From Dechloromonas sp. HYN0024 (GTDB lineage Bacteria; Pseudomonadota; Gammaproteobacteria; Burkholderiales; Rhodocyclaceae): a stretch of 64,000 bases of DNA. The notes below the pieces were generated by a model that worked only from the letters and a program-made list of their open reading frames with translations, was not told the DNA's origin and searched no databases. The number at the start of each line of letters is the position of its first letter. Position 1 is the stretch's first letter. The stretch covers positions 2,922,001 to 2,986,000 of the forward strand of contig NZ_CP031842.1 of NCBI RefSeq assembly GCF_003441615.1, in the 5' to 3' direction. Made by a program: the position numbers and the translations under genes. Shown here piece by piece: positions 1 through 64,000 of this stretch.

Positions 1-335
1 GTGAGGAGGGCAACCGGCCGATCAGCCAGCGACTCGAGGGTATCGAGCAAGGCCTTCCAGGGACGATTGAGGGCCATGCTTGCCTTGTCGGCCTCTTTCC
101 GGTCGCTCTCGAAACGGGCGAGTTCACCTTTGGGCGGTTCGGGATGCCGGGCATTGAGAAGTTGCTGGCTCTCTGCGACTTTCTGCTGCAAGGCTTCCTG
201 GGTCGGTTGCAGATCGGCCAGGTCATAGGCAACGATACCCGACAAGGCAACAATGCCGGCGACCAGGAGAATGATCCCGGGCATCCCGGCGGGACGACGG
301 GAGCGGACAAAATCGAGATGGAAGGGGACGCTCAT
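1..335 (-). CDS. PilN/GspL-like membrane protein, partial (C-terminus beyond window)
   Basis: The ATG at 335 overlaps the stop of the upstream gene (ATGA). About 111 residues are visible before the window edge. A basic N-terminus (SVPFHLDFVRSRR) is followed by one hydrophobic segment (about residues 18-42, GIILLVAGIVALSGIVAYDL) and then a Glu/Lys/Gln-rich, probably coiled-coil stretch. A short cytoplasmic head, one membrane span and a periplasmic coiled coil is the layout of PilN and the membrane part of GspL. Its place after the GspG/F/E homologues fits an inner-membrane platform role. The family assignment is inferred from topology and context, not from a recognised signature. Confidence 0.6.
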   Translation of the reverse strand, partial: MSVPFHLDFVRSRRPAGMPGIILLVAGIVALSGIVAYDLADLQPTQEALQQKVAESQQLLNARHPEPPKGELARFESDRKEADKASMALNRPWKALLDTLESLADRPVALL

Positions 336-1171
336 GGGAACACCAGCGGATAGCCGAAACGCGGGTCCGGACGACCCAGTCCGTCGCCGACAAAGGGAGG
401 CGCGGCGAGCAGGTGGGCCAGTTGGCCGGGGCGCGCGGCAATCGCCTTGCCGCTGACCAGCGGCGCAAAAATGATGGCTTCGGTGCTCTCGTCCTGACCG
501 GCGAGCAGGGCTTCCTGGGCCAGCAGGCCGGCAAAGTTGTTGGTCCAGTCGACAGCGACGCGCTGGCTGCGCGTCCATACCCAGGTAGCGCCATCAAGCA
601 GGGCCAGGGTCAGCCGCCCGGACTCATGTACGGCAATCCATTTCTGGCCGCGCTGTCCATATTGGCCCAGCGCCGCATTGGCGATGCCGATCAGCAAGGG
701 CTGAACCCTATTGAGCGTCACGCCGGACTCCGTCGCGACATCGTTGAGCATGCCCAGCAGCATGCCGTCGATGGCGGCGGCGAGACGCGGGCGACCAGGG
801 GCTTCGTCGCTCATCACCACCTGCCAGTTGTCAGCCACCGGGCCGTAAATCTCGGTGAAACGCATGCGGGCCAGAAGGCTTTGCTCTTCGTTGTCAGCCG
901 CGTCGTCGCGCCAGGCATGCACCATGTAGTGCACCCAGTGGTTGGACACCACAATGTCGAGCCGGCGCGCGCCGGTTTCGGCCAGAATGCCGCGCAGGGC
1001 GGCAGCAACGGCGATGTAGGCGGGTTTGTCCGATTTGCCGTTGGCCTCGGCAGCGGCGCAGGCCAGGATATGTCCGCCGGCGATGGTGCGGCGCCAGCCA
1101 CGGCGGTGCACGACCACGACATCGCCGGGGCCGATATAGGCAGTGAGCGCTTCAGGCGACAAAAGTGACAC
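332..1171 (-). CDS. Unrecognised cytoplasmic protein of the secretion/pilus cluster, possibly PilM/GspL-N-like
   Basis: About 279 residues from a GTG at 1171 that overlaps the 3' end of the gspE-like gene by 20 bp. I chose it because the protein then begins VSLLSPEALTAYIGPG, and the longer upstream reading lies inside gspE. No signal peptide or membrane segment is visible. Features such as GDVVVVHRRGW and the segment GLLAQEALLAGQDESTEAIIFAPL are compatible with the actin-like fold of PilM or the GspL cytoplasmic domain, but no diagnostic motif is clear. Its position between the ATPase and a PilN-like protein supports a platform adaptor role. Product name uncertain. Confidence 0.6.
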   Translation of the reverse strand: MSLLSPEALTAYIGPGDVVVVHRRGWRRTIAGGHILACAAAEANGKSDKPAYIAVAAALRGILAETGARRLDIVVSNHWVHYMVHAWRDDAADNEEQSLLARMRFTEIYGPVADNWQVVMSDEAPGRPRLAAAIDGMLLGMLNDVATESGVTLNRVQPLLIGIANAALGQYGQRGQKWIAVHESGRLTLALLDGATWVWTRSQRVAVDWTNNFAGLLAQEALLAGQDESTEAIIFAPLVSGKAIAARPGQLAHLLAAPPFVGDGLGRPDPRFGYPLVFP

Positions 1172-2834
1172 GATTGATTTCTTCCAAAGTCGTTTCCCCG
1201 CGCTTGACCAGCTCAAGCGCCGAGGCGCGCAGGAACTGGGTGCCGTTACGCTGCGCGGCATCCTTGATGGCACGGATCGGGGCGCGGGCGACGATCAGTT
1301 CGCGAATTTCATCATTGAGGTGCAAGACCTCGGCAATTGATTTCCGGCCACGGTAGCCGCTACCGCGGCACTGGCCGCAGCCCTTCCCTGCGCGGAAATT
1401 GAAATCGGCGACGTCGGCCTGCGTCAGCCCGGAATCGGTCAGTAGCGCTTCATCGGGCTGGAAATCGGCAGCACATGCCGGACAATTGACCCGCACCAGA
1501 CGCTGGGCGAGCACACCGTTGAGAGCCGAGACAAAGCTGTAGGGATCGACCCCCATGTGCATGAAGCGACCGAGCACATCGAACACGTTGTTGGCGTGCA
1601 CCGTGGTGAACACGAGGTGGCCGGTCAGTGCCGACTGAATGGCGATCTGGGCGGTTTCCGAGTCGCGGATTTCACCGACCATGATCTTGTCCGGGTCGTG
1701 CCGGAGAATCGAGCGCAGGCCGCGTGCGAAGGTCAGGCCCTTTTTCTCGTTGACCGGGATTTGCAGGACGCCGGGCAGCTGGTATTCGACCGGATCTTCA
1801 ATGGTGACGATCTTGTCGCGGCCATGGTTGATCTCGGTAATCGCCGCATAGAGGGTGGTGGTCTTGCCGCTCCCCGTCGGCCCGGTCACCAGCAGCATGC
1901 CGTACGGCTCGCCGGCCAGCCGCCGGAGCAGTTTGGCAATCGATTCGTCGAAGCCCAGGCTGCTCAGCGACAGACCCTTCATCTGGTCGGTCAGCGACTG
2001 CTTGTCGAGAATCCGCAGCACGGCATCCTCGCCGTGGATGCTCGGCATGATCGACACCCGCAAGTCGATCTCGCGACCATTGAGGCTGACCCGGAAGCGA
2101 CCATCCTGGGGAACGCGCCGTTCGGCAATATCCAGTTCGGACATGACCTTGATGCGGGAAATGGTCTGTTCGGCCAGATTGACCGCGTTGACCGAGCCGA
2201 CCTGCATGAGCACGCCGTCGATGCGGTATTTGATCTGCATGCCGACCGCTGTCGATTCGAGGTGAATGTCACTGGCATCGGCCCGCAAGGCATCATAAAC
2301 CGTCGAATTGACGAGGCGAACGACCGGGCTGGCATCTTCGTTGATGGCCCGATAGCTCAGTTCTTCAACGGCAGACGACTGGGCCAGACCGGCACCGGCG
2401 CCGACCAGGGCCGAATCCATGGCGCTGACGCCGGCTTCGTGCAGGGACAACCAGGCCGAAATATCCTCGGCCGAGGACAGGCGGATGGAAAATTCGCCAT
2501 GAATGCTGGCATCGGCCCAGGCCATCAGGGCCGTATCGAAGGGGTCGCTCAGGATCAGCGTCAGGCCGCCTTCAGGCAGGCGCATGAGGAGCACTTCGCG
2601 GCGGACGAAATCCTGAAATTCGAGCAGATCAAGCGCCGGCTTACCGGCGTGCAACTCGGCCATCTCGATGGTCGGATAGCCAAACATCTGGCCCAGGCGC
2701 GCCAGGAAGGACGCGTCAACACCGCCCGAGGATTCGGCCAGCACGTCGACCATGCGGCGTTTCTCCTGGCGGGCCTGTGTGCGCGCCAGTTCAACGTCAG
2801 CCGGAGAAAATGCGGTTCCCGCCATTACGCTCAC
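1152..2834 (-). CDS. GspE/PilB-family secretion or pilus-assembly ATPase
   Basis: 560 residues from a GTG that overlaps the gspF-like stop by 4 bp. It is a cytoplasmic hexameric ATPase that would drive pseudopilus or pilus assembly. Visible features: N-terminal GspE_N-like domain; Walker A GPTGSGKTTTL near residue 320; Asp box around GEDAVLRIL; Walker B-like region DPDKIMVGEIRD near residue 390; His box LTGHLVFTTVHAN; and a C-terminal zinc-binding set of paired cysteines (CPAC near 451, CGQC near 486) typical of GspE/PilB. It forms one operon with the F- and G-like genes upstream. Whether the system is type II secretion or a pilus variant cannot be settled, since no secretin is in view. Confidence 0.92.
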   Translation of the reverse strand: MSVMAGTAFSPADVELARTQARQEKRRMVDVLAESSGGVDASFLARLGQMFGYPTIEMAELHAGKPALDLLEFQDFVRREVLLMRLPEGGLTLILSDPFDTALMAWADASIHGEFSIRLSSAEDISAWLSLHEAGVSAMDSALVGAGAGLAQSSAVEELSYRAINEDASPVVRLVNSTVYDALRADASDIHLESTAVGMQIKYRIDGVLMQVGSVNAVNLAEQTISRIKVMSELDIAERRVPQDGRFRVSLNGREIDLRVSIMPSIHGEDAVLRILDKQSLTDQMKGLSLSSLGFDESIAKLLRRLAGEPYGMLLVTGPTGSGKTTTLYAAITEINHGRDKIVTIEDPVEYQLPGVLQIPVNEKKGLTFARGLRSILRHDPDKIMVGEIRDSETAQIAIQSALTGHLVFTTVHANNVFDVLGRFMHMGVDPYSFVSALNGVLAQRLVRVNCPACAADFQPDEALLTDSGLTQADVADFNFRAGKGCGQCRGSGYRGRKSIAEVLHLNDEIRELIVARAPIRAIKDAAQRNGTQFLRASALELVKRGETTLEEINRVTFVA

Positions 2835-4021
2835 TGGATGCTCCCTGCCAGTTCAAAAATCGGAAAATACATGAGGACCACGATGACACCAATGGCCAGA
2901 CCGATGAAAGCCATCAGCAGCGGCTCGAACAGGCGAACAAACCACTCGACCCAGCGCGCCACCTCATCATCGTAAAAGCGGGCGATACGCTCCATCATCT
3001 CGCCCATCTGCCCGGTTCGCTCACCAACCCGCAGCATGCGCAAGGAGACCGGCGTGGTCAACCCCGAGGCGGCCATCGCCACCGACAGCGGCACCCCTTC
3101 CCGCACGCTCGCCGAGGCCGTGGACAGCCGCTGGCGAAGCGGCCCGCGCAACAGGTCACCGGTCATCACCAGCGACACCATGATGGGCATACCGCCGCGC
3201 AGCAGCATGCCGACCGTACGGTAGAAACGCGCCAGTTCGTACATGCGAAAACGTTCGCCAATGGCCGGCAGCGAGGAAACCCAGTCGAAGATGGCGCGCT
3301 GCACCGACGGCCGGGTCAGCCAGAAGCCCATCAGGGTGCAAAAAGCCGTCATCCCGAACAGCATCAGCCAGCCATGGTCATGCACCAGCGCCCCCCAGCG
3401 GATGAGCAATTGCGACATGAAGGGAACCCGCCCCCCCATGTCCTCGAAAATCCGAGCGAAACGCGGCACCACGTAAACCAGCAGGAAGACGATGACGAGG
3501 CTGCCGACAGCGGCCAGCAGCACCGGATAAATCGCCGCAGCGACGATCTTCTTGCGCACGATATCGAGTTGCGCCTGATAGGCGACATAGCGCGACAGTG
3601 ACTCCGGAAGGTCGCCGGTCCGTTCGCTGGCGCGGATGGTGGCCACATAGAGCGGCGTAAAGGTCTGGGGAAATCCCTCCAGCGCCTGGGAAAAGGACTG
3701 CCCTTCGTACAGCGCATCGACGATCAGGCCAAGCAGGCGCTGATGTTCGGCCCGCCCTTCCTTTTCCTTGAGGGTTTCGATCGACTCGACAATCGACAGG
3801 CCTGCCTCGAGCAGGGTCAACAACTCCTGGCTGAACTGTCCGAGCGGAAATTTTTGCGCGCCGCCCCAGCGAAAGCCGCCCCATTCGCGCCGGACCGTTG
3901 TTTTGAGGACACGATAGCCCTGCTGCCTGGCCTGGCTTTGCGCCGCCTCCATATTTGAGGCCTCCTGAACGATGGTGGTGATTTCACCCCCCTCGCCCAG
4001 ACAGCGCATTTCAAAACGCAT
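2831..4021 (-). CDS. GspF/PilC-family inner-membrane platform protein
   Basis: 396 residues. It has the duplicated GspF domain layout. The first half carries the LPLGQFSQELLTLLEAGLSIVESIETL motif region and a membrane span near AAIYPVLLAAVGSLVIVFLLVYVVP. The second half repeats the pattern (ELARFYRTVGMLLRGGMPIMVSL) and ends with a span (LLMAFIGLAIGVIVVLMYFPIF). This family couples the cytoplasmic ATPase to pseudopilin polymerisation. It overlaps the gspE-like gene by 4 bp and lies 5 bp after the pseudopilin gene, so translational coupling is likely. Confidence 0.93.
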   Translation of the reverse strand: MRFEMRCLGEGGEITTIVQEASNMEAAQSQARQQGYRVLKTTVRREWGGFRWGGAQKFPLGQFSQELLTLLEAGLSIVESIETLKEKEGRAEHQRLLGLIVDALYEGQSFSQALEGFPQTFTPLYVATIRASERTGDLPESLSRYVAYQAQLDIVRKKIVAAAIYPVLLAAVGSLVIVFLLVYVVPRFARIFEDMGGRVPFMSQLLIRWGALVHDHGWLMLFGMTAFCTLMGFWLTRPSVQRAIFDWVSSLPAIGERFRMYELARFYRTVGMLLRGGMPIMVSLVMTGDLLRGPLRQRLSTASASVREGVPLSVAMAASGLTTPVSLRMLRVGERTGQMGEMMERIARFYDDEVARWVEWFVRLFEPLLMAFIGLAIGVIVVLMYFPIFELAGSIQ

Positions 4022-4026
4022 CGCCC

Positions 4027-4479
4027 CTACTCCCAGTTACCGATATCCGCGTCTTCGCCGGACCCGCCAGGAACGCCGTCCTTGCCGTAGGAGAGAAGGT
4101 CGTATTCGCCATGATCGCCGGGACGTTTGTAAACGTAGGCCGTCCCCCAGGGATCGAGGGGAACCGCCTTCTTCAGGTAAGGCCCATCCCATTTCGCTTC
4201 GTTGGCCGGCTTGGTAACCAGTGCTGCCATGCCCTGCTCCGTGGTCGGGTAGTGACCCGTATCCAGCCGGTATTGATCGAAGGCCTTGCCAAAAGCGTCA
4301 ATCTGCGCCCGCGCCGCCTTGATCTCGGACTTGCCCACCTGTTTGAAATACATCGGCCCGACATAACCCACGAGGAGGCCGATAATGACCATGACGACAA
4401 GCAATTCGAGCAAGGTAAAGCCAGCCTGCACACGGGCCATGAAGCCCTGATTCCTGTTTTTCATCTGTGTCGCTTTCAT
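4027..4479 (-). CDS. gspG: GspG-type major pseudopilin
   Basis: 150 residues. A type III (prepilin) signal is evident: a basic leader, then AGFTLLELLVVMVIIGLLVGYVGP, with cleavage by prepilin peptidase expected between Gly and Phe and Glu at position +5 of the mature protein. The C-terminal half has the GspG signatures DTGHYPTTEQGMAALV, DGPYLKKAVPLDPWGTAYVY and a calcium-loop-like acidic tail (GEYDLLSYGKDG, SGEDADIGNWE). This combination favours type II secretion over type IV pili. It is the first gene of the gspG-F-E series here and probably forms the pseudopilus core. Confidence 0.92.
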   Translation of the reverse strand: MKATQMKNRNQGFMARVQAGFTLLELLVVMVIIGLLVGYVGPMYFKQVGKSEIKAARAQIDAFGKAFDQYRLDTGHYPTTEQGMAALVTKPANEAKWDGPYLKKAVPLDPWGTAYVYKRPGDHGEYDLLSYGKDGVPGGSGEDADIGNWE

Positions 4480-4487
4480 GATTCAAG

Positions 4488-5345
4488 TCACGCGGCTGAG
4501 TTTCGACCAGCCACGTGGTGATGACTGCTACCTGGCTCATCCGCTGCGCATGATGCCACCGGCCAGCAGGCGAGAACTCGGGTGCCATTCCCCGGCGAAC
4601 TGCTCAACCGGAAGTCTCCACCAGAAATGGTGATCCGGTCAGCCATCCCGCGCAGCCCAATACCCGAAATGCTTTCTCTTCTTTCTATTTCCTGCGGATC
4701 AAAACCAACGCCGTCATCGTAGATTTCAAGACAGATTTCATACTCGGAGCGGCCAAGGGAAATACCGATCTTCGCAGCCTTGGCGTACTTGACGGCATTG
4801 TTCAGCGCCTCCTGGACAATACGAAACATCGGCGTACGCAAGGCTGGCTGGATCTCGCTCTCGGTCAGCGCAATATCAGCCACGAGGGTAATCGACGGGT
4901 GAACCGCACGAAACTCCCTGACCAGCCAGCTCAAGGTACTGATCAAACCCAGGTCGTCGAGCGAGGCGGGGCGCAGCCCCTGGGAGATTCGCCGGACTTC
5001 GGTCAAGGCCGATTTGATCTGGACGGAAATAAGGTCAAGCAGCCCCGTCAGCTCCGGATCCTTGGCCAGCTTGGCCCGGGCCAGCGCAGCGCCCATGCCG
5101 AAGCCAATGGAACCGAGCGACGATCCGATACTATCGTGCAATTCTGTAGCGATCCGCTTGCGTTCGAGTTCCTGGGCCGCAACCATTTCGGCAGAGACCA
5201 TCTGCAACTCGGATTTCGCTTCGCGGAGGAGCTGGTAAAGCTGACAAATCTCATCCTCGGCACCCGGCCGCCGGACATCAGCCACCATGCCCGGCGGGCG
5301 CTGGTAGGCGTGAGGATCCGGCATCGCGGCGCCGCTTTCTGGCAT
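4488..5345 (-). CDS. Cytoplasmic NarX/DegS-type sensor histidine kinase (orphan)
   Basis: 285 residues with no membrane segment. An N-terminal helical region (about residues 30-60) precedes the HisKA_3 box ELERKRIATELHDSIG with the phospho-acceptor His at residue 70. The HATPase domain retains its N box (VQEALNNAVKYAKAA), G1 box (DDGVGFDP) and G2 box (GIGLRGMADR), so it should be an active kinase. No LuxR-type response regulator is adjacent; the next genes are gspG downstream and an SCO-like gene upstream. The input domain is not recognisable and the C-terminal tail (about 20 residues) is low-complexity. Stimulus and partner unknown. Confidence 0.85.
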   Translation of the reverse strand: MPESGAAMPDPHAYQRPPGMVADVRRPGAEDEICQLYQLLREAKSELQMVSAEMVAAQELERKRIATELHDSIGSSLGSIGFGMGAALARAKLAKDPELTGLLDLISVQIKSALTEVRRISQGLRPASLDDLGLISTLSWLVREFRAVHPSITLVADIALTESEIQPALRTPMFRIVQEALNNAVKYAKAAKIGISLGRSEYEICLEIYDDGVGFDPQEIERRESISGIGLRGMADRITISGGDFRLSSSPGNGTRVLACWPVASCAADEPGSSHHHVAGRNSAA

Positions 5346-5351
5346 TGAAAC

Positions 5352-6032
5352 TTAGCCTCCGACCAGCGCCTGATATTCCTGAACAATCCGCTCGGGAGTG
5401 GCAAACCCCTCCAGGCGGACCCAAGGCTTACCCGGCGCCTGACGAATGAATGTCACGGGAAGGTGATTCATCTTGTCGCCACGATAGGCATCAAAGGCCT
5501 TCTGGACGGCGATGCTGGACTGTGCCGAGCCGGTATAAAAATGCCATTGCGATTTCGCATCGTACGATTTCGCATACTTCCGGAGACGATCCGGCGTATC
5601 GAACTCCGGATCAATGGAAAAGGAAACCAGATGCGCATTGAGCGACAATTTGGCCATTTGCGACTGGACCGAGGACATGATCTGGCTCGACACCGGGCAA
5701 ATTGCCGTACAGGACGTGTAAATGAAATTCAGGATGACCGGACGACCATCGTCAAGCTCCTTGGTCAGGCTGACGCTTTGTCCATCATGACGAACCAGCT
5801 TCACGGCCGGCAGCTCATAGGCAACCTGGCTGCGCACCACAGGGGAGGAACCGGGAGCGGCGGCACCATGGTCGTGGTGGTGATGATGGTGATGGTGCTC
5901 GTCCATTGCCTTCTCGTCGGCTGACAGCGCGACGGTTGAGGCCAATGCCAGGCTGGCAACCAAGCAAAATCTGGTAATTAGTTGACGACCATGGCGAACG
6001 TCGCCACGCCCAACGGTTATCCCTGCTTTCAT
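5352..6032 (-). CDS. SCO1/SenC-family periplasmic copper/thiol protein with His-rich linker
   Basis: 226 residues from the ATG at 6032, chosen because the upstream GGGG-rich site fits and it starts a normal signal peptide (KAGITVG... LVASLALASTVALSA). The mature N-terminus carries an uninterrupted run of eight His then DH, a likely metal-binding linker. The thioredoxin-fold core has the SCO CxxxCP motif (TSCTAICP, Cys108 and Cys112) and a downstream His (NHLPVTF) in the position of the third copper ligand. SCO proteins deliver copper to cytochrome oxidase CuA or handle disulfides. No oxidase genes are adjacent. A CRP-type palindrome lies about 100 bp upstream. Confidence 0.88.
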   Translation of the reverse strand: MKAGITVGRGDVRHGRQLITRFCLVASLALASTVALSADEKAMDEHHHHHHHHDHGAAAPGSSPVVRSQVAYELPAVKLVRHDGQSVSLTKELDDGRPVILNFIYTSCTAICPVSSQIMSSVQSQMAKLSLNAHLVSFSIDPEFDTPDRLRKYAKSYDAKSQWHFYTGSAQSSIAVQKAFDAYRGDKMNHLPVTFIRQAPGKPWVRLEGFATPERIVQEYQALVGG

Positions 6033-6133
6033 GTATATCCCCCGAAGCCAGCCAATGCTCAAAATGAAAAAGACGTGAGCGAACAACATCCGCTCAACGG
6101 ACTGAATCATAGAGAAACAATGTTAAATATGCG

Positions 6134-6149
6134 TGTGAAACATATCACA
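6134..6149. promoter_or_regulatory. CRP/Vfr-type palindrome upstream of the SCO-like gene
   Basis: TGTGA-AACATA-TCACA is an exact TGTGA-N6-TCACA palindrome, the consensus core of CRP-family binding sites. It lies about 102 bp upstream of the SCO-like start in an otherwise empty 183-bp interval (6111-6293 holds no gene). A regulator cannot be named from one site. Confidence 0.5.
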
Positions 6150-6293
6150 TTTCGCATAAATTACGGACAGGAAGATACCGCCCAGTCAGGAGACAGGGGG
6201 AAACGCCGGTGCCAGCGTAGCGGTCTGGCGCCGATCAATTTTTCGCCAGTGCAGAAGCGCCGGCATCGCAGTCGTGAAAATGGTCGGGTTTGA

Positions 6294-6989
6294 CTAGATT
6301 CGGACAGACTCGAGGCGACGGTATATTTCGAGAACCTTCGGCACGTAAGCGATGGTTTCCCGGAAAGCCGGAATCTTGCGCCCAGCCCCAAGAACAGCCC
6401 CCTCACCGGCGTTATAGGCGGCCAGCGCGAGGGTCATGTCATTTTTGAAGAAGTCGAGCAGATAGCTCAGGTAGCGGGCTCCACCGATGATGTTTTGGGC
6501 CGGATCGCGACTGTCACGAACACCGAATCGACGCGCCGTACCAGGCATCAACTGCATCAATCCGATCGCCCCGGCACGAGAAACCGCATTGGGATTGAAG
6601 CCGGACTCGACAGCCATGACGGCATGTACCAGGCGCGCATCAACTCTCGCCTGACGCGATGCCTCGGCAACCTCGGCCCGAAAACGCTCAACGCCCTGGG
6701 CGAGAAACAGCTGGCCACTGCCTTTGACGCGACCACTCCGGGGCACCAGTACATCGACAGGCACCGTCTGCAAATCGGCAGCCGAAAGCAGCACTCGAAA
6801 ATCCACGGTCTCCTGGGCATCGCTGATTTCGATGGCGCCATCGGCACTGGCGTGGATGAATATGGTGTTTCCGGCCATCGCCCACTGGGTGGAAAAAAAC
6901 AGCCCAACGGCGACCACGAGGCGCGCGCCGACGCCGGCCAGCTTCAGCCTCCAGCATCCAGCAGCAACAGCAAGTCGCCTCGACAACAT
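6294..6989 (-). CDS. Exported soluble lytic transglycosylase (SLT/LT family)
   Basis: 231 residues from the ATG at 6989, preceded by GGGAAAG at proper spacing; the longer upstream reading has no better site. An N-terminal hydrophobic signal sequence (KLAGVGARLVVAVGLFFSTQWAMA) is followed by a roughly 60-residue region and the SLT domain. Catalytic Glu lies in AVMAVESGFNPNAVSRAGAIGLMQLMPGTARRFGV, and the C-terminal motifs ALAAYNAGEGAV and ETIAYVPKVLEIYR are intact. It would cleave peptidoglycan glycan strands with 1,6-anhydro product formation. Transcribed divergently from the sensor-kinase-like gene at 7211. Confidence 0.9.
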   Translation of the reverse strand: MLSRRLAVAAGCWRLKLAGVGARLVVAVGLFFSTQWAMAGNTIFIHASADGAIEISDAQETVDFRVLLSAADLQTVPVDVLVPRSGRVKGSGQLFLAQGVERFRAEVAEASRQARVDARLVHAVMAVESGFNPNAVSRAGAIGLMQLMPGTARRFGVRDSRDPAQNIIGGARYLSYLLDFFKNDMTLALAAYNAGEGAVLGAGRKIPAFRETIAYVPKVLEIYRRLESVRI

Positions 6990-7210
6990 CAATATCTTTC
7001 CCGTATCAGGTCCGGACAGGCCGGAAATTAGCAATCGGATCGAGTATGGCATCAGGCGCCCCCGAAGGCAGCGGGGTAAGTCCCTGCTTATCGGTATGCG
7101 CCAAGCGCAAATCGCGGTAGGGGCAACCCTACTCAACCCTTCAATATTCCCCCAATTTGTCGCCAGCGCATTGACAGCGCCCCCCCTCCCCCGACTAAAG
7201 TGATAGCCAC

Positions 7211-8626
7211 ATGGTCAATGAGAATCCAAGTCGCTTTGTTTATGGGCCGCAAGGCACCAAATCCCCGCTGAAAGGCGAGGTTGCGAGCGCGTCGCGCCAG
7301 TCAGGCGTCATGCGGCACTCATTTACCGGGCTGCGTTCGTTTTCTCTGATCAGCCTTATCGCCATCGTTATCGCCGCCACCCTCATGACGATGGGCTTCC
7401 GCTACATCTCAATCGCCGACATCCAGCAACAAAGCGAAACAGCCAATGTCATCGCGATCGAAGCCGAGCTTGCGGAAATCATGACCCCTCCCCTGCGCCG
7501 ACAAAACGAGCGGGAAGCGGGCAGCCCTTCACCAACAACAGAAGGCCCCCAGGCTTATTTGCGAGAACTGGAGGGGCACAGCAGCCTGCGCCGGCTCATC
7601 CTGATCGACAGTTCGGGGCGCGTGCTCTTTGCGAGCCGCGCCCAAGACCGCCAGCGGGAATTTTCCGGCGACGCCAACTTCCTTCAGGCGATGACCGGAA
7701 AAATCGTCACCAAGGTCGCCTACCGGGACATCCTCAATGTCTATATCGCCCCGTCCGGCGAAGAAAACCTGGCCCACACTTACTATCCACTCCGCGCCAA
7801 CCAGAGCGACAAAGTGATCGGCGCCATACTGCTATCCACCGATATTTCAGCCATGGCCGACCGGAGTGCGCTGTCGCAAGCCCTGTTCATTTCGACCGCA
7901 TTGATCATCATGCTGATGTTGTATTTTTCGCTGCTGATCATCGTCAAGCGCATTGAAAGCGTCATCGACCAGCAACAGGTCGAACTCGCCGAGCGCTCAA
8001 ACCTGCTGGCTGCCGTGTCGCGACGGATGATCGACTCGCACGAGGCGGAAAAGAAACAGGTTGCCGCCGAACTGCACGAGCGCATCGCCCAGACACTGGC
8101 TGCCGCCAAGATGGAAATCGAAGCTGCAATGTTGGCCTATCGCCGGGGCGTCGACCCGCAGGTGGCACTGAACAAGCTGGTACCGGTACTGCATGCAGCG
8201 ACACAGGATGTACGCCATGTGGCCACCGAAATCCACCCGGGCAGCCTAGAGGACTTCGGCCTGGTGACGACCCTGCACATGCGCCTCAACGAATTCCGCG
8301 AGCGACATCCGCATATCGATGTCGAGGAAAGCCTGAGCTTGACCAACCAGGACATTCCCTCATCCCTCAACAATATCGTCTACCGGGTATTCGCCGACGC
8401 GCTGACCACACTGACCGCAGAAGAAGCCCTCGGCCGCATTGGCGTGTTGCTGGAAAAAATCAACGGGGCGATTACGCTGACTATCCGCGACGACAGCCTG
8501 GTGCTCGACAACGAGGACTCGCCGTATCAGTCGATTTTCGACAAGATGCAGCTCTCCGGCGGAAAATTCTCGTTGGTCGCCAACGACGAAGGCGGCGTGA
8601 CCCTCAGCGCCTCGTGGCTGGCCTGA
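7211..8626 (+). CDS. Membrane sensor-kinase-like protein with degenerate ATPase domain
   Basis: 471 residues. It has two membrane spans (about residues 40-65, FSLISLIAIVIAATLMTMGF, and about 225-245, LFISTALIIMLMLYFSLLIIV) enclosing a roughly 155-residue periplasmic sensor domain. A HisKA_3-like box follows, AAELHERIAQTLAAAKMEIE, with the phospho-acceptor His near 288 kept. The C-terminal part should be HATPase_c, but the N box is replaced by ADALTTLTAEE, the DxGxG box reads DDSLVLDNED and no GIGLxGM box is present. It is therefore probably not an active kinase alone. The only ATG with reasonable context is at 7211. No response regulator is adjacent. Confidence 0.8.
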   Translation: MVNENPSRFVYGPQGTKSPLKGEVASASRQSGVMRHSFTGLRSFSLISLIAIVIAATLMTMGFRYISIADIQQQSETANVIAIEAELAEIMTPPLRRQNEREAGSPSPTTEGPQAYLRELEGHSSLRRLILIDSSGRVLFASRAQDRQREFSGDANFLQAMTGKIVTKVAYRDILNVYIAPSGEENLAHTYYPLRANQSDKVIGAILLSTDISAMADRSALSQALFISTALIIMLMLYFSLLIIVKRIESVIDQQQVELAERSNLLAAVSRRMIDSHEAEKKQVAAELHERIAQTLAAAKMEIEAAMLAYRRGVDPQVALNKLVPVLHAATQDVRHVATEIHPGSLEDFGLVTTLHMRLNEFRERHPHIDVEESLSLTNQDIPSSLNNIVYRVFADALTTLTAEEALGRIGVLLEKINGAITLTIRDDSLVLDNEDSPYQSIFDKMQLSGGKFSLVANDEGGVTLSASWLA

Positions 8627-8641
8627 GCCTCGCCCTCTGAC

Positions 8642-9415
8642 TCAGGGTTCGCGGACCAGGCGGAAACCGATGTAATTGACCTGCAGGGCAGCCCCCGTGC
8701 GCGAGCGTTTGGCCGCGCGCAGGTTGCTGGTCGCCCCCTTCCAGCTACCGCCACGCTCGACGCGCTTGGCGCAGTCGCCACCAGCCAGCCATGCCGAGCC
8801 ATCGGCCGGTGCCCCCTGATAGTTGTCATGCCAGCAATCGAGCGTCCACTCACGGACATTGCCGCTCATGTCATGGAGACCCCACGCATTCGGGCGCAGA
8901 TCGCCCACCGCATGCAGGCCACCGGGGGCCTTGCTCCCCCAGGCGAAAGCACCAAGGGAACCGGACCCGCAGTAGGCATCATGCACGCCACCGGCCCGAC
9001 AGGCATACTCCCACTCGGCTTCCGTCGGCAGCCTCAACTTGGCCTTGCTGCGTGCGCTCAACTCCTGCGCCATCGCCATCGCATCGTCCCAGCTCACCTG
9101 ATCGACCGGCAGGCTGCGCCCCCGATAACTGCCAATGTGACCATCAACCAGCCTGTTGAACTGCCGCTGGGTAACCTCGTATTTGCCGAGGAAGAAACCT
9201 TTGACACAGACCTTGTGCACCGGCTGTTCCGCCGCATCGCCATCGCCACTGCCCATCTGGAAGCAGCCTGGCGGAATCCACACGAAATCCATCCCGGTCG
9301 TCGGATCTGACCAATTCGGAACCGGCGCAGGTACAGAATCATCCGCCCGAACGCCTGCCGCCATCGACAGGCCGGCCATCATTGCCATCGCTACCACGAG
9401 TCGCTTTGAATTCAC
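8642..9415 (-). CDS. Exported formylglycine-generating-enzyme-like (SUMF1/FGE-sulfatase domain) protein
   Basis: 257 residues from a GTG at 9415 behind GGGGGATAGC. A signal peptide (KRLVVAMAMMAGLSMAAGVRA) directs it to the periplasm. The FGE-sulfatase fold is evident: DFVWIPPGCFQMGSGDGDAAEQP, KYEVTQRQFNRLV, LPTEAEWEYACRAGG, WGLHDMSGNVREWTLDCW, VERGGSWKG and a final IGFRLVREP. Most bacterial proteins of this type are not sulfatase activators but accessory proteins of unknown role. No sulfatase is in view. It converges on the sensor-kinase-like gene with a 15-bp gap. Confidence 0.85.
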   Translation of the reverse strand: MNSKRLVVAMAMMAGLSMAAGVRADDSVPAPVPNWSDPTTGMDFVWIPPGCFQMGSGDGDAAEQPVHKVCVKGFFLGKYEVTQRQFNRLVDGHIGSYRGRSLPVDQVSWDDAMAMAQELSARSKAKLRLPTEAEWEYACRAGGVHDAYCGSGSLGAFAWGSKAPGGLHAVGDLRPNAWGLHDMSGNVREWTLDCWHDNYQGAPADGSAWLAGGDCAKRVERGGSWKGATSNLRAAKRSRTGAALQVNYIGFRLVREP

Positions 9416-9705
9416 GCTATCCCCCTGCGGAGCAAAATCCGTTCACGATCAAAGTAGCTGCGAACGGCGTATCTGCGCCATGATGATTAATGTCCATGCT
9501 CTTGTGACGACTCTATTCCGGAACGCCAAGCCGCCTCTGAGCTGATTTTACCGAAGTGAGGCGGGAATGCCGAGTTGTTCTGGCGGCATCGGGAGTGGAA
9601 CATGAATTAAACTGCGTCATACAGGATCATTCGGCTGCGCCACCATTGCCGCCATCGCAAGTCCACGACATTGTGTCACCACAAGGAATTCGACGGAGTG
9701 AACCA

Positions 9706-10476
9706 TTGACCGACCAAGCCGCCCGGCCTGAGCTGCATGTCACGACCTACAACATCCACAAGGGATTTTCGCAATTCAACCGGCGGATGATGGTGCATGA
9801 GTTGCGCGAGCGACTGCGCCATCTCAACCCCGATATCGTCTTTCTCCAGGAAGTCCAGGGCCTCCACCTGGGGCATGCCGAGAACCATGCCGACTGGCCG
9901 GATTCACCCCAGCACGAATTCCTCGCCGAGGACGTCTGGGCAGCCTCGGCCTATGGTCACAACATGGCCTACGACCATGGCCACCACGGCAACGCCATCC
10001 TCTCCCGCTTCCCCATCCTGCACGCCCACAACCAGGATGTCACCCACCTGCAGTTCGAGAAACGCGGCATGCTGCATTGCCGGATCGATCTGCCGAATGC
10101 GCCGGCGGTGCATTGCGTCTGCGTACATCTGTCGCTTTTCGGCTATTCGCGGCGCAAGCAGATGTCGGCGCTGGCCGACTATCTCGACGATCTGGCCGAA
10201 CCCGATGCCCCACTGATCGTCGCTGGCGATTTCAACGACTGGCGCAACCGGGTCGGCGAAGACCTGACGCGGCGACTGGGGCTGCAGGAAGTCTTCGGCG
10301 GAGTGTCAGGCCGGCCCGTGCGCAGCTTTCCCGCCGCCCTGCCGATGTTTCGCCTGGACCGCATCTACGTGCGCGGTTTCAACGTCCGCCACACCGAAGT
10401 CCATCACGGCATGCCGTGGTCGGCCATTTCCGACCACGCCGCCCTATCGGCGCATCTGACCTGGCATGGCCGCTGA
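9706..10476 (+). CDS. YbhP-like endonuclease/exonuclease/phosphatase-family protein
   Basis: 256 residues from a TTG at 9706 preceded by GGAG (CGGAGTGAACCATTG). The earlier in-frame start at 9556 adds 50 low-quality residues, so the TTG is preferred. EEP-fold motifs: TTYNIHKGF near the start, DIVFLQEVQG (metal Glu), GNAILSRFPI, VCVHLSLFGYSRRKQ, VAGDFNDWR and a C-terminal SDHAALSAHL (Asp-His pair). It overlaps clsB by 11 bp, the same pairing as ybhP-clsB in enterobacteria, so a link to phospholipid metabolism is likely. The interval 9416-9705 upstream holds no gene I can support. Confidence 0.85.
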   Translation: MTDQAARPELHVTTYNIHKGFSQFNRRMMVHELRERLRHLNPDIVFLQEVQGLHLGHAENHADWPDSPQHEFLAEDVWAASAYGHNMAYDHGHHGNAILSRFPILHAHNQDVTHLQFEKRGMLHCRIDLPNAPAVHCVCVHLSLFGYSRRKQMSALADYLDDLAEPDAPLIVAGDFNDWRNRVGEDLTRRLGLQEVFGGVSGRPVRSFPAALPMFRLDRIYVRGFNVRHTEVHHGMPWSAISDHAALSAHLTWHGR

Positions 10477-11659
10477 GTTTGTGCCGGGCAACCGGCTGAC
10501 CCTGCTCAATTCGGGCACTGAATACTTCCCGGCCCTGCTCGCCGCGATCGATGCCGCCGGGATCGAGATTTACCTTGAAAGTTACATCTTCGCCAATGAC
10601 GAGATCGGCCACGAGGTGGCCAATGCGTTGTGTCGCGCTGCCAGCCGCGGGGTGCAGGTCAATGTCACGGTGGACGGCTTCGGCGCCCACAACTTCACGG
10701 CTGACTTTCTCGACCGGCTGAGTGCCGCCGGCGTCCGCGCCATGTTCTACCGGCAGGAAATCGGGCGCTACCATTTCAAGCGCCACCGCCTGCGTCGCCT
10801 CCATCGCAAGTTGGTGGTGATCGATGCGCGGATCGCCTTCGTCGGCGGTATCAATATCATCGACGACAACAATGCGCCGGTCGACATGCGCCCGCACTAC
10901 GACTATGCGGTGCAGGTTGAAGGGCCGGTCTTGCAGCAGGTTCACCACGCGGCGCGGCGGATGTGGGAAACCGTCTCGTGGGTCAATTTCAAGCGGCGCT
11001 ACCGCCTCGCCCCGGTCGCCACGCCGGTTTGCCAGTTGGCCGGCGACCAGCGCGCCGCCTTCCTGATCCGCGACAACATCCGCCATCGCAACGACATCCT
11101 CAATGCCTATCTGGGAGCCATCGACGCGGCCAAGGACGACATCCTGATCGCCAACGCCTATTTCCTGCCCGGCCTCCGCTTTGGTCGGGCCCTCTATGCG
11201 GCGGCCAAGCGGGGGGTACGGATTACCGTGCTGCTTCAGGGCAAGAGCGACCACCTCCTGTTCCGCTACGCCACCCAGACCCTGTACGCCACGGCACTGG
11301 CCGCCGGCATCCGTATCTTCGAGTACGAGAAGAGCTTCATGCATGCCAAGGTCGCAGTCATTGACGGGCAGTGGGCCACGGTCGGTTCATCGAACATTGA
11401 CCCATTCAGCCTGCTGCTGGCCAAGGAAGCCAATCTCGTCGTGCGCGACGCGGCATTTGCCGGCCAACTCGCGGCCAGTGTCCACCAGGCCATGGCCGTC
11501 GGTGCCCGCGAACTACTGGCCGCCGAGTTGTCGCAACAACCGCTGTACTCGCGCTTTCTGCGCTGGCTGGCTTACGGGGTGGTCCGGGCGATGGTCGGCA
11601 TTGCCGGCTACAGCGAACGCCACTGGAGCACCTCGGAAACTACGCCTGAGGAACAATGA
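10466..11659 (+). CDS. clsB: Cardiolipin synthase B-type phospholipase D-family enzyme
   Basis: 397 residues with two HKD phospholipase D motifs: HRKLVVIDARIAFVGGINI (about residues 114-132) and HAKVAVIDGQWATVGSSNID (about 293-312). It has no N-terminal transmembrane pair, unlike ClsA, and its length matches ClsB/YbhO. It would condense phosphatidylglycerol with another phospholipid to make cardiolipin at the inner membrane. The start overlaps the YbhP-like gene by 11 bp; the 3' end overlaps gluQ convergently by about 20 bp. Confidence 0.9.
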   Translation: MAAEFVPGNRLTLLNSGTEYFPALLAAIDAAGIEIYLESYIFANDEIGHEVANALCRAASRGVQVNVTVDGFGAHNFTADFLDRLSAAGVRAMFYRQEIGRYHFKRHRLRRLHRKLVVIDARIAFVGGINIIDDNNAPVDMRPHYDYAVQVEGPVLQQVHHAARRMWETVSWVNFKRRYRLAPVATPVCQLAGDQRAAFLIRDNIRHRNDILNAYLGAIDAAKDDILIANAYFLPGLRFGRALYAAAKRGVRITVLLQGKSDHLLFRYATQTLYATALAAGIRIFEYEKSFMHAKVAVIDGQWATVGSSNIDPFSLLLAKEANLVVRDAAFAGQLAASVHQAMAVGARELLAAELSQQPLYSRFLRWLAYGVVRAMVGIAGYSERHWSTSETTPEEQ

Positions 11660-12554
11660 TGAGCGGGCCGTGCGGAGTCGCGCTGAAATCCCAGTTGGCC
11701 AGTGCCCAGGCCCAGACCTCGGCGACCGTTGCCGAGGCCAGCTCGCCGGGCACTGCCTGACCGAGAAACTTGAGCGCCCGGAGCAGTTCGGCCGCCGCCT
11801 GATCGGTCGCCAGGGCACGGGCCAGTGTCTGCTTCGACAGTTTCTCCCCCGCCGCATTGGCCGCCACCGGCAAATGGGCATAGGTCGGCGTGGAAAAACC
11901 CAGGCAACGCTGCAGCCAGATCTGGCGAGGCGTCGAAGCGAGCAGGTCAGCGCCGCGAACAATCTGCGAAATGCCCTGAAAATCGTCGTCGACCACCACC
12001 GCCAACTGGTAGGCGAACAATCCATCGGCCCGGCGCAGGATAAAGTCACCGACATCGCTGCCGAGATGCTGGACGACCCGTCCCTGCAGCCGATCGTCGA
12101 AAGCAGTCGCCTCGTCATTGACGCGCAGACGCCAGGCCCGCACCTCCCGCCCGTCCGGCAAACCCATACGGCAGGTCCCGGGATAGGCCAGCCCGCCATC
12201 AATGGCCGGGCGCGTCGCCGAATCGGCAATTTCCTTGCGTGAGCAGGCGCAGCCGTAGGCCAGACCGGCCTGCTGCAAGCGCGCCAGCGCCTCGGCATAG
12301 GCGTCGCCTCGGCGGCTCTGGTAAATGACCGGGCCATCCCAGGCAAAGCCAAAAGCTTCCAGGGTTTTCAGGATGGCATCCGCCGCCCCCGGCACATTGC
12401 GCGGCGTATCGACATCCTCCATGCGGACCAGCCATTCGCCGCCCTGCGTCCGGGCATCGAGATAGCTGCCAACGCCAGCGACCAGCGAGCCGAAATGCAG
12501 CGGGCCGGTTGGCGACGGGGCGAAGCGGCCGCGATAGGGAAGGGTTGGGGACAT
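11640..12554 (-). CDS. gluQ: Glutamyl-Q tRNA(Asp) synthetase
   Basis: 304 residues from the ATG at 12554, which puts YRGRFAPSPTGPLHFGSL right after the start, as in the family (an ATG 27 bp upstream is possible; neither has a strong ribosome site). Class I signatures: the HIGH-like PTGPLHFGS and KMSKS-like EKLSKQ. The zinc site is CAC plus YPGTC (YGCACSRKE, LAYPGTCRMG). The anticodon-binding domain of GltX is absent, as expected for an enzyme that attaches glutamate to queuosine of tRNA-Asp. No dksA is adjacent here. Confidence 0.92.
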   Translation of the reverse strand: MSPTLPYRGRFAPSPTGPLHFGSLVAGVGSYLDARTQGGEWLVRMEDVDTPRNVPGAADAILKTLEAFGFAWDGPVIYQSRRGDAYAEALARLQQAGLAYGCACSRKEIADSATRPAIDGGLAYPGTCRMGLPDGREVRAWRLRVNDEATAFDDRLQGRVVQHLGSDVGDFILRRADGLFAYQLAVVVDDDFQGISQIVRGADLLASTPRQIWLQRCLGFSTPTYAHLPVAANAAGEKLSKQTLARALATDQAAAELLRALKFLGQAVPGELASATVAEVWAWALANWDFSATPHGPLIIVPQA

Positions 12555-12620
12555 GACAGAGAGATCGGGGCGGAAGCGCAATCAGGCAAGCCTGGAGAAG
12601 CGCCAATTTTAGTGGCTCGC

Positions 12621-12667
12621 ATACCGGCCCGGTATGGCCGACCTCATAAATTTGTATTGGACGGGCT
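12621..12667 (+). promoter_or_regulatory. Composite LysR operator/promoter, site D (hpaI-like gene)
   Basis: ATACC-GGCCC-GGTAT at 12621-12635 is a perfect dyad with the T-N11-A LysR pattern. After exactly 17 bp comes TGTATTGGACGGGCT at 12653-12667, matching GGTATTGGACGGTAT at 12 of 15 positions. TTGGAC could be the -35, with CATAGT 18 bp further on as a -10. The aldolase gene starts 73 bp downstream. The same 47-bp layout occurs at 21.6, 26.1 and 34.1 kb. Confidence 0.72.
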
Positions 12668-12739
12668 GCGATGGGCCGGCCATAGTATTTCTCCAAGATC
12701 TGGCGTGTATTGCCCGCCAAACACTGGAAGCCTGCCACC

Positions 12740-13537
12740 ATGAAAATTCCCTGCAACCAATTCAAGATCGACCTGCGCCAGGGCGAAACCCTGCTCGGCC
12801 TGTGGCTGGGCCTGAGCGAAACCTTCAGCGCCGAAATCTGCGCCGGGGCCGGCTTCGACTGGCTGCTCATCGATGGCGAACATGGCCCGAACGACCTGCG
12901 CAGCATCCTCGCCCAGTTGCAGGCGATCGAACCCTATCCCTCGCATGCCATCGTCCGTCCGCCGCAGGGCGACCATGTGCTGATCAAGCAACTGCTCGAA
13001 ACCGGCGTCCAGACCCTGCTCATCCCGATGGTCGAAACGGCCGAGCAAGCGGCCGGCCTTGTCCGCGCCATGCGCTATCCGCCGGCCGGCATACGTGGCG
13101 TTGGCGCGGCGCTGGCCCGTGCCTCTCGCTGGGGCCGAATCGACGATTACAGCGCCCTGGCCAACGAGCAGATGTGCCTATTGCTGCAAGTTGAGACAAA
13201 ACTCGGTTATGAGAACCTCGACGAAATTCTCGCCGTCGACGGAGTCGACGGCATTTTCTTTGGCGCCGCCGACCTCGCCGCCTCCTACGGCCTGCTCGGC
13301 CAGGCCAATCATCCGAGCATCGTCGAGGCCATCGAGGCCGGCCTCAAAAAGACCCGCGCTGCCGGCAAGAGCGGCGGCGTTCTCTGTGGCGACAAGGCCA
13401 TTGTCGAACGCTACTTCGCAGCCGGTGCACGCTTCATCGCCGTCGGGGTGGACGCCCTGCTGCTCGCCGCCGCCACCACCGAACTGCGCCGGGTGTACCG
13501 GCCGGAGCCGGGCGGCAAAAGCGCCGCCAACTACTGA
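12740..13537 (+). CDS. HpaI/HpcH-family class II (pyruvate) aldolase
   Basis: 265 residues from the ATG at 12740 with GGAAG upstream; an ATG 30 bp earlier has no site. HpaI-family landmarks: [15 protein letters not shown] (catalytic His), [10 protein letters not shown] (Arg), metal-ligand Glu in [17 protein letters not shown], and [12 protein letters not shown] (Asp). Such enzymes cleave 2-keto-4-hydroxy acids to pyruvate and an aldehyde, for example 2,4-dihydroxyhept-2-ene-1,7-dioate or 4-hydroxy-2-oxovalerate-like substrates. No homoprotocatechuate genes are nearby. The LysR-type operator upstream ties it to the dmp set-1 regulon, where it could act on meta-pathway ketoacids. Exact substrate unknown. 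Confidence 0.85.
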
Positions 13538-13578
13538 TCCTGGCCAACAACGAGCGGCGCTTTGCCGCCCGAAAAAGC

Positions 13579-14184
13579 CTAAACCAGCCCCTCTGCCTTC
13601 ATCGCTGCCTGCACCCCCGGCCGCGCCAGCACCCGCTGATGGAAAGCCGCCAGCGTCGGCCACGGGGCGAGATCGATTTTGACAAAGCGCGTCCAGTTCA
13701 CCACCGTGAACAGATACGCATCGGCCACGCAGAAAGCCCGGCCGGTCAGGTAGTCACGCCCGGCCAGCGCCTTCTCGACAAAGCCGAAACGCCGTTCGAT
13801 ATTGGCCAGCGCCGCCGCTTTCCAGTCGACCGAGGCAGCCGGATTGAACAGCGGACTGAAATTCTTGTGCAGTTCGGTGCCAATGAAGGTCAGCCATTCC
13901 TGCACGCGAGCCCGCTCCAGCGTACCGGCGGGCGGCAGCAGGCCGGCAGCCGGCTTCAGGTCGGCCAGGTACTGGACGATGGCCGGGCCTTCGGTGAGCA
14001 ACTGGCCGTCGTCGAGTTGCAGGGCCGGCACGTAGCCCTTGGGATTGATCGCCGTGAAATCCTCGCCGGTCGCAGTGAGATGGGTAGACAGTTCGACCTT
14101 GACCAGGTCATGCGGCAAGCCAAGTTCGCACAGCACGATGTGCGGTGACAGGGAACAGGCGCCAGTGGCGTAATAAAGCTTTAT
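13579..14184 (-). CDS. Beta-class glutathione S-transferase (BphK-like), probable AUA start
   Basis: About 201 residues. The conserved family start KLYYATGACSLSPHIVLCELG (Cys in GACS typical of beta-class GSTs) directly follows codon ATA at 14184, which sits 5 nt after a full AAGGAG. No ATG, GTG or nearby TTG fits. A TTG at 14208, 24 bp upstream, has no ribosome site and would add residues not usual for the family. The GSH-site motif NPKGYVPAL and EGPAIVQYLADL are intact, as is the all-helical C-terminal domain. Last gene of the set-1 meta operon; GSTs of this class often accompany aromatic-degradation genes. It ends 41 bp from the convergent aldolase gene. Confidence 0.83.
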   Translation of the reverse strand: MKLYYATGACSLSPHIVLCELGLPHDLVKVELSTHLTATGEDFTAINPKGYVPALQLDDGQLLTEGPAIVQYLADLKPAAGLLPPAGTLERARVQEWLTFIGTELHKNFSPLFNPAASVDWKAAALANIERRFGFVEKALAGRDYLTGRAFCVADAYLFTVVNWTRFVKIDLAPWPTLAAFHQRVLARPGVQAAMKAEGLV

Positions 14185-14211
14185 GTCTTCTCCTTGATTA
14201 AACAGCAACAG

Positions 14212-14913
14212 CTATTTTTTGGGATAAAGCCGGTCGTCAAAATCACCCAGACGGGGAAAGACGATAGGGGTCAGATCATCCAGATGCAGCAGACGTTCCC
14301 GATAATCATCAAGCATGGTTTGGCGCGCCTCCGGCGTGACGTAGGGGACATGGTAGGCAACGTAGGGCGGCAGAACCGTAAAGCCGCAATAGGCCAGCGC
14401 GCCCCGCATGACGGGGCGGAGCAGGGTGTCCATTTCACCGTGTATGGCATCCGCGCCGAACATGTGCGGCTGACCACCGAGCGACAGACTGAGCATGGCT
14501 TTCTTGCCGGCCATGCCACCCTGATCGTAGAAACGCTTGCCGCCGTAGAAGTGGCCGGAGACGAAGACACGGTCGATCCAGCCCTTGAGGATGGCCGGCA
14601 CCGAGAACCAGAAAACCGGAAAATTGAAGATCAGCAGATCGCACCAGTCGACCTTGGCGATTTCGCCCCGGATATCCGGGGCGATGCTGCCGGATTCGTA
14701 GCCCTTGCGTTGTTCCAGCGCATAGACGCAGTAATCCGGGTTGCTCGGCGCGGCGAAATCGGCCGTGGACGCCACCGGGTTCCAGTTCATCGCATAGAGG
14801 TCGGAGACTTGCACCGCGTGGCCGGCCTCGGTCAGGGTTTTGACCGCGAGGTCTTTCAGTGCACTGTTGAAGGATTTGGCCTCGTAATGGGCATGAATGA
14901 TGAGGACCTTCAT
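14212..14913 (-). CDS. Flavodoxin-fold NAD(P)H:quinone oxidoreductase
   Basis: 233 residues of the NQO1/MdaB/KefF type: KVLIIHAHYEAKSFNSALKDLA at the N-terminus, the internal WCDLLIFNFPVFWFSVPAILKGWIDRVF block and LSLSLGGQPHMFG. It would reduce quinones by two electrons using bound FMN/FAD. It starts directly after the tautomerase gene (14914), so the two are coupled. In a catechol pathway such an enzyme could return o-quinones to catechols; that role is inferred from context. Confidence 0.87.
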   Translation of the reverse strand: MKVLIIHAHYEAKSFNSALKDLAVKTLTEAGHAVQVSDLYAMNWNPVASTADFAAPSNPDYCVYALEQRKGYESGSIAPDIRGEIAKVDWCDLLIFNFPVFWFSVPAILKGWIDRVFVSGHFYGGKRFYDQGGMAGKKAMLSLSLGGQPHMFGADAIHGEMDTLLRPVMRGALAYCGFTVLPPYVAYHVPYVTPEARQTMLDDYRERLLHLDDLTPIVFPRLGDFDDRLYPKK

Positions 14914-15351
14914 CTATTTTTCCAAAGTTTTTGTGGTCGCTGCCAGGCGACGGGCTTCGATTTCGGCCTGACGCAATTCGCTGGCCAGGGTGCCGCCGAT
15001 GCTCCAGTCGGACGGTGCGACCGGCACGATGCCACCGCGCACATTGGCACGCGGCGCACCGAGAATGTCGACGACGAGATCGGTGAAACCGCTGAGCAGG
15101 CGCTGGCGATCTTCCTGCGAACGGCCTTCGAGCACGATAAAGGAAAAGTACGGCGCAACCGGCGCGCCCTGACTGGCCATCTTGCCGCCAATACAGGCGC
15201 GCTGCGGCGCATGTTCGGTGGCAAAAACACGAACCCGGTCAATCGGACAGGCCAGCACTTCGGCAAACAATGCGCTGGCCTTGAGCAGAAGTGTCTCGAT
15301 CCGGGCTGCTTCGTGCTGGCCCTCGACCAGATGAAAATTGAGAACAGGCAT
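14914..15351 (-). CDS. Two-domain tautomerase-superfamily protein (cis-CaaD/MSAD-like length)
   Basis: 145 residues, about twice a 4-oxalocrotonate tautomerase subunit. It starts PVLNFHLVEGQH with the catalytic Pro1, and a second beta-alpha-beta unit is visible from PYFSFIVLEGRSQEDRQRLLSGF with the ending GAPRANVRGGIVPV. A fused pair of 4-OT-like units is the layout of cis-3-chloroacrylic acid dehalogenase and related enzymes. It lies in the tail of the set-1 meta operon, which already encodes a normal DmpI, so a different enol or unsaturated acid is probably its substrate. Reaction not established. Confidence 0.78.
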   Translation of the reverse strand: MPVLNFHLVEGQHEAARIETLLLKASALFAEVLACPIDRVRVFATEHAPQRACIGGKMASQGAPVAPYFSFIVLEGRSQEDRQRLLSGFTDLVVDILGAPRANVRGGIVPVAPSDWSIGGTLASELRQAEIEARRLAATTKTLEK

Positions 15352-15364
15352 GTGGACCTCCTAG

Positions 15365-16120
15365 TTAAGGCAGACCGCGACGACGGCCTGAATCGAGCAT
15401 CAATGACGAGCCAGTCATCGCCGACGCTTCCGGTGCGAGCAGCATTTCCAGTGCCCAGGCAACTTGTCCGGGTTCCGTGAAAGCGCCAATCGACGATTCG
15501 GCACGCATGCTGTCCATCACCGCCTCGACCGTGGTGCCGAGCATCTTGGCGCGGTCTGCCGCCACCCGCCGCAAGCGCTCGGTATCGGCCGGGCCGGGAG
15601 CGACGAGGTGAGCCGTGATGCCGCGCTCGCCGTAGGCCAGACTCATCTGGCGCACGACATTGACCAGTGCGGCATTGCCGACGCCGGCTGCGGCCGCGTA
15701 AGCCGTCGGCTCGAAACCGTAATGGCCGCCGATGGCAACCAGCCGCGAATTGGCCTGCAGATGGCCGTCAACTGCCCGGACCAGCCGCAGGAAGCCACCG
15801 ACCTTGATATTGACCGCATCGACCAGTGCCCTGGTATCGATGGTCAGCACGCCACCGCCCACCGCGACGCCGGGACCGTGCACCACCATGCGCACCGGGC
15901 CGGGCAGCGCCGCCTTGATCACGGCGATTGAGGCATCATCCGAAATATCTGCCGCACAGGGCACCAGCCCTGGATGCTTGGCGGCCAGCTCGGCCAGCGA
16001 CGAGGCACTGCGCGCCACGGCGAGCACCCCCAGACCGCGCGCCAGAAAACGCTCGACCATGACCGACCCAAAGGCGCCGGTGGCACCCACGACGACGACC
16101 CATTCCTTTGTTGCTGCCAT
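15365..16120 (-). CDS. Short-chain dehydrogenase-like protein lacking catalytic Ser and Lys
   Basis: 251 residues from the ATG at 16120 (CAGGAGAC upstream). The cofactor motif is VVVVGATGAFGSVMVE, somewhat off the TGxxxGIG norm. In the active-site region the usual Ser is absent (RLVAIGGHYGFEP) and the YxxxK motif reads YAAAA, so Tyr stays but Lys is Ala. The C-terminal HLVAPGPADTERL and ALEMLLAPEASAMTGSSLMLDSG are normal SDR features. It is likely a noncanonical SDR, either a binding protein or an enzyme with altered chemistry. It sits between dmpG and the tautomerase in the set-1 operon. Confidence 0.8.
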   Translation of the reverse strand: MAATKEWVVVVGATGAFGSVMVERFLARGLGVLAVARSASSLAELAAKHPGLVPCAADISDDASIAVIKAALPGPVRMVVHGPGVAVGGGVLTIDTRALVDAVNIKVGGFLRLVRAVDGHLQANSRLVAIGGHYGFEPTAYAAAAGVGNAALVNVVRQMSLAYGERGITAHLVAPGPADTERLRRVAADRAKMLGTTVEAVMDSMRAESSIGAFTEPGQVAWALEMLLAPEASAMTGSSLMLDSGRRRGLP

Positions 16121-16146
16121 TGCCCGTGTCTCCTGATGAAAGAATT

Positions 16147-16170
16147 CGGGAATGGCCGAAACCATTCCCG
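16147..16170. repeat. Inverted repeat between dmpG and the SDR gene
   Basis: CGGGAATGG (16147-16155), a 6-nt loop and CCATTCCCG (16162-16170) make a 9-bp perfect stem in the intergenic space. There is no T-run after it on the transcribed (minus) strand, so an RNA-stability or processing element is more likely than a terminator. Confidence 0.5.
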
Positions 16171-16193
16171 TCTCAAACGACTACCCCCTGAAA

Positions 16194-17249
16194 TCAGGTG
16201 GCGGCGTCCTTGAGCAAGCCACGCTCCTTGGCCATGGTCATGGCCGTATCGACAATCATATCCTCCTGACCGCCGATCATCTTCTTGCGGCCCAATTCGA
16301 CCAGAATATCGCGGGCCGGCACGCCAAAACGTTCGGCGGCACGCTTGGCGTGCAACAGGAAGGTCGAATAGACACCGGCAAAACCGAGCGTCAGGGACGA
16401 ACGGTCAACCCGCACCATGTGGTCCATGAGCGGCACGATGAGGTCTTCGGCCATGTCCATGAGCTTGAACAGGTCGCAACCGGTGACAATGCCCATGCGT
16501 TCGCACACGGCCACAAAGACTTCCAGCGGCGTATTGCCGGCGCCGGCGCCGAGGCCGGCGACAGAAGCGTCGATGCGCGTCGCACCTTCCTCAATCGCCG
16601 CGATGGAATTGGCGATGCCCATGCCCATGTTGTGGTGGCCATGGAAGCCGATTTCGGTTTCCGGCTTGAGGACAGCGCGCAGGGCACCGACCCGCGCCTT
16701 GACGTCAGCCGGCAGCATGTAGCCGGCCGAGTCGGTGATGTACACCGTCTGCGCCCCATAGGACTCCATGAGCTTGCCTTGCTGGGCGAGGCCTTCCGGC
16801 GTATTGAGATGGGCCATCATGAGGAAGCCCGAGGTGTCCATGTCCAGCTTGCGGGCAAAAGCGATGTGCTGTGGCGAGGTGTCGGCTTCGGTGCAGTGGG
16901 TGGCGACGTGCACGCTGCGCGCACCACAGTCGTAGGCCGACTTCAGTTCCTTCATCGTACCCAGGCCGGGGATGAGCAGCACCGAGACCTTGGCCTGCTT
17001 CATTTTGGCCGCCACGGCGGTGATGTATTCCTCGTTGCTGTGTGGCGCGAAACCATGTTGCAGCGAATTGCCACCCATGCCAGCCCCGTGCGTAACTTGA
17101 ATCAGCGGCACGCCGGCCTCGTCGAGAGCGGTGGCAATGCTGACCATCTGTTCGATGCTCATCTGCTCGCGCTTGGCATGCATGCCGTCGCGCAGCGACA
17201 TGTCGTGAATGATGATCGGGCGACCCTTGAGACTTTGCTCGGCGCTCAT
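16194..17249 (-). CDS. dmpG: 4-hydroxy-2-oxovalerate aldolase (set 1)
   Basis: 351 residues. A DRE-TIM aldolase that splits 4-hydroxy-2-oxovalerate to pyruvate and acetaldehyde and channels the aldehyde to DmpF. Visible: [16 protein letters not shown] (catalytic Arg and metal Asp), the metal-binding [15 protein letters not shown], and [18 protein letters not shown]. The C-terminal communication domain ([24 protein letters not shown]) is present, as in DmpFG complexes. It overlaps dmpF by 4 bp. A paralogue lies at 35209-36240. Confidence 0.96.
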
Positions 17250-18163
17250 GCTGTAACCTCCGGTGACTTGAGCTGGATGGTCCCAGCGATGATTTCATGG
17301 GCGAACATTTCCGCCGTGCGGGTCGCAGCGGCGGTCATGATGTCGAGATTGCCGGCGTACTTCGGCAGGTAATCGCCGAGACCGGCGACTTCCATGAAAA
17401 CGGTGACGCGCTTGCCATCAAACAGCGGGCCGTTGACCAGGCGATAGCCCGGCACATATTTCTGCACTTCCTTGATCATCTCCAGTACCGACTCGGTGAT
17501 ACGGGCCTGATCCGGCTCTTCATCGGTCAGGCACGAGATGGTGTTGCGCATCATCATCGGCGGCTCGGCCGGGTTGATGATGGCCAGCGCCTTGCCCTTG
17601 CGCGCGCCGCCGACGATCTCGATGGCGTTCGAGGTGGTGTAGGTGAACTCATCGAGATTGGCGCGGGTGCCCGGGCCAATCGATTTCGAGGCGAGGCTGG
17701 CGACGATTTCGCCATAGCCGACAGCCTGGATGCGCGACACGGCAAAGACGATGGGGATCGTCGCCTGCCCGGCGCAGGAAATCATGTTCACGTTCATCTC
17801 GACTTTTTCGGCATGCGACTTGAGATTGACCGGTGGCACGCACAAAGGGCCGATGGCCGCCGGTGTCAGGTCGATCATCATGACGCCGAGCTCATTGAGC
17901 TTGCGCGAGTTTTCGGCATGCACGTAAGCGCTGGTCGCATCGAAGGCGATCTGGATATTGTCTTCCAGCACATGCGGCAACAGGCCGTCGACGCCGGCAG
18001 CGGTGGTCTTCAAGCCCATCTCACGGGCGCGAGCGAGGCCTTCTGATTCGGGGTCGATACCGACCATCCACACCGGCTCGAGGACCGGGCTGCGCTGGAT
18101 CTTGTAGATCAGGTCGGTGCCGATATTGCCCGAGCCGATCAGGGCGCATCTGATTTTCTTCAT
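17246..18163 (-). CDS. dmpF: Acylating acetaldehyde dehydrogenase (set 1)
   Basis: 305 residues from the ATG at 18163 (GGAG 9 nt upstream). It converts acetaldehyde, CoA and NAD+ to acetyl-CoA in complex with DmpG. NAD-binding [12 protein letters not shown] at the N-terminus, catalytic Cys in [14 protein letters not shown], and the family stretch [20 protein letters not shown]. Length is normal. The set-2 copy is at 36258-37172. Confidence 0.96.
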
Positions 18164-18180
18164 GGTGCTTTTCTCCAAAA

Positions 18181-18399
18181 CTACGATTTTTCGGCCGCGT
18201 TGGCGGCTAACTCCTGACGTCGTCCGGCGGTTACCCCGCCGACCGAAAATTCTTCACAGCTATGCTCGGTAATGAGCAGACGGACCTGCTCCGGGCCAAC
18301 CCCCAGGGTGCGCGTCACTGCTTCCGCCACGGCTTCGGCCACAGCCCGTTTCTGTTCGATGCTGCGGCCCTGCATGAGGTGCATTTCGATGATCGGCAT
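18181..18399 (-). CDS. dmpI: 4-oxalocrotonate tautomerase (set 1)
   Basis: 72 residues from the ATG at 18399. After Met removal the four residues known to matter in 4-OT are all in register: Pro1, Arg11 (in [10 protein letters not shown]), Arg39 (in EQVRLL) and Phe50 (in EEFSVGG). It interconverts 2-hydroxymuconate and 2-oxo-3-hexenedioate. The tail is some 8-10 residues longer than the classical enzyme. It lies between dmpH and dmpF with short gaps. Confidence 0.93.
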
Positions 18400-18418
18400 C
18401 CTTGTCTCCTCCTGTTTT

Positions 18419-19222
18419 TTATTCGATGAACCGCATCGACACGCTGCCCAGCTCCTGGAAGCGCGCCACGATGCTGTCGCCCGGTTTGACCGGAACGGCC
18501 TCGGTAATGCCGCCACTCATGACGAAGCTGCCGGCCGGCAGTTCTTCGCCCAGTTCGGCGAGGATATTGACCAGCATGGCAATCGCTTCGGCCGGGTGGC
18601 CGAGGACGGCAGCCGAAGCGCCGAGGGTGACGATTTCGCCGTTTTTCTCCATGACGACGCCAAGCGTGCGCAGATCAATGTCGGCCGGATAACGGGCGCG
18701 GCCGCCACCGACGTAACGCGCCGAAGAACCGTTGTCGGCGACGACGCTTTCCAGATCGAACTTGAAGCCGGAGAAACGCGAGTCGATGATCTCGACCGCC
18801 GGCAGCACGTAATCAGTGGCGTCCAGCACATCCTGCCGGGTGCAGTTCGGGCCTTTGAGGGTCTTCTTCATGACGAAGGCGACTTCACACTCGACACGCG
18901 GATGAACCAGATCAGAAGTCTTGATCGCCGAATTTTCCGGACGCGCCATGCGGTCGGTGAGGAAGCCGATGGAGGGCACATTGACGCCCATCTGGATCAT
19001 CTTGGCCTTCGAGGTCAGGCCAGCCTTCCAGCCGACCTGCTTGTGGCCGGCAGCCAGGAAACGACGACGCAGTTCGAGTTGCACGGCGTAGCCATCACCG
19101 ATGGTCATGCCCGGATATTCGTCGGTCAACTTGGGGATCGCATAGGCCCGCGTCTGGGCGCCTTCGATGCGCTCGCACAGACGAACGACATCTTCGCGAT
19201 TAAGGGTGACAGTCATGCTCAT
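18419..19222 (-). CDS. dmpH: 4-oxalocrotonate decarboxylase (set 1)
   Basis: 267 residues, ATG at 19222 with AAGGAG upstream, overlapping dmpE by 4 bp. A member of the fumarylacetoacetase-related hydratase/decarboxylase family: GWKAGLTSKAKMIQMGV, HPRVECEVAFVMKKTLKGP, YVLPAVEIIDSRFSGFKFDLESVVADNGSSARYVGG. The DLESVVADN variant and pairing with DmpE distinguish DmpH from the hydratase. It makes 2-hydroxypenta-2,4-dienoate in a Mg-dependent complex with DmpE. Confidence 0.94.
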   Translation of the reverse strand: MSMTVTLNREDVVRLCERIEGAQTRAYAIPKLTDEYPGMTIGDGYAVQLELRRRFLAAGHKQVGWKAGLTSKAKMIQMGVNVPSIGFLTDRMARPENSAIKTSDLVHPRVECEVAFVMKKTLKGPNCTRQDVLDATDYVLPAVEIIDSRFSGFKFDLESVVADNGSSARYVGGGRARYPADIDLRTLGVVMEKNGEIVTLGASAAVLGHPAEAIAMLVNILAELGEELPAGSFVMSGGITEAVPVKPGDSIVARFQELGSVSMRFIE

Positions 19223-20016
19223 GCCTTGCTCCTTCCGGAAAACTTGACACTGCAGGTACCAAGGCCACCGACGGTCGCCACCAGTTCATCGCCATCAACC
19301 ACCGGGACGAGGGCCGATTGCGATCCGGAGAGAATCACCTCGCCGGCCTTGAAGGGAATGCCCAGTTCGCCCAGCGTATTGGCCAGCCAGGCGACCGCAT
19401 TGGCCGGCGACCCCTGCACGGCAGCACCGACGCCGGTCGAGAACAGTTCGCCGTTCTTCTCCAGCACCATGCCGGCCAGCGTGATGTCGAGCTTGCGCGG
19501 ATCGCCCTGGGTCTTGCCCAACACATAGACGCCGCAGGAAGCGTTATCGGCGACCGTATCCTGGATCTTGATCTTCCAGTCAGTGATGCGCGAATCGACG
19601 ATCTCGAAGCAGGGCAGCACATAGTCGGTGGCACGAATGACGTCCATCGCCGTAATGCCCGGCCCCTTGAGGTCTTCCTTGAGGACAAACGCCAGTTCGG
19701 CCTCGGCCTTCGGCTGGATCAGCGTGGCGAGATCGATGGTGTCGCCTTCCTGATAGACCATGCCGGAAAGCAGCATGCCGAAATCGGGCTGATAGACGCC
19801 GAGAAAATCCTGCACCGGCTTGCTGGTCGCGCCGATCTTCTTGCCGATGATCGTTTCGCCAGCCTGGACGCGGCGAGCGACGAAGCGTTCCTGAATCTGG
19901 TAGGCGTCCTCGATGGTGATGTCCGGCTCGCGCTCGAGGAGCGGACGCACCGGGCGACAAGCGAGCCAGGCTTCGTAAAGCTCGTCGCCGTAGGCGGCGA
20001 TTTTGGTTTGGTCCAT
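19219..20016 (-). CDS. dmpE: 2-hydroxypent-2,4-dienoate (2-oxopent-4-enoate) hydratase (set 1)
   Basis: 265 residues. Same fold as DmpH but with hydratase-type motifs: GKKIGATSKPVQDFLGVYQPDFG, QPKAEAELAFVLKEDLKGPG, YVLPCFEIVDSRITDWKIKIQDTVADNASCGVYVLG. It adds water to give 4-hydroxy-2-oxovalerate for DmpG. First after dmpC in the operon (9-bp gap) and overlapping dmpH. Confidence 0.94.
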   Translation of the reverse strand: MDQTKIAAYGDELYEAWLACRPVRPLLEREPDITIEDAYQIQERFVARRVQAGETIIGKKIGATSKPVQDFLGVYQPDFGMLLSGMVYQEGDTIDLATLIQPKAEAELAFVLKEDLKGPGITAMDVIRATDYVLPCFEIVDSRITDWKIKIQDTVADNASCGVYVLGKTQGDPRKLDITLAGMVLEKNGELFSTGVGAAVQGSPANAVAWLANTLGELGIPFKAGEVILSGSQSALVPVVDGDELVATVGGLGTCSVKFSGRSKA

Positions 20017-20025
20017 TTTTTGGCC

Positions 20026-21486
20026 TCAGAGCTTGACGCAAATATTTCGCGTCTCGGTATAGAACTCGAGCGAATGGACGCCACCTTCGCGGCCAATGCC
20101 GGATTGCTTGGAGCCGCCAAAGGCCGTGCGCAGGTCACGCAGAAACCAGCTGTTGATCCAGGTGATACCGACTTCAACGCGGGCCGCAACCCGGTGGGCG
20201 CGCGCCAGGTTGGTCGTCCAGATCGTCGTCGACAGGCCGTAGTCGTTAGCGTTGGCCTTGTTGATGACTTCGTCTTCGCTGTCGAAGGGACTGATGTGGC
20301 AGCACGGTCCGAAGATTTCCTCGCGCACGACCGTGGCGGTTTCCGGCAGGCCGGTCCAGATCGTCGGCTGCACCCAGTGGCCATCGGCCAGATCGGCTGG
20401 CATGGTGGGCACACCACCGCCGGTCACGACGTTGGCCCCTTCGGCCGCCGCCTTGGCGTAGTAGGACATGACCTTCTGCTTGTGCTCGGCACTGATCAGC
20501 GGGCCGTAGTTGGCGTCCTTGTCGTCGGGCCGACCGAATTTGACGGCCTCTGCCTTCACCTTCAGTGCTTGAACAAACTTGTCGAAAATCGGCCGCTCGA
20601 CATAGACGCGTTCGGTGCCCAGGCAGACCTGGCCGGAATTGAGGAAGGCCGAACGGAAAATGCCGTCAACTGCCGCATTGAAATCGGCATCGGCAAAGAC
20701 AATGCCGGCATTCTTGCCACCCAGCTCGAAGGACACATCGCGCATGCCTTCGGCGGCCGCCTTCATGATCGCCGTGCCGGTGCGCGTTTCGCCCGTGAAG
20801 GTGATGGCATCGACGAGCGGATGCTGGGTCAGGAACTCGCCGGCCGAGTCGGGGCCAAAACCGTGGATGACGTTGAAGACACCGGGCGGAATACCCACCG
20901 AATTCATCACTTCGCCCAGCAGCGTGGTGGTCAGCGGCGTTTCTTCCGACGGTTTGACGACGACGGTATTGCCGCAGGCCAGTGCCGGGCCGACTTTCCA
21001 GGTCATGAGCAGGAAGGGCGCATTCCACGGCGAAATCACCCCGACCACACCCTTGGGGACGCGGATAGCATAGTTCAGCGCCCCGGCACCATCCGGTGTC
21101 GGCATCTGAAAGGACTCGCTCGGCACATTCTTGACGACATCGGCGAAGACCTTGAAATTCGCAGCGCCACGCGGAATGAAGACATGGCGCATGACGTGAT
21201 TTGGCTGACCGGTATCGGCCATTTCCGCAGCAACGAAATCCTCGAAACGACGCGTGATTTCATCGGCCACACCGTAGAGCAGATCGACGCGCTGGTCGGT
21301 GGTCAGGCCACCCCAGACACCATGACGGGCGGCATGGGCGGCACGCACGGCGGCATCGACATCGGCCTTGCCGGCCTCGGAGACCTGCGCGATGACTTGG
21401 TTATCGAGCGGCGAACGCTTCTCGAAAGTCTTGCCTTCGCTTCCTTCGACAAATGCACCGTTGATGAAATTCTTGATCAGTTGCAC
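20026..21486 (-). CDS. dmpC: 2-hydroxymuconic semialdehyde dehydrogenase (set 1)
   Basis: 486 residues, aldehyde dehydrogenase superfamily. VISPWNAPFLLMTWKVGPAL (catalytic Asn region), FTGETRTGTAIM (cofactor loop), FELGGKNAGIVFADAD (general base Glu) and NSGQVCLGTERVYVE (nucleophilic Cys) are all present. It oxidises the ring-cleavage semialdehyde to 2-hydroxymuconate (4-oxalocrotonate branch). It is the first gene of the set-1 lower operon and lies about 100 bp downstream of a LysR-type operator. Set 1 has no hydrolase (dmpD), so this branch is its only complete route. Confidence 0.95.
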   Translation of the reverse strand: MQLIKNFINGAFVEGSEGKTFEKRSPLDNQVIAQVSEAGKADVDAAVRAAHAARHGVWGGLTTDQRVDLLYGVADEITRRFEDFVAAEMADTGQPNHVMRHVFIPRGAANFKVFADVVKNVPSESFQMPTPDGAGALNYAIRVPKGVVGVISPWNAPFLLMTWKVGPALACGNTVVVKPSEETPLTTTLLGEVMNSVGIPPGVFNVIHGFGPDSAGEFLTQHPLVDAITFTGETRTGTAIMKAAAEGMRDVSFELGGKNAGIVFADADFNAAVDGIFRSAFLNSGQVCLGTERVYVERPIFDKFVQALKVKAEAVKFGRPDDKDANYGPLISAEHKQKVMSYYAKAAAEGANVVTGGGVPTMPADLADGHWVQPTIWTGLPETATVVREEIFGPCCHISPFDSEDEVINKANANDYGLSTTIWTTNLARAHRVAARVEVGITWINSWFLRDLRTAFGGSKQSGIGREGGVHSLEFYTETRNICVKL

Positions 21487-21585
21487 GGTTTCTCCTGGCT
21501 TGGCTGCTCACCCTTGGGGCAAGCAGGAATATTGTTTGAGCATCGGCTTTGGCCGAATGAAAATCAGTCTAGGGGTGGCTTGGCT

Positions 21586-21632
21586 ATACCGTCCAATACC
21601 TTGTTTTCTGATTTCCTATACCAACAAGGTAT
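21586..21632 (-). promoter_or_regulatory. Composite LysR operator/promoter, site A (dmpC operon)
   Basis: Read on the minus strand: ATACC-N5-GGTAT dyad (21618-21632, T-N11-A type), exactly 17 bp, then GGTATTGGACGGTAT (21586-21600). TTGGAC may serve as -35, with TAGACT about 19 bp on as -10. dmpC starts 100 bp downstream. It lies in the 319-bp gap 21487-21805, which otherwise holds no supported gene or clear terminator. Confidence 0.8.
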
Positions 21633-21805
21633 GTTTTTGGATTGGCTGATTCCTCTGGCTTGCTGGACGTTTTATCGGGGGCTTTCCCGGTCAATTGGCT
21701 TGGCTTCGCCTTCTTCTTTGGCTACTTTCTACTTGGCGAAACATGAAGAAAGCACGCACGCCAGCAAGGCGGAACCTCATGCCAATCAGCCGACTAAAAA
21801 GCCAA

Positions 21806-22159
21806 TTACGCTGCCAGCAAAGAATTCAGCCCCGGCGTGCTGAAGCGTAACTGCTCCTTGTGGACAATGCCGTTGTCGGCCAGACTGGCAGCCAGATTAG
21901 GCTTCCACGGCTGCCCGGACTTCATCCAGGCAACCTGCGTCAGATCAACGGCTGCCGCATCTGGATCAGGCCCGATCAGTGGCTTGACGACGTTCTGCAA
22001 CAAGTCGCCGAGCAGCATGCCCGGCTCGACAACGAGCATCAAGGGCGTCGCGAACAGCATGTGATGATCCCAGCAAACATAGACGATCTGCTTGCCATTG
22101 AAGTTTTGTACCAGGTCGCGCGGGACGGCGACGTAGGGTTTGGTTGAGGTCACGGCCAT
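21806..22159 (-). CDS. dmpO: Phenol hydroxylase P4 subunit (set 1)
   Basis: 117 residues. Matches DmpO in length and signatures: YVAVPRDLVQNFNGKQIVYVCWDHHMLFATPLMLVVEP, VDLTQVAWMKSGQPWKPN and a C-terminal STPGLNSL. DmpO (gamma-type subunit) completes the (LNO)2 oxygenase of multicomponent phenol hydroxylases. It is 17 bp after dmpN and is the last gene of the set-1 oxygenase operon; dmpP does not follow. Confidence 0.92.
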   Translation of the reverse strand: MAVTSTKPYVAVPRDLVQNFNGKQIVYVCWDHHMLFATPLMLVVEPGMLLGDLLQNVVKPLIGPDPDAAAVDLTQVAWMKSGQPWKPNLAASLADNGIVHKEQLRFSTPGLNSLLAA

Positions 22160-22176
22160 TTAATTTCTCCTGATTT

Positions 22177-23697
22177 TCATTGGTTGCTCGTGGCCTGCTT
22201 GCGCCAGGCTTCGAAATTGCGCTGATCCTCGGAACCGTCGTAATCGCCGTTATCCTTGCCCGGAATCAGGCTGACCCAGTTCATCCACGCCCCCAGATCG
22301 CCGCTGATCGGCGCCTGGAACAGCTGCTGCATGGGCAGCCAGGCCTGGATGTACTTTTCCGGTTCGTTCTCGAAGATGTGCTGGCAGCCATCGGAGCAGA
22401 AGTGGTATTTCTCGCCCTTGTATTCCGTTTCGCGCTGGCAGATCGAGGTCGGATCGTCCGGCTCGGTGAATACCGTCGGAATCTGGCAGGTCTGGCAGAG
22501 CTTGGCGAGGCCCATGTTGGCGAAGGGGGTACCGGCTTCCTTCAACTTGGTCAGGTGATTCCAGCGCGGGCGATAGTACTTGTCGAAGGTATCGGGATAT
22601 TTCTTCGACAGCCATGCCATGTCGTCTTCAGACGGAATCCAGCTATGGAAGGCCGTCCCGAAGTTGTACTGGTAAAGCGCCAGCATGAACTGGTGCGACA
22701 TGTGGTCGATGGCCTTGTCTGCATCATCCCAACCCTTGGGCGGACGGATGCCATAGCGGGCGAGGTCACGGAACAGGGCGCCACCGTTCTCGACGCCGTA
22801 GATTCCCCACGCCTCCTTCCAACTCATGACGCGCTTCGGCAGCATGTAATCCATCATCGTGCCGACCACGCCGAGCAGACGGAAGCCGCGCCAGAACCAC
22901 TTGTCGATCCAGCCCTGGACGATGGGCAGGTTGTCCGGGTCCTGCTCGAGCATGAACTTGATGCACTCGAGGCCCAGCGTCATGTGACGGGCTTCGTCGG
23001 ACTGCGCCGAGAAACCGAAGGTCACCGTCGCCATGTCGCCGTTGTACGCAGCACCGGACATGAAGGGCACGAACAGCAGGTTGGTCAGCACGTATTCGAA
23101 GCTGAAACCGATGGCGATCATGAATTCGAAGGGACCTGCCGACAGGGCATCGTCGAAGAAGGAGCGCGGCAGGGTGCAGTACCACATGCGGTCGCGGGCG
23201 TCGGCAAAGGCGTGGAAGCCGTTGTAGAACTTGTTGTAGTTCGACAGGGCGTGAATCTGCGTCTGGGCGTGGCGAATTTCGTCGATTGACTGCATCTGGC
23301 AGGCAACCTGCGTGCCGACCCCCGGAAATTCCCGGCCCATACGGGCAAAGCCCTTTCCGGCAGCGTATTCGCCCGGACTGATGGCCTGCAGGAAAATCTT
23401 CAGGGCGCTCAGGTAGCTGGCGTCGGTGATGTTGAGGTGGCCGTTGTTCTGGGCGTGGGCATCGATGATCGCGTAGAACTTGCGCTCCTTCTCTCCCTGG
23501 TATTTCCAGTACGAATCCATGGTCAGTCGGAAGGGATCTTCCCACTTGTCCCAGTCGTGAATCTTGATGCCTTCGTACTTTACATAGGGAAAAACTTCAT
23601 CCTTGGTGTGATACGTCGTATCCCAGCCGAGGTCGCGGGTCATCAGCTTGTACTTTTCTTTCAGGCTGAGTTTTTTCTTGGCAACTTGCATGTCCAT
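22177..23697 (-). CDS. dmpN: Phenol hydroxylase large (diiron) subunit P3 (set 1)
   Basis: 506 residues from the ATG at 23697 (GAAGGAGACC upstream). The diiron carboxylate motifs ExxH are visible: SIDEIRHAQTQIHA and QSDEARHMTLGLECI. The C-terminus has the paired cysteines CQTC and a YHS-like segment (YHFCSDGCQHIFENEPEKYIQAW), as in DmpN-type proteins. It is the catalytic subunit that hydroxylates phenol to catechol. The middle third is nearly identical in DNA to the set-2 copy (45273-46829), with 90 identical bases at 22915-23004, whereas the ends are much more diverged. Confidence 0.96.
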   Translation of the reverse strand: MDMQVAKKKLSLKEKYKLMTRDLGWDTTYHTKDEVFPYVKYEGIKIHDWDKWEDPFRLTMDSYWKYQGEKERKFYAIIDAHAQNNGHLNITDASYLSALKIFLQAISPGEYAAGKGFARMGREFPGVGTQVACQMQSIDEIRHAQTQIHALSNYNKFYNGFHAFADARDRMWYCTLPRSFFDDALSAGPFEFMIAIGFSFEYVLTNLLFVPFMSGAAYNGDMATVTFGFSAQSDEARHMTLGLECIKFMLEQDPDNLPIVQGWIDKWFWRGFRLLGVVGTMMDYMLPKRVMSWKEAWGIYGVENGGALFRDLARYGIRPPKGWDDADKAIDHMSHQFMLALYQYNFGTAFHSWIPSEDDMAWLSKKYPDTFDKYYRPRWNHLTKLKEAGTPFANMGLAKLCQTCQIPTVFTEPDDPTSICQRETEYKGEKYHFCSDGCQHIFENEPEKYIQAWLPMQQLFQAPISGDLGAWMNWVSLIPGKDNGDYDGSEDQRNFEAWRKQATSNQ

Positions 23698-23716
23698 TGC
23701 GGTCTCCTTCTGGCGC

Positions 23717-23986
23717 TTAGCTATTCCAGCGCAGGGTGAATTGGTCTTCATCCTCATCGACATGGCCGGAGAGGGTAATCAGGTTGATCTGCAGCTCCTG
23801 CAGGTCGTAGGTGCGGCCGATGTGCTCTTCTATCGTTTCGCGACGGATGATCATCGAACCGGGCGCGTCAATCTTGACCATGGCTGGTTCGCGATTGACG
23901 ATGGCCGCGGGGTTGTCCTGGACGATGGCATCGATGATCGGACGGGTGTCTTCGTTGGCTTGCAGGGCAATGAATACAGTCGACAT
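23717..23986 (-). CDS. dmpM: Phenol hydroxylase regulatory (effector) subunit P2 (set 1)
   Basis: 89 residues: STVFIALQANEDTRPIIDAIVQDN followed by PAMVKIDAPGSMIIRRETIEEHIG and LQELQINLITLSGHVDEDEDQFTLRW. This is the cofactorless effector protein (MmoB/DmpM family) that binds the oxygenase and is needed for turnover. It lies between dmpL (9-bp gap) and dmpN (19-bp gap). Confidence 0.95.
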   Translation of the reverse strand: MSTVFIALQANEDTRPIIDAIVQDNPAAIVNREPAMVKIDAPGSMIIRRETIEEHIGRTYDLQELQINLITLSGHVDEDEDQFTLRWNS

Positions 23987-23995
23987 GGCGGCTCC

Positions 23996-24988
23996 TCAGA
24001 TTTCCACACCGATTTTCTTCAGGCGCCCCTTGAAGGAATCGACCTCTTCAGCGACAGCCTCCTCGGCATCCGCGGCCAGCGCTTTGCGGGCAACCGGCAA
24101 CAGGGCGGCGGCAGCGCGCTGGCTCCACTTGTCGGTCCACTCCTGAAGAATGAGGCGGTTATGCTCGGACTCGGCTGCAGCCACCTTCATCACGGCATCG
24201 ACCCACTTGCGGGTTTCGTCGAACCAGTCGCTCATGAACTGGCAGAGCATAGCGACAGACGAGGCGCCCTGGGTCGACAGGGTGCCGTCGACGATGCGTT
24301 CATAGACGAGCGGATAGAGCAGGCCATCGAGAGCCACGTTCTGGGCGACAAACAATTCGAAGGGATCGCGCACGACCAGGCAGTCTTCAACATAGCGGCG
24401 CATCGGCTGCCAGGCTTCGTCGTCCATCCAGGCGGTCTTGCCTTCGGTCAGGGCCTCCTGATCGCCGAGCAGCAAGCCAAGGCGCGACAGATATTGGGCA
24501 ATGCCAAGGTTGTCCATGGCGTGGAACATGCACGCCTGGGTGAAGATCGCAGCATAGCCGTAACCTGAAATGAAGGAATTGTGCATGTTGGCGCCCCAGG
24601 CGGCGTGACGCAGCGGCACCAGCACATCGAGCGCGAGACGCTTGAGTTCTTCCGGCAACATCTCGACCAGACCACGGCTTTCGACAAATGTGAAATTCGC
24701 TTCCGCGGTTTCCTGCTGGCGGGCACGGGCCAGCGTGTAGTTGTTGTAGAAATACTGGCGTGGGTCTTTCAGCGCATACCAGTCGGCCATGACGATCTTG
24801 GTGATCGAGGCATCGTAGATCAGTTGATCCGGATCCCAGGTCGGGCGGTAGTGCAGGTTTTCAGTCGCCTGGATGTCGTAGCTGGCTTCCTGGTAGCGCG
24901 AGGCCGGCTTGTCGCCGAAACGGCGCGCCAGATGATCGAAGGTATTGCGCTGCTGTTTGATGCTGACGGTGCGAAGATCGATTTGCAT
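23996..24988 (-). CDS. dmpL: Phenol hydroxylase P1 (beta) subunit (set 1)
   Basis: 330 residues: QIDLRTVSIKQQRNTFDHLARRFGDKPASRYQEASYDIQ at the start, LKDPRQYFYNNYTLARARQQETAE, and the family's YGYAAIFTQACMFHAMDNLGIAQYLSRL. It is homologous to DmpN but lacks a complete set of iron ligands, as in the family, and forms the dimer core with DmpN. It follows dmpB after an 88-bp gap that contains a strong hairpin and no dmpK. Confidence 0.95.
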   Translation of the reverse strand: MQIDLRTVSIKQQRNTFDHLARRFGDKPASRYQEASYDIQATENLHYRPTWDPDQLIYDASITKIVMADWYALKDPRQYFYNNYTLARARQQETAEANFTFVESRGLVEMLPEELKRLALDVLVPLRHAAWGANMHNSFISGYGYAAIFTQACMFHAMDNLGIAQYLSRLGLLLGDQEALTEGKTAWMDDEAWQPMRRYVEDCLVVRDPFELFVAQNVALDGLLYPLVYERIVDGTLSTQGASSVAMLCQFMSDWFDETRKWVDAVMKVAAAESEHNRLILQEWTDKWSQRAAAALLPVARKALAADAEEAVAEEVDSFKGRLKKIGVEI

Positions 24989-25034
24989 CGTTCTTTCTCC
25001 TTTTTGATTTATTTGAACCGCGCCAGGCAGGCGC

Positions 25035-25067
25035 CCACGTCGTTCGCCGCAACGGCGAACGACGTGG
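25035..25067. repeat. Perfect 15-bp stem-loop between dmpB and dmpL (set 1)
   Basis: CCACGTCGTTCGCCG, loop CAA, CGGCGAACGACGTGG: a perfect inverted repeat in the intergenic space. There is no following T-run on the minus strand, so it is not a standard intrinsic terminator. It could stabilise or punctuate the dmpB-LMNO transcript. Confidence 0.7.
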
Positions 25068-25076
25068 CGGCAAAGA

Positions 25077-26006
25077 TCAGCTGACGACAGTCAGGAAGGT
25101 TTCGTGCAGTTTGCGCTGCGGGTAATCGAGGCCCTGACCGAAGTTGTCGAAGGTCCATGTCATGGTTTCGTAGTCGGGGTAAGGCAGATGACCCCCGAAG
25201 AAGGTCTCGAAACGGTTGCCCGACGGATCCCAGGCATAGATGGTGCAGCCACGCGTGACGCCGTGGCGGGTCGGGCCGATATCGACCGGGACAGCATTCA
25301 TCGACATGATGTCGCCACCGCGCAGGACCTGTTCCCAGCTTTCCATGAGGAAGGAGCAGTGATGCAACTTGCCCGGTTCCGGATATTCGGCGAAGGCGAT
25401 GTCATGGACCTTCTGCCCGCAGGACAGCCAGATCGCCGCGTTGCCATTGCCATCCGGCGTCAGCACACGTTCGACGAGGTAGAAGCCGAGGACTTCGGTA
25501 AATATCTTCTGCACTTCGGCGACATTCGGCCCGTAGAGCAGGGCGTGGTCGAGGCGCGTCGGCGCAATGCCGTTGTCGCGTGCCTTGCTCCACGGCGCTG
25601 GATTGATCAGAGGAATGCCGTTGCCGACCTTGGTCTTCTCGGCAAACAACTCCATGACATGGCCGGAGGGCAGCGTGAAGCGCACGCGCTCGCCAGTTTC
25701 CAGCATTTCACCGGCCGGAATTCGTTCGGTCTTCAGACCGTAGGCCTGCAGATCGGCGTCAAATTTGTCCAGCGTCGCCTTGTCGAGGACGCGGAAGGCG
25801 AAGAAATCGAGGCCGGCCCGGTCAGCCTGTCGGATGACGTAACTGTGGTGGTCACGCTCGTCCCAGCATTTGAAATAGACGCGACCCTGGGCGTCACGGC
25901 CGGTTTCGACCAGACCGAGTACATCGCGGTAAAAAGTGATTGCTTCTTCCAGATCCAGCACGCGAACCTGCGCGTGCCCAGGACGTAGTACGCCTGTGAG
26001 TGCCAT
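25077..26006 (-). CDS. dmpB: Catechol 2,3-dioxygenase (set 1)
   Basis: 309 residues, two-domain extradiol dioxygenase. The three Fe(II) ligands are in place: His in TRLDHALLYGP, His in PGKLHHCSFLMESW and Glu in GNRFETFFGG. It cleaves catechols next to the diol to 2-hydroxymuconic semialdehyde. Unusually it is the first gene of the oxygenase operon, upstream of dmpLMNO rather than after dmpP/Q. The start has a purine-rich site and lies 107 bp from operator site B. The set-2 paralogue is at 41563-42489. Confidence 0.96.
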   Translation of the reverse strand: MALTGVLRPGHAQVRVLDLEEAITFYRDVLGLVETGRDAQGRVYFKCWDERDHHSYVIRQADRAGLDFFAFRVLDKATLDKFDADLQAYGLKTERIPAGEMLETGERVRFTLPSGHVMELFAEKTKVGNGIPLINPAPWSKARDNGIAPTRLDHALLYGPNVAEVQKIFTEVLGFYLVERVLTPDGNGNAAIWLSCGQKVHDIAFAEYPEPGKLHHCSFLMESWEQVLRGGDIMSMNAVPVDIGPTRHGVTRGCTIYAWDPSGNRFETFFGGHLPYPDYETMTWTFDNFGQGLDYPQRKLHETFLTVVS

Positions 26007-26112
26007 TGTCTAGTCTCCTCTTTCTCGTTAATGACTTCAAATCATTGCTGCAAACGACATCCTGTTTTTTGGAAATGTCTTGTCGCCAGAAGCAGATTAA
26101 AAAGCCTGAGCT

Positions 26113-26159
26113 ATACTGTCCAATACCAGATTTGGCACAACGCCATACCTTTTTGGACA
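26113..26159 (-). promoter_or_regulatory. Composite LysR operator/promoter, site B (dmpB-L-M-N-O and divergent LysR gene)
   Basis: On the minus strand GGTATTGGACAGTAT (26113-26127) lies 17 bp from a half-conserved dyad (GGTAT kept at 26145-26149; the outer arm is TGTCC instead of ATACC). TTGGAC plus TAATCT at 18 bp gives a good -35/-10 for dmpB. The site is 19-65 bp upstream of the LysR start, as expected for an autoregulated divergent pair. Confidence 0.78.
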
Positions 26160-26177
26160 AGCACCAGGGGACAGACC

Positions 26178-27074
26178 ATGGACCTGCGTCACCTCAAATA
26201 CTTCATCGCTGTCGCCGAAGAACTCAACATCGGCCGGGCCGCGCTGCGGCTGTGCATCTCGCAGCCGCCGCTGACCCGCCAGATTCAGCAACTGGAAGAA
26301 GAACTCGGGGTCCAGCTGTTCATCCGCACACCACGCGGCGTTGAACTGACCCAGGCCGGCGAGATGTTCTACGAGGAAGCCAGCAACATCCGCGCCCTCG
26401 TCGAACAGGCCATCGAGCGCACCAAGCGGGCCGGCCAGGGCAAGCTCGGGCGGCTCGATATCGGCATTTTCGGCACCGGCATCCTGGGCACCATCCCCAG
26501 CCTGCTGCAGCTTTTCCGCGACACCAATCCGGATGTCGTCGTCTCGCTGCACACCATGTCAAAGTCGGAACAGATCGAAGCCTTGCGCCAGCGCCGCATT
26601 ACCATCGGCTTCAACCGCATGCTGGGGCCGCTGCCCGATATCACGACCGAACTGATCATGCGTGAGCCGCTTTATCTGGTCATCAATGCCGATCACCCGC
26701 TGGCCCGACTCGAATCAGTGCCTTTCGTGGAAGTATCGAAATATCCGCTGGTCCTTTTCCCCTCGGGGGCGCGGCCCAACTTTGTCGACCGCATCATCCA
26801 GCTCTGCCAGAACATGGGCGTCACGCCGCAGATTTCTCAGGTGGTGGGCGATGCCGTGACCGGCATGGCGCTGGTCGCCGGTGGCTTCGGCATGACCATC
26901 GTACCCAAGTCGGCGACCACCATCAGCCTGCCGGGCATTGTCTGCCGGCCATTTCGTGATGCGATCTCGGCCACCGTCGATCTCAGCTGCATTTACCGCA
27001 GCGACGACCATTCGCCAATCTTGCAGGCCTTCCTGGCCAGCGTGCAGAAATTCCGGGAATCGCCGACCAATTAG
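26178..27074 (+). CDS. LysR-type regulator of the set-1 phenol regulon (BenM/CatR-like)
   Basis: 298 residues from the ATG at 26178. The N-terminal winged HTH is typical: DLRHLKYFIAVAEELNIGRAALRLCISQPPLTRQIQQLEEELGVQLFIRTPRGVELTQAG. A periplasmic-binding-protein-like effector domain follows. The resemblance is to the CatR/BenM/ClcR branch that senses ring-cleavage intermediates. It is divergent from dmpB across operator site B. Four copies of a composite operator in this window are its predicted targets. It could correspond to AphT-type regulators of Comamonas, but the effector cannot be read from sequence. Confidence 0.9.
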   Translation: MDLRHLKYFIAVAEELNIGRAALRLCISQPPLTRQIQQLEEELGVQLFIRTPRGVELTQAGEMFYEEASNIRALVEQAIERTKRAGQGKLGRLDIGIFGTGILGTIPSLLQLFRDTNPDVVVSLHTMSKSEQIEALRQRRITIGFNRMLGPLPDITTELIMREPLYLVINADHPLARLESVPFVEVSKYPLVLFPSGARPNFVDRIIQLCQNMGVTPQISQVVGDAVTGMALVAGGFGMTIVPKSATTISLPGIVCRPFRDAISATVDLSCIYRSDDHSPILQAFLASVQKFRESPTN

Positions 27075-27090
27075 CCGGCAAAATCCAGGC

Positions 27091-27118
27091 AAAAAATGGG
27101 AGGCCAGAAGGCCTCCCA
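27091..27118 (-). terminator. Intrinsic terminator of the DUF1329-ending operon
   Basis: On the minus strand a 9-bp stem (TGGGAGGCC, loop TTCT, GGCCTCCCA) is followed directly by TTTTTT. It lies about 70 bp past the DUF1329 stop and 17 bp past the convergent LysR stop, so the stem may serve both, but only the minus strand has the T-run. Confidence 0.85.
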
Positions 27119-27186
27119 AAGGAGGGAGAGAGGGTTTCCAAAGGAACGCCCTCGCCCGCAGAGACAATTAAAACCTTACAACGCGA

Positions 27187-28500
27187 TCAGTCACCACCGC
27201 GCAGGTTCTGCACCTGGAAGAGGCCCGGAGGAGCCTTCTTCGGATCGACCTGGCCCTTGAACTGGGCGGTCGTGCAATGCTTGGCCTGGACGTCAACCAT
27301 GATCACGCCATCATCGATACCGATACCGGAACCCTTGTTGACCGGCAGGTGATGGTCAGGATGCGACTTGCCAACGCTGAAGGCCTTCCACAGTTCGCCC
27401 TTGCGGTCGTAAATGTCGATGGCGCCATTCACGTTCTGCAACTGGGCATCCATGTAGAAAGTCCGCTTGCTAATCGGATGGTTCGGATTGACCGGAGCCG
27501 CTTCGAGCACATAGACCTTGCGCAGCTGCCAGGTGGCATCCGGGAAGCAACCGCCCTGACCACCGTAGTTCACGAACTTGTAACCGTCGGCTTCCTTGAA
27601 CTCGTCGGAGAGCTTGAGTTCGTTGTGGTTCCACATCGGCAACAGCATGTTCTTGGTGCCCTTGTAGGTCCACTTCATGTCGGAAACGCGACCGTTGTAG
27701 CCTTCGAAGTCTTCAATCATCAGATCGGAGCCGAGGAAGGAGTCGGTCACCTGGCCCTGGGCCAGACGACGGACGCGACGCTGGAAGCCGAGATACAGGT
27801 AGGCATCGTCAAGCTTGCTGTCGTCTTCGAAACGCTGGATGAGGAGCTGAGTGTTCTTCAGATCCTGCGGCTCGTTGGCCTTGACGTAAATGGCGCGGTA
27901 GATGCCCGACGGATTCGGGGTGATTTCCGGAATCGGCGCATTGTTGGTGCGATGCATGAAGTTCAGGAAGTGGAAGTCATACTTGATGGTCTTCTCAATC
28001 TGCCCGGTGGTCATGTTGCGATAACGCCAGTAGAACGGCGAGATGACGGCACCGTCACCCCAGTTCACACCGTACTTGTAGTTCCAGGCCAGCTTTTCGC
28101 CAGCGCGCGGATCTTTCAGATCCGGCTCTTCCGGGAACGGACGGCCGGCCACGTAGCCGGTCAGATTGTCGCCCGGCTTGGCACCCAGCTTGGTCTTGTT
28201 CAGATTGGCCTTGGTGGCGTTGATGTAGCCACTGTTGATCATGAACTGGGTGGTGGCACCGACTTTCATTTCGAAAGCACCATCCTTGATCAGCTTGTGC
28301 AGACCGACCGAAAGAACTTCCTTGAACTGGTCGGCATTGGCCTTGTTGATCACCGTACCCGGCGTCACACCGGCAACGCTGGGCATGCCGGCCTTGTAGG
28401 GATTAAAGGTGTTTTCGACATCAGCTTCCGTCGCAGCGAATGCCGAGCCGACAAATCCTGCTGCCACGAGGGGCAGCAGGGAAATCATGGCTTTTTTCAT
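27187..28500 (-). CDS. DUF1329-family exported protein
   Basis: 437 residues with a clear signal peptide (KKAMISLLPLVAAGFVGSAFA). I recognise the DUF1329 family, predicted periplasmic/outer-membrane-associated with a lipoprotein-carrier-like beta fold. Landmarks are NPYKAGMPSVAGVTPGTVINKANADQF, AGRPFPEEPDLKDPRAGEKLAWN and the C-terminal KAFSVGKSHPDHHLPVNKGSGIG. Members are regularly found beside DUF1302 and RND genes in degraders of hydrophobic or aromatic compounds; the biochemical role is unknown. Last gene of the LysR-linked envelope operon, 21 bp after the DUF1302 gene. Confidence 0.87.
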   Translation of the reverse strand: MKKAMISLLPLVAAGFVGSAFAATEADVENTFNPYKAGMPSVAGVTPGTVINKANADQFKEVLSVGLHKLIKDGAFEMKVGATTQFMINSGYINATKANLNKTKLGAKPGDNLTGYVAGRPFPEEPDLKDPRAGEKLAWNYKYGVNWGDGAVISPFYWRYRNMTTGQIEKTIKYDFHFLNFMHRTNNAPIPEITPNPSGIYRAIYVKANEPQDLKNTQLLIQRFEDDSKLDDAYLYLGFQRRVRRLAQGQVTDSFLGSDLMIEDFEGYNGRVSDMKWTYKGTKNMLLPMWNHNELKLSDEFKEADGYKFVNYGGQGGCFPDATWQLRKVYVLEAAPVNPNHPISKRTFYMDAQLQNVNGAIDIYDRKGELWKAFSVGKSHPDHHLPVNKGSGIGIDDGVIMVDVQAKHCTTAQFKGQVDPKKAPPGLFQVQNLRGGD

Positions 28501-28521
28501 GTGTTTGTCTCCGGGTAGAAG

Positions 28522-30531
28522 TTAGAACTTGTAGTTAACACGAACGAAGATGTCGTTTTCCTTGAACGCGGCGCCAATCGGGCCGGCGCGGAAGCGACCG
28601 AGGGGTTCCATGCCGCCCAGACCATAGGACTGGCCAACACCCTGAACGCCTGCGTTGTAGCTGGTGAAGGGCTCGTACGGATTACAGGAACGGCAGTCAT
28701 CGAACTTCCAGCGCGAACGACCTTCAGCCAGTTTGTAGTTGGCACCGAGGGTCACCTTCAGATCGTTCGTCGCATTCCACTCGATCTGCGGCGCAATTGC
28801 CGAAGCCTGGGCCTGGAAGTCATGGGCGAAGATGATCTGCGGGCTGAGCGTGCCATTGCGCAGGAAGGCCTTGATCAGCAGGGTAGCGATGAAGTTGTCC
28901 TTCCAGTCAGGCATACCGACCGGGCCGAGAGGACCTTGGTTATACTCGTGATTGAAGATGTGCTGGTAGAACAACTGACCGGAGAACAGCGTGGCCGAGG
29001 TCTCGCTGATGAACGGAACAAAGGTCGGACGATCGAGACCGATGACCGAACGGAACACATTGTTCTTCGAGTACAACTCGGTCCGCGCCGTATTGGCGAA
29101 TTCCTCACCGCTGGTATAGGCACCTTCCATACGAACTGCAGCGCCGATAGACGGAAGCTGGAAGTCCATCGAGCCACCAATCAGGTTAACGCGCGGGAAG
29201 TACATATCAAAGGCGATCAGGCTCTTGACCGGCCCAACGCCAGGAATATTCCCATTGCCACCGGTGAAGGGATTGACCGTACCATTACCATTGATCGAAT
29301 GCAGCGACGGCAGTTGCGAACGATAAGTCAGGGCATTGAGCGAGAAGGACAAACCGTTCGCAGTCACGCCTTCAAACTTGCCACCCAGTTGGGTGTTGGA
29401 CAGCGTCCAGTTCGGAAGATGAACCGTACGGATACCAATCTGATGCGGTCCGAAATCGGTTGCCACCGTGCCACCGCCGGCGAAGTTCGACACCGTGCCA
29501 CCGTTATCCCACAGATTAGCCATACCGCGGAAGAAACAGCCCGCATCCAGAATCACGTTCGGCGTACCGCACTGGCCCAGGTTGTTGGCGCGGAATTGAT
29601 CAAAGTTCCAAACCACCTGGAAGTTACGATCCTGCATCGACTCGCTGGCCCCCATGCGATATTCGCCCTGGGCGATCCACATCGGGATACGGATGTCGGA
29701 CAGTTCGTCGTATATGTTGTTACGCGAATAATCAACCGGGTTGATCACATCGAGCACGCGGAATAGGTCCGTACGGCCCCACACCACCTGCTGCTTACCC
29801 ACCTTGAGGAACAGTTCCTTGCCATCGCCGAGATCGAAAGTCTTCTTGGCGTACAACTCGCGAACGAAGTCGAGGCGCTTATTGAATTCCGGCATTTCCA
29901 GTTCGGACAGCTTCTTGTCACCATAGCCACCAAAGTCTCGGCAGCCACGGCTATCGACATCGCACGGACGGACCGGGACGCCAAATGCCACGCCACCCTC
30001 GGTTGCATGCCAACGGTCGCCAAGAACACGCATACCCTCGTTAGGGTTTTGGGTCAGATTAAAACCAAAAGCATTGGTTCCCGGCAGGCCCAGAGCAACA
30101 CCAATCGGGTTATTGACACCACCACCGTGAGGCACATAGGGCAGATTCAATGGCGTTCCGGCGTTGGTCGGGGCAGGCGGCAAGCCCGGCCCAGCGACGT
30201 TCTCTAGAACAATTGGCCCACCAGCATTCTTGCCATACTCGCTGCTGTTCATGCGATAAACGCCGTCATAGCTACCGCGCAGAATGCTGTGGATACCCCA
30301 GCCATTTCCGGCTTTCTTGTCCGCTTCAACCTGCAGCGTGTTGCGGAACTTGGCAAGACCGGTGTGCTCGCGATGTGCCGTATGGTTTTCATAGGTCACA
30401 TCGACCTGCCAGGGCGAAGATTCTTCGCCCATGGACGGCAGATCAGCTGCCCAGGCCTGTGATGCGAAAGTGGCGGAGAGCGCGGCCGCGATGAGCGTCA
30501 GACGCCTTCCAGTGTTTTGTTTTGTCTCCAT
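28522..30531 (-). CDS. DUF1302-family outer-membrane beta-barrel-like protein
   Basis: 669 residues: signal peptide (GRRLTLIAAALSATFASQAWA), alternating amphipathic segments throughout and a C-terminal Phe after a beta strand (ENDIFVRVNYKF), the usual outer-membrane sorting end. Motifs such as FLKVGKQQVVWGRTDLFRVLDVINPVDYSRN are typical of DUF1302. Likely an outer-membrane channel or binding protein working with the DUF1329 and RND partners; possible passage of hydrophobic aromatic substrate or product is inference. Several Cys pairs (CDVDSRGC, CRSC) suggest disulfides in loops. Confidence 0.87.
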   Translation of the reverse strand: METKQNTGRRLTLIAAALSATFASQAWAADLPSMGEESSPWQVDVTYENHTAHREHTGLAKFRNTLQVEADKKAGNGWGIHSILRGSYDGVYRMNSSEYGKNAGGPIVLENVAGPGLPPAPTNAGTPLNLPYVPHGGGVNNPIGVALGLPGTNAFGFNLTQNPNEGMRVLGDRWHATEGGVAFGVPVRPCDVDSRGCRDFGGYGDKKLSELEMPEFNKRLDFVRELYAKKTFDLGDGKELFLKVGKQQVVWGRTDLFRVLDVINPVDYSRNNIYDELSDIRIPMWIAQGEYRMGASESMQDRNFQVVWNFDQFRANNLGQCGTPNVILDAGCFFRGMANLWDNGGTVSNFAGGGTVATDFGPHQIGIRTVHLPNWTLSNTQLGGKFEGVTANGLSFSLNALTYRSQLPSLHSINGNGTVNPFTGGNGNIPGVGPVKSLIAFDMYFPRVNLIGGSMDFQLPSIGAAVRMEGAYTSGEEFANTARTELYSKNNVFRSVIGLDRPTFVPFISETSATLFSGQLFYQHIFNHEYNQGPLGPVGMPDWKDNFIATLLIKAFLRNGTLSPQIIFAHDFQAQASAIAPQIEWNATNDLKVTLGANYKLAEGRSRWKFDDCRSCNPYEPFTSYNAGVQGVGQSYGLGGMEPLGRFRAGPIGAAFKENDIFVRVNYKF

Positions 30532-30576
30532 GGATCAAACCCCCAATGGTGTTGTTAAAAAAAGTTTGCTGTTCCC

Positions 30577-30592
30577 CTCCGGTCTTCCGGAG
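30577..30592. repeat. Small inverted repeat between the RND and DUF1302 genes
   Basis: CTCCGG-TCTT-CCGGAG, a 6-bp stem right after the RND stop. On the minus strand a run of seven T follows, but about a dozen bases later, so it is at best a leaky terminator or processing site. Confidence 0.35.
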
Positions 30593-30597
30593 TGTTA

Positions 30598-32988
30598 TTA
30601 ATCGTTTTCCAGAACACCGTCTTCGTCGTAATGCACGGCCGTCACAAACTTGGGTTTGAAGACGACGCACCATGACGGCACGATCAGTACGGCAGCGATC
30701 GCGTTGACGATGAGCATGAAAGAAAGAAGGATCGCGGCGTCCGACTGGAAGCGCAGGTCGGACATGAAGATCCACATGACGACACCGGCGATCAGCGTCA
30801 CCGCCGTGAAGCTGACGGCGTAACCGGTGGTGGCGACAGCGGTGATGACGGCCTTCTTCATGTCGCGCATCACGGCGTACTCCTCGCGGATGCGGTCCAT
30901 GAAATAGACGGCGTAGTCGATACCGACCCCGACGCCGACGGCGATGACCGGCACGGTGTTCACGCTGATCCCAATGTTCAGGGCACCCATGTAGGCGTAG
31001 GTCATCAGCGTCGAGAACAGCATCGGCAGGATCATCAGCCAGCCGGCGTGCAGCGAGCTGTAATAGACCATGACGATAAAGAAGGCGAGCAGCATGACCG
31101 CCGGGATGATGATCATGTGGTCGGTATGCAGGGCCTGGTTGCCGGCCGCCGTGACGCCGATGATGCCGCCTCCGAGTTCGATGTGCAGACCGGGGACGTC
31201 CTTCTCGATCTGCTTGATGCCTTCTTCAGCCAGGGCGACGATGCGGTTGATCGTCTCGGCCTGGTGGTCCTTGTAGTAGAAGACCATGTTGGCTTCGTTT
31301 TCGTCGGAAGTAACGAATTCCTTCAAGGCACCGGGAATCGGGCTGGAGGCCATGTAGGCGAACATCAGACCGCCGATTTCGTCGGCCGTGTCAGGCAATT
31401 GCATCCAGCGCGGATCGTCGTTGTGGGTCAGCTTGTTGACCACGCGCAGAACGCCCGGCATGGCCTTGGTGCCACCCAGCGTCGGGTCGGACAGCATGTG
31501 GGCCTGGAAACGCTCGATGGCGGCCATGACTTCCGGACGCTTGATGCCGCCCTTCTCCTCAACCCGTGCCGCGACGTGCAGTTCCTCGGAACCCGGGAAG
31601 CGCGTGTTGATTGCCTTGGTCGATACGTTGTAGTCGTGGCTCAGGTGCAGCAGCGGCGAGCCCGGCTCGGATTCACCAAGTTGCACCTTGCTCACGAAGT
31701 AGGTGCCACCAATGGCGCCGATCAGGGTCAGGATCAGGATGGAGCGGGCGCCACCATCGGTACCGCCGGTCAGGGCCATGGCCTTGCCGAGGAAGGCACG
31801 GATGCCTTCGTTACCGTTGTGGTGGTTCTTCGGCGCCGGCAGGATGGTCAGGGCCAGCGGGACCATGAAGTGCACCGTGAAGATCACCGAGAAACCCCAG
31901 AAACCAGCAGCCAGGCCGAGCTTGAAGTTGAAGGGCGCGGCACCGAGCATGAGGACGGCAATACCAACCGCATCGACGATGATGGCCAGCGAACCGGGAC
32001 GGAACAAGGCATCGAGCGCATTGCGGGCGGCCTTCTTGCCGTCATGGACAATGGCCAGTTCCTCGTAATAACGCACCACCAGCTGCACACCATGTGACGT
32101 GGCACGGGCGGCAATCAGGAAGGGAATCGGCAGGGAAAGCGGCTCGAGGTTGATGCCCATCGCCGCCATGAAGCCAAGGCCCCAGATTGACGACAGCGCA
32201 ATGCCGAGCAGCGGCAACGCCACACCGTAAAAACGTCGGAAGTAGAGAATCAGGAGGGCGGACAGCAGGAGCAGCGTCCACATCATAATCTCGACGATCT
32301 GGTTGAGATAGGTATAGACCCAGCCGGTGAGCACCGGGTTACCGGTCACATAAATCTTGTGCCCCGGCTTGGCCAGGGTCTCGCGCACCTGCTGCAGGGC
32401 GGCGAAAGTCGCCGGATAGTCGATCGAGCCCTCGTTCATCTGGGCCTTGATCAGCGCCGCCTTCATATCCGGCGAAACGAGCAGGCCGTAGATGGTCGGG
32501 TTGGCGATGACGTCGTTCTTCAACTGCTCGAGTTCGGCTACGGTACGGGTCGGCTTGAGCGGGTCGTAGTAGGACTCGGACGCGAAGCCGCCCTGGTCAT
32601 CGAGGAAGACCTTGCGCGCCGTGCGGTGCGTCAGGCTGCTGACCAGGTTGTGGTTAACGCTGGGCAGATTGTCCACGCCCTGGGTCGCTTCGTGAATCAG
32701 CTTGAGGGTTTCATCGTTGAAGATGGTGCCCTTGTCGACTTCGACCGACATGACGATCATGTTGGCGCCGCCGAAGTTCTCCTTCAGACGGTTGTAGACC
32801 TTGATGTAGCCGTGATTCTGCGGCAGCAGATCGGCAAAATCCGTGAAGACGCGCAGGCTGGGTAGGGCCATGCCGAACAGGCAGGTGACGAGCAGAACCA
32901 GCGACAGCACGATCTTGGGATTACGGAAAATCCATTCCTCGCCCTGATGCAGGGCGTGGGTAATGGCGTGACGTGTTTTTGCAACCAT
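30598..32988 (-). CDS. RND/MMPL-family membrane permease
   Basis: 796 residues, about 12 predicted spans in two repeats, each with a large extracytoplasmic loop. The layout is that of MMPL/HpnN-like RND proteins rather than AcrB (about 1,050 residues). First span: PKIVLSLVLLVTCLFGMALPSLRVF, then the family's TDFADLLPQNHGYIKVYNRLKENFGG. Conserved membrane blocks: GVALPLLGIALSSIWGLGFMAAMG and VIAVGVGVGIDYAVYFMDRIREE. Proton-driven export or lipid-type transport is the family role; substrate unknown. It is the second gene of the LysR-linked envelope operon, 20 bp after the YCF48-like gene. Confidence 0.92.
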   Translation of the reverse strand: MVAKTRHAITHALHQGEEWIFRNPKIVLSLVLLVTCLFGMALPSLRVFTDFADLLPQNHGYIKVYNRLKENFGGANMIVMSVEVDKGTIFNDETLKLIHEATQGVDNLPSVNHNLVSSLTHRTARKVFLDDQGGFASESYYDPLKPTRTVAELEQLKNDVIANPTIYGLLVSPDMKAALIKAQMNEGSIDYPATFAALQQVRETLAKPGHKIYVTGNPVLTGWVYTYLNQIVEIMMWTLLLLSALLILYFRRFYGVALPLLGIALSSIWGLGFMAAMGINLEPLSLPIPFLIAARATSHGVQLVVRYYEELAIVHDGKKAARNALDALFRPGSLAIIVDAVGIAVLMLGAAPFNFKLGLAAGFWGFSVIFTVHFMVPLALTILPAPKNHHNGNEGIRAFLGKAMALTGGTDGGARSILILTLIGAIGGTYFVSKVQLGESEPGSPLLHLSHDYNVSTKAINTRFPGSEELHVAARVEEKGGIKRPEVMAAIERFQAHMLSDPTLGGTKAMPGVLRVVNKLTHNDDPRWMQLPDTADEIGGLMFAYMASSPIPGALKEFVTSDENEANMVFYYKDHQAETINRIVALAEEGIKQIEKDVPGLHIELGGGIIGVTAAGNQALHTDHMIIIPAVMLLAFFIVMVYYSSLHAGWLMILPMLFSTLMTYAYMGALNIGISVNTVPVIAVGVGVGIDYAVYFMDRIREEYAVMRDMKKAVITAVATTGYAVSFTAVTLIAGVVMWIFMSDLRFQSDAAILLSFMLIVNAIAAVLIVPSWCVVFKPKFVTAVHYDEDGVLEND

Positions 32989-33008
32989 GGTGTTGTTCTC
33001 TCCCTGGC

Positions 33009-33974
33009 TTATTGTTTGGCGTGCGTGCTGACCGCACGGAGCAGCCCGCCGGGGCCGCCGATCACGATGGCCGACTGGCCGGGCAGGGAAGCGCCGCCAC
33101 CCAGGAAGACCGGCACCGCGTCGGTATAGGGCACGGCGCGCCAGCTGTTGCCTTCAAGCTGGGCAATGACGCCACCGGCACCGACGCCGAAGGGCTTGCC
33201 TTCATGCATGAACAGCCGATTGAGCGCGGCGCGCGTGGTATTGACCTGCTTGCTCCAGGTCTTGCCGCCATCGGTGGTGTGCAGCATCTGGCCAGCCACA
33301 CCGGCCACCCAGCCTTCGCTGCGCGAAGCAAACAGGGATGCGTAGGGATAGAACTCGCCCGGCATCTTGGGACCCTTCTTCCAGGTCGCACCGCCGTCCT
33401 CGGTCATCACCGTCAGGCCGAATTCACCGAGGGCGATGCCATTTTTCTCATCCAGAAACTGGATCGTCGTGATCTGGGTGTCTTCGCCCAGATCGGTGGT
33501 CTTCCAGGTGGCGCCACGATCCGCACTGCCGGAGATCACCGAATTGACGCCCGCCACCCACCAGCCACCCTGCTTGTCGCAGGTCACCGCCAGCGGCGTA
33601 CGCGGCATTTCGAGGGGAACCGACTTCCAGTTGGTGCCATCGGCATCGGCCGACCAGACCTTGTGATAGTGATCGATGGCGACAAAGCCCTGATCGCCGC
33701 AGACCGTCATGTCGACCAGCGAGGTATTGCCAAGCACCGTCCGTTTCCAGCTCTTGCCCTGATCTTCAGAGACCAGCACAGCACCACTTTGGGTGCCGGC
33801 GACAATGACCTTGCCATTGCTCGCCATCGCCTGACTGATGTCATAGCGCTGCACCGGGCGCAAACGCTCGGCGGCAATCCCAGACATGTCCGGGCCTTGC
33901 GAGCAGGCAGTAAGCGCCCCGCACGCAATGGTGGCGCCCAGCGGCAGCCACGATATTTTCTTCACCCAGTCCAT
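33009..33974 (-). CDS. YCF48/BNR-repeat exported lipoprotein
   Basis: 321 residues with a good lipobox (IACGALTACSQG), so probably an outer-membrane lipoprotein. The mature part is a beta-propeller made of BNR-like repeats (SEDQGKSWKRT, SADRGATWKTT, TEDGGATWKKG, TTDGGKTWSKQ), the layout of the YCF48/photosystem assembly factor-like family. A lead gene of this kind is common in operons with RND, DUF1302 and DUF1329 genes. It starts 110 bp downstream of LysR operator site C. Confidence 0.88.
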   Translation of the reverse strand: MDWVKKISWLPLGATIACGALTACSQGPDMSGIAAERLRPVQRYDISQAMASNGKVIVAGTQSGAVLVSEDQGKSWKRTVLGNTSLVDMTVCGDQGFVAIDHYHKVWSADADGTNWKSVPLEMPRTPLAVTCDKQGGWWVAGVNSVISGSADRGATWKTTDLGEDTQITTIQFLDEKNGIALGEFGLTVMTEDGGATWKKGPKMPGEFYPYASLFASRSEGWVAGVAGQMLHTTDGGKTWSKQVNTTRAALNRLFMHEGKPFGVGAGGVIAQLEGNSWRAVPYTDAVPVFLGGGASLPGQSAIVIGGPGGLLRAVSTHAKQ

Positions 33975-34083
33975 CCATTCCTCCAGTTATCCGTGCCTTT
34001 TTGGGTGGCACTTTTTTCCGTCATGTTTCGTTTAAAAAGCGAATGACTCTTTGCCTTGTTCAGACTATGCAACACCCCATACA

Positions 34084-34130
34084 ATACCGTCCAATACCAA
34101 TTAACGCGAACTTGAATACCCTTTAGGTAT
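34084..34130 (-). promoter_or_regulatory. Composite LysR operator/promoter, site C (envelope operon)
   Basis: On the minus strand ATACC-N5-GGTAT (34116-34130) is followed after 17 bp by GGTATTGGACGGTAT (34084-34098), identical in core sequence and spacing to site A. TTGGAC is a possible -35; a TA-rich -10 lies about 18-21 bp on. The YCF48-like gene starts 110 bp downstream. The rest of 33975-34222 holds no gene. Confidence 0.8.
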
Positions 34131-34222
34131 CAGACTTTTCGCATTGAAAACCGGGCGTTAGTGCATTGAATACGGAGCAACGCGGGCACGGGAAGCCTTC
34201 CCCGCACCCCGTCAGTCAGACT

Positions 34223-34414
34223 TCAGCGTCCGAGTTCCTTGGCTGTCTTGCCGGCAATACCCCACTGGGCTTTCGGCACATCGTGAATCCACACGCGAAC
34301 GTTTTCGATGGGTGCACCAACCGCTTCGACCAGCGCCGCGGTCACCTTCTCGATGACGGCTTTCTTCTGTTCGTCGGTCCGGCCTTCAACCATGTAAATT
34401 TGTGCGAACGGCAT
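34223..34414 (-). CDS. dmpI: 4-oxalocrotonate tautomerase (set 2)
   Basis: 63 residues, the standard 4-OT length. After Met removal Pro1, Arg11 (VEGRTDEQKK) and Arg39 (ENVRVW) are present. Position 50 is Trp (AQWGIAGK) where the classical enzyme and the set-1 copy have Phe. Last gene of the set-2 meta operon, 9 bp after dmpH. Confidence 0.93.
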   Translation of the reverse strand: MPFAQIYMVEGRTDEQKKAVIEKVTAALVEAVGAPIENVRVWIHDVPKAQWGIAGKTAKELGR

Positions 34415-34423
34415 GGTGTCTCC

Positions 34424-35212
34424 TTAGATGAAACGGCAGCTGACGCCGCCCAGCGCCTGAATGCGCAGATTGACGTGATCGCCGGCCTTGACCGCCACAG
34501 CCTCGGTGACACCACCAGAGAGGATCATCGTGCCGGCCGGGATTTCCTCGCCGCGGGCGCCAAGATGATTGGCCAGCATGGCGATGGCAGCCGCCGGGTG
34601 ACCGAGCACGGCAGCGCCGGCACCGATGGCAACCGGCTCACCGTTCTTCTCCATGACCACACCCAGAGTGCGCAAATCGAGACCGGCCACCGGGGTCATC
34701 TGGCCGCCGAGGACAAAACGCGACGACGAGCAGTTGTCGGCGATGACGCTCTTGAGATCGAACTTGAAGTCGCGGTAGCGCGAATCGATGATCTCGATGC
34801 CCGGCATGATGAAATCGGTAGCAGCAAGGACGGCACCAATATGGCAACCGGGGCCCTTGAGCGCCTTCTTGAGGACGAACACGATTTCCGGCTCGACCTT
34901 GGGGTGGATCAATTGATCAATCTTGATTTCGCCACCATCGGCGACGCTGAAGTAATCGACCAGGAAGCCGAAACACGGGGTCTCGACGCCCATTTGCTTC
35001 ATCTTGGCATGCGAGGTCAGGCCGGCCTTGAGGCCAACGACCTTGTTGCCACGAGCCAGCTTGCGACGCAGGATTTCGGCCTGGATGGCGTAGGCGTCAT
35101 CCCAGTCCATCTCGGGATGGGCATCGGTAATCTTGACGACGTCATGGGCCTGCAGTTCGGCATTTTCGAGCAGCTCGGCGAGCTGGGCGATGGTTTGTTG
35201 GTTCAGTTTCAT
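34424..35212 (-). CDS. dmpH: 4-oxalocrotonate decarboxylase (set 2)
   Basis: 262 residues. [44 protein letters not shown] and [37 protein letters not shown] match the DmpH branch. It overlaps dmpG by 4 bp. It is clearly a paralogue, not a recent duplicate, of the gene at 18419-19222. Confidence 0.94.
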
Positions 35213-36240
35213 TTCAGCAGTCCTCTTTCACGCGCCATGCTCATGGCAGTGTCTTCAATCATGTCTTCCTGCCCGCCAACCATGCCGCGACGGCCCAGTT
35301 CGACCAGGATGTCGCGGGCCGGCACGCCGTACTTGACGGAGGCCCGCTTGGCGAACAACAGGAAGGAGCCATAGACGCCGGCATAGCCGAGGGTCAGGGC
35401 ATCACGGTCGATACGGATCGGGAAGTCCATCATCGGCACGACGAGGTCTTCGGCGACGTCGGTGATCTTGGCGACATCAACGCCCGTTTCGATACCCATC
35501 AGGCTGCACACGGCGATCAGCACTTCCATCGGCGTATTGCCAGCACCGGCACCCAGACCAGCGGCGGCGGCGTCAATGCGGTTGGCCCCGACTTCAATGG
35601 CGGCGATGGAGTTGGCGACACCCATGGCCAGGTTGTGGTGGCCGTGGAAGCCGAGTTCGGTTTCCGGCTTGAGCGCCGCACGCACGGCGCCGAGGCGTTC
35701 CTTGACGCCTTCCGGCAGCAGATGGCCGGCCGAATCGGTAACGTAGATACAGTTGGCGCCGTAGCCTTCCATCAGCTTGGCCTGGGTGACCAGACCTTCG
35801 GCACTGTTCATGTGGGCCATCATCAGGAAGCCGACGGTGTCCATCTCGAGCTTGCGCGCCATGGTGATGTGCTGCTCGGAGACGTCTGCCTCGGTACAGT
35901 GGGTGGCGACGCGGATGGTGTTCACACCCAGGTCACGCGCCATCTTGAGGTGATCGACCGTGCCGATGCCGGGCAGGAGCAGGGCCGAGACCTTGGCCTT
36001 CTTCATCTTGGGGATGACGGTGCCGAGGTATTCCTCATCGGTATGGGCCGGGAAGCCGTAGTTGACCGAGGAACCACCGAGGCCGTCACCGTGGGTGACT
36101 TCGATGAGCGGAATGCCGGCTTCGTCGAGGCCGGTGGCGATGCTGACCATCTGGTCCAGCGTCATGAGGTGACGCTTGGGATGCATGCCATCGCGCAGGG
36201 TCATGTCATGGACGGTAATTTTCTTGCCGCGTAGGGTCAT
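35209..36240 (-). CDS. dmpG: 4-hydroxy-2-oxovalerate aldolase (set 2)
   Basis: 343 residues. [19 protein letters not shown] (catalytic Arg, metal Asp), [15 protein letters not shown] (metal His pair) and [18 protein letters not shown], with the C-terminal DmpF-contact domain. It acts with DmpF at 36258 to give pyruvate and acetyl-CoA. AAGGAG precedes the start. Confidence 0.96.
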
Positions 36241-36257
36241 GTTTTTCTCCTTATTCC

Positions 36258-37172
36258 TTAGGCGACGACGGGCTCAAGCTTGAGCGTGCCCTTGATCATT
36301 TCTTCGGCGAACATCTCGGCGGTGCGCGCACCAGCGGCAGTCATGATGTCGAGGTTGCCGGCGTAGGTCGGCAGGAAGTCGCCCAGACCCGTGACTTCCA
36401 TGTAAACCGAGACACGCTTGCCATCAAAGACCGGGCCATTGACCAGGCGGTAGCCCGGCACGTACTTCTGGACTTCCTTGATCATGGCGTGGATCGATTC
36501 GGTGATCTTGGCCTGGTCGGGTTCGGTCTCGGTCAGGCAATGTACGGTGTCGCGCATGACGAGCGGCGGTTCGGCCGGGTTGATGATGATGATGGCCTTG
36601 CCCTTCTTGGCGCCCCCGACCTTCTCAACCGCACCGGCGGTGGTGCGGGTGAATTCGTCGATGTTCTTGCGGGTACCGGGACCGGCAGACTTGGAAGACA
36701 CCGTGGCGACGATTTCGCCGTAGGCGACCGACTGGACGCGGGAAACCGCAGCGACCATCGGAATGGTGGCCTGGCCACCGCAGGTGACCATGTTGACGTT
36801 CATTTCACGCTTGCCAACGTGTTCGATGAGATTGACCGGCGGCACGCAGTAGGGGCCGATGGCGGCCGGCGTCAGGTCGATCATGAGGACGCCCAGGGCG
36901 TTCAGCTTGCGGCTGTTCTCGGCATGGACGTAGGCGGAAGTCGCGTCGAAGGCGATCTGCACGTTGTCGGCGAGAACGTGCGGCAGGAAGCCGTCGACAC
37001 CGGTCGAACAGGTCTTCAGGCCCATCTCGGCGGCACGCTTGAGGCCTTCGGATTCCGGGTCGATACCGATCATCCAGACCGGGTCAAGGAAGGGGCTGCG
37101 CTTCAACTTGTAGAGCAGGTCGGTCCCGATATTGCCTGGGCCGATCAGGGCGCATTTGATTTTTTGGGTCAT
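36258..37172 (-). CDS. dmpF: Acylating acetaldehyde dehydrogenase (set 2)
   Basis: 304 residues from the ATG at 37172; AAGGA lies 8 nt upstream, and a TTG just before it is less likely. [16 protein letters not shown] for NAD binding and catalytic Cys in [14 protein letters not shown]. Downstream of the SDR gene, upstream of dmpG. Confidence 0.96.
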
Positions 37173-37196
37173 CAATATTTCCTTATTGATCGTGGT

Positions 37197-37991
37197 TCAG
37201 CAGATGGTGGAGACAATCCCGCCCTCGACGCGCAGCGCGGCGCCCGTCGTTGCCGCCGCTCTGGCGCTGCAGACGTAGGCGACGAGCGCGGCGACTTCGG
37301 CCGGATCGATCATGCGTTTGAGAATGGAACTCGGGCGGCCCTCGGCGAAGAAGCGGCGCTCCATTTCATCGAGGCTGATGCCGGAATCGGCAGCCAGCTT
37401 GCCAAAGAAATCAGCGACACCTTCCGAACGGGTCGGGCCGGGCAGCACGGCATTGACCGTGACACCGGTACCGGCGCAGCTCTGGGCCAGACCGCGGGAG
37501 ACAGCCAGTTGGGCCGACTTGGTCATGCCGTAATGAACCATCTCGCCCGGCGTGTTGATACCGGACTCGCTGGAGATGAAAACGATGCGCCCCCAGTTGG
37601 CGACCTTCATCGCCGGCAGATAATGACGGGCCAGTCGGACACCGCTCATCACATTGACGTCAAAGAAACGTTGCCACTCGCTGTCGGCAATCGCCTCGAA
37701 AGGCACGGGGTCGAAAATCCCCAGATTGTTGACCAGGATGTCGGCCTGCGGACAGGCGGCAAACAAACTCTGGCAACCTTCAGCCGTCGCCAGATCGGCG
37801 GCGATGCCTTGCACCTCGGCTGCAGGAATGGCCGCCTTGAGGCGAGCCACAGCATCTGCCACGGCTGACACTGTACGGCCGTTGATCACGACCTGAGCAC
37901 CTTCACGGGCCAGTTCGCAGGCGATGGCGAAGCCGATACCCTTGGTCGAACCGCTGACCAGGGCGCGCTTGCCGGAAATTTGCAGGTCCAT
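37197..37991 (-). CDS. Classical short-chain dehydrogenase in the set-2 meta operon
   Basis: 264 residues from the ATG at 37991. The motifs are complete: SGSTKGIGFAIA for NAD(P), NNLGIF, catalytic Ser in VFISSESG, and YGMTK (YxxxK). It lies between dmpE and dmpF, where the classical dmp operon has no gene. It is not closely similar to the degenerate SDR of set 1. A role in oxidising or reducing a pathway alcohol or aldehyde, or an alternative aromatic substrate, is possible; substrate unknown. Confidence 0.9.
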   Translation of the reverse strand: MDLQISGKRALVSGSTKGIGFAIACELAREGAQVVINGRTVSAVADAVARLKAAIPAAEVQGIAADLATAEGCQSLFAACPQADILVNNLGIFDPVPFEAIADSEWQRFFDVNVMSGVRLARHYLPAMKVANWGRIVFISSESGINTPGEMVHYGMTKSAQLAVSRGLAQSCAGTGVTVNAVLPGPTRSEGVADFFGKLAADSGISLDEMERRFFAEGRPSSILKRMIDPAEVAALVAYVCSARAAATTGAALRVEGGIVSTIC

Positions 37992-38001
37992 GGCCGGGCG
38001 C

Positions 38002-38784
38002 TTAAACGAAACGCACCGAGCAGCCACCGAGGCCACCGATGGTCATGCGCAGGTTGTCGCCCTTGACGACAGGGACCATGGCGCCCATCGCACCGGACAA
38101 CACGATGTCGCCAGCCTTGAGCGCAATGCCCAGCTTGCCCAGGGTGTTTGTCAACCAGACCATGGCATTGACCGGATGACCCATGGTCGCCGCACCGGCG
38201 CCGGTGACGACGATTTCGCCATTCTTCTCAAGGACCATGCCGCACAGGCCAAGGTCGATGTCATTGATATCGACGAGTTGATCGCCCAGGACGAAGACAC
38301 CGCAGGAAGCGTTGTCGGCGACGGTGTCCTGGATCTTGATTTTCCAGTCGGTGATGCGCGAATCGACGATCTCGAAACAGGCCATGACACCTTCGGTTGC
38401 GGCCAGCACATCGGCAGCGGTAACGCCCGGGCCTTGCAGATCCTTCTTGAGCAGGAAGGCGATTTCACCTTCGGCTTTCGGCTGGATCAGGGTGCTCATC
38501 TCGATGGATTCGCCCTCGTTGTAAACCATGCCGTCGAGCAGGTAGCCGAAGTCCGGCTGATGCACGCCGAGCAGGTTCATGACCGGCTTGCTGGTGACGC
38601 CGATCTTCTTGCCGATGACGCGCTCACCCTTGGCCAGCCGACGCGACAGCATCTGCTGCTGGATATGATAGGCATCCTCGATGGTGATATCGAAGCCGCG
38701 CGAGGTCAGCGGGCTGACCGTCTTGCCGGCCACCAGGGCTTCGTAGAGTTCGTCGCCGAGTTGGGTGATTTGCGATTGTTCCAT
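38002..38784 (-). CDS. dmpE: 2-hydroxypent-2,4-dienoate hydratase (set 2)
   Basis: 260 residues. GKKIGVTSKPVMNLLGVHQPDFGYLLDGMVY, QPKAEGEIAFLLKKDLQGPG and DSRITDWKIKIQDTVADNASCGVFVLG identify the hydratase branch. Located between dmpD (23-bp gap) and the SDR gene. Confidence 0.94.
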   Translation of the reverse strand: MEQSQITQLGDELYEALVAGKTVSPLTSRGFDITIEDAYHIQQQMLSRRLAKGERVIGKKIGVTSKPVMNLLGVHQPDFGYLLDGMVYNEGESIEMSTLIQPKAEGEIAFLLKKDLQGPGVTAADVLAATEGVMACFEIVDSRITDWKIKIQDTVADNASCGVFVLGDQLVDINDIDLGLCGMVLEKNGEIVVTGAGAATMGHPVNAMVWLTNTLGKLGIALKAGDIVLSGAMGAMVPVVKGDNLRMTIGGLGGCSVRFV

Positions 38785-38807
38785 GATGCTTTCTCGTGTT
38801 TTTTCGG

Positions 38808-39644
38808 TTATCCGGCCAGAAAATTGCTGACCAGCAAGTTGAAATCGCGGTTGTGTTCAATCTGGACCCAGTGCCCGCAGCGCCCGAAGACATGCAGCTG
38901 CGAGTCCTCGATCCAGCGATTAAGCGTCAGCGAATTGGCGAGCGGGATGACCCGGTCGTCGCGGCCGTGGATGACCAGGGTCGGGTGCTTGATCGCCTTG
39001 ATGTCCGCCTCGGCACTGGCCATGGCATCCACCCAGCGCTGGCGCGGGGCGGGGAACATGGCCGAGAAGGACTCCTGGAAACCGGGACGGATGCTGGCCT
39101 GATAGCGCAACTCGGCGAGTTCGTCATTCACCAGGCTGCGATCGTGGGCGAAGATGTCGAGCAGGCTGCGCATGGCCGCCAGCGACGGCTCATAACCCCA
39201 CACCGCATCGAGTTCCGGCGTAATTTCAAACGGCACGCCGACGCTGCCCATCAGCACCAGCTTGCGCACGCGCTGCGGGTGGCGGATGGCCAGGGCCAGA
39301 GCGATGGCCCCGCCGAAGGAATTACCGATGAGGTCGGTCTGTTCGATACCCAGCGCATCGAGCAGGCCGACGGCGTGGTTTACCCAGCCATCGACACCGT
39401 ACTCAATACCGGCCGGCCGCTCGGTGTAGCCAAAGCCAACCATGTCGGGGGCAATCGCCCGCCGGGTCTTGCCCAGTTCGGGCAGGACCAGACGCCAGTT
39501 GGCCCATGCCGTGACGCCCGGCCCGGAGCCGTGGACGAGCAGTACCGGCAGATCATTGCCAGATACGGCACCGACATCGTGATAGTTGGTATCGATACCG
39601 CCCGCCACAATGCGGCGGCCGATTTCGGGAGAAGTTGCCGACAT
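38808..39644 (-). CDS. dmpD: 2-hydroxymuconic semialdehyde hydrolase
   Basis: 278 residues from the ATG at 39644 (AAGG upstream). Alpha/beta hydrolase: oxyanion region LVHGSGPGVTAWANW, nucleophile elbow GNSFGGA, acid in HGRDDRVIP and catalytic His in FGRCGHWVQIEHN. It hydrolyses ring-cleavage products of meta-methyl-type or ketone-forming catechols to 2-hydroxypent-2,4-dienoate and an acid. Only set 2 has this gene. Confidence 0.94.
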   Translation of the reverse strand: MSATSPEIGRRIVAGGIDTNYHDVGAVSGNDLPVLLVHGSGPGVTAWANWRLVLPELGKTRRAIAPDMVGFGYTERPAGIEYGVDGWVNHAVGLLDALGIEQTDLIGNSFGGAIALALAIRHPQRVRKLVLMGSVGVPFEITPELDAVWGYEPSLAAMRSLLDIFAHDRSLVNDELAELRYQASIRPGFQESFSAMFPAPRQRWVDAMASAEADIKAIKHPTLVIHGRDDRVIPLANSLTLNRWIEDSQLHVFGRCGHWVQIEHNRDFNLLVSNFLAG

Positions 39645-39654
39645 GCTCAGCGCC

Positions 39655-41109
39655 TTACAGCTTGATACAGACGTTCTTGAGTTCGGTGTAGAACTCAAGT
39701 GAATGAACGCCACCTTCGCGGCCGATACCGGACTGCTTGGCACCGCCGAAGGGGGTACGCAGATCACGCAGGAACCAGCTGTTGACCCAGACCAGACCGA
39801 CTTCCATCTGCGCCGCGACACGGTGGGCGCGGTTGATGTTCTGGGTGAACACCGAGGCGGCCAGACCGTAGGTCGTGTTGTTGGCGCGAGCGATGACTTC
39901 GTCTTCGCTATCGAAAGGCATGATGGTCGTGCACGGCCCGAAGATTTCTTCCCGAACAACCGTGGCGTTGTCATCCAGACCCGTCCAGATGGTCGGCTGA
40001 ACCCAGGCACCATTAGCGAGATCGCCCGGCATCTGGGGAATACCGCCGCCGGTGACAACGGTGGCGCCTTCATCGACGGCCTTCTTGTAATACGACAGCA
40101 CCTTGTCGCGATGTTCCTGGCTGACCAGCGGTCCCATATTGGTGGCCGGGTCGCTCGGCACACCGAGCTTGAGCTTCTCGGTGCCGACTTTCATGCGGGC
40201 GACGAATTCTTCAAAAATCGGGCGCTCGACATAGACGCGCTCGGTACCCAGGCAGACCTGGCCGCAATTGGCGAAACAGGAACGCAGAGTGGCTTCGATG
40301 GCGACATCGAGGTCGGCGTCGGCAAAGACGATGCCCGGATTCTTGCCGCCCATTTCCAGCGACACCGGACGCGAACCATGAGCCGCAGCCTTGTTAATGA
40401 TTTCGCCGGTACGCGTTTCACCGGTGAAGGTGATGGCATTGACCTTCTGATTGGTGGTGAGAAATTCACCAGCCGAATTCGGGCCGAAACCATGCACGAC
40501 GTTATAGACGCCCTTGGGCACGCCACAGGCATTCATCACTTCGCCGAGTAGCGTAGCGGTGGACGGCGTTTCTTCCGACGGCTTGACGACAACCGTGTTG
40601 CCGCATGCCAGGGCCGGGCCGACCTTCCAGGTCATGAGCAGGAGCGGCAGGTTCCACGGACAAACCACACCGACGACACCGACCGGGCGGCGGATCGCGT
40701 AGTTCAGCGCACCCTTGCCATCCGGCGTGGCCATTTCGAAGAATTCGGTCGGTGCATTCTTGATGACGTCGGCGAAAATCTTGAAGTTGGCAGCACCGCG
40801 CGGGATGTCGATGTGCGAGGCGAGGCTCTTCGGCTTGCCGGTATCGGCACATTCGGCTTCGAGGAACTCATCGAAGCGGCGCGTGATCTCGTCGGCCACC
40901 TTGTTGAGGATGTCGGTGCGCTCGACCACGGTCATCTTGCCCCACGGCCCCTTCAGGGCGTCGTGGGCAGCCTGGACGGCGGCATCAACTTCTGCCTTGC
41001 CGGCTTCATGGACCATGCCGATGATCGAGTTATCGAGCGGCGTGCGCTTTTCGAACTGCTTGGCAGTGGCGACGAATTCGCCGTTGATGAAATTTAGGAT
41101 CTGTTTCAT
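39655..41109 (-). CDS. dmpC: 2-hydroxymuconic semialdehyde dehydrogenase (set 2)
   Basis: 484 residues. VVCPWNLPLLLMTWKVGPAL, FTGETRTGEIIN, LEMGGKNPGIVFADAD and NCGQVCLGTERVYVE carry the Asn, Glu and Cys of aldehyde dehydrogenases. It starts 31 bp after the GlcG-like gene and ends 10 bp before dmpD. Confidence 0.95.
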   Translation of the reverse strand: MKQILNFINGEFVATAKQFEKRTPLDNSIIGMVHEAGKAEVDAAVQAAHDALKGPWGKMTVVERTDILNKVADEITRRFDEFLEAECADTGKPKSLASHIDIPRGAANFKIFADVIKNAPTEFFEMATPDGKGALNYAIRRPVGVVGVVCPWNLPLLLMTWKVGPALACGNTVVVKPSEETPSTATLLGEVMNACGVPKGVYNVVHGFGPNSAGEFLTTNQKVNAITFTGETRTGEIINKAAAHGSRPVSLEMGGKNPGIVFADADLDVAIEATLRSCFANCGQVCLGTERVYVERPIFEEFVARMKVGTEKLKLGVPSDPATNMGPLVSQEHRDKVLSYYKKAVDEGATVVTGGGIPQMPGDLANGAWVQPTIWTGLDDNATVVREEIFGPCTTIMPFDSEDEVIARANNTTYGLAASVFTQNINRAHRVAAQMEVGLVWVNSWFLRDLRTPFGGAKQSGIGREGGVHSLEFYTELKNVCIKL

Positions 41110-41140
41110 ACCCTTGTTGTTCCCTTGTTATTTGCGCGGC

Positions 41141-41563
41141 TCAAGCCAGACCAATAGCCGCCAGGCCGGCCCGCGCGCATTCTTCATCTTCGGCTTCGGA
41201 GGCACCGGAAACACCGATGCCACCCAGCCAGTCACCCTTGCCCACCGGCAAACCGCCACCAAAGACAATGAGGCGGGGCTGGGCAGCAAAGCCCAGCTTC
41301 ATGCCTTCATCGTGACCAATCGCCCCCATCCACGCCTTGGTCGGAAAGCCAAAGCTGGCCGAGGTGTAGGCTTTGTCGATGGCAAGATCGATGGAATGGA
41401 TGAAGGCCCCGGGCATGCGCAGGAAGGCCATGAGATTGCCGCCGCGATCGACCACGGCGACATTGATCTTCCAGCCCTGAGCGGTGGCATGCGCCACCGC
41501 CGCTGCACAGGCGGCCGCAGCCGCCTCGGCTGAAATACCGGGGATCGTGGTGGCAACCTGCAT
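41141..41563 (-). CDS. GlcG/HbpS-family (DUF336) protein
   Basis: 140 residues. The start overlaps the dmpB stop by one base (TGATG). Family marks: AAAACAAAVAHATAQGWKINVAVVDRGGNLMAFLRMPGAF, DLAIDKAYTSASFGFPT and a C-terminal IGVSGASEAEDEECARAGL. Proteins of this family bind haem or small ligands and are recurrent passengers between catechol dioxygenase and semialdehyde dehydrogenase genes. The role in the pathway is not known. Confidence 0.88.
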   Translation of the reverse strand: MQVATTIPGISAEAAAAACAAAVAHATAQGWKINVAVVDRGGNLMAFLRMPGAFIHSIDLAIDKAYTSASFGFPTKAWMGAIGHDEGMKLGFAAQPRLIVFGGGLPVGKGDWLGGIGVSGASEAEDEECARAGLAAIGLA

Positions 41564-42489
41564 CAGGTCACGACGGTCAGGAAGCGGTCGTTGAGCTTGC
41601 GGTCATGGTAGAACACCGCCGCACCGACTTCGTCCATGGTCCACTTCGTCGGCTTCTGATCGGGGTAGGCATAGTTGCCACCACAGAAGGTTTCGAAACG
41701 GTTGCCATTCGGATCGAAGGCGTAAATCGTCGTGCCACGGGTCACGCCGTGACGCGTCGGTCCGATGTCGATCGAAACGCGGTTCATCGACATCAAGTCG
41801 GCGGCGCGCAGCACTTGTTCCCAGGTTTCGAGCAGGAAGGAAACGTGGTGCAGCTTGCCCGGTTCCGGATGGCGGACGAAGGCGATGTCATGGGCTTTGG
41901 TCGAGCACGACAGCCAAATGGCGAGATCCTGGTTGTCGTCGAGCGCGATATGTTCGACCAGATAGAAGCCGAGCACGTCCTGGAAGATGGCCTGGGCCTT
42001 TTCGATATCCGGACCGTAGAGCAGGCAGTGATCGAGACGGATCGGGGCGATGCCCTTTTCGGCGGAGGCACACCAGGCTTCCGGATTGAGTTCGCCCATC
42101 TCGTTGCCAATGGCGGTCTTTTGGGCATACAGCTCGATGTCGTGGCCGGTCGGCAGGGTGAAGCGGACGCGCTCGCCGGTTTCCATCAGTTCGCCGGCCG
42201 GGATGCGCTTGGTGGCAACGCCGTAGGCGTTCAGGTCCTTCTCCAGCTTGGCCAGCGTGGCATCGCTATCGACCTTGAACGCGAAGAAGTCGATACCGGC
42301 GGTATCGGCCTGACGCAGGATCACGCTGTTGTGATCGCGCTCTTCCCAGGTCTTGAAATAAACGCGGCCCTGAGCATCACGACCGGTTTCGATCAGGCCC
42401 AACACCTTCGAATAAAACTCAACGCTTTCTTCCATGTCGAGAACCCGCATCTGAGCGTGTCCGGGACGAAGTACGCCTGTCATTGCCAT
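41563..42489 (-). CDS. dmpB: Catechol 2,3-dioxygenase (set 2)
   Basis: 308 residues, AAAGGAG upstream. Fe(II) ligands: His in IRLDHCLLYGP, His in PGKLHHVSFLLETW, Glu in GNRFETFCGG. It aligns throughout with the set-1 enzyme but is clearly diverged, so substrate range may differ. First gene of the set-2 meta operon, behind a sigma-70-type promoter overlapped by inverted repeats. Confidence 0.96.
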   Translation of the reverse strand: MAMTGVLRPGHAQMRVLDMEESVEFYSKVLGLIETGRDAQGRVYFKTWEERDHNSVILRQADTAGIDFFAFKVDSDATLAKLEKDLNAYGVATKRIPAGELMETGERVRFTLPTGHDIELYAQKTAIGNEMGELNPEAWCASAEKGIAPIRLDHCLLYGPDIEKAQAIFQDVLGFYLVEHIALDDNQDLAIWLSCSTKAHDIAFVRHPEPGKLHHVSFLLETWEQVLRAADLMSMNRVSIDIGPTRHGVTRGTTIYAFDPNGNRFETFCGGNYAYPDQKPTKWTMDEVGAAVFYHDRKLNDRFLTVVT

Positions 42490-42534
42490 TTGTCTGCTCC
42501 TTTATTTTAGGTGTGATAACTGCACAAAAATCCA

Positions 42535-42563
42535 TGCAATCGATTTACTATAACGATATTGCA
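42535..42563. promoter_or_regulatory. Inverted repeat over the dmpB (set 2) -10 region, candidate GntR operator
   Basis: TGCAAT-N17-ATTGCA. It covers the proposed -10 (42553-42558) of the dmpB promoter in the gap between dmpB and the divergent GntR gene. Regulator assignment is by position only. Confidence 0.45.
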
Positions 42564-42581
42564 ACGCAATCTCGACGTCAA
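42553..42581 (-). promoter_or_regulatory. Sigma-70-type promoter of the set-2 meta operon
   Basis: On the minus strand TTGACG (42576-42581), 17-bp spacer, TATCGT (42553-42558), about 64 bp upstream of dmpB. The strong -35 and correct spacing argue for a repressible rather than sigma-54 promoter. Confidence 0.55.
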
Positions 42582-42598
42582 TACTTTTTCTCGAGATT
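42568..42598. promoter_or_regulatory. Second inverted repeat, candidate GntR operator
   Basis: AATCTCGA-N15-TCGAGATT spans the -35 of the dmpB promoter and the region upstream of the GntR gene, so it could let one repressor control both directions. Confidence 0.45.
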
Positions 42599-42676
42599 TT
42601 TGATGAGCCCCGAAAATATCGCCCAACAGGGTAGAATTTCGGAATCTGGTCAAACCACTGAACCGAACCTCTCGCC

Positions 42677-43390
42677 ATGACTAACAGCCCTTCCGCTGAC
42701 GACAGCCGCCCGGCCGAACCAAAGACCCTCGTCGAATCGGCCTACCGTGCCTTGCGCCGCGACATCATCGAAGGGCATCTCGCTCCCGGAGAGAAACTCC
42801 GGGTCGAGCACCTCAAGGACAACTACGGGGTCGGCGCCGGCACCTTGCGGGAGGCACTTTCCCTGCTCATTTCCGACGCCCTCGTGGTCAGCCAGGGGCA
42901 GCGCGGCTTTCGCGTCGCCCCGGTGTCCCTCGAAGACTTCGAAGACATCACCCAAACCCGCGTCATGCTCGAATGCGACGCCCTGCGCCAATCGATTGCC
43001 GCCGGCGACGATGCCTGGGAGGCCAACCTGCTGGCCGCCTTCCATCGCCTGACCAAGGCCGAGGAAAAGCGCATCGGCACCGACGACCGGGAAGAATGGG
43101 AAGAGCGCAACCGCATCTTTCACGAGGTGCTGATTTCGGCCTGTCCTTCGCGCTGGCTCAAACACTTTCTCTCCATCCTCTATCAGCAGGCTGAACGCTA
43201 TCGCCGCCTGTCGCTTTACCTGAAACCGATTCCCCGCGACATCCACGCCGAACATGACGCCCTGCTCCAGGCAGCGATGGCCCGCGATGCCGACAAGGCC
43301 ACCGCCCTCCTCGGTGAACACATCCTGCTCACCTTCCAGTCCGTCCAGCAGATCCCGAAAGACCAACTGAACGAGAAACTGGCCGCCTGA
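42677..43390 (+). CDS. GntR/FadR (FCD)-family regulator, AphS-like
   Basis: 237 residues. GntR winged HTH near the start (AYRALRRDIIEGHLAPGEKLRVEHLKDNYGVGAGTLREALSLL) and an FCD effector domain (FHEVLISACPSRWLKHFLSILYQQAERYR, HDALLQAAMARDADKATALLGEHI). It lies between the oxygenase and meta operons, divergent from dmpB and tail-to-tail with dmpQ (5-bp gap). GntR repressors (AphS) are known for phenol clusters in Comamonas; the same role here is inference. The start has only a weak ribosome site. Confidence 0.88.
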   Translation: MTNSPSADDSRPAEPKTLVESAYRALRRDIIEGHLAPGEKLRVEHLKDNYGVGAGTLREALSLLISDALVVSQGQRGFRVAPVSLEDFEDITQTRVMLECDALRQSIAAGDDAWEANLLAAFHRLTKAEEKRIGTDDREEWEERNRIFHEVLISACPSRWLKHFLSILYQQAERYRRLSLYLKPIPRDIHAEHDALLQAAMARDADKATALLGEHILLTFQSVQQIPKDQLNEKLAA

Positions 43391-43395
43391 ACGGC

Positions 43396-43764
43396 TTACC
43401 CTTCGTTAGAAGACGCTGCCGCCGACCACAAAGAGACAGGAGGGGGCGCCCCCTCCTGTGGCCGACAGACGTTCTTGGCCATTTTTCCCAGCACCTTGAG
43501 GGTAATGTCGCTGCTTGGCCGTACCCGGCAGGCCAGGACGCGATCCGCCGCTTCATCCTCGGCGCTCACGTACTCCCGGCTCATCACCCGCTTGACGTAG
43601 GTGCCGGCAGTAATCTCGACCTTGCAGACGCCGCAGCCACCGCCGCGACAGCCGACCGGAATGCCCTTCTTGCCCAGACGCTCCATGCCGACAAGCAGAG
43701 ATTCGCTCGGCGAACAGCGAAAGCTCTCGCCGGTTTCCTCGATCTGCACGGTGTAATAGATCAT
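43396..43764 (-). CDS. dmpQ: DmpQ/XylT-type 2Fe-2S ferredoxin
   Basis: 122 residues. The plant-type ferredoxin motif is CRGGGCGVCKVEI plus a distal Cys (RVLACRV). Ferredoxins of this type reactivate catechol 2,3-dioxygenase by reducing oxidised iron. The C-terminal 20-25 residues are longer than in the family and come from a segment holding a perfect 24-bp palindrome. Last gene of the dmpK operon, 19 bp after dmpP. Confidence 0.9.
   Translation of the reverse strand: MIYYTVQIEETGESFRCSPSESLLVGMERLGKKGIPVGCRGGGCGVCKVEITAGTYVKRVMSREYVSAEDEAADRVLACRVRPSSDITLKVLGKMAKNVCRPQEGAPPPVSLWSAAASSNEG
43436..43459. repeat. Perfect 24-bp palindrome in the 3' end of dmpQ
   Basis: Two 12-bp arms (ACAGGAGGGGGC and its complement) meet with no spacer. 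It lies inside the dmpQ coding end, 46 bp past the convergent GntR stop. GC-rich, without a T-run on either strand; it may still block readthrough between the converging units. Confidence 0.6.
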
Positions 43765-43783
43765 CGATCGCTCCCGGCCCGGT

Positions 43784-44845
43784 TCAGATGTTCTTGAACA
43801 AAGGGCTCTTCAATTGCTGCGAGGCATCGGCCGCGGAGAAGAACTTCTCCATGTAGATATCCCGTTCGAACAGGCGTCCCTGCATGAGCGTCGTGATGCA
43901 CGCCTCGATCATGGCCGGGGGCCCGCACAGATAAGCCTTGTGGCCACGGAAGTCATTGTCGAAGTGAGCTTTGGCCGCCTCATGGACGAAGCCTCGCGCA
44001 CCGTTCCAGTCAGACCCCTCCGGCTCACCCGACAAGGCCGGGACGTAACTGAAGTTGGCGTGCTTCTCGGCGAGAGCACGGAACTCGGCGTCGTAGTACA
44101 ACTCGTCGCGATTGCGCTGACCGTACACCAGGGTCATCGGCTTATCGAAGCCGTCGGCCAGCATGTCCTCGATCATCGACTTCGGGCTGGAGAGCCCCGA
44201 ACCACCCGCCATAAAAATCAGCGGCAGATTGGCTGACTTCTTGACGAAGAAGCGGCCATACGGCCCGGCCAGCTTGAGCTTTTCGCCCACTTCCAGCTTT
44301 TCGTGCAACCAGGTGGTGACCTGACCGCCCGGGACAATACGCACGTTAAGTTCGACGATGTCGCCACTTTGCGGCGAATTGGCCAGTGAAAACGCCCGGG
44401 ATTGCCCATCCAGCGACGGTATCTCAAGATTGATGTACTGCCCGGCCTGGAAATCCATGGTCCGATCCAGTTTCAGCCAGATACCCTTGATCGTCGGTGT
44501 CAGCGATTCGATGCGCACCACTTCACCCACGTAGTCCTGCACCGGGAGATTGCGCGAATCGGGGTCTTCCTCGATCTCCGCTTCAATCACCGTATCCGAC
44601 TCCAGCCGGCAGCAGCAGGCCAGGGTCTTGCCTTCTTCACGCTCGAAATCCATCAGCGCAAAGGTCGAGGCTTCGCCATGGTCGACTTCGCCGTCCACCA
44701 CCTGCACCTTGCAGGTGGCGCACAGGCCGTGACAACAGGCGTGGGGCAGATAGATGCCGGCGCGCAGGGCGGCATCGAGGATGGTTTGCCCATCCTCGAC
44801 TTCAATCGTCTGGCCAAGCGGTTCAATGGTCAGTTCGTAGCTCAT
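43784..44845 (-). CDS. dmpP: Phenol hydroxylase reductase P5
   Basis: 353 residues. The N-terminal 2Fe-2S domain has CCHGLCATCKVQ and a distal CCC region. FAD-binding RAFSLANSP and NAD-binding FMAGGSGLSSPKSMIEDML with a final YLCGPPAMIEACITTLM complete the reductase. It passes electrons from NADH to the diiron centre of DmpN. It is the only copy in the window and probably serves both oxygenases. Confidence 0.95.
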   Translation of the reverse strand: MSYELTIEPLGQTIEVEDGQTILDAALRAGIYLPHACCHGLCATCKVQVVDGEVDHGEASTFALMDFEREEGKTLACCCRLESDTVIEAEIEEDPDSRNLPVQDYVGEVVRIESLTPTIKGIWLKLDRTMDFQAGQYINLEIPSLDGQSRAFSLANSPQSGDIVELNVRIVPGGQVTTWLHEKLEVGEKLKLAGPYGRFFVKKSANLPLIFMAGGSGLSSPKSMIEDMLADGFDKPMTLVYGQRNRDELYYDAEFRALAEKHANFSYVPALSGEPEGSDWNGARGFVHEAAKAHFDNDFRGHKAYLCGPPAMIEACITTLMQGRLFERDIYMEKFFSAADASQQLKSPLFKNI

Positions 44846-44857
44846 GCCACCCTCGAA

Positions 44858-45214
44858 TCAGAAGTTAGTGCCGTTGCCGTTCAGGCCCGGGGTTTGCAAG
44901 CGCAATGCATCCTTATGCTTGATACCCTGCTCGGCGAGTGTCTTGTTCATATCCGGCTGGAAGGGTTGGCCAGACTTGAGCCAAACGACCTTGCTGAAGT
45001 CGATATTCGCCCAGTCGGCGTGGCGACTATAAGCAAAGGTCAGCGTGTTCTCGATCAGTTCGGAAAACTTGGTACTCGGCGGCACCACAAAAGCGAGGGG
45101 TGCAGCAAACAGGAAATGGTCATCCCAACCGACGTAAAGCAGCTGGTTGCCATGGAACTTGTCCTGGGTATCCGCAGCAGGATATTGATAATCGTAGAGG
45201 GCTTTGACAGCCAT
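44858..45214 (-). CDS. dmpO: Phenol hydroxylase P4 subunit (set 2)
   Basis: 118 residues: NQLLYVGWDDHFLFAAPLAFVVPPSTKFSELIENTL, FSKVVWLKSGQPFQPD and a final QTPGLNGNGTNF. A paralogue of the gene at 21806. Followed by dmpP after 12 bp and preceded by a stem-loop in the gap to dmpN. Confidence 0.93.
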   Translation of the reverse strand: MAVKALYDYQYPAADTQDKFHGNQLLYVGWDDHFLFAAPLAFVVPPSTKFSELIENTLTFAYSRHADWANIDFSKVVWLKSGQPFQPDMNKTLAEQGIKHKDALRLQTPGLNGNGTNF

Positions 45215-45235
45215 GTTCGTCTCCTAAATTTTTGT

Positions 45236-45259
45236 ACGGAGGGCGAAGCCGCCCTCCGT
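45236..45259. repeat. Inverted repeat between dmpN and dmpO (set 2)
   Basis: ACGGAGGGC, 6-nt loop, GCCCTCCGT: a perfect 9-bp stem with no T-run on the minus strand. A likely transcript-processing or stability element, absent from the 17-bp dmpN-dmpO gap of set 1. Confidence 0.5.
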
Positions 45260-45272
45260 TGGTATTGATCGA

Positions 45273-46829
45273 TCAGGTGTTCTGGACGGCCACGCCGCGC
45301 CAGGCAGCAAAGTTCGCCTGATCGCCGGAACCCTCGTAATCGCAGTTGTCCTTGCCGTTCTCGATGTGGCACCACTCGAGATACTTGAGTAAGGGATGGA
45401 AGCCTTCGGCCGTCGGATCGGTACCTTCCGGCCAGCAGTTGCCCATATAAACCTGATGCACCGGCAACCAGGCCTGGATGTACTTCTCCGGCTCGTCGTC
45501 AAAGATGTGCTTACAGCCATCCGAGCAGGTGTGGTACTTCTCACCCTTGTGCTCCGACTCGCGGTAGCAGATCTTGGTCGGGTCATCCGGCTCGGTAAAG
45601 AGCATCGGAATCTGACAAACCTGGCACAGCATGGGCAGGGTATTGGCGTAGAAACGCTCACCCTTGTCAGCCATTTCACGCAGCTTGTCGAAACGCGGAC
45701 GGTAGTACTTGTCAAACGTGGTCGGGTATTTTGCCGACAACCAGTCCATCTCATCGGCGCTCGGCAGCCAGGTATGCAGGCCCATGGCGTGCCCGTGGGT
45801 ACACAAGGTCAGCCACAGTTGGTGCGAGAGGTGCTCTTTGTCGACCGTGCATTGGGCAATGCAATCCGGCACCTTGATGCCGTACTTGGCGAGGTCGTTG
45901 AACAGCGCGCCGCCGTTCTGCTCGAAGTAGATTTCCCAGGCTTCCTTCCAGCTCATGACGCGCTTCGGCAGCATGTAATCCATCATCGTGGCGACCAGGC
46001 TCAACACACGGATGCCGCGCCAGGCCCACTTGTCGATCCACTTCTGGACGATGGGCAGGTTGTCCGGGTCCTGCTCGAGCATGAACTTGATGCACTCGAG
46101 GCCCAGCGTCATGTGACGGGCTTCGTCGGACTGGGCCGAGAAACCGAAGGTCACCGTCGCCATGTCACCGTTGTAGGCAGCGCCGGACATGAAGGGCACG
46201 AACAGCAGGTTGGTCAGGACGTATTCGAAGCTGAAGCCGATGGCGATCATCCACTCGAAGGGACCAGCGCTGAAGGCGTCGTCGAAGAAGGACTTGGGTA
46301 CGGAGAGGTACCAGACGCGTTCGATCTGATGCGATGCGCCGGCATGGAAGCCTTCGTAGAACTTGTTGTAGTTCGACATCGCATGAATCTGGGTCTGGGC
46401 GTGACGCACTTCGTCGATCGACTGCATCAGGCAGGCAACGCGCGGGCCGACGCCGGGGAAATTACGGCCGGCCGCAGCGAAACCGCGGTGGGCCATATAT
46501 TCGAGCGGCGAAATACCGGTCAGGAACAACTTGACGGCACTCAGGTAGCGCGCATCGGTGATGCCAAGGTGGCCGTTGTTCTGGGCAAAGGCGTCGAGCA
46601 CGGCGTACAGCTTGCGCTCCTTCTCGGCCTGGTATTTCCAGTAGGCGTCCATGGTCAGGCGGAAGGGGTCTTCCCACTTGTCCCAGTCGTGCACCTTGAT
46701 ACCCTCGAAGGTGGCTTGCGGGAATACCTTTTCTTTCGGCTGGTAGGTCGTTTCCCAATCCAGGCCACGGGTCATGTGGGCGTATTTTTCCTTGAGGCCC
46801 AGTTTCTTCTTGCTGGCTTTCATATCCAT
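45273..46829 (-). CDS. dmpN: Phenol hydroxylase large (diiron) subunit P3 (set 2)
   Basis: 518 residues. ExxH diiron motifs SIDEVRHAQTQIHA and QSDEARHMTLGLECI; C-terminal CQVCQIPMLFTEPDDP and a YHS-like YHTCSDGCKHIFDDEPEKYIQAW. It is 12 residues longer than the set-1 copy, with differences at the C-terminal region. The 90 bases at 46044-46133 are identical to set 1. Confidence 0.96.
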   Translation of the reverse strand: MDMKASKKKLGLKEKYAHMTRGLDWETTYQPKEKVFPQATFEGIKVHDWDKWEDPFRLTMDAYWKYQAEKERKLYAVLDAFAQNNGHLGITDARYLSAVKLFLTGISPLEYMAHRGFAAAGRNFPGVGPRVACLMQSIDEVRHAQTQIHAMSNYNKFYEGFHAGASHQIERVWYLSVPKSFFDDAFSAGPFEWMIAIGFSFEYVLTNLLFVPFMSGAAYNGDMATVTFGFSAQSDEARHMTLGLECIKFMLEQDPDNLPIVQKWIDKWAWRGIRVLSLVATMMDYMLPKRVMSWKEAWEIYFEQNGGALFNDLAKYGIKVPDCIAQCTVDKEHLSHQLWLTLCTHGHAMGLHTWLPSADEMDWLSAKYPTTFDKYYRPRFDKLREMADKGERFYANTLPMLCQVCQIPMLFTEPDDPTKICYRESEHKGEKYHTCSDGCKHIFDDEPEKYIQAWLPVHQVYMGNCWPEGTDPTAEGFHPLLKYLEWCHIENGKDNCDYEGSGDQANFAAWRGVAVQNT

Positions 46830-46842
46830 GTCGGTTTACTCC

Positions 46843-47112
46843 TCAATTCTTCCAGGACAGGGTGAAGGTATCGTCGTCTTCATCCAGATGGCCGGAAATG
46901 GTGATCAGGTTGATCTGCAGTTCCTGCAGGTCGAAATCGCGGCCAATGAGCTCCTCGATCGATTCGCGCTTGATGACCAGGGTGCCTTCGGCGTTGATCT
47001 TGACCATGGCGGGCTGCTCTTCGAGGCTGGCGTGCTGATTGTCAGCAAGGATGGCTTCAACGATAGGACGCGTGTCTTCGTTGGTTTGAAAGGCGATAAA
47101 AACGGTAGACAT
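46843..47112 (-). CDS. dmpM: Phenol hydroxylase regulatory subunit P2 (set 2)
   Basis: 89 residues: STVFIAFQTNEDTRPIVEAILADN, PAMVKINAEGTLVIKRESIEELIG and LQELQINLITISGHLDEDDDTFTLSW. Same length as the set-1 effector protein but with many substitutions. Confidence 0.95.
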   Translation of the reverse strand: MSTVFIAFQTNEDTRPIVEAILADNQHASLEEQPAMVKINAEGTLVIKRESIEELIGRDFDLQELQINLITISGHLDEDDDTFTLSWKN

Positions 47113-47120
47113 GACAGCTC

Positions 47121-48110
47121 CTAGACAGCCAGGCCGAGCTTGGCGCAGCGGGCATTGAATTCGGTGACGACATCTTCGAGAACACCGACCGCCTTGTCGC
47201 CCAGGGCGCGATTGGCTAGCGGCGTCAGGGCTTCGAGCGTGGCGGCGCGGTACTGCTTCACCCAGTCGCTGAGGACAGCCTTGTTCTCCGGCGATTCGGC
47301 GGCGGCAACCTTGATCTGGGCATCAACCCACTTGGCGGTTTCGCCCGCCCATTCGCTCATGAAGCGGGTCATCATCGAGATGGCCGTGCCACCGTTGGCC
47401 GAGAATTCGCTGTCGAGGTGATCGTAGAACAGCGGGTAGGAAAGACCTTCAAGCACCAGGTTCTGGGCCACAAAAATCTCGAACCAGTCCTCAAGCACCA
47501 GCAGGTTTTCGACATGGCGACGCATCGGCTGCCACAGGGCGCCGTTCATCCAGGCATCCTTGGCCGTGTCGAGCGCTTCCGGACCGTCGAGCACGAGGCC
47601 GATGCGGGTCAGGTACTGGGCGACGCCGAGGTGATCCATGGAGTGGTACAGGCAGGCCTGGGTGATCACGGTACCGTAGCCGTAGGCGGACATGTAGGCG
47701 TTGCCCATGTTGCCACCCCATTCGGCATGGCGCATCGGCACCAGAATGTCGAGGGCGATCTGCTTCTGCTCGGCCGGAATCAGCTCGGCCAGGCCGCGAT
47801 CCTCAACCATCTCGAAGATTGATTCAGCGGCATCCTGCTGCCGGGCGCGGGCGATGGTGTAGGAACCGTAGTAGTACTGGCGCGGATCCTTCAGCAAATA
47901 CCAGTCCTTCATCTGGACCTTGGTGCGCTTCTTGTCGAACAGAACCTTGTCTGCGTCCCATGCCGGACGATAGTGGAAGATGCTTTCCTGCTGGATGTTG
48001 TAGCTGCCTTCCTGATAGCGGCTGGCCGGCTTGTCACCGAAGCGCTCCACCAGGTGGTCGAAGGTATTGCGCAGTGGCTTGATCGCCACCGTACGCAGAT
48101 CGATCTGCAT
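47121..48110 (-). CDS. dmpL: Phenol hydroxylase P1 subunit (set 2)
   Basis: 329 residues: QIDLRTVAIKPLRNTFDHLVERFGDKPASRYQEGSYNIQ, LKDPRQYYYGSYTIARARQQDAAE and YGYGTVITQACLYHSMDHLGVAQYLTRI. It follows dmpK after 37 bp. Confidence 0.95.
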   Translation of the reverse strand: MQIDLRTVAIKPLRNTFDHLVERFGDKPASRYQEGSYNIQQESIFHYRPAWDADKVLFDKKRTKVQMKDWYLLKDPRQYYYGSYTIARARQQDAAESIFEMVEDRGLAELIPAEQKQIALDILVPMRHAEWGGNMGNAYMSAYGYGTVITQACLYHSMDHLGVAQYLTRIGLVLDGPEALDTAKDAWMNGALWQPMRRHVENLLVLEDWFEIFVAQNLVLEGLSYPLFYDHLDSEFSANGGTAISMMTRFMSEWAGETAKWVDAQIKVAAAESPENKAVLSDWVKQYRAATLEALTPLANRALGDKAVGVLEDVVTEFNARCAKLGLAV

Positions 48111-48147
48111 GTAATGTCTCCTCTTATTGTTCCCGTTACCGGGATGT

Positions 48148-48423
48148 TCAAACAGCGTCTGAAATATCCCGCCGCGAAATAGCGTTCAGGCGCGACGCCC
48201 AGTCACCCGAATCGGGCTCCATGGGATCAAGAACGATGACTTCGTTGGTCAGGCAAAACTCGTGGAAAGCCGCTTCGGGAAGCATCAGTTCGACAGCCAG
48301 CTCCGGATCACCAATCGCGAACTCGAACTCGATGAAGCCATCCGAGCGCTGACGGCATACACGGACGTAGCGCCTGATGGCGCCGAGGTTCGTGGCTGAC
48401 CGATTTGTTTCCTGTTGAACCAT
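48148..48423 (-). CDS. dmpK: Phenol hydroxylase assembly protein P0
   Basis: 91 residues: RRYVRVCRQRSDGFIEFEFAIGDPELAVELMLPEAAFHEFCLTNEV, the DmpK/PhK signature. It is needed for iron insertion into, or maturation of, the oxygenase rather than for turnover. First gene of the sigma-54 operon, GGAGGAG upstream of the ATG. Set 1 has no counterpart. Confidence 0.93.
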   Translation of the reverse strand: MVQQETNRSATNLGAIRRYVRVCRQRSDGFIEFEFAIGDPELAVELMLPEAAFHEFCLTNEVIVLDPMEPDSGDWASRLNAISRRDISDAV

Positions 48424-48477
48424 GCTGAGCTCCTCCTGATAACGACCCCGCAGGTACGGCGTCGAGGAGAACCCTTA

Positions 48478-48493
48478 ATCAAGTAACGTGCCA
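48478..48493 (-). promoter_or_regulatory. Sigma-54 promoter of dmpKLMNOPQ
   Basis: On the minus strand TGGCACGTTACTTGAT: -24 GG and -12 element in correct spacing (TGGCACG-N4-TTG), the only deviation being TTGA for TTGC. Transcription should start near 48466, giving a leader of about 43 nt before dmpK. Confidence 0.85.
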
Positions 48494-48565
48494 GAACATC
48501 AAGTCACTGTTTAAATTGAATTTAATCCAAAACAAGGAATCCACGATCAGGCAATAACTTATGAT

Positions 48566-48596
48566 TTGATTAATCGGTTACCCATTAGTTAATCAA
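48566..48596. promoter_or_regulatory. Candidate DmpR upstream activating site
   Basis: TTGATTAA-N15-TTAATCAA, an inverted repeat centred about 115 bp upstream of the predicted dmpK start of transcription, the right zone for DmpR/XylR-type enhancers. Further TTGAT-like repeats flank it (48590-48607). The remainder of the 387-bp gap 48424-48810 shows no gene. Confidence 0.6.
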
Positions 48597-48810
48597 TTCA
48601 TCAATTCACAACCAGGGCACTTTTGAACGCAGACCCAATGTTGCCGGCGGGATCAAGGCCACCACAAAATCCGCCCAACGAATATAAAATCTCGATATTT
48701 TTCGGCCGATCTAAACCTTTTAGCAATCCGCTCAGCCACCAGCGGCAGTAGAATCGTTGCCTGCACATCCCGGTAATGCGCAACATCCGGGCAGAAGACA
48801 AAGAGACAAC

Positions 48811-50484
48811 ATGACGACTATTCAGTACCCAGCCTCGAATGACTTGCGTGAGCTGGTTCGCTTTTCCGAAAAAGACGGGACGATCTGGCTTGCCGACAAC
48901 CGCATGGTGTTGATGCACACCTCGGCCCTCGGCGCCCTGCGCAAGGAGCTGATTGGTTCTGTCGGCAAGGAACACACCCGTCGCGTCCTGACCCGCATGG
49001 GCTATGCATCCGGCGTCCGCGACGCCGAACTGGCCAAGCGCATTCGTGGCAGCAAGTCGATGATGGACGCGTTTTTTACCGGCCCCCAACTACACATGCT
49101 TGAAGGCATCGTTCGCGTCAGCCCGGTAAACCTTGAAATCGACTTCAATACCGGCAAATTCTCCGGCGAATTTCTCTGGGAAAACTCCTGGGAGCAGGAA
49201 GTCCACATGCGCGAGTTTGGTCAGTCGGATGACCCCGTCTGCTGGACCCAGATCGGCTATGCCTCGGGCTATACCTCGGCCTTCATGGGCCGTTTCATTC
49301 TCTTCAAGGAGGTGGAGTGCGTCGCCTGCGGCCACAATAGCTGTCGCATCTTCGGCAAGCCGCTCGAAGAGTGGGAGGATGCCGCCGAGCACGCCAGTTA
49401 TTTCGAATCCGATTCGATGCTCACCCACCTGCTGGAGCTGCGCAATCAGGTCGATTACCTGCGCACGACCATCTCGCAGCAAACAGCGTCGCCGAGTCTG
49501 GTCGGCAACTCGACCGGCTTCCGCCATGCCTACGATCTCGTCCAGCGCGCTGCAGGCACGCATGTTTCGGTACTGCTTCTCGGTGAAACCGGCGTCGGCA
49601 AGGAGCGTTTCGCGCGCACCCTGCATCAATTGAGCCAGCGCAAGCAGGGGCCTTTCGTCGCCATCAACTGCGCGGCGCTGCCCAACGACCTCATCGAATC
49701 CGAACTGTTTGGCGTTGAAAAAGGTGCCTTCACCGGCGCCCAGACTTCGCGCATTGGCAAGTTCGAAAGGGCCGACGGCGGTACCATTTTCCTCGATGAA
49801 ATTGGCGAACTGCCACTTGCCGCGCAAGCCAAGCTCCTGCGCGTCCTGCAGGAAGGCGAGATCGAGCGACTGGGCGACGACCACGTGCGCAAGATCAATG
49901 TGCGAATCGTGGCGGCAACCAACGTCGATCTGCAGAGTGCCGTAAAGGAAGGCCGCTTCCGCTCCGACCTCTACTACCGTCTGAACGTCTATCCGATCCA
50001 GATCCCGGCGCTGCGCGAACGGGTTGCCGACATCCCCCTGCTCGTTAATTCGATGCTCGCCCGCTTCTGTACGCTCTACGAAAAGAAACTGCTTGGCGTC
50101 AGCGACAAGACGCTGCAGGCGATCAAGCGCTACCAGTGGCCGGGCAATATCCGGGAGCTCGAAAACATGATCGAGCGCGGCGTCATCCTCGCCCCGCAAG
50201 GCGGCTGGATTGACCTCGAGCACCTGTTCACACACGTCGGCGAGTCCGCCAACTGGGAATGCCAGATTTCACCGACCGGCAACCTTGAAAACAAGCCCGA
50301 GCCCTGCCGCACAGCCGCCCTGCTCGAAACCATCCTGGGCAGCGGCATTCCTTTAGAGGACCTGGAAGCCCGCCTGCTGGACGAAGCCGTCCGCCGTGCC
50401 GATGGCAATCTGGCCAGCGCCGCCCGCATTCTCGGCATTACCCGCCCTCAGTTGCAATACCGGCTGAAGCGCAACACACCATGA
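48811..50484 (+). CDS. dmpR: DmpR/XylR-family sigma-54-dependent activator
   Basis: 557 residues from the ATG at 48811. The N-terminal effector domain (XylR_N plus V4R, about residues 1-210, with CVACGHNSCRIFGKPLEEW) binds phenols in this family. The AAA+ domain has GETGVGKE (Walker A), GAFTGAQ (the sigma-54 contact loop) and GGTIFLDEIGELPL (Walker B). A FIS-type HTH (NLASAARILGITRPQLQYRLKR) ends the protein. Divergent from dmpK and followed by an overlapping small membrane-protein gene. Confidence 0.95.
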   Translation: MTTIQYPASNDLRELVRFSEKDGTIWLADNRMVLMHTSALGALRKELIGSVGKEHTRRVLTRMGYASGVRDAELAKRIRGSKSMMDAFFTGPQLHMLEGIVRVSPVNLEIDFNTGKFSGEFLWENSWEQEVHMREFGQSDDPVCWTQIGYASGYTSAFMGRFILFKEVECVACGHNSCRIFGKPLEEWEDAAEHASYFESDSMLTHLLELRNQVDYLRTTISQQTASPSLVGNSTGFRHAYDLVQRAAGTHVSVLLLGETGVGKERFARTLHQLSQRKQGPFVAINCAALPNDLIESELFGVEKGAFTGAQTSRIGKFERADGGTIFLDEIGELPLAAQAKLLRVLQEGEIERLGDDHVRKINVRIVAATNVDLQSAVKEGRFRSDLYYRLNVYPIQIPALRERVADIPLLVNSMLARFCTLYEKKLLGVSDKTLQAIKRYQWPGNIRELENMIERGVILAPQGGWIDLEHLFTHVGESANWECQISPTGNLENKPEPCRTAALLETILGSGIPLEDLEARLLDEAVRRADGNLASAARILGITRPQLQYRLKRNTP

Positions 50485-51020
50485 CTGAAACCGTACTTCG
50501 CGTTGTCCGGCGCAAGGCCAAGCCGGGCTGCGAAGAAGCCTACGAGGCGCTGATCCGCGCCATGTTCGCCGACGCCAGCCAGTTTCCCGGCTACCTGTCG
50601 GCACAACTGGTGCCGCCCGAAGCACCCGGCGACGAATACCAGATACTTCAACGCTTTGCGACAGAAGATGATCTGGCCCGCTGGAATGCGTCATCACAGC
50701 GCACCCTCTGGCAAGAAAGATTGCGCGCCGTCGCCGAAGGCGATCCCGAGTACCGCCTGCTCACCGGCCTTGATGCCTGGTTTGCCCCCACCGTCATTCC
50801 AGCCAACAGCCCACCCCCCAAGTGGAAAATGACCGTAGTCAGCTGGCTCGGCATCTTCCCGACAGTCTCGCTACTGCTCTGGCTGATCACTCCCCTCCTC
50901 GCCAGCTGGCCCTTCCTGATACGGACTGCCGTCTTTACGGCACTGGTCGCCTTGGCGATGTCGTACCTCGTGATGCCCAGGCTGTCGCGCTGGATGTCGT
51001 GGTGGCTCATTAAAAAGTAG
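50481..51020 (+). CDS. Antibiotic-biosynthesis-monooxygenase-like (ABM) domain with two C-terminal membrane spans
   Basis: 179 residues, overlapping dmpR by 4 bp (ATGA), so co-translated with it. The N-terminal ferredoxin-like ABM domain (VLRVVRRKAKPGCEEAYEALIRAMFADASQFPGYLSAQLV, YQILQRFATEDDLARWNAS) is followed by a linker and two spans (WLGIFPTVSLLLWLITPLLAS and FLIRTAVFTALVALAMSYLV). Such ABM-plus-membrane proteins are widespread but uncharacterised. A role in handling quinones or sensing at the membrane, linked to DmpR, is speculative. Confidence 0.83.
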   Translation: MTETVLRVVRRKAKPGCEEAYEALIRAMFADASQFPGYLSAQLVPPEAPGDEYQILQRFATEDDLARWNASSQRTLWQERLRAVAEGDPEYRLLTGLDAWFAPTVIPANSPPPKWKMTVVSWLGIFPTVSLLLWLITPLLASWPFLIRTAVFTALVALAMSYLVMPRLSRWMSWWLIKK

Positions 51021-51194
51021 CGCCGCGGCAAGCCCAAGGCCCCCTCGCCTTGGACGACAAAAATGGGCAATTTCTCTTCTGGCAGTTCACCTGACGCCCA
51101 TATTTTGGCGAATGGTCCGCACCCAGCGCACCCGCAATATTTATCGATTTTTTCCTACAATCTCGACATTTAAGTTGACGTCCGGACTGATTAT

Positions 51195-51248
51195 TTGATC
51201 AACTTGCGCCCCATGAATTCACCATTTGGCAATTGATTTAACATTCAA
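51195..51248. promoter_or_regulatory. Candidate enhancer sites upstream of the IOR gene
   Basis: TTGATCAA (51195-51202) and TTGATTTAACATTCAA (51233-51248) resemble half-sites seen upstream of dmpK. They lie about 75-130 bp upstream of the predicted sigma-54 start site. Weakly specific sequences, so binding by DmpR is only a suggestion. The rest of the 391-bp gap 51021-51411 shows no gene; a small hairpin (51034-51053) follows the ABM gene. Confidence 0.4.
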
Positions 51249-51297
51249 AAATCGTCGCCAACATGAATTCATACCAATAATCAATGGGTTGAATCAT

Positions 51298-51313
51298 TGG
51301 CACATTCCTTGTT
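51298..51313 (+). promoter_or_regulatory. Sigma-54 promoter of the IOR gene
   Basis: TGGCACATTCCTTGTT: invariant GG of -24 and TTG of -12 at exact spacing (TGGCAC-N5-TTG). It lies about 100 bp before the IOR start with a leader of about 88 nt. Confidence 0.72.
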
Positions 51314-51411
51314 AATGAATTTCCCGGATCAAGCTGTTCCAGCTTGGTGATCGGTGCAGGCCATTTCACCTGCGAGCAAAGAGCGACAAATAAAAACGGA
51401 GACACGCGGGC

Positions 51412-54400
51412 ATGGCTGCAGACAACGAAAAGAAAGTTTTCACCCCCTTCACCCAGGAAGAAGGCGACATCCACCTGGGCGGTATTGACGCCCTGGTCCG
51501 CCTGACGCTCGACCAAGTGCGCACCGATGCCCGGCGCGGCCTGAAGACTGGGATGTTCGTCTCGGGTTATCGCGGTTCACCGGTCGGCATGCTCGACAAC
51601 GCCCTGCTCAAGCAGCAGAAGACGCTCCTCGCCAACAACATTCACTTCGTTGACGGCCTCAACGAAGACCTCGCCGCGACGGCGGTGTGGGGTACCCAGA
51701 TGCTGCACACGGTTGGCCAGCAGAAATTCGATGGGGTCACCGGCCTGTGGTTCGGCAAGGCACCGGGCGTGGACCGCTCGGGCGATGCCCTGAAACACGC
51801 CAACTACACCGGCATCGGCAAGAACGGCGGCGTGCTCGCCATTGCCGGCGATGACCCGAGCTGCAAGAGTTCGTCGCTGTGCTCGCAATCCGAGCCGATG
51901 CTCTACCACGTCGGGATTCCCTCGCTCTACCCGGCCAACGTCCAGGAAATCCTCGACTACGGTCTGCACGGCTACAACATGTCCCGTATGGCCGGTGTCT
52001 GGGTCGGCATGAAAATCGTCACCAATGTGGCTGATGGCACCGGCACCGCCAACATCTCGCCGGATCGCCTGAACTTCATCACCCCGGACCTGACGTTCGA
52101 CGGCAAGCCCTTCACACCGAACATGAACCTCGGCATGAACGTGCGCGTCGAGGCGCTCGAGATGGAACAGTCGCTGTACACCCGTCGCCATGAAGTGGCG
52201 AAGCGTTACGCCCGCGCCAACAATCTCAATAACGTCGTCTTCCCCAACCCGGATGCGTGGATCGGCATCATCACCGCCGGCAAGACCTATAACGACCTCA
52301 ACCAGGCCTTCCTGGAGATGGGCCTCGACGATCAGGCGCTGCGTCACTACGGTATCCGCGTCCTCAAGATGGGCATGCTCTTCCCGATGGAACCGACCAT
52401 CATCCGTGAGTTCGCCCAGGGCCTTGAGGAAATCTTCGTCATCGAAGAGAAGCGTCCCTTCCTCGAAATGTTCGCCAAGCAGGTGCTCTACGGCATGGCC
52501 AACGCACCGCGCATCGTCGGCAAGTTTGATGAGGAAGAGAAGGAGTTGCTGCCGCACTACGGCGAGTTCGAATCCGACATCATAGTCCGCGCCCTGTTGA
52601 AGCGCCTGTCGCGCAAGACGCGCATCGAGTCGGCCGAGAACTGGGTCAAGCGCCTCGACGAAATCCACGCCCGCAACAAACTGCCAACGACCAACCGCAC
52701 CGCCTGGTATTGCTCCGGCTGCCCGCACAACAGTTCCACCGTTGCCCCGGAAGGCAGCCTCGTCTCCGCCGGTATCGGCTGCCATACCATGGCCATGTGG
52801 ATGGGCCGCAATGTCGTCATGGGCACCCACATGGGGGCCGAAGGCACGCAGTGGATCGGCATGGCACCGTTCACCGAAGCGCAGCACATCTTCCAGAACA
52901 TGGGCGATGGCACCTACGCCCACTCCGGCAGCCTGGCCATTCGCTACGCCGCCTCGACCGGCGTCAACATCACCTTCAAGCTGCTGCGCAATGACCACAC
53001 CTCGATGACCGGCGGTCAGGCCATCCAGGGCGAAGTGCCGGTGGTCAACATGATCAACGACCTGCTCGCCAATGGCGTCAAGAAGGTCATCGTCACTACC
53101 GACGAACCCGAGAAGTTCGCCGGCATCACCCTGCCGGGCGGCACCGAGGCCTGGCACCGTGACCACCTCGACGAAGCCCAGAAGGTGCTCGCCGCCACCC
53201 CCGGCTGTACCGTGCTCCTGCACGATCAGGAGTGTGCCGCCGAACTGCGCCGCGCCCGGAGTCGCGGCAAGGCCGAGGAGCCGGTGGAAGTCACCGTCAT
53301 CAACGAGCGCGTCTGCGAAGGCTGCGGCGACTGTGGCGAGAAATCGAACTGCATGAGCGTCGAGCCGGTCCAGACGGAATTCGGCCGCAAGACGCGCATT
53401 CACCAGTCCTCGTGCAACAAGGACTTCAGTTGTGTGAAGGGCTTCTGCCCGTCCTTCCTGACCATTACCCCGAACCCGGCCCCGGCCAGTGCCGGCAAGA
53501 AAGTGAAGAAGGGCCGCATCCCGCTCCTTGATCGCGAATTGCCGACGCCGGTGAACAAGGTCGATGACAGCATCGGTTTCAGCATCCACGTCATGGGTAT
53601 CGGCGGTACCGGTTCGGTCACCGTCGTCGCCACGCTGGCCAATGCGGCACGCCTTGAAGGCAAGCACGTCATTGGTCTGGACCAGACCGGTCTGGCCCAG
53701 AAGGGCGGGGCAGTCATTTCCGACATCAAGATTTCGCACGCACCGTTCAAGGGCTCTAACAAGATTTCTGATGGCCGTTCCGACCTCTATCTCGGTTTCG
53801 ACATTCTCAACGCCACCGATCCGAAGAACCTCGACAAGTGCGGCAATGAGCGCACCATCGCGGTCGTCTCAACCACCCAGACGCCGACCGGCCAGATGGT
53901 GTCGAACCGCCATGTCAGCTTCCCCGCCGTCAATGGTCTGGTCGCCGGCATCAATCGGGTCAGTCGGGCCGAACACAACATCTTCCTCGATGGTCAGGCG
54001 ATGGCCGAAGGTCTCTTTGGCGATGCCATGGCAACCAACAACTTCATGGTCGGCGTGGCCTTCCAGGCCGGCACCATTCCGCTCAAGGCCGGTTCGATCG
54101 AACATGCCATCAAGAACTCTGGCGTAGCGGTCGACATGAGCCTGGCGGCTTTCCGCTGGGGACGCATGGCCGTGATTGATCGCGCTTTTGTCGAAGCCGA
54201 GATTGCCAAATACAAGGTCGGTGGGGATATCGCGCTCCAGCCTGCACGGAAGCTCTCGCCAATAGCCCAGGCCATCGTCGATAGCATCGGTACGCAGGGC
54301 GAGGTTAAGCGTCTGGCTGAAATCCGCGTCCCCGAACTGATCGCTTTCCAGGACGATGCCTATGCCCGCCGCTACGCCGACGTGGTCAAACGTGTCGTCA

Positions 54401-54963
54401 GCGCCGAGCAGCGTGCCGTACCGGGTCAGAGCGCCCTATCCGAAGCGGCTGCCCGCTATCTATACAAGCTGATGGCCTACAAGGACGAGTACGAAGTCGC
54501 CCGCCTGCACACTGACCCGGCCTTGCTGGCCGAACTCGACGTGCAGTTCCCGCAGGGCTATTCGGTCAAGTACAACCTCGCCCCGCCGCTCCTGGCCAAG
54601 ACCGATCCGGCCACCGGCCTGCCGCAGAAGCAGCAGTACGGCGCATGGATGGGCAAGGCCTTCGAACGCGTTGCCAAGCTCAAGGGTCTGCGCGGCGGTG
54701 GTCTGGACATCTTCGGCAAGAGTGAAGAGCGGTATCGCGAACGGCAGCTGATCGAGGACTACATCGCCCAACTCGACGACATCATCGGCAAGCTCAATCC
54801 GGCCAACCATGCCGCCGCCGTCGCCCTGGCCAGCGTACCGGACGAGATTCGTGGCTATGGGCATGTCAAGGAAAAAAGTCTGGCGGCGGCGATAGCCCTC
54901 GGCGCAGAGCGCCGGCAGGCTTTCATGACAGCTTCGTCCACCTCCGGGGCACAGATAGCCTGA
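51412..54963 (+). CDS. Fused indolepyruvate:ferredoxin oxidoreductase-type 2-oxoacid oxidoreductase
   Basis: 1,183 residues. The order is: N-terminal pyrimidine-like domain (FVSGYRGSPVGMLDNALL), transketolase-type domain 2, TPP-binding part (YCSGCPHNSSTVAPEGS, GIGCHTMAMWMGR, GDGTYAHSGSLAIRYA), ferredoxin-like cysteines (CEGCGDCGEKSNC, then SSCNKDFSCVKGFCPSF), and a gamma domain (GIGGTGSVTVVATLANAARLEGKHVIGLDQTGLAQKGG). Fusion of iorA and iorB functions in one chain is known in proteobacteria. It would oxidise an aryl-pyruvate or similar 2-oxoacid to an acyl-CoA with ferredoxin as acceptor. It is a single-gene unit with its own sigma-54 promoter; substrate uncertain. Confidence 0.9.
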   Translation: MAADNEKKVFTPFTQEEGDIHLGGIDALVRLTLDQVRTDARRGLKTGMFVSGYRGSPVGMLDNALLKQQKTLLANNIHFVDGLNEDLAATAVWGTQMLHTVGQQKFDGVTGLWFGKAPGVDRSGDALKHANYTGIGKNGGVLAIAGDDPSCKSSSLCSQSEPMLYHVGIPSLYPANVQEILDYGLHGYNMSRMAGVWVGMKIVTNVADGTGTANISPDRLNFITPDLTFDGKPFTPNMNLGMNVRVEALEMEQSLYTRRHEVAKRYARANNLNNVVFPNPDAWIGIITAGKTYNDLNQAFLEMGLDDQALRHYGIRVLKMGMLFPMEPTIIREFAQGLEEIFVIEEKRPFLEMFAKQVLYGMANAPRIVGKFDEEEKELLPHYGEFESDIIVRALLKRLSRKTRIESAENWVKRLDEIHARNKLPTTNRTAWYCSGCPHNSSTVAPEGSLVSAGIGCHTMAMWMGRNVVMGTHMGAEGTQWIGMAPFTEAQHIFQNMGDGTYAHSGSLAIRYAASTGVNITFKLLRNDHTSMTGGQAIQGEVPVVNMINDLLANGVKKVIVTTDEPEKFAGITLPGGTEAWHRDHLDEAQKVLAATPGCTVLLHDQECAAELRRARSRGKAEEPVEVTVINERVCEGCGDCGEKSNCMSVEPVQTEFGRKTRIHQSSCNKDFSCVKGFCPSFLTITPNPAPASAGKKVKKGRIPLLDRELPTPVNKVDDSIGFSIHVMGIGGTGSVTVVATLANAARLEGKHVIGLDQTGLAQKGGAVISDIKISHAPFKGSNKISDGRSDLYLGFDILNATDPKNLDKCGNERTIAVVSTTQTPTGQMVSNRHVSFPAVNGLVAGINRVSRAEHNIFLDGQAMAEGLFGDAMATNNFMVGVAFQAGTIPLKAGSIEHAIKNSGVAVDMSLAAFRWGRMAVIDRAFVEAEIAKYKVGGDIALQPARKLSPIAQAIVDSIGTQGEVKRLAEIRVPELIAFQDDAYARRYADVVKRVVSAEQRAVPGQSALSEAAARYLYKLMAYKDEYEVARLHTDPALLAELDVQFPQGYSVKYNLAPPLLAKTDPATGLPQKQQYGAWMGKAFERVAKLKGLRGGGLDIFGKSEERYRERQLIEDYIAQLDDIIGKLNPANHAAAVALASVPDEIRGYGHVKEKSLAAAIALGAERRQAFMTASSTSGAQIA

Positions 54964-55066
54964 TTGATCGCCCCCTGACCAAAGGGAGCAAGCCAGCGAC
55001 GAGAATTCGCCGGTTTGCGACTTTGGTTGGGGAGCGCACCAAGCCTCCAGAAACTTTTTCCTTCTA

Positions 55067-55093
55067 TTAGCACTCATAGGCAGCGAGTGCTAA
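55067..55093. promoter_or_regulatory. CIRCE element upstream of rpoH
   Basis: TTAGCACTC-N9-GAGTGCTAA, an exact match to the HrcA operator. It ends 33 bp before the rpoH ATG, so HrcA bound here would overlap the promoter or leader. A TATATCTATG stretch follows it. Confidence 0.93.
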
Positions 55094-55126
55094 TATATCT
55101 ATGTAAATGAAGGAGAACATTACGCT

Positions 55127-55987
55127 ATGACCCACGCACTGGCGCTTCCCGTCCCGTCAGCCATTGGTAACATCGACGCCTATATTCAGGTGGCGAACCG
55201 TTATCCGATGCTGTCCGAGGCTGAGGAGATCAGGCTGGCCGAGCGTTTCCACGACGAAGGCGACGTGGAGGCAGCGCGGCAGCTTGTTCTTTCGCACCTT
55301 CGCCTCGTCATCTCGATTGCCCGCGGCTACCTTGGTTACGGCCTGCCGCACGCCGACCTGATCCAGGAAGGCAATATCGGCCTGATGAAGGCAGTCAAAC
55401 GTTTCGACCCGACGCGCGGCGTCCGGCTGGTGTCGTTTGCCATGCACTGGATCAAGGCCGAGATTCACGAATACATCCTGAAAAACTGGCGTCTGGTCAA
55501 AGTGGCGACGACCAAGGCCCAGCGCAAGCTGTTCTTCAACCTGCGCAGCCTGAAGAGCGATTACGAAGCCACCGATACGCTGTCCGGCACCCAAGCCGCC
55601 GAGGTCGCCGCACGCCTGGGCGTCAAGCAGGATGAAGTGGTCGAGATGGAAACCCGTCTGTCTGGCCGCGACATTGCCCTTGAGGGCAACCCGGACGATG
55701 GCGACGAAGCCTTTGCACCGATCGATTACCTCGCCGACTCGCGCTACGAACCGACCCGCGTCCTCGAAAACAAGGCGGTCGCCCGCCTGCACGAGGAAGG
55801 CCTGCACGAAGCGCTGGACACCCTCGACCCGCGCAGCCGTCGCATTATCGAGGCACGCTGGCTGCCGGATGGCGAAGCGGCAACGCTGCACGACCTGGCC
55901 GCCGAGTTCGACGTTTCAGCCGAGCGGATTCGCCAGATCGAGGTCAAGGCCTTGCAGAAGATGCGCGGTGCGTTGACGCCTGCCTGA
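55127..55987 (+). CDS. rpoH: RNA polymerase heat-shock sigma factor (sigma-32)
   Basis: 286 residues. Region 1.2/2 includes YPMLSEAEEIRLAERFHDEGDVEAARQLVLSHLRLVISIARGYLGYGLPHADLIQEGNIGLMKAVKRFDP. The RpoH-specific box is QRKLFFNLRSLK, and region 4 ends with LHDLAAEFDVSAERIRQIEVKALQKMRG. AAGGAG lies 11 nt before the ATG. The CIRCE upstream puts the heat-shock sigma factor under HrcA repression. Confidence 0.97.
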   Translation: MTHALALPVPSAIGNIDAYIQVANRYPMLSEAEEIRLAERFHDEGDVEAARQLVLSHLRLVISIARGYLGYGLPHADLIQEGNIGLMKAVKRFDPTRGVRLVSFAMHWIKAEIHEYILKNWRLVKVATTKAQRKLFFNLRSLKSDYEATDTLSGTQAAEVAARLGVKQDEVVEMETRLSGRDIALEGNPDDGDEAFAPIDYLADSRYEPTRVLENKAVARLHEEGLHEALDTLDPRSRRIIEARWLPDGEAATLHDLAAEFDVSAERIRQIEVKALQKMRGALTPA

Positions 55988-56003
55988 ACGATATTTAGTC
56001 AAA

Positions 56004-56030
56004 GCAAAGGGAGCCGTCGGCTCCCTTTTT
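56004..56030. terminator. Bidirectional intrinsic terminator between rpoH and napH
   Basis: A 7-bp GC stem GGGAGCC-GTC-GGCTCCC followed by TTTTT on the plus strand and preceded by an A-rich stretch that gives T residues on the minus strand. It lies 20 bp after the rpoH stop and 16 bp from the convergent napH stop. Confidence 0.85.
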
Positions 56031-56045
56031 CATGTCCACGCTGCA

Positions 56046-56912
56046 TCAAGCCCGATTATTGAAGCGCGTACTGAAGGTAAATACATCCTTCGAGCAGACA
56101 TCGACACAGCGCCCGCAGTTGGTGCAGTTCGGCGACAGAATAACCGGCCCGATGCCCTTGCACTCTCCCTTGAGCGCGGGCCGGATAACCTGAGGTTCGG
56201 GACAGACTTCAAAACAGTCCATGCAGTCATTGCAGGCCGCCCTGGCCGGCGCCGAGACGCGCAGCAGGCTCCACCGTCCAAGCAGGCTGTAGAAGGCACC
56301 GACCGGACAGAGACGGCCACACCAGCCGCGACTGATCACGAACAGGTCGAACAGGAAAACAGCCAGGACCACGGTCCATGCGGCCCCCATGCCGAAAATA
56401 ATGCCGCGATGCAGCATCGAAACCGGATTGATCAACTCCCATAACACCACCCCGGTCAGTGCCGAGCCGACGATGGTCATGGCCAGTATCCAGTAGCGCG
56501 TCGTACGGCCAAGCTGGGCGCTACCCTTGATACCAAGGCGGGCACGCAACCAGCCAGCCGCATCGGTAACGACGTTGAGCGGACAGACCCAGCTACAATA
56601 GACCCGCCCGCCGACCAGAAAATAGAACGCCAGCACGATACCCAACCCGATCAAACCGAGCGTCACCGGAAAATGTCCGGTGGCCATCGATTGCAGGGCC
56701 ACGTAAGGGTCAGTCAGCGGCAGGAAGCCCAGGGTGTAGCTGTAGGCCAGATTGCCCTTGACCACCCACTGGCCGAACCATGGGCCGGCGAGAAACAGGG
56801 CCAGTATGGAGAACTGCGACAGACGGCGCAGGATCAACCAGCGATGCGCACCAAACCAGCCTTTTTCAGCCACCGCCTCAGCCCCGGCACGTTTGATTTT
56901 GGCGTCGTTCAT
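56046..56912 (-). CDS. napH: NapH-type quinol dehydrogenase membrane subunit
   Basis: 288 residues with about four membrane spans. It carries the Cys motif CSWVCPLN, a second [10 protein letters not shown], and two 4Fe-4S clusters at the C-terminus ([14 protein letters not shown] and [14 protein letters not shown]). It takes electrons from menaquinol or ubiquinol and passes them to NapG. It overlaps napG by 4 bp. No napA, napB or napC is in the window. Confidence 0.92.
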
Positions 56913-57796
56913 GGCTTGCCCCCGAGGCCTGGTGGCAAGCTCGGGATGGCCCCCGCCTCGCTGCCCGGCAGGCCGCGCGCCGTGGCCGTATGGCCGCTGG
57001 CCGGATCATAGTGACCGGGCAGAACGGTGCCTTCGGGTAGGCGATCAGGTAGATCGATCATCTTCGATTCGTCGATCAGCGAATGGCCGGCCTTGGCTTT
57101 TTCATCCCAGCCCACCCGGTAGTGCTGGCCAAGCACCCCCTTGGCCAGCTTGGCTGGCAGGACGCGAATTGCGGCTTCTTCCAGGACACAGGATTTCTCG
57201 CACTTGCCGCAGCCGGTACAGTGTTCGGAATGCACCGTCGGCAGGAACATGGCGTGGCGCCCGGTGCGCTGATTAGGCACCATATCGAGGGTAATGGCCT
57301 TGTCGATCACCGGACAGACGCGATAACAGACATCGCAACGCAGGCCAAGAAAGTTGAGACAGGTTTCGTGATCGATCAGCACGGCAAGGCCCATCCTGGC
57401 CTTGTTGATGTCGGTCAGCGAGTGATCAAGGGCATTGGTCGGGCAAGCCTTGATGCAGGGAATGTCCTCGCACATCTCGCACGGAATGTTGCGCGCCGTG
57501 AAGTAGGGCGTTCCGGTCGCCACCGGCGCCTCCGGCCTGGCCAGTTCAAGGGTTTCATAGGGACAGTCGCGGACACACATGCCACAGCGAATGCAGGCCC
57601 CGAGAAAGTCATCCTCCGGACCGGCGCCGGGTGGGCGCAGGGCCAGTGCCGGCAAGGCCTTCGCCTGTTTGGCGTAAAGCCCGAGGCCAAGGCCGAGCAG
57701 GCCCACCCCACATACCATCTTGGCCGAATCGAACATGAATTGGCGGCGAGCTGCACCACGCTTGGCTGGGTTTTGTTTAATCGTTTTCACTGGCAT
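56909..57796 (-). CDS. napG: NapG-type periplasmic ferredoxin
   Basis: 295 residues from the ATG at 57796 (a TTG 39 bp upstream is an alternative). The N-terminus has an [23 protein letters not shown] segment, a Tat-like signal. Four 4Fe-4S motifs are visible: [38 protein letters not shown] and [17 protein letters not shown] half-site (57886-57890) with a poor partner lies about 90 bp upstream, not enough to claim FNR control. It acts with NapH. Confidence 0.92.
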
Positions 57797-57935
57797 TCCA
57801 TTCTGCCGTCGCTGATGCGCCCCGCAAGCCATCAACTGTCGGCCCCACCAATCTACGCCTGTGGATTCGTCACGCTTTAGCGCAGATCAATTTGAAACGA
57901 TGCCGCCGAGCCATTTGCCCGACTGTTGACCACCG

Positions 57936-58697
57936 TCAAAGGCCGGGCACGATGCGCCGGACGTTGTTCGCCGTGGCGGCGATGACCTCGGCCCGAGTAA
58001 GCCCACGCAGGTCAGCCAGGACATCTGCCATACGCGGCAATTCGGCCGGACTATTGCGGCCACCATTGAGCCAGGCCGGCGGGATGTCCGGTGCGTCGGT
58101 TTCAAGGACGATGGAGTCGAGCGGCAGCGTTCGCGCCAGTTCGCGGATACGGGTCGATCCATTGAAGGTCATCGCCCCGCCAAAACCGAGGGCAAAGCCG
58201 AGCTTGATGAATTCATCAGCCTGCTGCCGGCTGCCATTGAAGGCGTGGGCGATGCCGCCGCACACCCCCACCCGGCGCAGTTGCTTGAGAACGGGATCAA
58301 CGGCCCGCCGGACATGGAGCAGCACGGGCAGGTCGAAGTCACGGGCCAGCTTGAGCTGCTCGACAAAGAAATGTTCCTGAAGCACCGGATCAATCTCGCT
58401 GACGAAGTGATCAAGGCCGATTTCGCCAATCGCCACAGGCTTTTCCTGCACCAGCCAGGCACGCAGAACGGCAAGATCGCCCGCTTCGGCCTGCATCACG
58501 TATAGCGGGTGGATGCCATAGGCGGCAAGGCAACCGGGATAACGTGCCACGATCTCCCTGGTCTTGGCAAAACCGTTCACAGCCACCGCCGGGACAAGGA
58601 TTTTACCGACACCAGCTGCTACCGCCCGGGCATGCACCGCATCACGATCGGCATCGAACTCGGCCGCATCGAGATGACAGTGGGTATCAATCAACAT
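57936..58697 (-). CDS. tatD: TatD-family metal-dependent deoxyribonuclease
   Basis: 253 residues from the ATG at 58697, chosen because it starts MLIDTHCHLD as the family does; the longer frame runs back inside dadA. Metal ligands: THCHLD, the Glu in KPVAIGEIGLDHFVS, LHVRRA, GGIAHAFNGS and LETDAPDIPP. It overlaps dadA by 7 bp. Confidence 0.92.
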   Translation of the reverse strand: MLIDTHCHLDAAEFDADRDAVHARAVAAGVGKILVPAVAVNGFAKTREIVARYPGCLAAYGIHPLYVMQAEAGDLAVLRAWLVQEKPVAIGEIGLDHFVSEIDPVLQEHFFVEQLKLARDFDLPVLLHVRRAVDPVLKQLRRVGVCGGIAHAFNGSRQQADEFIKLGFALGFGGAMTFNGSTRIRELARTLPLDSIVLETDAPDIPPAWLNGGRNSPAELPRMADVLADLRGLTRAEVIAATANNVRRIVPGL

Positions 58698-59947
58698 GTG
58701 AGAAAAGGAAAATCCGGTTCGGGCCTGGACCCGCTGATCATGTCGGCCAAAGCTGCTGCCGAGCCGCAGGCCATCGTCCAGCCCAGCGTACCGTGGCCGG
58801 TGTTGAGCCATAGATTGGAATAGCCTGTCTGACCAATGATCGGCACGTTGGACGGGGTCGCCGGGCGCAGGCCGCACCAGAACTCCGGCTCGCCGACTGT
58901 TTTCAGCTCGGGAAAAAGCTGGCGGGTGCGCGTGATCAGCGCCTGACAGCGGACCGGGTTGAGGTCAAGGTTATAGCCATTGAATTCGGCTGTCCCGGCG
59001 ACGCGCAAACGGTTACCAAGGCGTGAGTACACCAGCCGGCATTCGTCATCGGTCAGGCTGACCGTCGGTGCGACGCTGTCCTCGGACAGCGTCAGCGTCG
59101 CCGAATAACCCTTGGCCGGATAGACCGGCAGGGTGATCCCGAGTGGTTTGATGAGCTGCGGCGAATAGCTGCCCAGAGCCACAACATAGGCATCCGCCGT
59201 CACCGTTTCGAGCTGCCCGTCTGCTCCACGGATGCGGACGCCGCTGATTTGTCCGCCAGCCCGCACAAGATGGTCGATATGCGTTTCATAACGAAATCCG
59301 ACCCCGGCAGCCGATGCATGCTCGGCCAGTTGGCAGGTAAATTTGTGGGCATCGCCCGATTCATCCGACGGCGTGTAGTCGCCACCGACGAGCAAACCTT
59401 TCGCCCCGGCCAGCGATGGCTCGAGCGCCAGGCATTTGGCGGCGTCGACGGTCACCCGATCCAGCCCGAATTCGCGCATCAGCTTTGCCGCCTCGATGGC
59501 CGACGCAAACTCTTTGGGGTCGGTGTAGATATGCAGGATGCCACGCTCAAGATGATCGTAGTGCAGGGCCAGCTCACGCCGCAGGCGCTGCAGACAGCCA
59601 CGGCTATAGAGGGCCATACCGACAATTGCCGCCATGTTGCGGCGAGTCCGCGCCGGCCGGCATTCACCGAGAAAACGCAACCCCCATGCCAGTTGTGCGG
59701 GATCGGCCCGCCAGCGCCAGAGTAGCGGAGCATCTTCGCGCCCCAGCCATTTGAGCAGGCGGCTCAGGGCATGCGGATTGGCCCACGGCTCGGCATGTGA
59801 GACGGAAATCTGGCCGCCATTAGCAAAACTGGTTTCGTTGCCGGCAACGGGCTGGCGCTCGATAACCGTCACCTGGTGCCCGGCCCGGGCGAGATACCAC
59901 GCACTTGTCGTGCCGACGACACCGGCACCCAGCACGAGTACTTTCAA
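58691..59947 (-). CDS. dadA: D-amino acid dehydrogenase
   Basis: 418 residues. The FAD-binding N-terminus is KVLVLGAGVVGTTSAWYLARAGHQVTVIERQ; the conserved stretches FANGGQISVSHAEPWANP and ending GHGTLGWTMACGSAAALADMISG match DadA. It oxidises D-amino acids to 2-oxo acids and feeds electrons to the respiratory chain at the inner membrane. The start overlaps the spoT stop by 4 bp. Confidence 0.92.
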   Translation of the reverse strand: MKVLVLGAGVVGTTSAWYLARAGHQVTVIERQPVAGNETSFANGGQISVSHAEPWANPHALSRLLKWLGREDAPLLWRWRADPAQLAWGLRFLGECRPARTRRNMAAIVGMALYSRGCLQRLRRELALHYDHLERGILHIYTDPKEFASAIEAAKLMREFGLDRVTVDAAKCLALEPSLAGAKGLLVGGDYTPSDESGDAHKFTCQLAEHASAAGVGFRYETHIDHLVRAGGQISGVRIRGADGQLETVTADAYVVALGSYSPQLIKPLGITLPVYPAKGYSATLTLSEDSVAPTVSLTDDECRLVYSRLGNRLRVAGTAEFNGYNLDLNPVRCQALITRTRQLFPELKTVGEPEFWCGLRPATPSNVPIIGQTGYSNLWLNTGHGTLGWTMACGSAAALADMISGSRPEPDFPFLTC

Positions 59948-62097
59948 GTCTCGCCTCCCCTTTCACGGGTAATGCGGGTGACTTCGGGAATGTGGCGCAT
60001 GCCGCGCATGACCGAGGCCAGATGCGTGCGGTGGGCGACCTGGATGGTGAATCGCAAGGAGGTAAACAGCCGCTCTGGATCGGAATCCATCGCCACGTGC
60101 TCAATATTCGACCCGGCTTCGGCAATGGCCGAGGCCACCTGCGCCAGCACCCCACGCGAGTTCTTGACCTCAACCTTGATGCGGATCTCGAACAGCTTGC
60201 CTTCTTCCGGCTCCCATTCGACGTCGATCCATTTTTGCGGCTCAGCCGAACGCGACTTGCGGATGGTCGGGCAGTCATGGGTGTGGATAATCAGGCCACT
60301 GCCCTTGCGGATCGATCCAATGATCGGATCACCGGGAATCGGCTGGCAACAGCGCGCCAGCTGGATGGCCATGCCTTCGGTGCCGTGGATGGCCAGCGTC
60401 ATGCCGCTGGGCGAATCATGCGACATGTCTTCACGGGCTAGCAGGCGACGGGCGACGACGGATGGAAGACGCTTGCCAAGACCGATTTCGGTATAGACCT
60501 CTTCGATGTTCTTCTGGCCGCCGGCCTTGACCATCTGGTCCCAGGCCGTGGTCGGAATCGAAATCGGCACGACGCCAAGCGAGAGCAGTTCCTGCCGCAG
60601 GAGGCGCTCGCCAAGACGGGCCGACTCCTCGTTCTGCATGGTGCGGAGGAAATGACGAATCTTGCTGCGCGCCCGCCCGGTCTTGACGTAGGTCAGCCAC
60701 ACCGGATTGGGGCTGGTCTGCGGCGAGGTGATGATCTCGACCAGATCGCCATTACGCAGATCAGTACGCAGCGGCGAAAGCTCATGATTGACCCGCGCCG
60801 CCGAACAGTGATGACCGACATCGGTGTGCACCGCATAGGCAAAATCGACCACCGTCGCGCCGCGCGGCATGGCCATGATCTTGCCCTTGGGCGTGAACAC
60901 ATAGACCTCGTCGGGGAAGAGATCGATCTTGACGTTCTCGAAGAACTCGGCCGAGTCGCTGGTCTGCATTTCGAGCAGCGACTGCAGCCACTTGTGCGTC
61001 TTGATCTGCAGATCGGCGCTGCTCTCGTCCATGTCCTTGTACAGCCAATGGGCGGCCACACCTTCCTGCGCGACGTTGTGCATTTCACGGGTGCGGATCT
61101 GCACTTCAACCGGCGTGCCGTAGGGACCGATCAGGGTCGTGTGTAGCGACTGGTAGCCATTGGCCTTGGGAATCGCGATGTAGTCCTTGAACTTGCCCGG
61201 CACCGGCTTGAACAGGCCGTGCAGAGCCCCGAGCGCCAGATAGCAGGTGGGGACATTGTCTACAACGACGCGAAAACCGTAGATATCGAGCACCTGCGAA
61301 AACGACAGGTGCTTTTCCTTCATCTTCCGGAAGATCGAATACAGGCTCTTCTCGCGTCCGAAAACCTGAGCCTTGAGGCCGGCATGCGCCAACTTGTCGT
61401 TGATGCCATCGAGAATCCGCGTCAGCAGTTCCTTGCGGTTACCGTGCGCCATGCTCAGCGCCTTGGTCAGCACGGCGGCGCGATGCGGGTGAATGAGCCG
61501 GAAGGAGGTGTCCTGCAGTTCGCGATAGAGCTTGTTGAGCCCCAGCCGCAAAGCAATGGGGGCGTAAATTTCGAGCGTTTCGCGGGCAATGCGGGCACGC
61601 TTGTCGGCGCGCATGGCCGACATCGTGGCCAGATTGTGCTGGCGATCAGCCAGCTTGATCAACACGACGCGCAAGTCGCGCGCCATGGCCATCAACATCT
61701 TGCGGAAATTCTCGGCCTGCGCCTCCTGGTAGGAAGCGAACTCCATCTTGTCGAGCTTGGACAGGCCATCGACCAGTTCGGCGACTTCCTTGCCGAATTT
61801 TTCGGCCAGTTCGTGCTTGGTCGTGCCGGTGTCTTCCAGCACATCGTGGAGCAAGGCAGCGGCAATCGCATCGCCATCCATCCGCCACTCGACGACGGCG
61901 CCGGCGACGGCCAGCGGATGCGTGATGTAGGCCTCCCCCGACATGCGCCGCTGATTAGCGTGCGCCTTGGCTGCGTAGGCATACGCAGCCTTGATTTTTT
62001 CTAGATCAGCGGGGGATAGATAATCGAGACTATCGAGGAAAACCCGGTATGCGGGTTCCTCATCAGCAGGCGGCAGAGGCGACGGCGCAGAATCCAT
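59944..62097 (-). CDS. spoT: Bifunctional (p)ppGpp synthetase/hydrolase
   Basis: 717 residues. An HD hydrolase domain (HANQRRMSGEAYITHPLAVA, LLHDVLEDTG), a RelA/SpoT synthetase domain (YGFRVVVDNVPTCYLALG, YIAIPKANGYQSLHTTLIGP), a TGS domain (VYVFTPKGKIMAMPRGATVVDFAYAVH) and a C-terminal ACT domain. The intact HD motif favours a hydrolase-competent SpoT/Rel. In the yicC-gmk-rpoZ-spoT order typical of proteobacteria. Confidence 0.95.
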   Translation of the reverse strand: MDSAPSPLPPADEEPAYRVFLDSLDYLSPADLEKIKAAYAYAAKAHANQRRMSGEAYITHPLAVAGAVVEWRMDGDAIAAALLHDVLEDTGTTKHELAEKFGKEVAELVDGLSKLDKMEFASYQEAQAENFRKMLMAMARDLRVVLIKLADRQHNLATMSAMRADKRARIARETLEIYAPIALRLGLNKLYRELQDTSFRLIHPHRAAVLTKALSMAHGNRKELLTRILDGINDKLAHAGLKAQVFGREKSLYSIFRKMKEKHLSFSQVLDIYGFRVVVDNVPTCYLALGALHGLFKPVPGKFKDYIAIPKANGYQSLHTTLIGPYGTPVEVQIRTREMHNVAQEGVAAHWLYKDMDESSADLQIKTHKWLQSLLEMQTSDSAEFFENVKIDLFPDEVYVFTPKGKIMAMPRGATVVDFAYAVHTDVGHHCSAARVNHELSPLRTDLRNGDLVEIITSPQTSPNPVWLTYVKTGRARSKIRHFLRTMQNEESARLGERLLRQELLSLGVVPISIPTTAWDQMVKAGGQKNIEEVYTEIGLGKRLPSVVARRLLAREDMSHDSPSGMTLAIHGTEGMAIQLARCCQPIPGDPIIGSIRKGSGLIIHTHDCPTIRKSRSAEPQKWIDVEWEPEEGKLFEIRIKVEVKNSRGVLAQVASAIAEAGSNIEHVAMDSDPERLFTSLRFTIQVAHRTHLASVMRGMRHIPEVTRITRERGGET

Positions 62098-62118
62098 CAG
62101 TCTTCACCGCCTCTGCTT

Positions 62119-62325
62119 TCAGGACTGGCCGCGGTTGAGCACTTCCAGACCGATCTTGCCGGCACTCATTTCCTTCAGTGCAACAACCGTCGGCTTGTGC
62201 TTTTCACCGTCGACCAGCGGCGTCGCACCATTGGCCAGCTGACGGGCGCGGTGGGCGGCAGCCAGGGTCATCATGAAGCGATTGGGAATCTTTTTCAGAC
62301 AGTCATCAACGGTAACGCGAGCCAT
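62119..62325 (-). CDS. rpoZ: RNA polymerase omega subunit
   Basis: 68 residues starting [32 protein letters not shown] and ending [10 protein letters not shown]. Standard omega signature and location between gmk and spoT. Confidence 0.96.
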
Positions 62326-62341
62326 GGGGGAACCTCAAAAA

Positions 62342-62950
62342 TCAGATCATTCTTTGAAACAGGGCGGCGTGACGCGCACGCTGAGCCCCAAAGCTCAAAC
62401 GGGATGCCCGTACAACCGCACGAAGGTCATCCAGAGCCTGAGCCAACTGGTCGTTAATAATAACATAGTCGAATTCCCCGACATGGCGCATTTCGGCCTG
62501 AGCCGCGGCCAGACGGCGGGAAATGACGTCGGCGCTATCGGTGCCGCGACCGGTCAGACGACGCGTCAGCTCCTCCATCGACGGCGGCAGGATGAACACC
62601 CCGATAGCTTGCGGAAACAGGGCGCGAACCTGCTGCGCCCCCTGCCAGTCGATCTCGAGCAGGACATCGCGATCGACTGCCAGTTGGTCGGCGATCCATT
62701 TTTTCGAGGTGCCGTAGAAATTACCGTGCACCTCGGCCCACTCAAGAAACTCCTGACGGCCGATCATGGCCTGAAATTCGGTGGCATCGACAAAATGATA
62801 TTCGCGCCCGTTCTCCTCGCCGGGACGCGGTGCCCGGGTGGTATAGGAGATCGAAAGCTGAACCCCGGGCTCCTGTTCGAGCAGGAGCCGCACCAAGGTC
62901 GTCTTGCCAGCCCCGGAGGGTGCCGCCACTACGTAAAGATTTCCGGCCAT
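62342..62950 (-). CDS. gmk: Guanylate kinase
   Basis: 202 residues. P-loop VVAAPSGAGKTTLVRLLLEQ, GMP-binding SYTTRAPRPGEENGREYHFVD and lid region RLTGRGTDSADVISRRL. It phosphorylates GMP to GDP. It begins 5 bp after the yicC stop. Confidence 0.96.
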   Translation of the reverse strand: MAGNLYVVAAPSGAGKTTLVRLLLEQEPGVQLSISYTTRAPRPGEENGREYHFVDATEFQAMIGRQEFLEWAEVHGNFYGTSKKWIADQLAVDRDVLLEIDWQGAQQVRALFPQAIGVFILPPSMEELTRRLTGRGTDSADVISRRLAAAQAEMRHVGEFDYVIINDQLAQALDDLRAVVRASRLSFGAQRARHAALFQRMI

Positions 62951-62955
62951 GATCC

Positions 62956-63822
62956 TTATTCCAGATTCTGAATTTGCTCGCGCATCTGTTCGATGAGCAG
63001 CTTGAGTTCCATCGAGGCTTGCGACACCTCGGTGATCGCTGATTTCGAGCCAAGCGTATTGGCTTCGCGGTTGAGTTCCTGCATCAGAAAATCGAGGCGC
63101 TTGCCGCAGGCCCCACCGTGCTTCAGTACCCGCTCGACTTCATCGAGATGGGTGGTCAGGCGGGACAGTTCTTCGGCCACATCGATGCGCGTCGCAAACA
63201 CGGCAACCTCCTGGAGGACGCGATCCTCGCTGGCGCCGCCGAGTGCTTCGGTCAGGCGCTGACGCAGCTTGTCGGTGTAGATGGCCTGCGCCTCGGGAAT
63301 GCGCGGGGCGACGCGACGGACGATGTCGCGCATGGCATTGACCCGGTCAATGATTGTTTCGGCCAGCTTGTCACCTTCGCGGCCACGGGTCGCCGTAAAG
63401 TCGCCAAGCACCTCACGGGCCAATGCCATGACCTCCGGGCCAAGGGCGGCAAAATCGACGTTCTGCTCGCCAAACATGCCGGGCCAGCGCAGGGTTTCAT
63501 TGACCGACAGCGGTGCTGCCTCGGGCATTTCACTGCGCACTCGGGCGCTCAGTCCCTTAAGCGTGGCCAGCAACTCGCTGTTGATTTTCAGCTGTTCGGC
63601 CTTGGCCGCCGCCGCATTGAAGGAGAGACGGCACTCGACCTTGCCACGCGTGATCTTCGTCGCGAGCAATTCGCGCAGCGGAATCTCAAGGGAGCGCAGG
63701 TCTTCTGCGACCCGGAAATGAAAATCGAGGTAGCGCGAGTTGACGCTTTTTAACTCAATTTGCAAGCTTCCTTGTTCAAAATCTCGCGTTTTAACGGCAT
63801 AACCAGTCATACTACAAATCAT
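62956..63822 (-). CDS. yicC: YicC-family endoribonuclease
   Basis: 288 residues from the ATG at 63822 with AGGAGG upstream. SMTGYAVKTRDFEQGSLQIELKSVNSRYLDFHFRV at the N-terminus and the C-terminal GKRLDFLMQELNREANTLGSKSAITEVSQASMELKLLIEQMREQIQNLE are the two YicC signatures. E. coli YicC has RNase activity. First gene of the gmk-rpoZ-spoT run. Confidence 0.95.
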   Translation of the reverse strand: MICSMTGYAVKTRDFEQGSLQIELKSVNSRYLDFHFRVAEDLRSLEIPLRELLATKITRGKVECRLSFNAAAAKAEQLKINSELLATLKGLSARVRSEMPEAAPLSVNETLRWPGMFGEQNVDFAALGPEVMALAREVLGDFTATRGREGDKLAETIIDRVNAMRDIVRRVAPRIPEAQAIYTDKLRQRLTEALGGASEDRVLQEVAVFATRIDVAEELSRLTTHLDEVERVLKHGGACGKRLDFLMQELNREANTLGSKSAITEVSQASMELKLLIEQMREQIQNLE

Positions 63823-63898
63823 TATCGGGAGCCTCCTGCTTTACAGTCCGGACAACACGCCCGAAAATGCCTGAAATTGCATATTAACCGCGAGATCC

Positions 63899-64000
63899 AT
63901 GGCGCAACAAGCCAATCAGCCACTACCCAACGGCTTTACGCTGGAGGAGTACACAATCGACCGCCAGCTCTCGCTCGGCGGCTTTTCCATTGTCTATCTG
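63899..64000 (+). CDS. Ser/Thr protein kinase-like protein, partial (N-terminus only)
   Basis: Starts at the ATG 63899-63901 and runs off the window after 34 codons. The visible part includes EEYTIDRQLSLGGFSIVYL, which matches a protein kinase glycine-rich loop (GxxLGxGGFxxVYL type). Divergent from yicC. Domain beyond this cannot be seen. Confidence 0.7.
   Translation, partial: MAQQANQPLPNGFTLEEYTIDRQLSLGGFSIVYL

Follow-up and report, generated by a model that had tools for sequence, protein, structure and literature searches.

Four promoters within 64,000 nucleotides of Dechloromonas sp. HYN0024 DNA (the whole stretch that was analysed, here called the window) share a two-part site that looks real and conserved and is most likely the predicted binding site of the adjacent LysR-type regulator P0001. 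We consider it highly probable from the sequence that the four sites are inducible sigma-70 promoters, which the AphT-like P0001 would activate via a recognition and an activation site. An earlier note had described a composite LysR operator at four promoters that defines a regulon, and this view gains support from the association with the LysR, the fixed spacing, the predicted -35 and -10 elements and the lack of spread to unrelated genes. Sites, spacing, promoter elements, the LysR link and the adjacent genes were all computed.

The composite comprises 47 bp with 25 fixed bases, namely the palindrome ATACC-N5-GGTAT, a 17-bp spacer and the downstream block GGTATTGGACGGTAT. Two copies on the minus strand are free of mismatches (0/25 each), one at the dmpC (2-hydroxymuconic semialdehyde dehydrogenase) operon (21586-21632) and one at the envelope operon (34084-34130). 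Upstream of the HpaI-like aldolase gene the site lies on the plus strand (12621-12667) with an intact ATACC-N5-GGTAT and 3/25 mismatches, all in the last block, which agrees with the 12/15 match given earlier for its second block. The fourth copy, the dmpB site, is located on the minus strand between lysR and the catechol 2,3-dioxygenase gene (26113-26159) and has 4/25 mismatches, due to a left arm of TGTCC instead of ATACC and one changed base in the last block. The 47-bp layout reported before was thus recovered at all four positions, including the common N17 spacing and the lysR gene at 26178 that diverges from the dmpB site, while the exact pattern had a mean of 0.00 and a maximum of 0 matches in 100 shuffles. 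The upstream T-N11-A dyad, also claimed for these sites, is present as ATAC-N7-GTAT in three of the four and fails at dmpB in the left arm; since most of one palindrome arm is missing there, recognition may be weaker or asymmetric at this site. The gaps between site end and start codon amount to 72 (HpaI-like), 99, 106 and 109 nt and fit the distances of 73-110 bp noted previously, the 72-nt value being based on an ATG at 12740 chosen by eye (the first TTG start would give 42).

Scans of the own genome (3,258,300 bp), with the reversed pattern as control, identified only three sites that match the full pattern with no more than 3 mismatches, those of dmpC, the envelope operon and the HpaI-like gene (control 0). 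When we searched for a 16-base core and allowed up to 2 mismatches, these three palindromic sites were recovered again, each as a perfect match (control 0), and the last block alone at up to 2 mismatches gave four matches, at dmpC, envelope, dmpB and position 2466858 (control 1). Beyond the four window sites, no further composite copy was found in the 3.26-Mb genome at the thresholds used. The whole-genome scan, which the earlier note had put forward as a check, revealed no spread to unrelated genes at these thresholds, and a scattering of the pattern over unrelated genes was rejected on the basis of the full-pattern, last-block and 16-base-core scans. The partial last-block match at 2466858 has no known partner.

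P0001 (26178-27074, plus strand), the proposed cognate regulator, is an AphT-like member of the CatR/BenM/CbnR subgroup of LysR-type regulators. It has an N-terminal LysR HTH and a C-terminal substrate-binding domain (PF00126 and PF03466, both above cut-off), and its closest solved proteins are CbnR (E 5.8e-59), CatM (1.3e-50) and BenM (2.3e-49), with which it has a QPP(L/I)(T/S)RQ stretch in common. P0001 does not reach the curated cut-offs of the NCBIfam models for CatM and BenM and is therefore neither of these two proteins itself; gene context and site suggest an assignment to AphT. Among 15 candidates scored in the own genome, three other LysRs pass E 1e-15, and with the best of them only 28% identical a second close LysR paralog was rejected.

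The site travels with this LysR in relatives. We selected 82 loci (1.457 Mb) by similarity to P0001 alone, two plus the best 80 of 347 candidates, some of which are near-duplicates and hence partly non-independent. These loci contain 95 composite matches at up to 6/25 mismatches (reversed-pattern control 0), and at up to 5 mismatches the composite is present in 69 of the 82 and absent from 13. Two of the 13 (L010, L080) carry a version with a 16-bp spacer, and in five others (L044, L051, L053, L055, L062) the gene directly before lysR on the same strand encodes a XylR-type activator, which leaves lysR without a divergent promoter; the remaining six are L054, L081-L083, L089 and L090. In a sample of 150 genomes of the family the composite occurs in 21, the LysR (E<=1e-60) in 27 and both in 20 (Fisher p=4.9e-18, uncorrected for relatedness). 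The LysRs of the 7 of 27 family genomes without a site show identities of 43-49%, and a single family genome (G275) has a composite (3 mismatches) without a LysR at 1e-60. Among 200 genomes of the order the composite was found in 4, the LysR in 3 and both in 2; two genomes (G010, G105) have a 3-mismatch site without a LysR at 1e-60, and the LysR-only genome (G141) is the source of the L010 locus with its 16-bp version. In both samples only the first 11-15 candidates were scored per genome, so that a genome counted as lacking the LysR may still have one. The sites in G010 and G105 precede a dihydroxy-acid dehydratase-type gene and a transporter gene.

The anatomy of the site was derived from these relatives. 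Own-genome loci (L001-L008) were excluded from the spacing count, as well as from the leave-one-block-out and first-gene counts. With palindromes accepted at up to 2 mismatches, the palindrome lies exactly 17 bp from the downstream block in 97 of 119 blocks, at 16 bp in 4, at 7 bp in 3 and at 29 bp in 2. For 15 of the 119 no palindrome was present, and 7 of these are dmpB-type sites, that of the window and those of L011-L016, in which the left arm is also degenerate. Every block was still conserved under leave-one-block-out selection. In an alignment of 81 non-redundant sites (28 of 109 were removed as redundant or without flanks) a -10-like TAAnnT, for which we never selected, emerges at columns 61-66. 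TAnnnT follows TTGGAC by 18 bp in 56/81 sites and by 19 bp in 15/81, but never by 12-17 bp (0/81 for each value), and by 20-25 bp in at most 3/81. A -10 located 18 bp after TTGGAC marks the latter as the predicted -35, supporting at sequence level its previously suggested placement, and puts the palindrome centre near -65 and the predicted start near column 73. The -35 is flanked by two GGTAT half-sites (about -38 and -28) at a distance of 10 bp from each other; GGTA(T/A) after the -35, likewise unselected, is complete in 45/73 sites with 56-65/73 matching per column. Within the spacer, the central columns 19-29 are near random, with a purine favoured at column 17 and A at columns 30-31 in the 81 sites. 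Together this appears to be the classical layout of a LysR recognition site with an adjoining activation site that overlaps the -35. New here is the fixed module, in which two putative GGTAT half-sites 10 bp apart surround the predicted -35.

The same alignment bears on whether the four copies could be recent duplicates of one promoter fragment, alike by descent and not by function, as might be supposed from operons that neighbour each other in one cluster with a second catechol dioxygenase and HMSD gene nearby. However, the four window sites have different 17-bp spacers, N5 centres and flanks and thus do not resemble copies of a single fragment, and across the 81 non-redundant sites the blocks are retained, whereas most columns of spacer and flank are free to vary. 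Such an origin is hardly conceivable to us, and recent promoter duplication was rejected, since the spacers differ and homology beyond the blocks is absent among the four sites.

The four promoters surround genes for the breakdown of phenol and catechol, with operon extents inferred from gene order. The plus-strand site precedes an HpcH/HpaI-family aldolase gene (12740-13537, plus strand; domain/family profile matches). Behind the dmpC site follow, on the minus strand (16194-21486), lower meta-cleavage genes for HMSD, DmpE, DmpH, acetaldehyde dehydrogenase and 4-hydroxy-2-oxovalerate aldolase. The first gene of the dmpB operon encodes catechol 2,3-dioxygenase (25077-26006, minus strand; TIGR03211, 412.9 bits), and behind it lie the genes of the phenol hydroxylase core subunits DmpL, M, N and O (21806-24988, minus strand); neither DmpK nor the reductase DmpP was apparent beside them in the list of open reading frames. 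This dioxygenase/phenol hydroxylase block also occurs at L012-L014, L016 and L057 and partially at L011 and L015. The envelope operon (27187-33974, minus strand) comprises genes for a YCF48-like protein, an MMPL/RND transporter, DUF1302 and DUF1329. For comparison with published gene families, we take COG3836 to be HpaI-like, COG4447 to be YCF48-like and COG1033 to be the MMPL family.

Dehydrogenase, dioxygenase and phenol hydroxylase genes occur a second time at ~39.7-48.1 kb, near a GntR-type regulator (42677) and a XylR/DmpR-type activator (48757), and the composite was not found at this second set at the thresholds used. As both regulators lie within the window, one of them could own the four sites. 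The four promoters have, however, sigma-70-like -35 and -10 elements, while XylR/DmpR types act with sigma-54, and in relatives the composite tracks the P0001-type LysR. The published AphS motif has three matches in the window at up to 2 mismatches (48687 exact, 51158 and 63779), none of them at the four promoters, and AphS was rejected as owner on this count. Although the AphS, AphR and AphT networks are described as overlapping in control of the same operons (PMC6449761), ownership by the GntR-type or XylR/DmpR-type regulator seems very improbable to us.

Similar target genes were found in relatives. The first-gene rule (first start codon, 100 aa) was applied to 109 de-duplicated sites including the four of the window, and since it also gave spurious frames (e.g. 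L012, L026), the following class counts are rough: 16 HMSD, 11 first and 3 second catechol dioxygenase, 7 YCF48-like, 4 ferredoxin-like, 3 HpaI-like, 3 XylR-type, 2 acetaldehyde dehydrogenase and 3 others, with 56/109 lacking a match in the window and 1/109 lacking a frame. A 1-mismatch site precedes the HpaI-like homologue in L056, L061 and L064. At L061 the rule picked another frame, yet the HpaI-like gene is also behind the site. Pfam analysis of 18 first genes (17 of the 56 unmatched, plus that of L110, which has a window match) assigned 11 to DUF1302, one to DUF1329, one to a XylR-type activator (L110) and five to other kinds: a Rieske oxygenase, a membrane transport protein, a dihydroxy-acid dehydratase-type protein, a DUF4160-matching frame and a periplasmic binding protein.

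We propose that the palindrome ATACC-N5-GGTAT, with its centre near -65, would serve as high-affinity recognition site for one dimer of a LysR tetramer, while the second dimer would use GGTATTGGACGGTAT as activation site, in which the -35 TTGGAC is contained, with the -10 18 bp further on. A breakdown metabolite of phenol or catechol may bind the LysR, the subgroup being one that responds to products of ring cleavage such as muconate, so that the second dimer is placed in a way that allows RNA polymerase to use the -35. The dioxygenase/phenol hydroxylase block, the lower meta pathway, the HpaI-like aldolase and the envelope operon would then be switched on jointly. Binding, activation and effector are inferred, and the mechanistic steps beyond the site map are borrowed by analogy from BenM and CatR. 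The second dimer could slide from the GGTAT downstream of the -35 to the upstream one, as in BenM, or be added on induction, as in CatR.

The first of these options can be put in a specific form, which we advance as tentative and rather doubtful: GGTATTGGACGGTA(T/A) may be a conserved two-register activation site, with GGTAT half-sites at which a sliding LysR dimer docks in its inactive and its active state. The half-sites lie on either side of the -35 at a spacing of 10 bp, or about one helical turn, and sliding would place the dyads at distances of about 32 and 22 bp from that of the recognition site. AphT-type promoters would then allow the sliding-dimer model to be tested cleanly in a natural system. 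For the alternative, in which the same LysR always holds the recognition site and an enlarged activation site including the downstream GGTAT is added with inducer, we judge the chances to be even. It is in line with the protection by CatR of P. putida ND6, which is reported to cover 26 bp in the absence of muconate and 48 bp in its presence (PMC9705993), and a dimer centred at column 40 would presumably contact both GGTAT blocks simultaneously. On the other hand, the GGTAT blocks are direct repeats and not an inverted pair, lie exactly 10 bp apart and are each independently conserved, and BenM, bound to Sites 1 and 3 beforehand, is described as occupying Sites 1 and 2 once induced (PMC6628147). 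The sliding-dimer model itself has been described, and according to the same article no conserved ABS'' motif had been deduced as of 2016 (PMC4730206).

Activation by P0001 through recognition and activation sites would define a regulon of one regulator and four sites, which links aromatic ring cleavage to the DUF1302/DUF1329/MMPL/YCF48 envelope operon, so that a place of this operon in the metabolism of phenol or catechol becomes testable. The palindrome, 16-17 bp and GGTATTGGAC may serve as search key for the LysR subgroup of P0001, and the promoters as a simple set for testing movement of a LysR tetramer on induction.

Nearly the same genes have been predicted as AphT regulon in Dechloromonas aromatica (Suvorova and Gelfand 2019; PMC6449761). 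In that study, the AphT regulon of Betaproteobacteria is assigned to Comamonas testosteroni TA441 and predicted in D. aromatica RCB, Methylibium petroleiphilum PM1 and Azoarcus BH72, and the D. aromatica RCB targets include a COG3836 aldolase operon with aphB, aphC and other aph homologs, as well as a COG4447/COG1033/PF07044/DUF1302 operon (PMC6449761). Both systems share a CatR/ClcR-type LysR, a T-N11-A palindrome and a Rhodocyclales host, and the HpaI-like aldolase, C23O, HMSD and YCF48-like/MMPL/DUF1329/DUF1302 genes, which agree with the set predicted for D. aromatica RCB (PMC6449761), are all behind sites in the window. In contrast to the regulon as presented there, the operons of the window are divided among four sites, and the activation site has been placed within a fixed 47-bp module. 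Furthermore, one window site faces a catechol dioxygenase/phenol hydroxylase block, whereas phenol hydroxylase genes were assigned to AphS/AphR in that study (PMC6449761). The dmpLMNO genes lie behind the C23O gene with the LysR site and may be co-transcribed with it, and the second phenol hydroxylase set lies near the GntR-type and XylR-type genes. The catechol dioxygenase/phenol hydroxylase gene block behind one site is a candidate addition to the published AphT regulon.

The layout has further precedents. CatR/ClcR/TfdR sites consist of a recognition site AkACC-N5-GGTAT with an adjoining activation site, and the second clc cluster of Bordetella petrii is cited as having half lost the RBS and retained the ABS, like our dmpB site (PMC6449761). 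BenM and CatM of Acinetobacter baylyi belong to the same protein subgroup and have an ATAC-N7-GTAT Site 1 and a second site overlapping the -35, but they act in the benzoate/ortho pathway with muconate and on three dyad-like sites, compared to one dyad and two direct half-sites here (PMC6628147). A literature search on the block letters gave no title on bacterial regulation among the matches listed. Plasmid-borne LysR genes show the same layout in 8 of 9 regions with 16-17 bp spacing and up to 3/20 mismatches (region L167 was left out of this comparison); the sole miss is a Rhodococcus opacus plasmid region (L156) without such a layout, and two of the regions, both on pJP4, have identical site sequences with 17-bp spacing. 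The pJP4 and pIJB1 promoters examined differ in the second half-site after the -35, which is CATAT there and mostly GGTA(T/A) in the P0001 group. Given the published AphT regulon, the RBS plus ABS layout and the plasmid promoters, this kind of site is already known, and the window holds an unusually clean member of it.

At the promoter between lysR and the catechol 2,3-dioxygenase gene, the left arm of the palindrome is degenerate both in the window (26113-26159; TGTCC instead of ATACC) and in each of six relatives (loci L011-L016), while the remainder of the composite is kept. The block behind it comprises a catechol dioxygenase gene followed by the DmpL, M, N and O genes (window 21806-26006), in which neither DmpK nor the reductase DmpP is apparent. 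It also adjoins lysR in the relatives L012-L014, L016 and L057, and a partial block, cut by the contig end, lies beside lysR in L011 and L015. In five other loci (L044, L051, L053, L055 and L062) a XylR-type activator gene is directly followed by lysR on the same strand, an alternative arrangement in which lysR has no divergent promoter.

Composites with three mismatches precede a membrane transport gene in genome G105 (L092) and a dihydroxy-acid dehydratase-type gene in genome G010 (L093); in both genomes the LysR was not found at E<=1e-60 among the first 11-15 candidates scored per genome. Near the aromatic cluster, the window encodes a large protein with POR, TPP and DUF6537 domains (51412-54963), which is 2-ketoacid ferredoxin oxidoreductase-like.

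Other regulators in the window include a GntR/FCD protein (42677-43390). Some 56 bp upstream of a XylR/DmpR-type activator gene (48757), the sequence at 48687-48700 fits the published AphS/BphS motif without a mismatch. Composite-like sites stand directly upstream of XylR-type activator genes in L025, L026 and L110 (4, 4 and 1 mismatches, respectively), and may reflect a regulatory cascade from LysR to XylR, of the kind that has been proposed in Azoarcus BH72.
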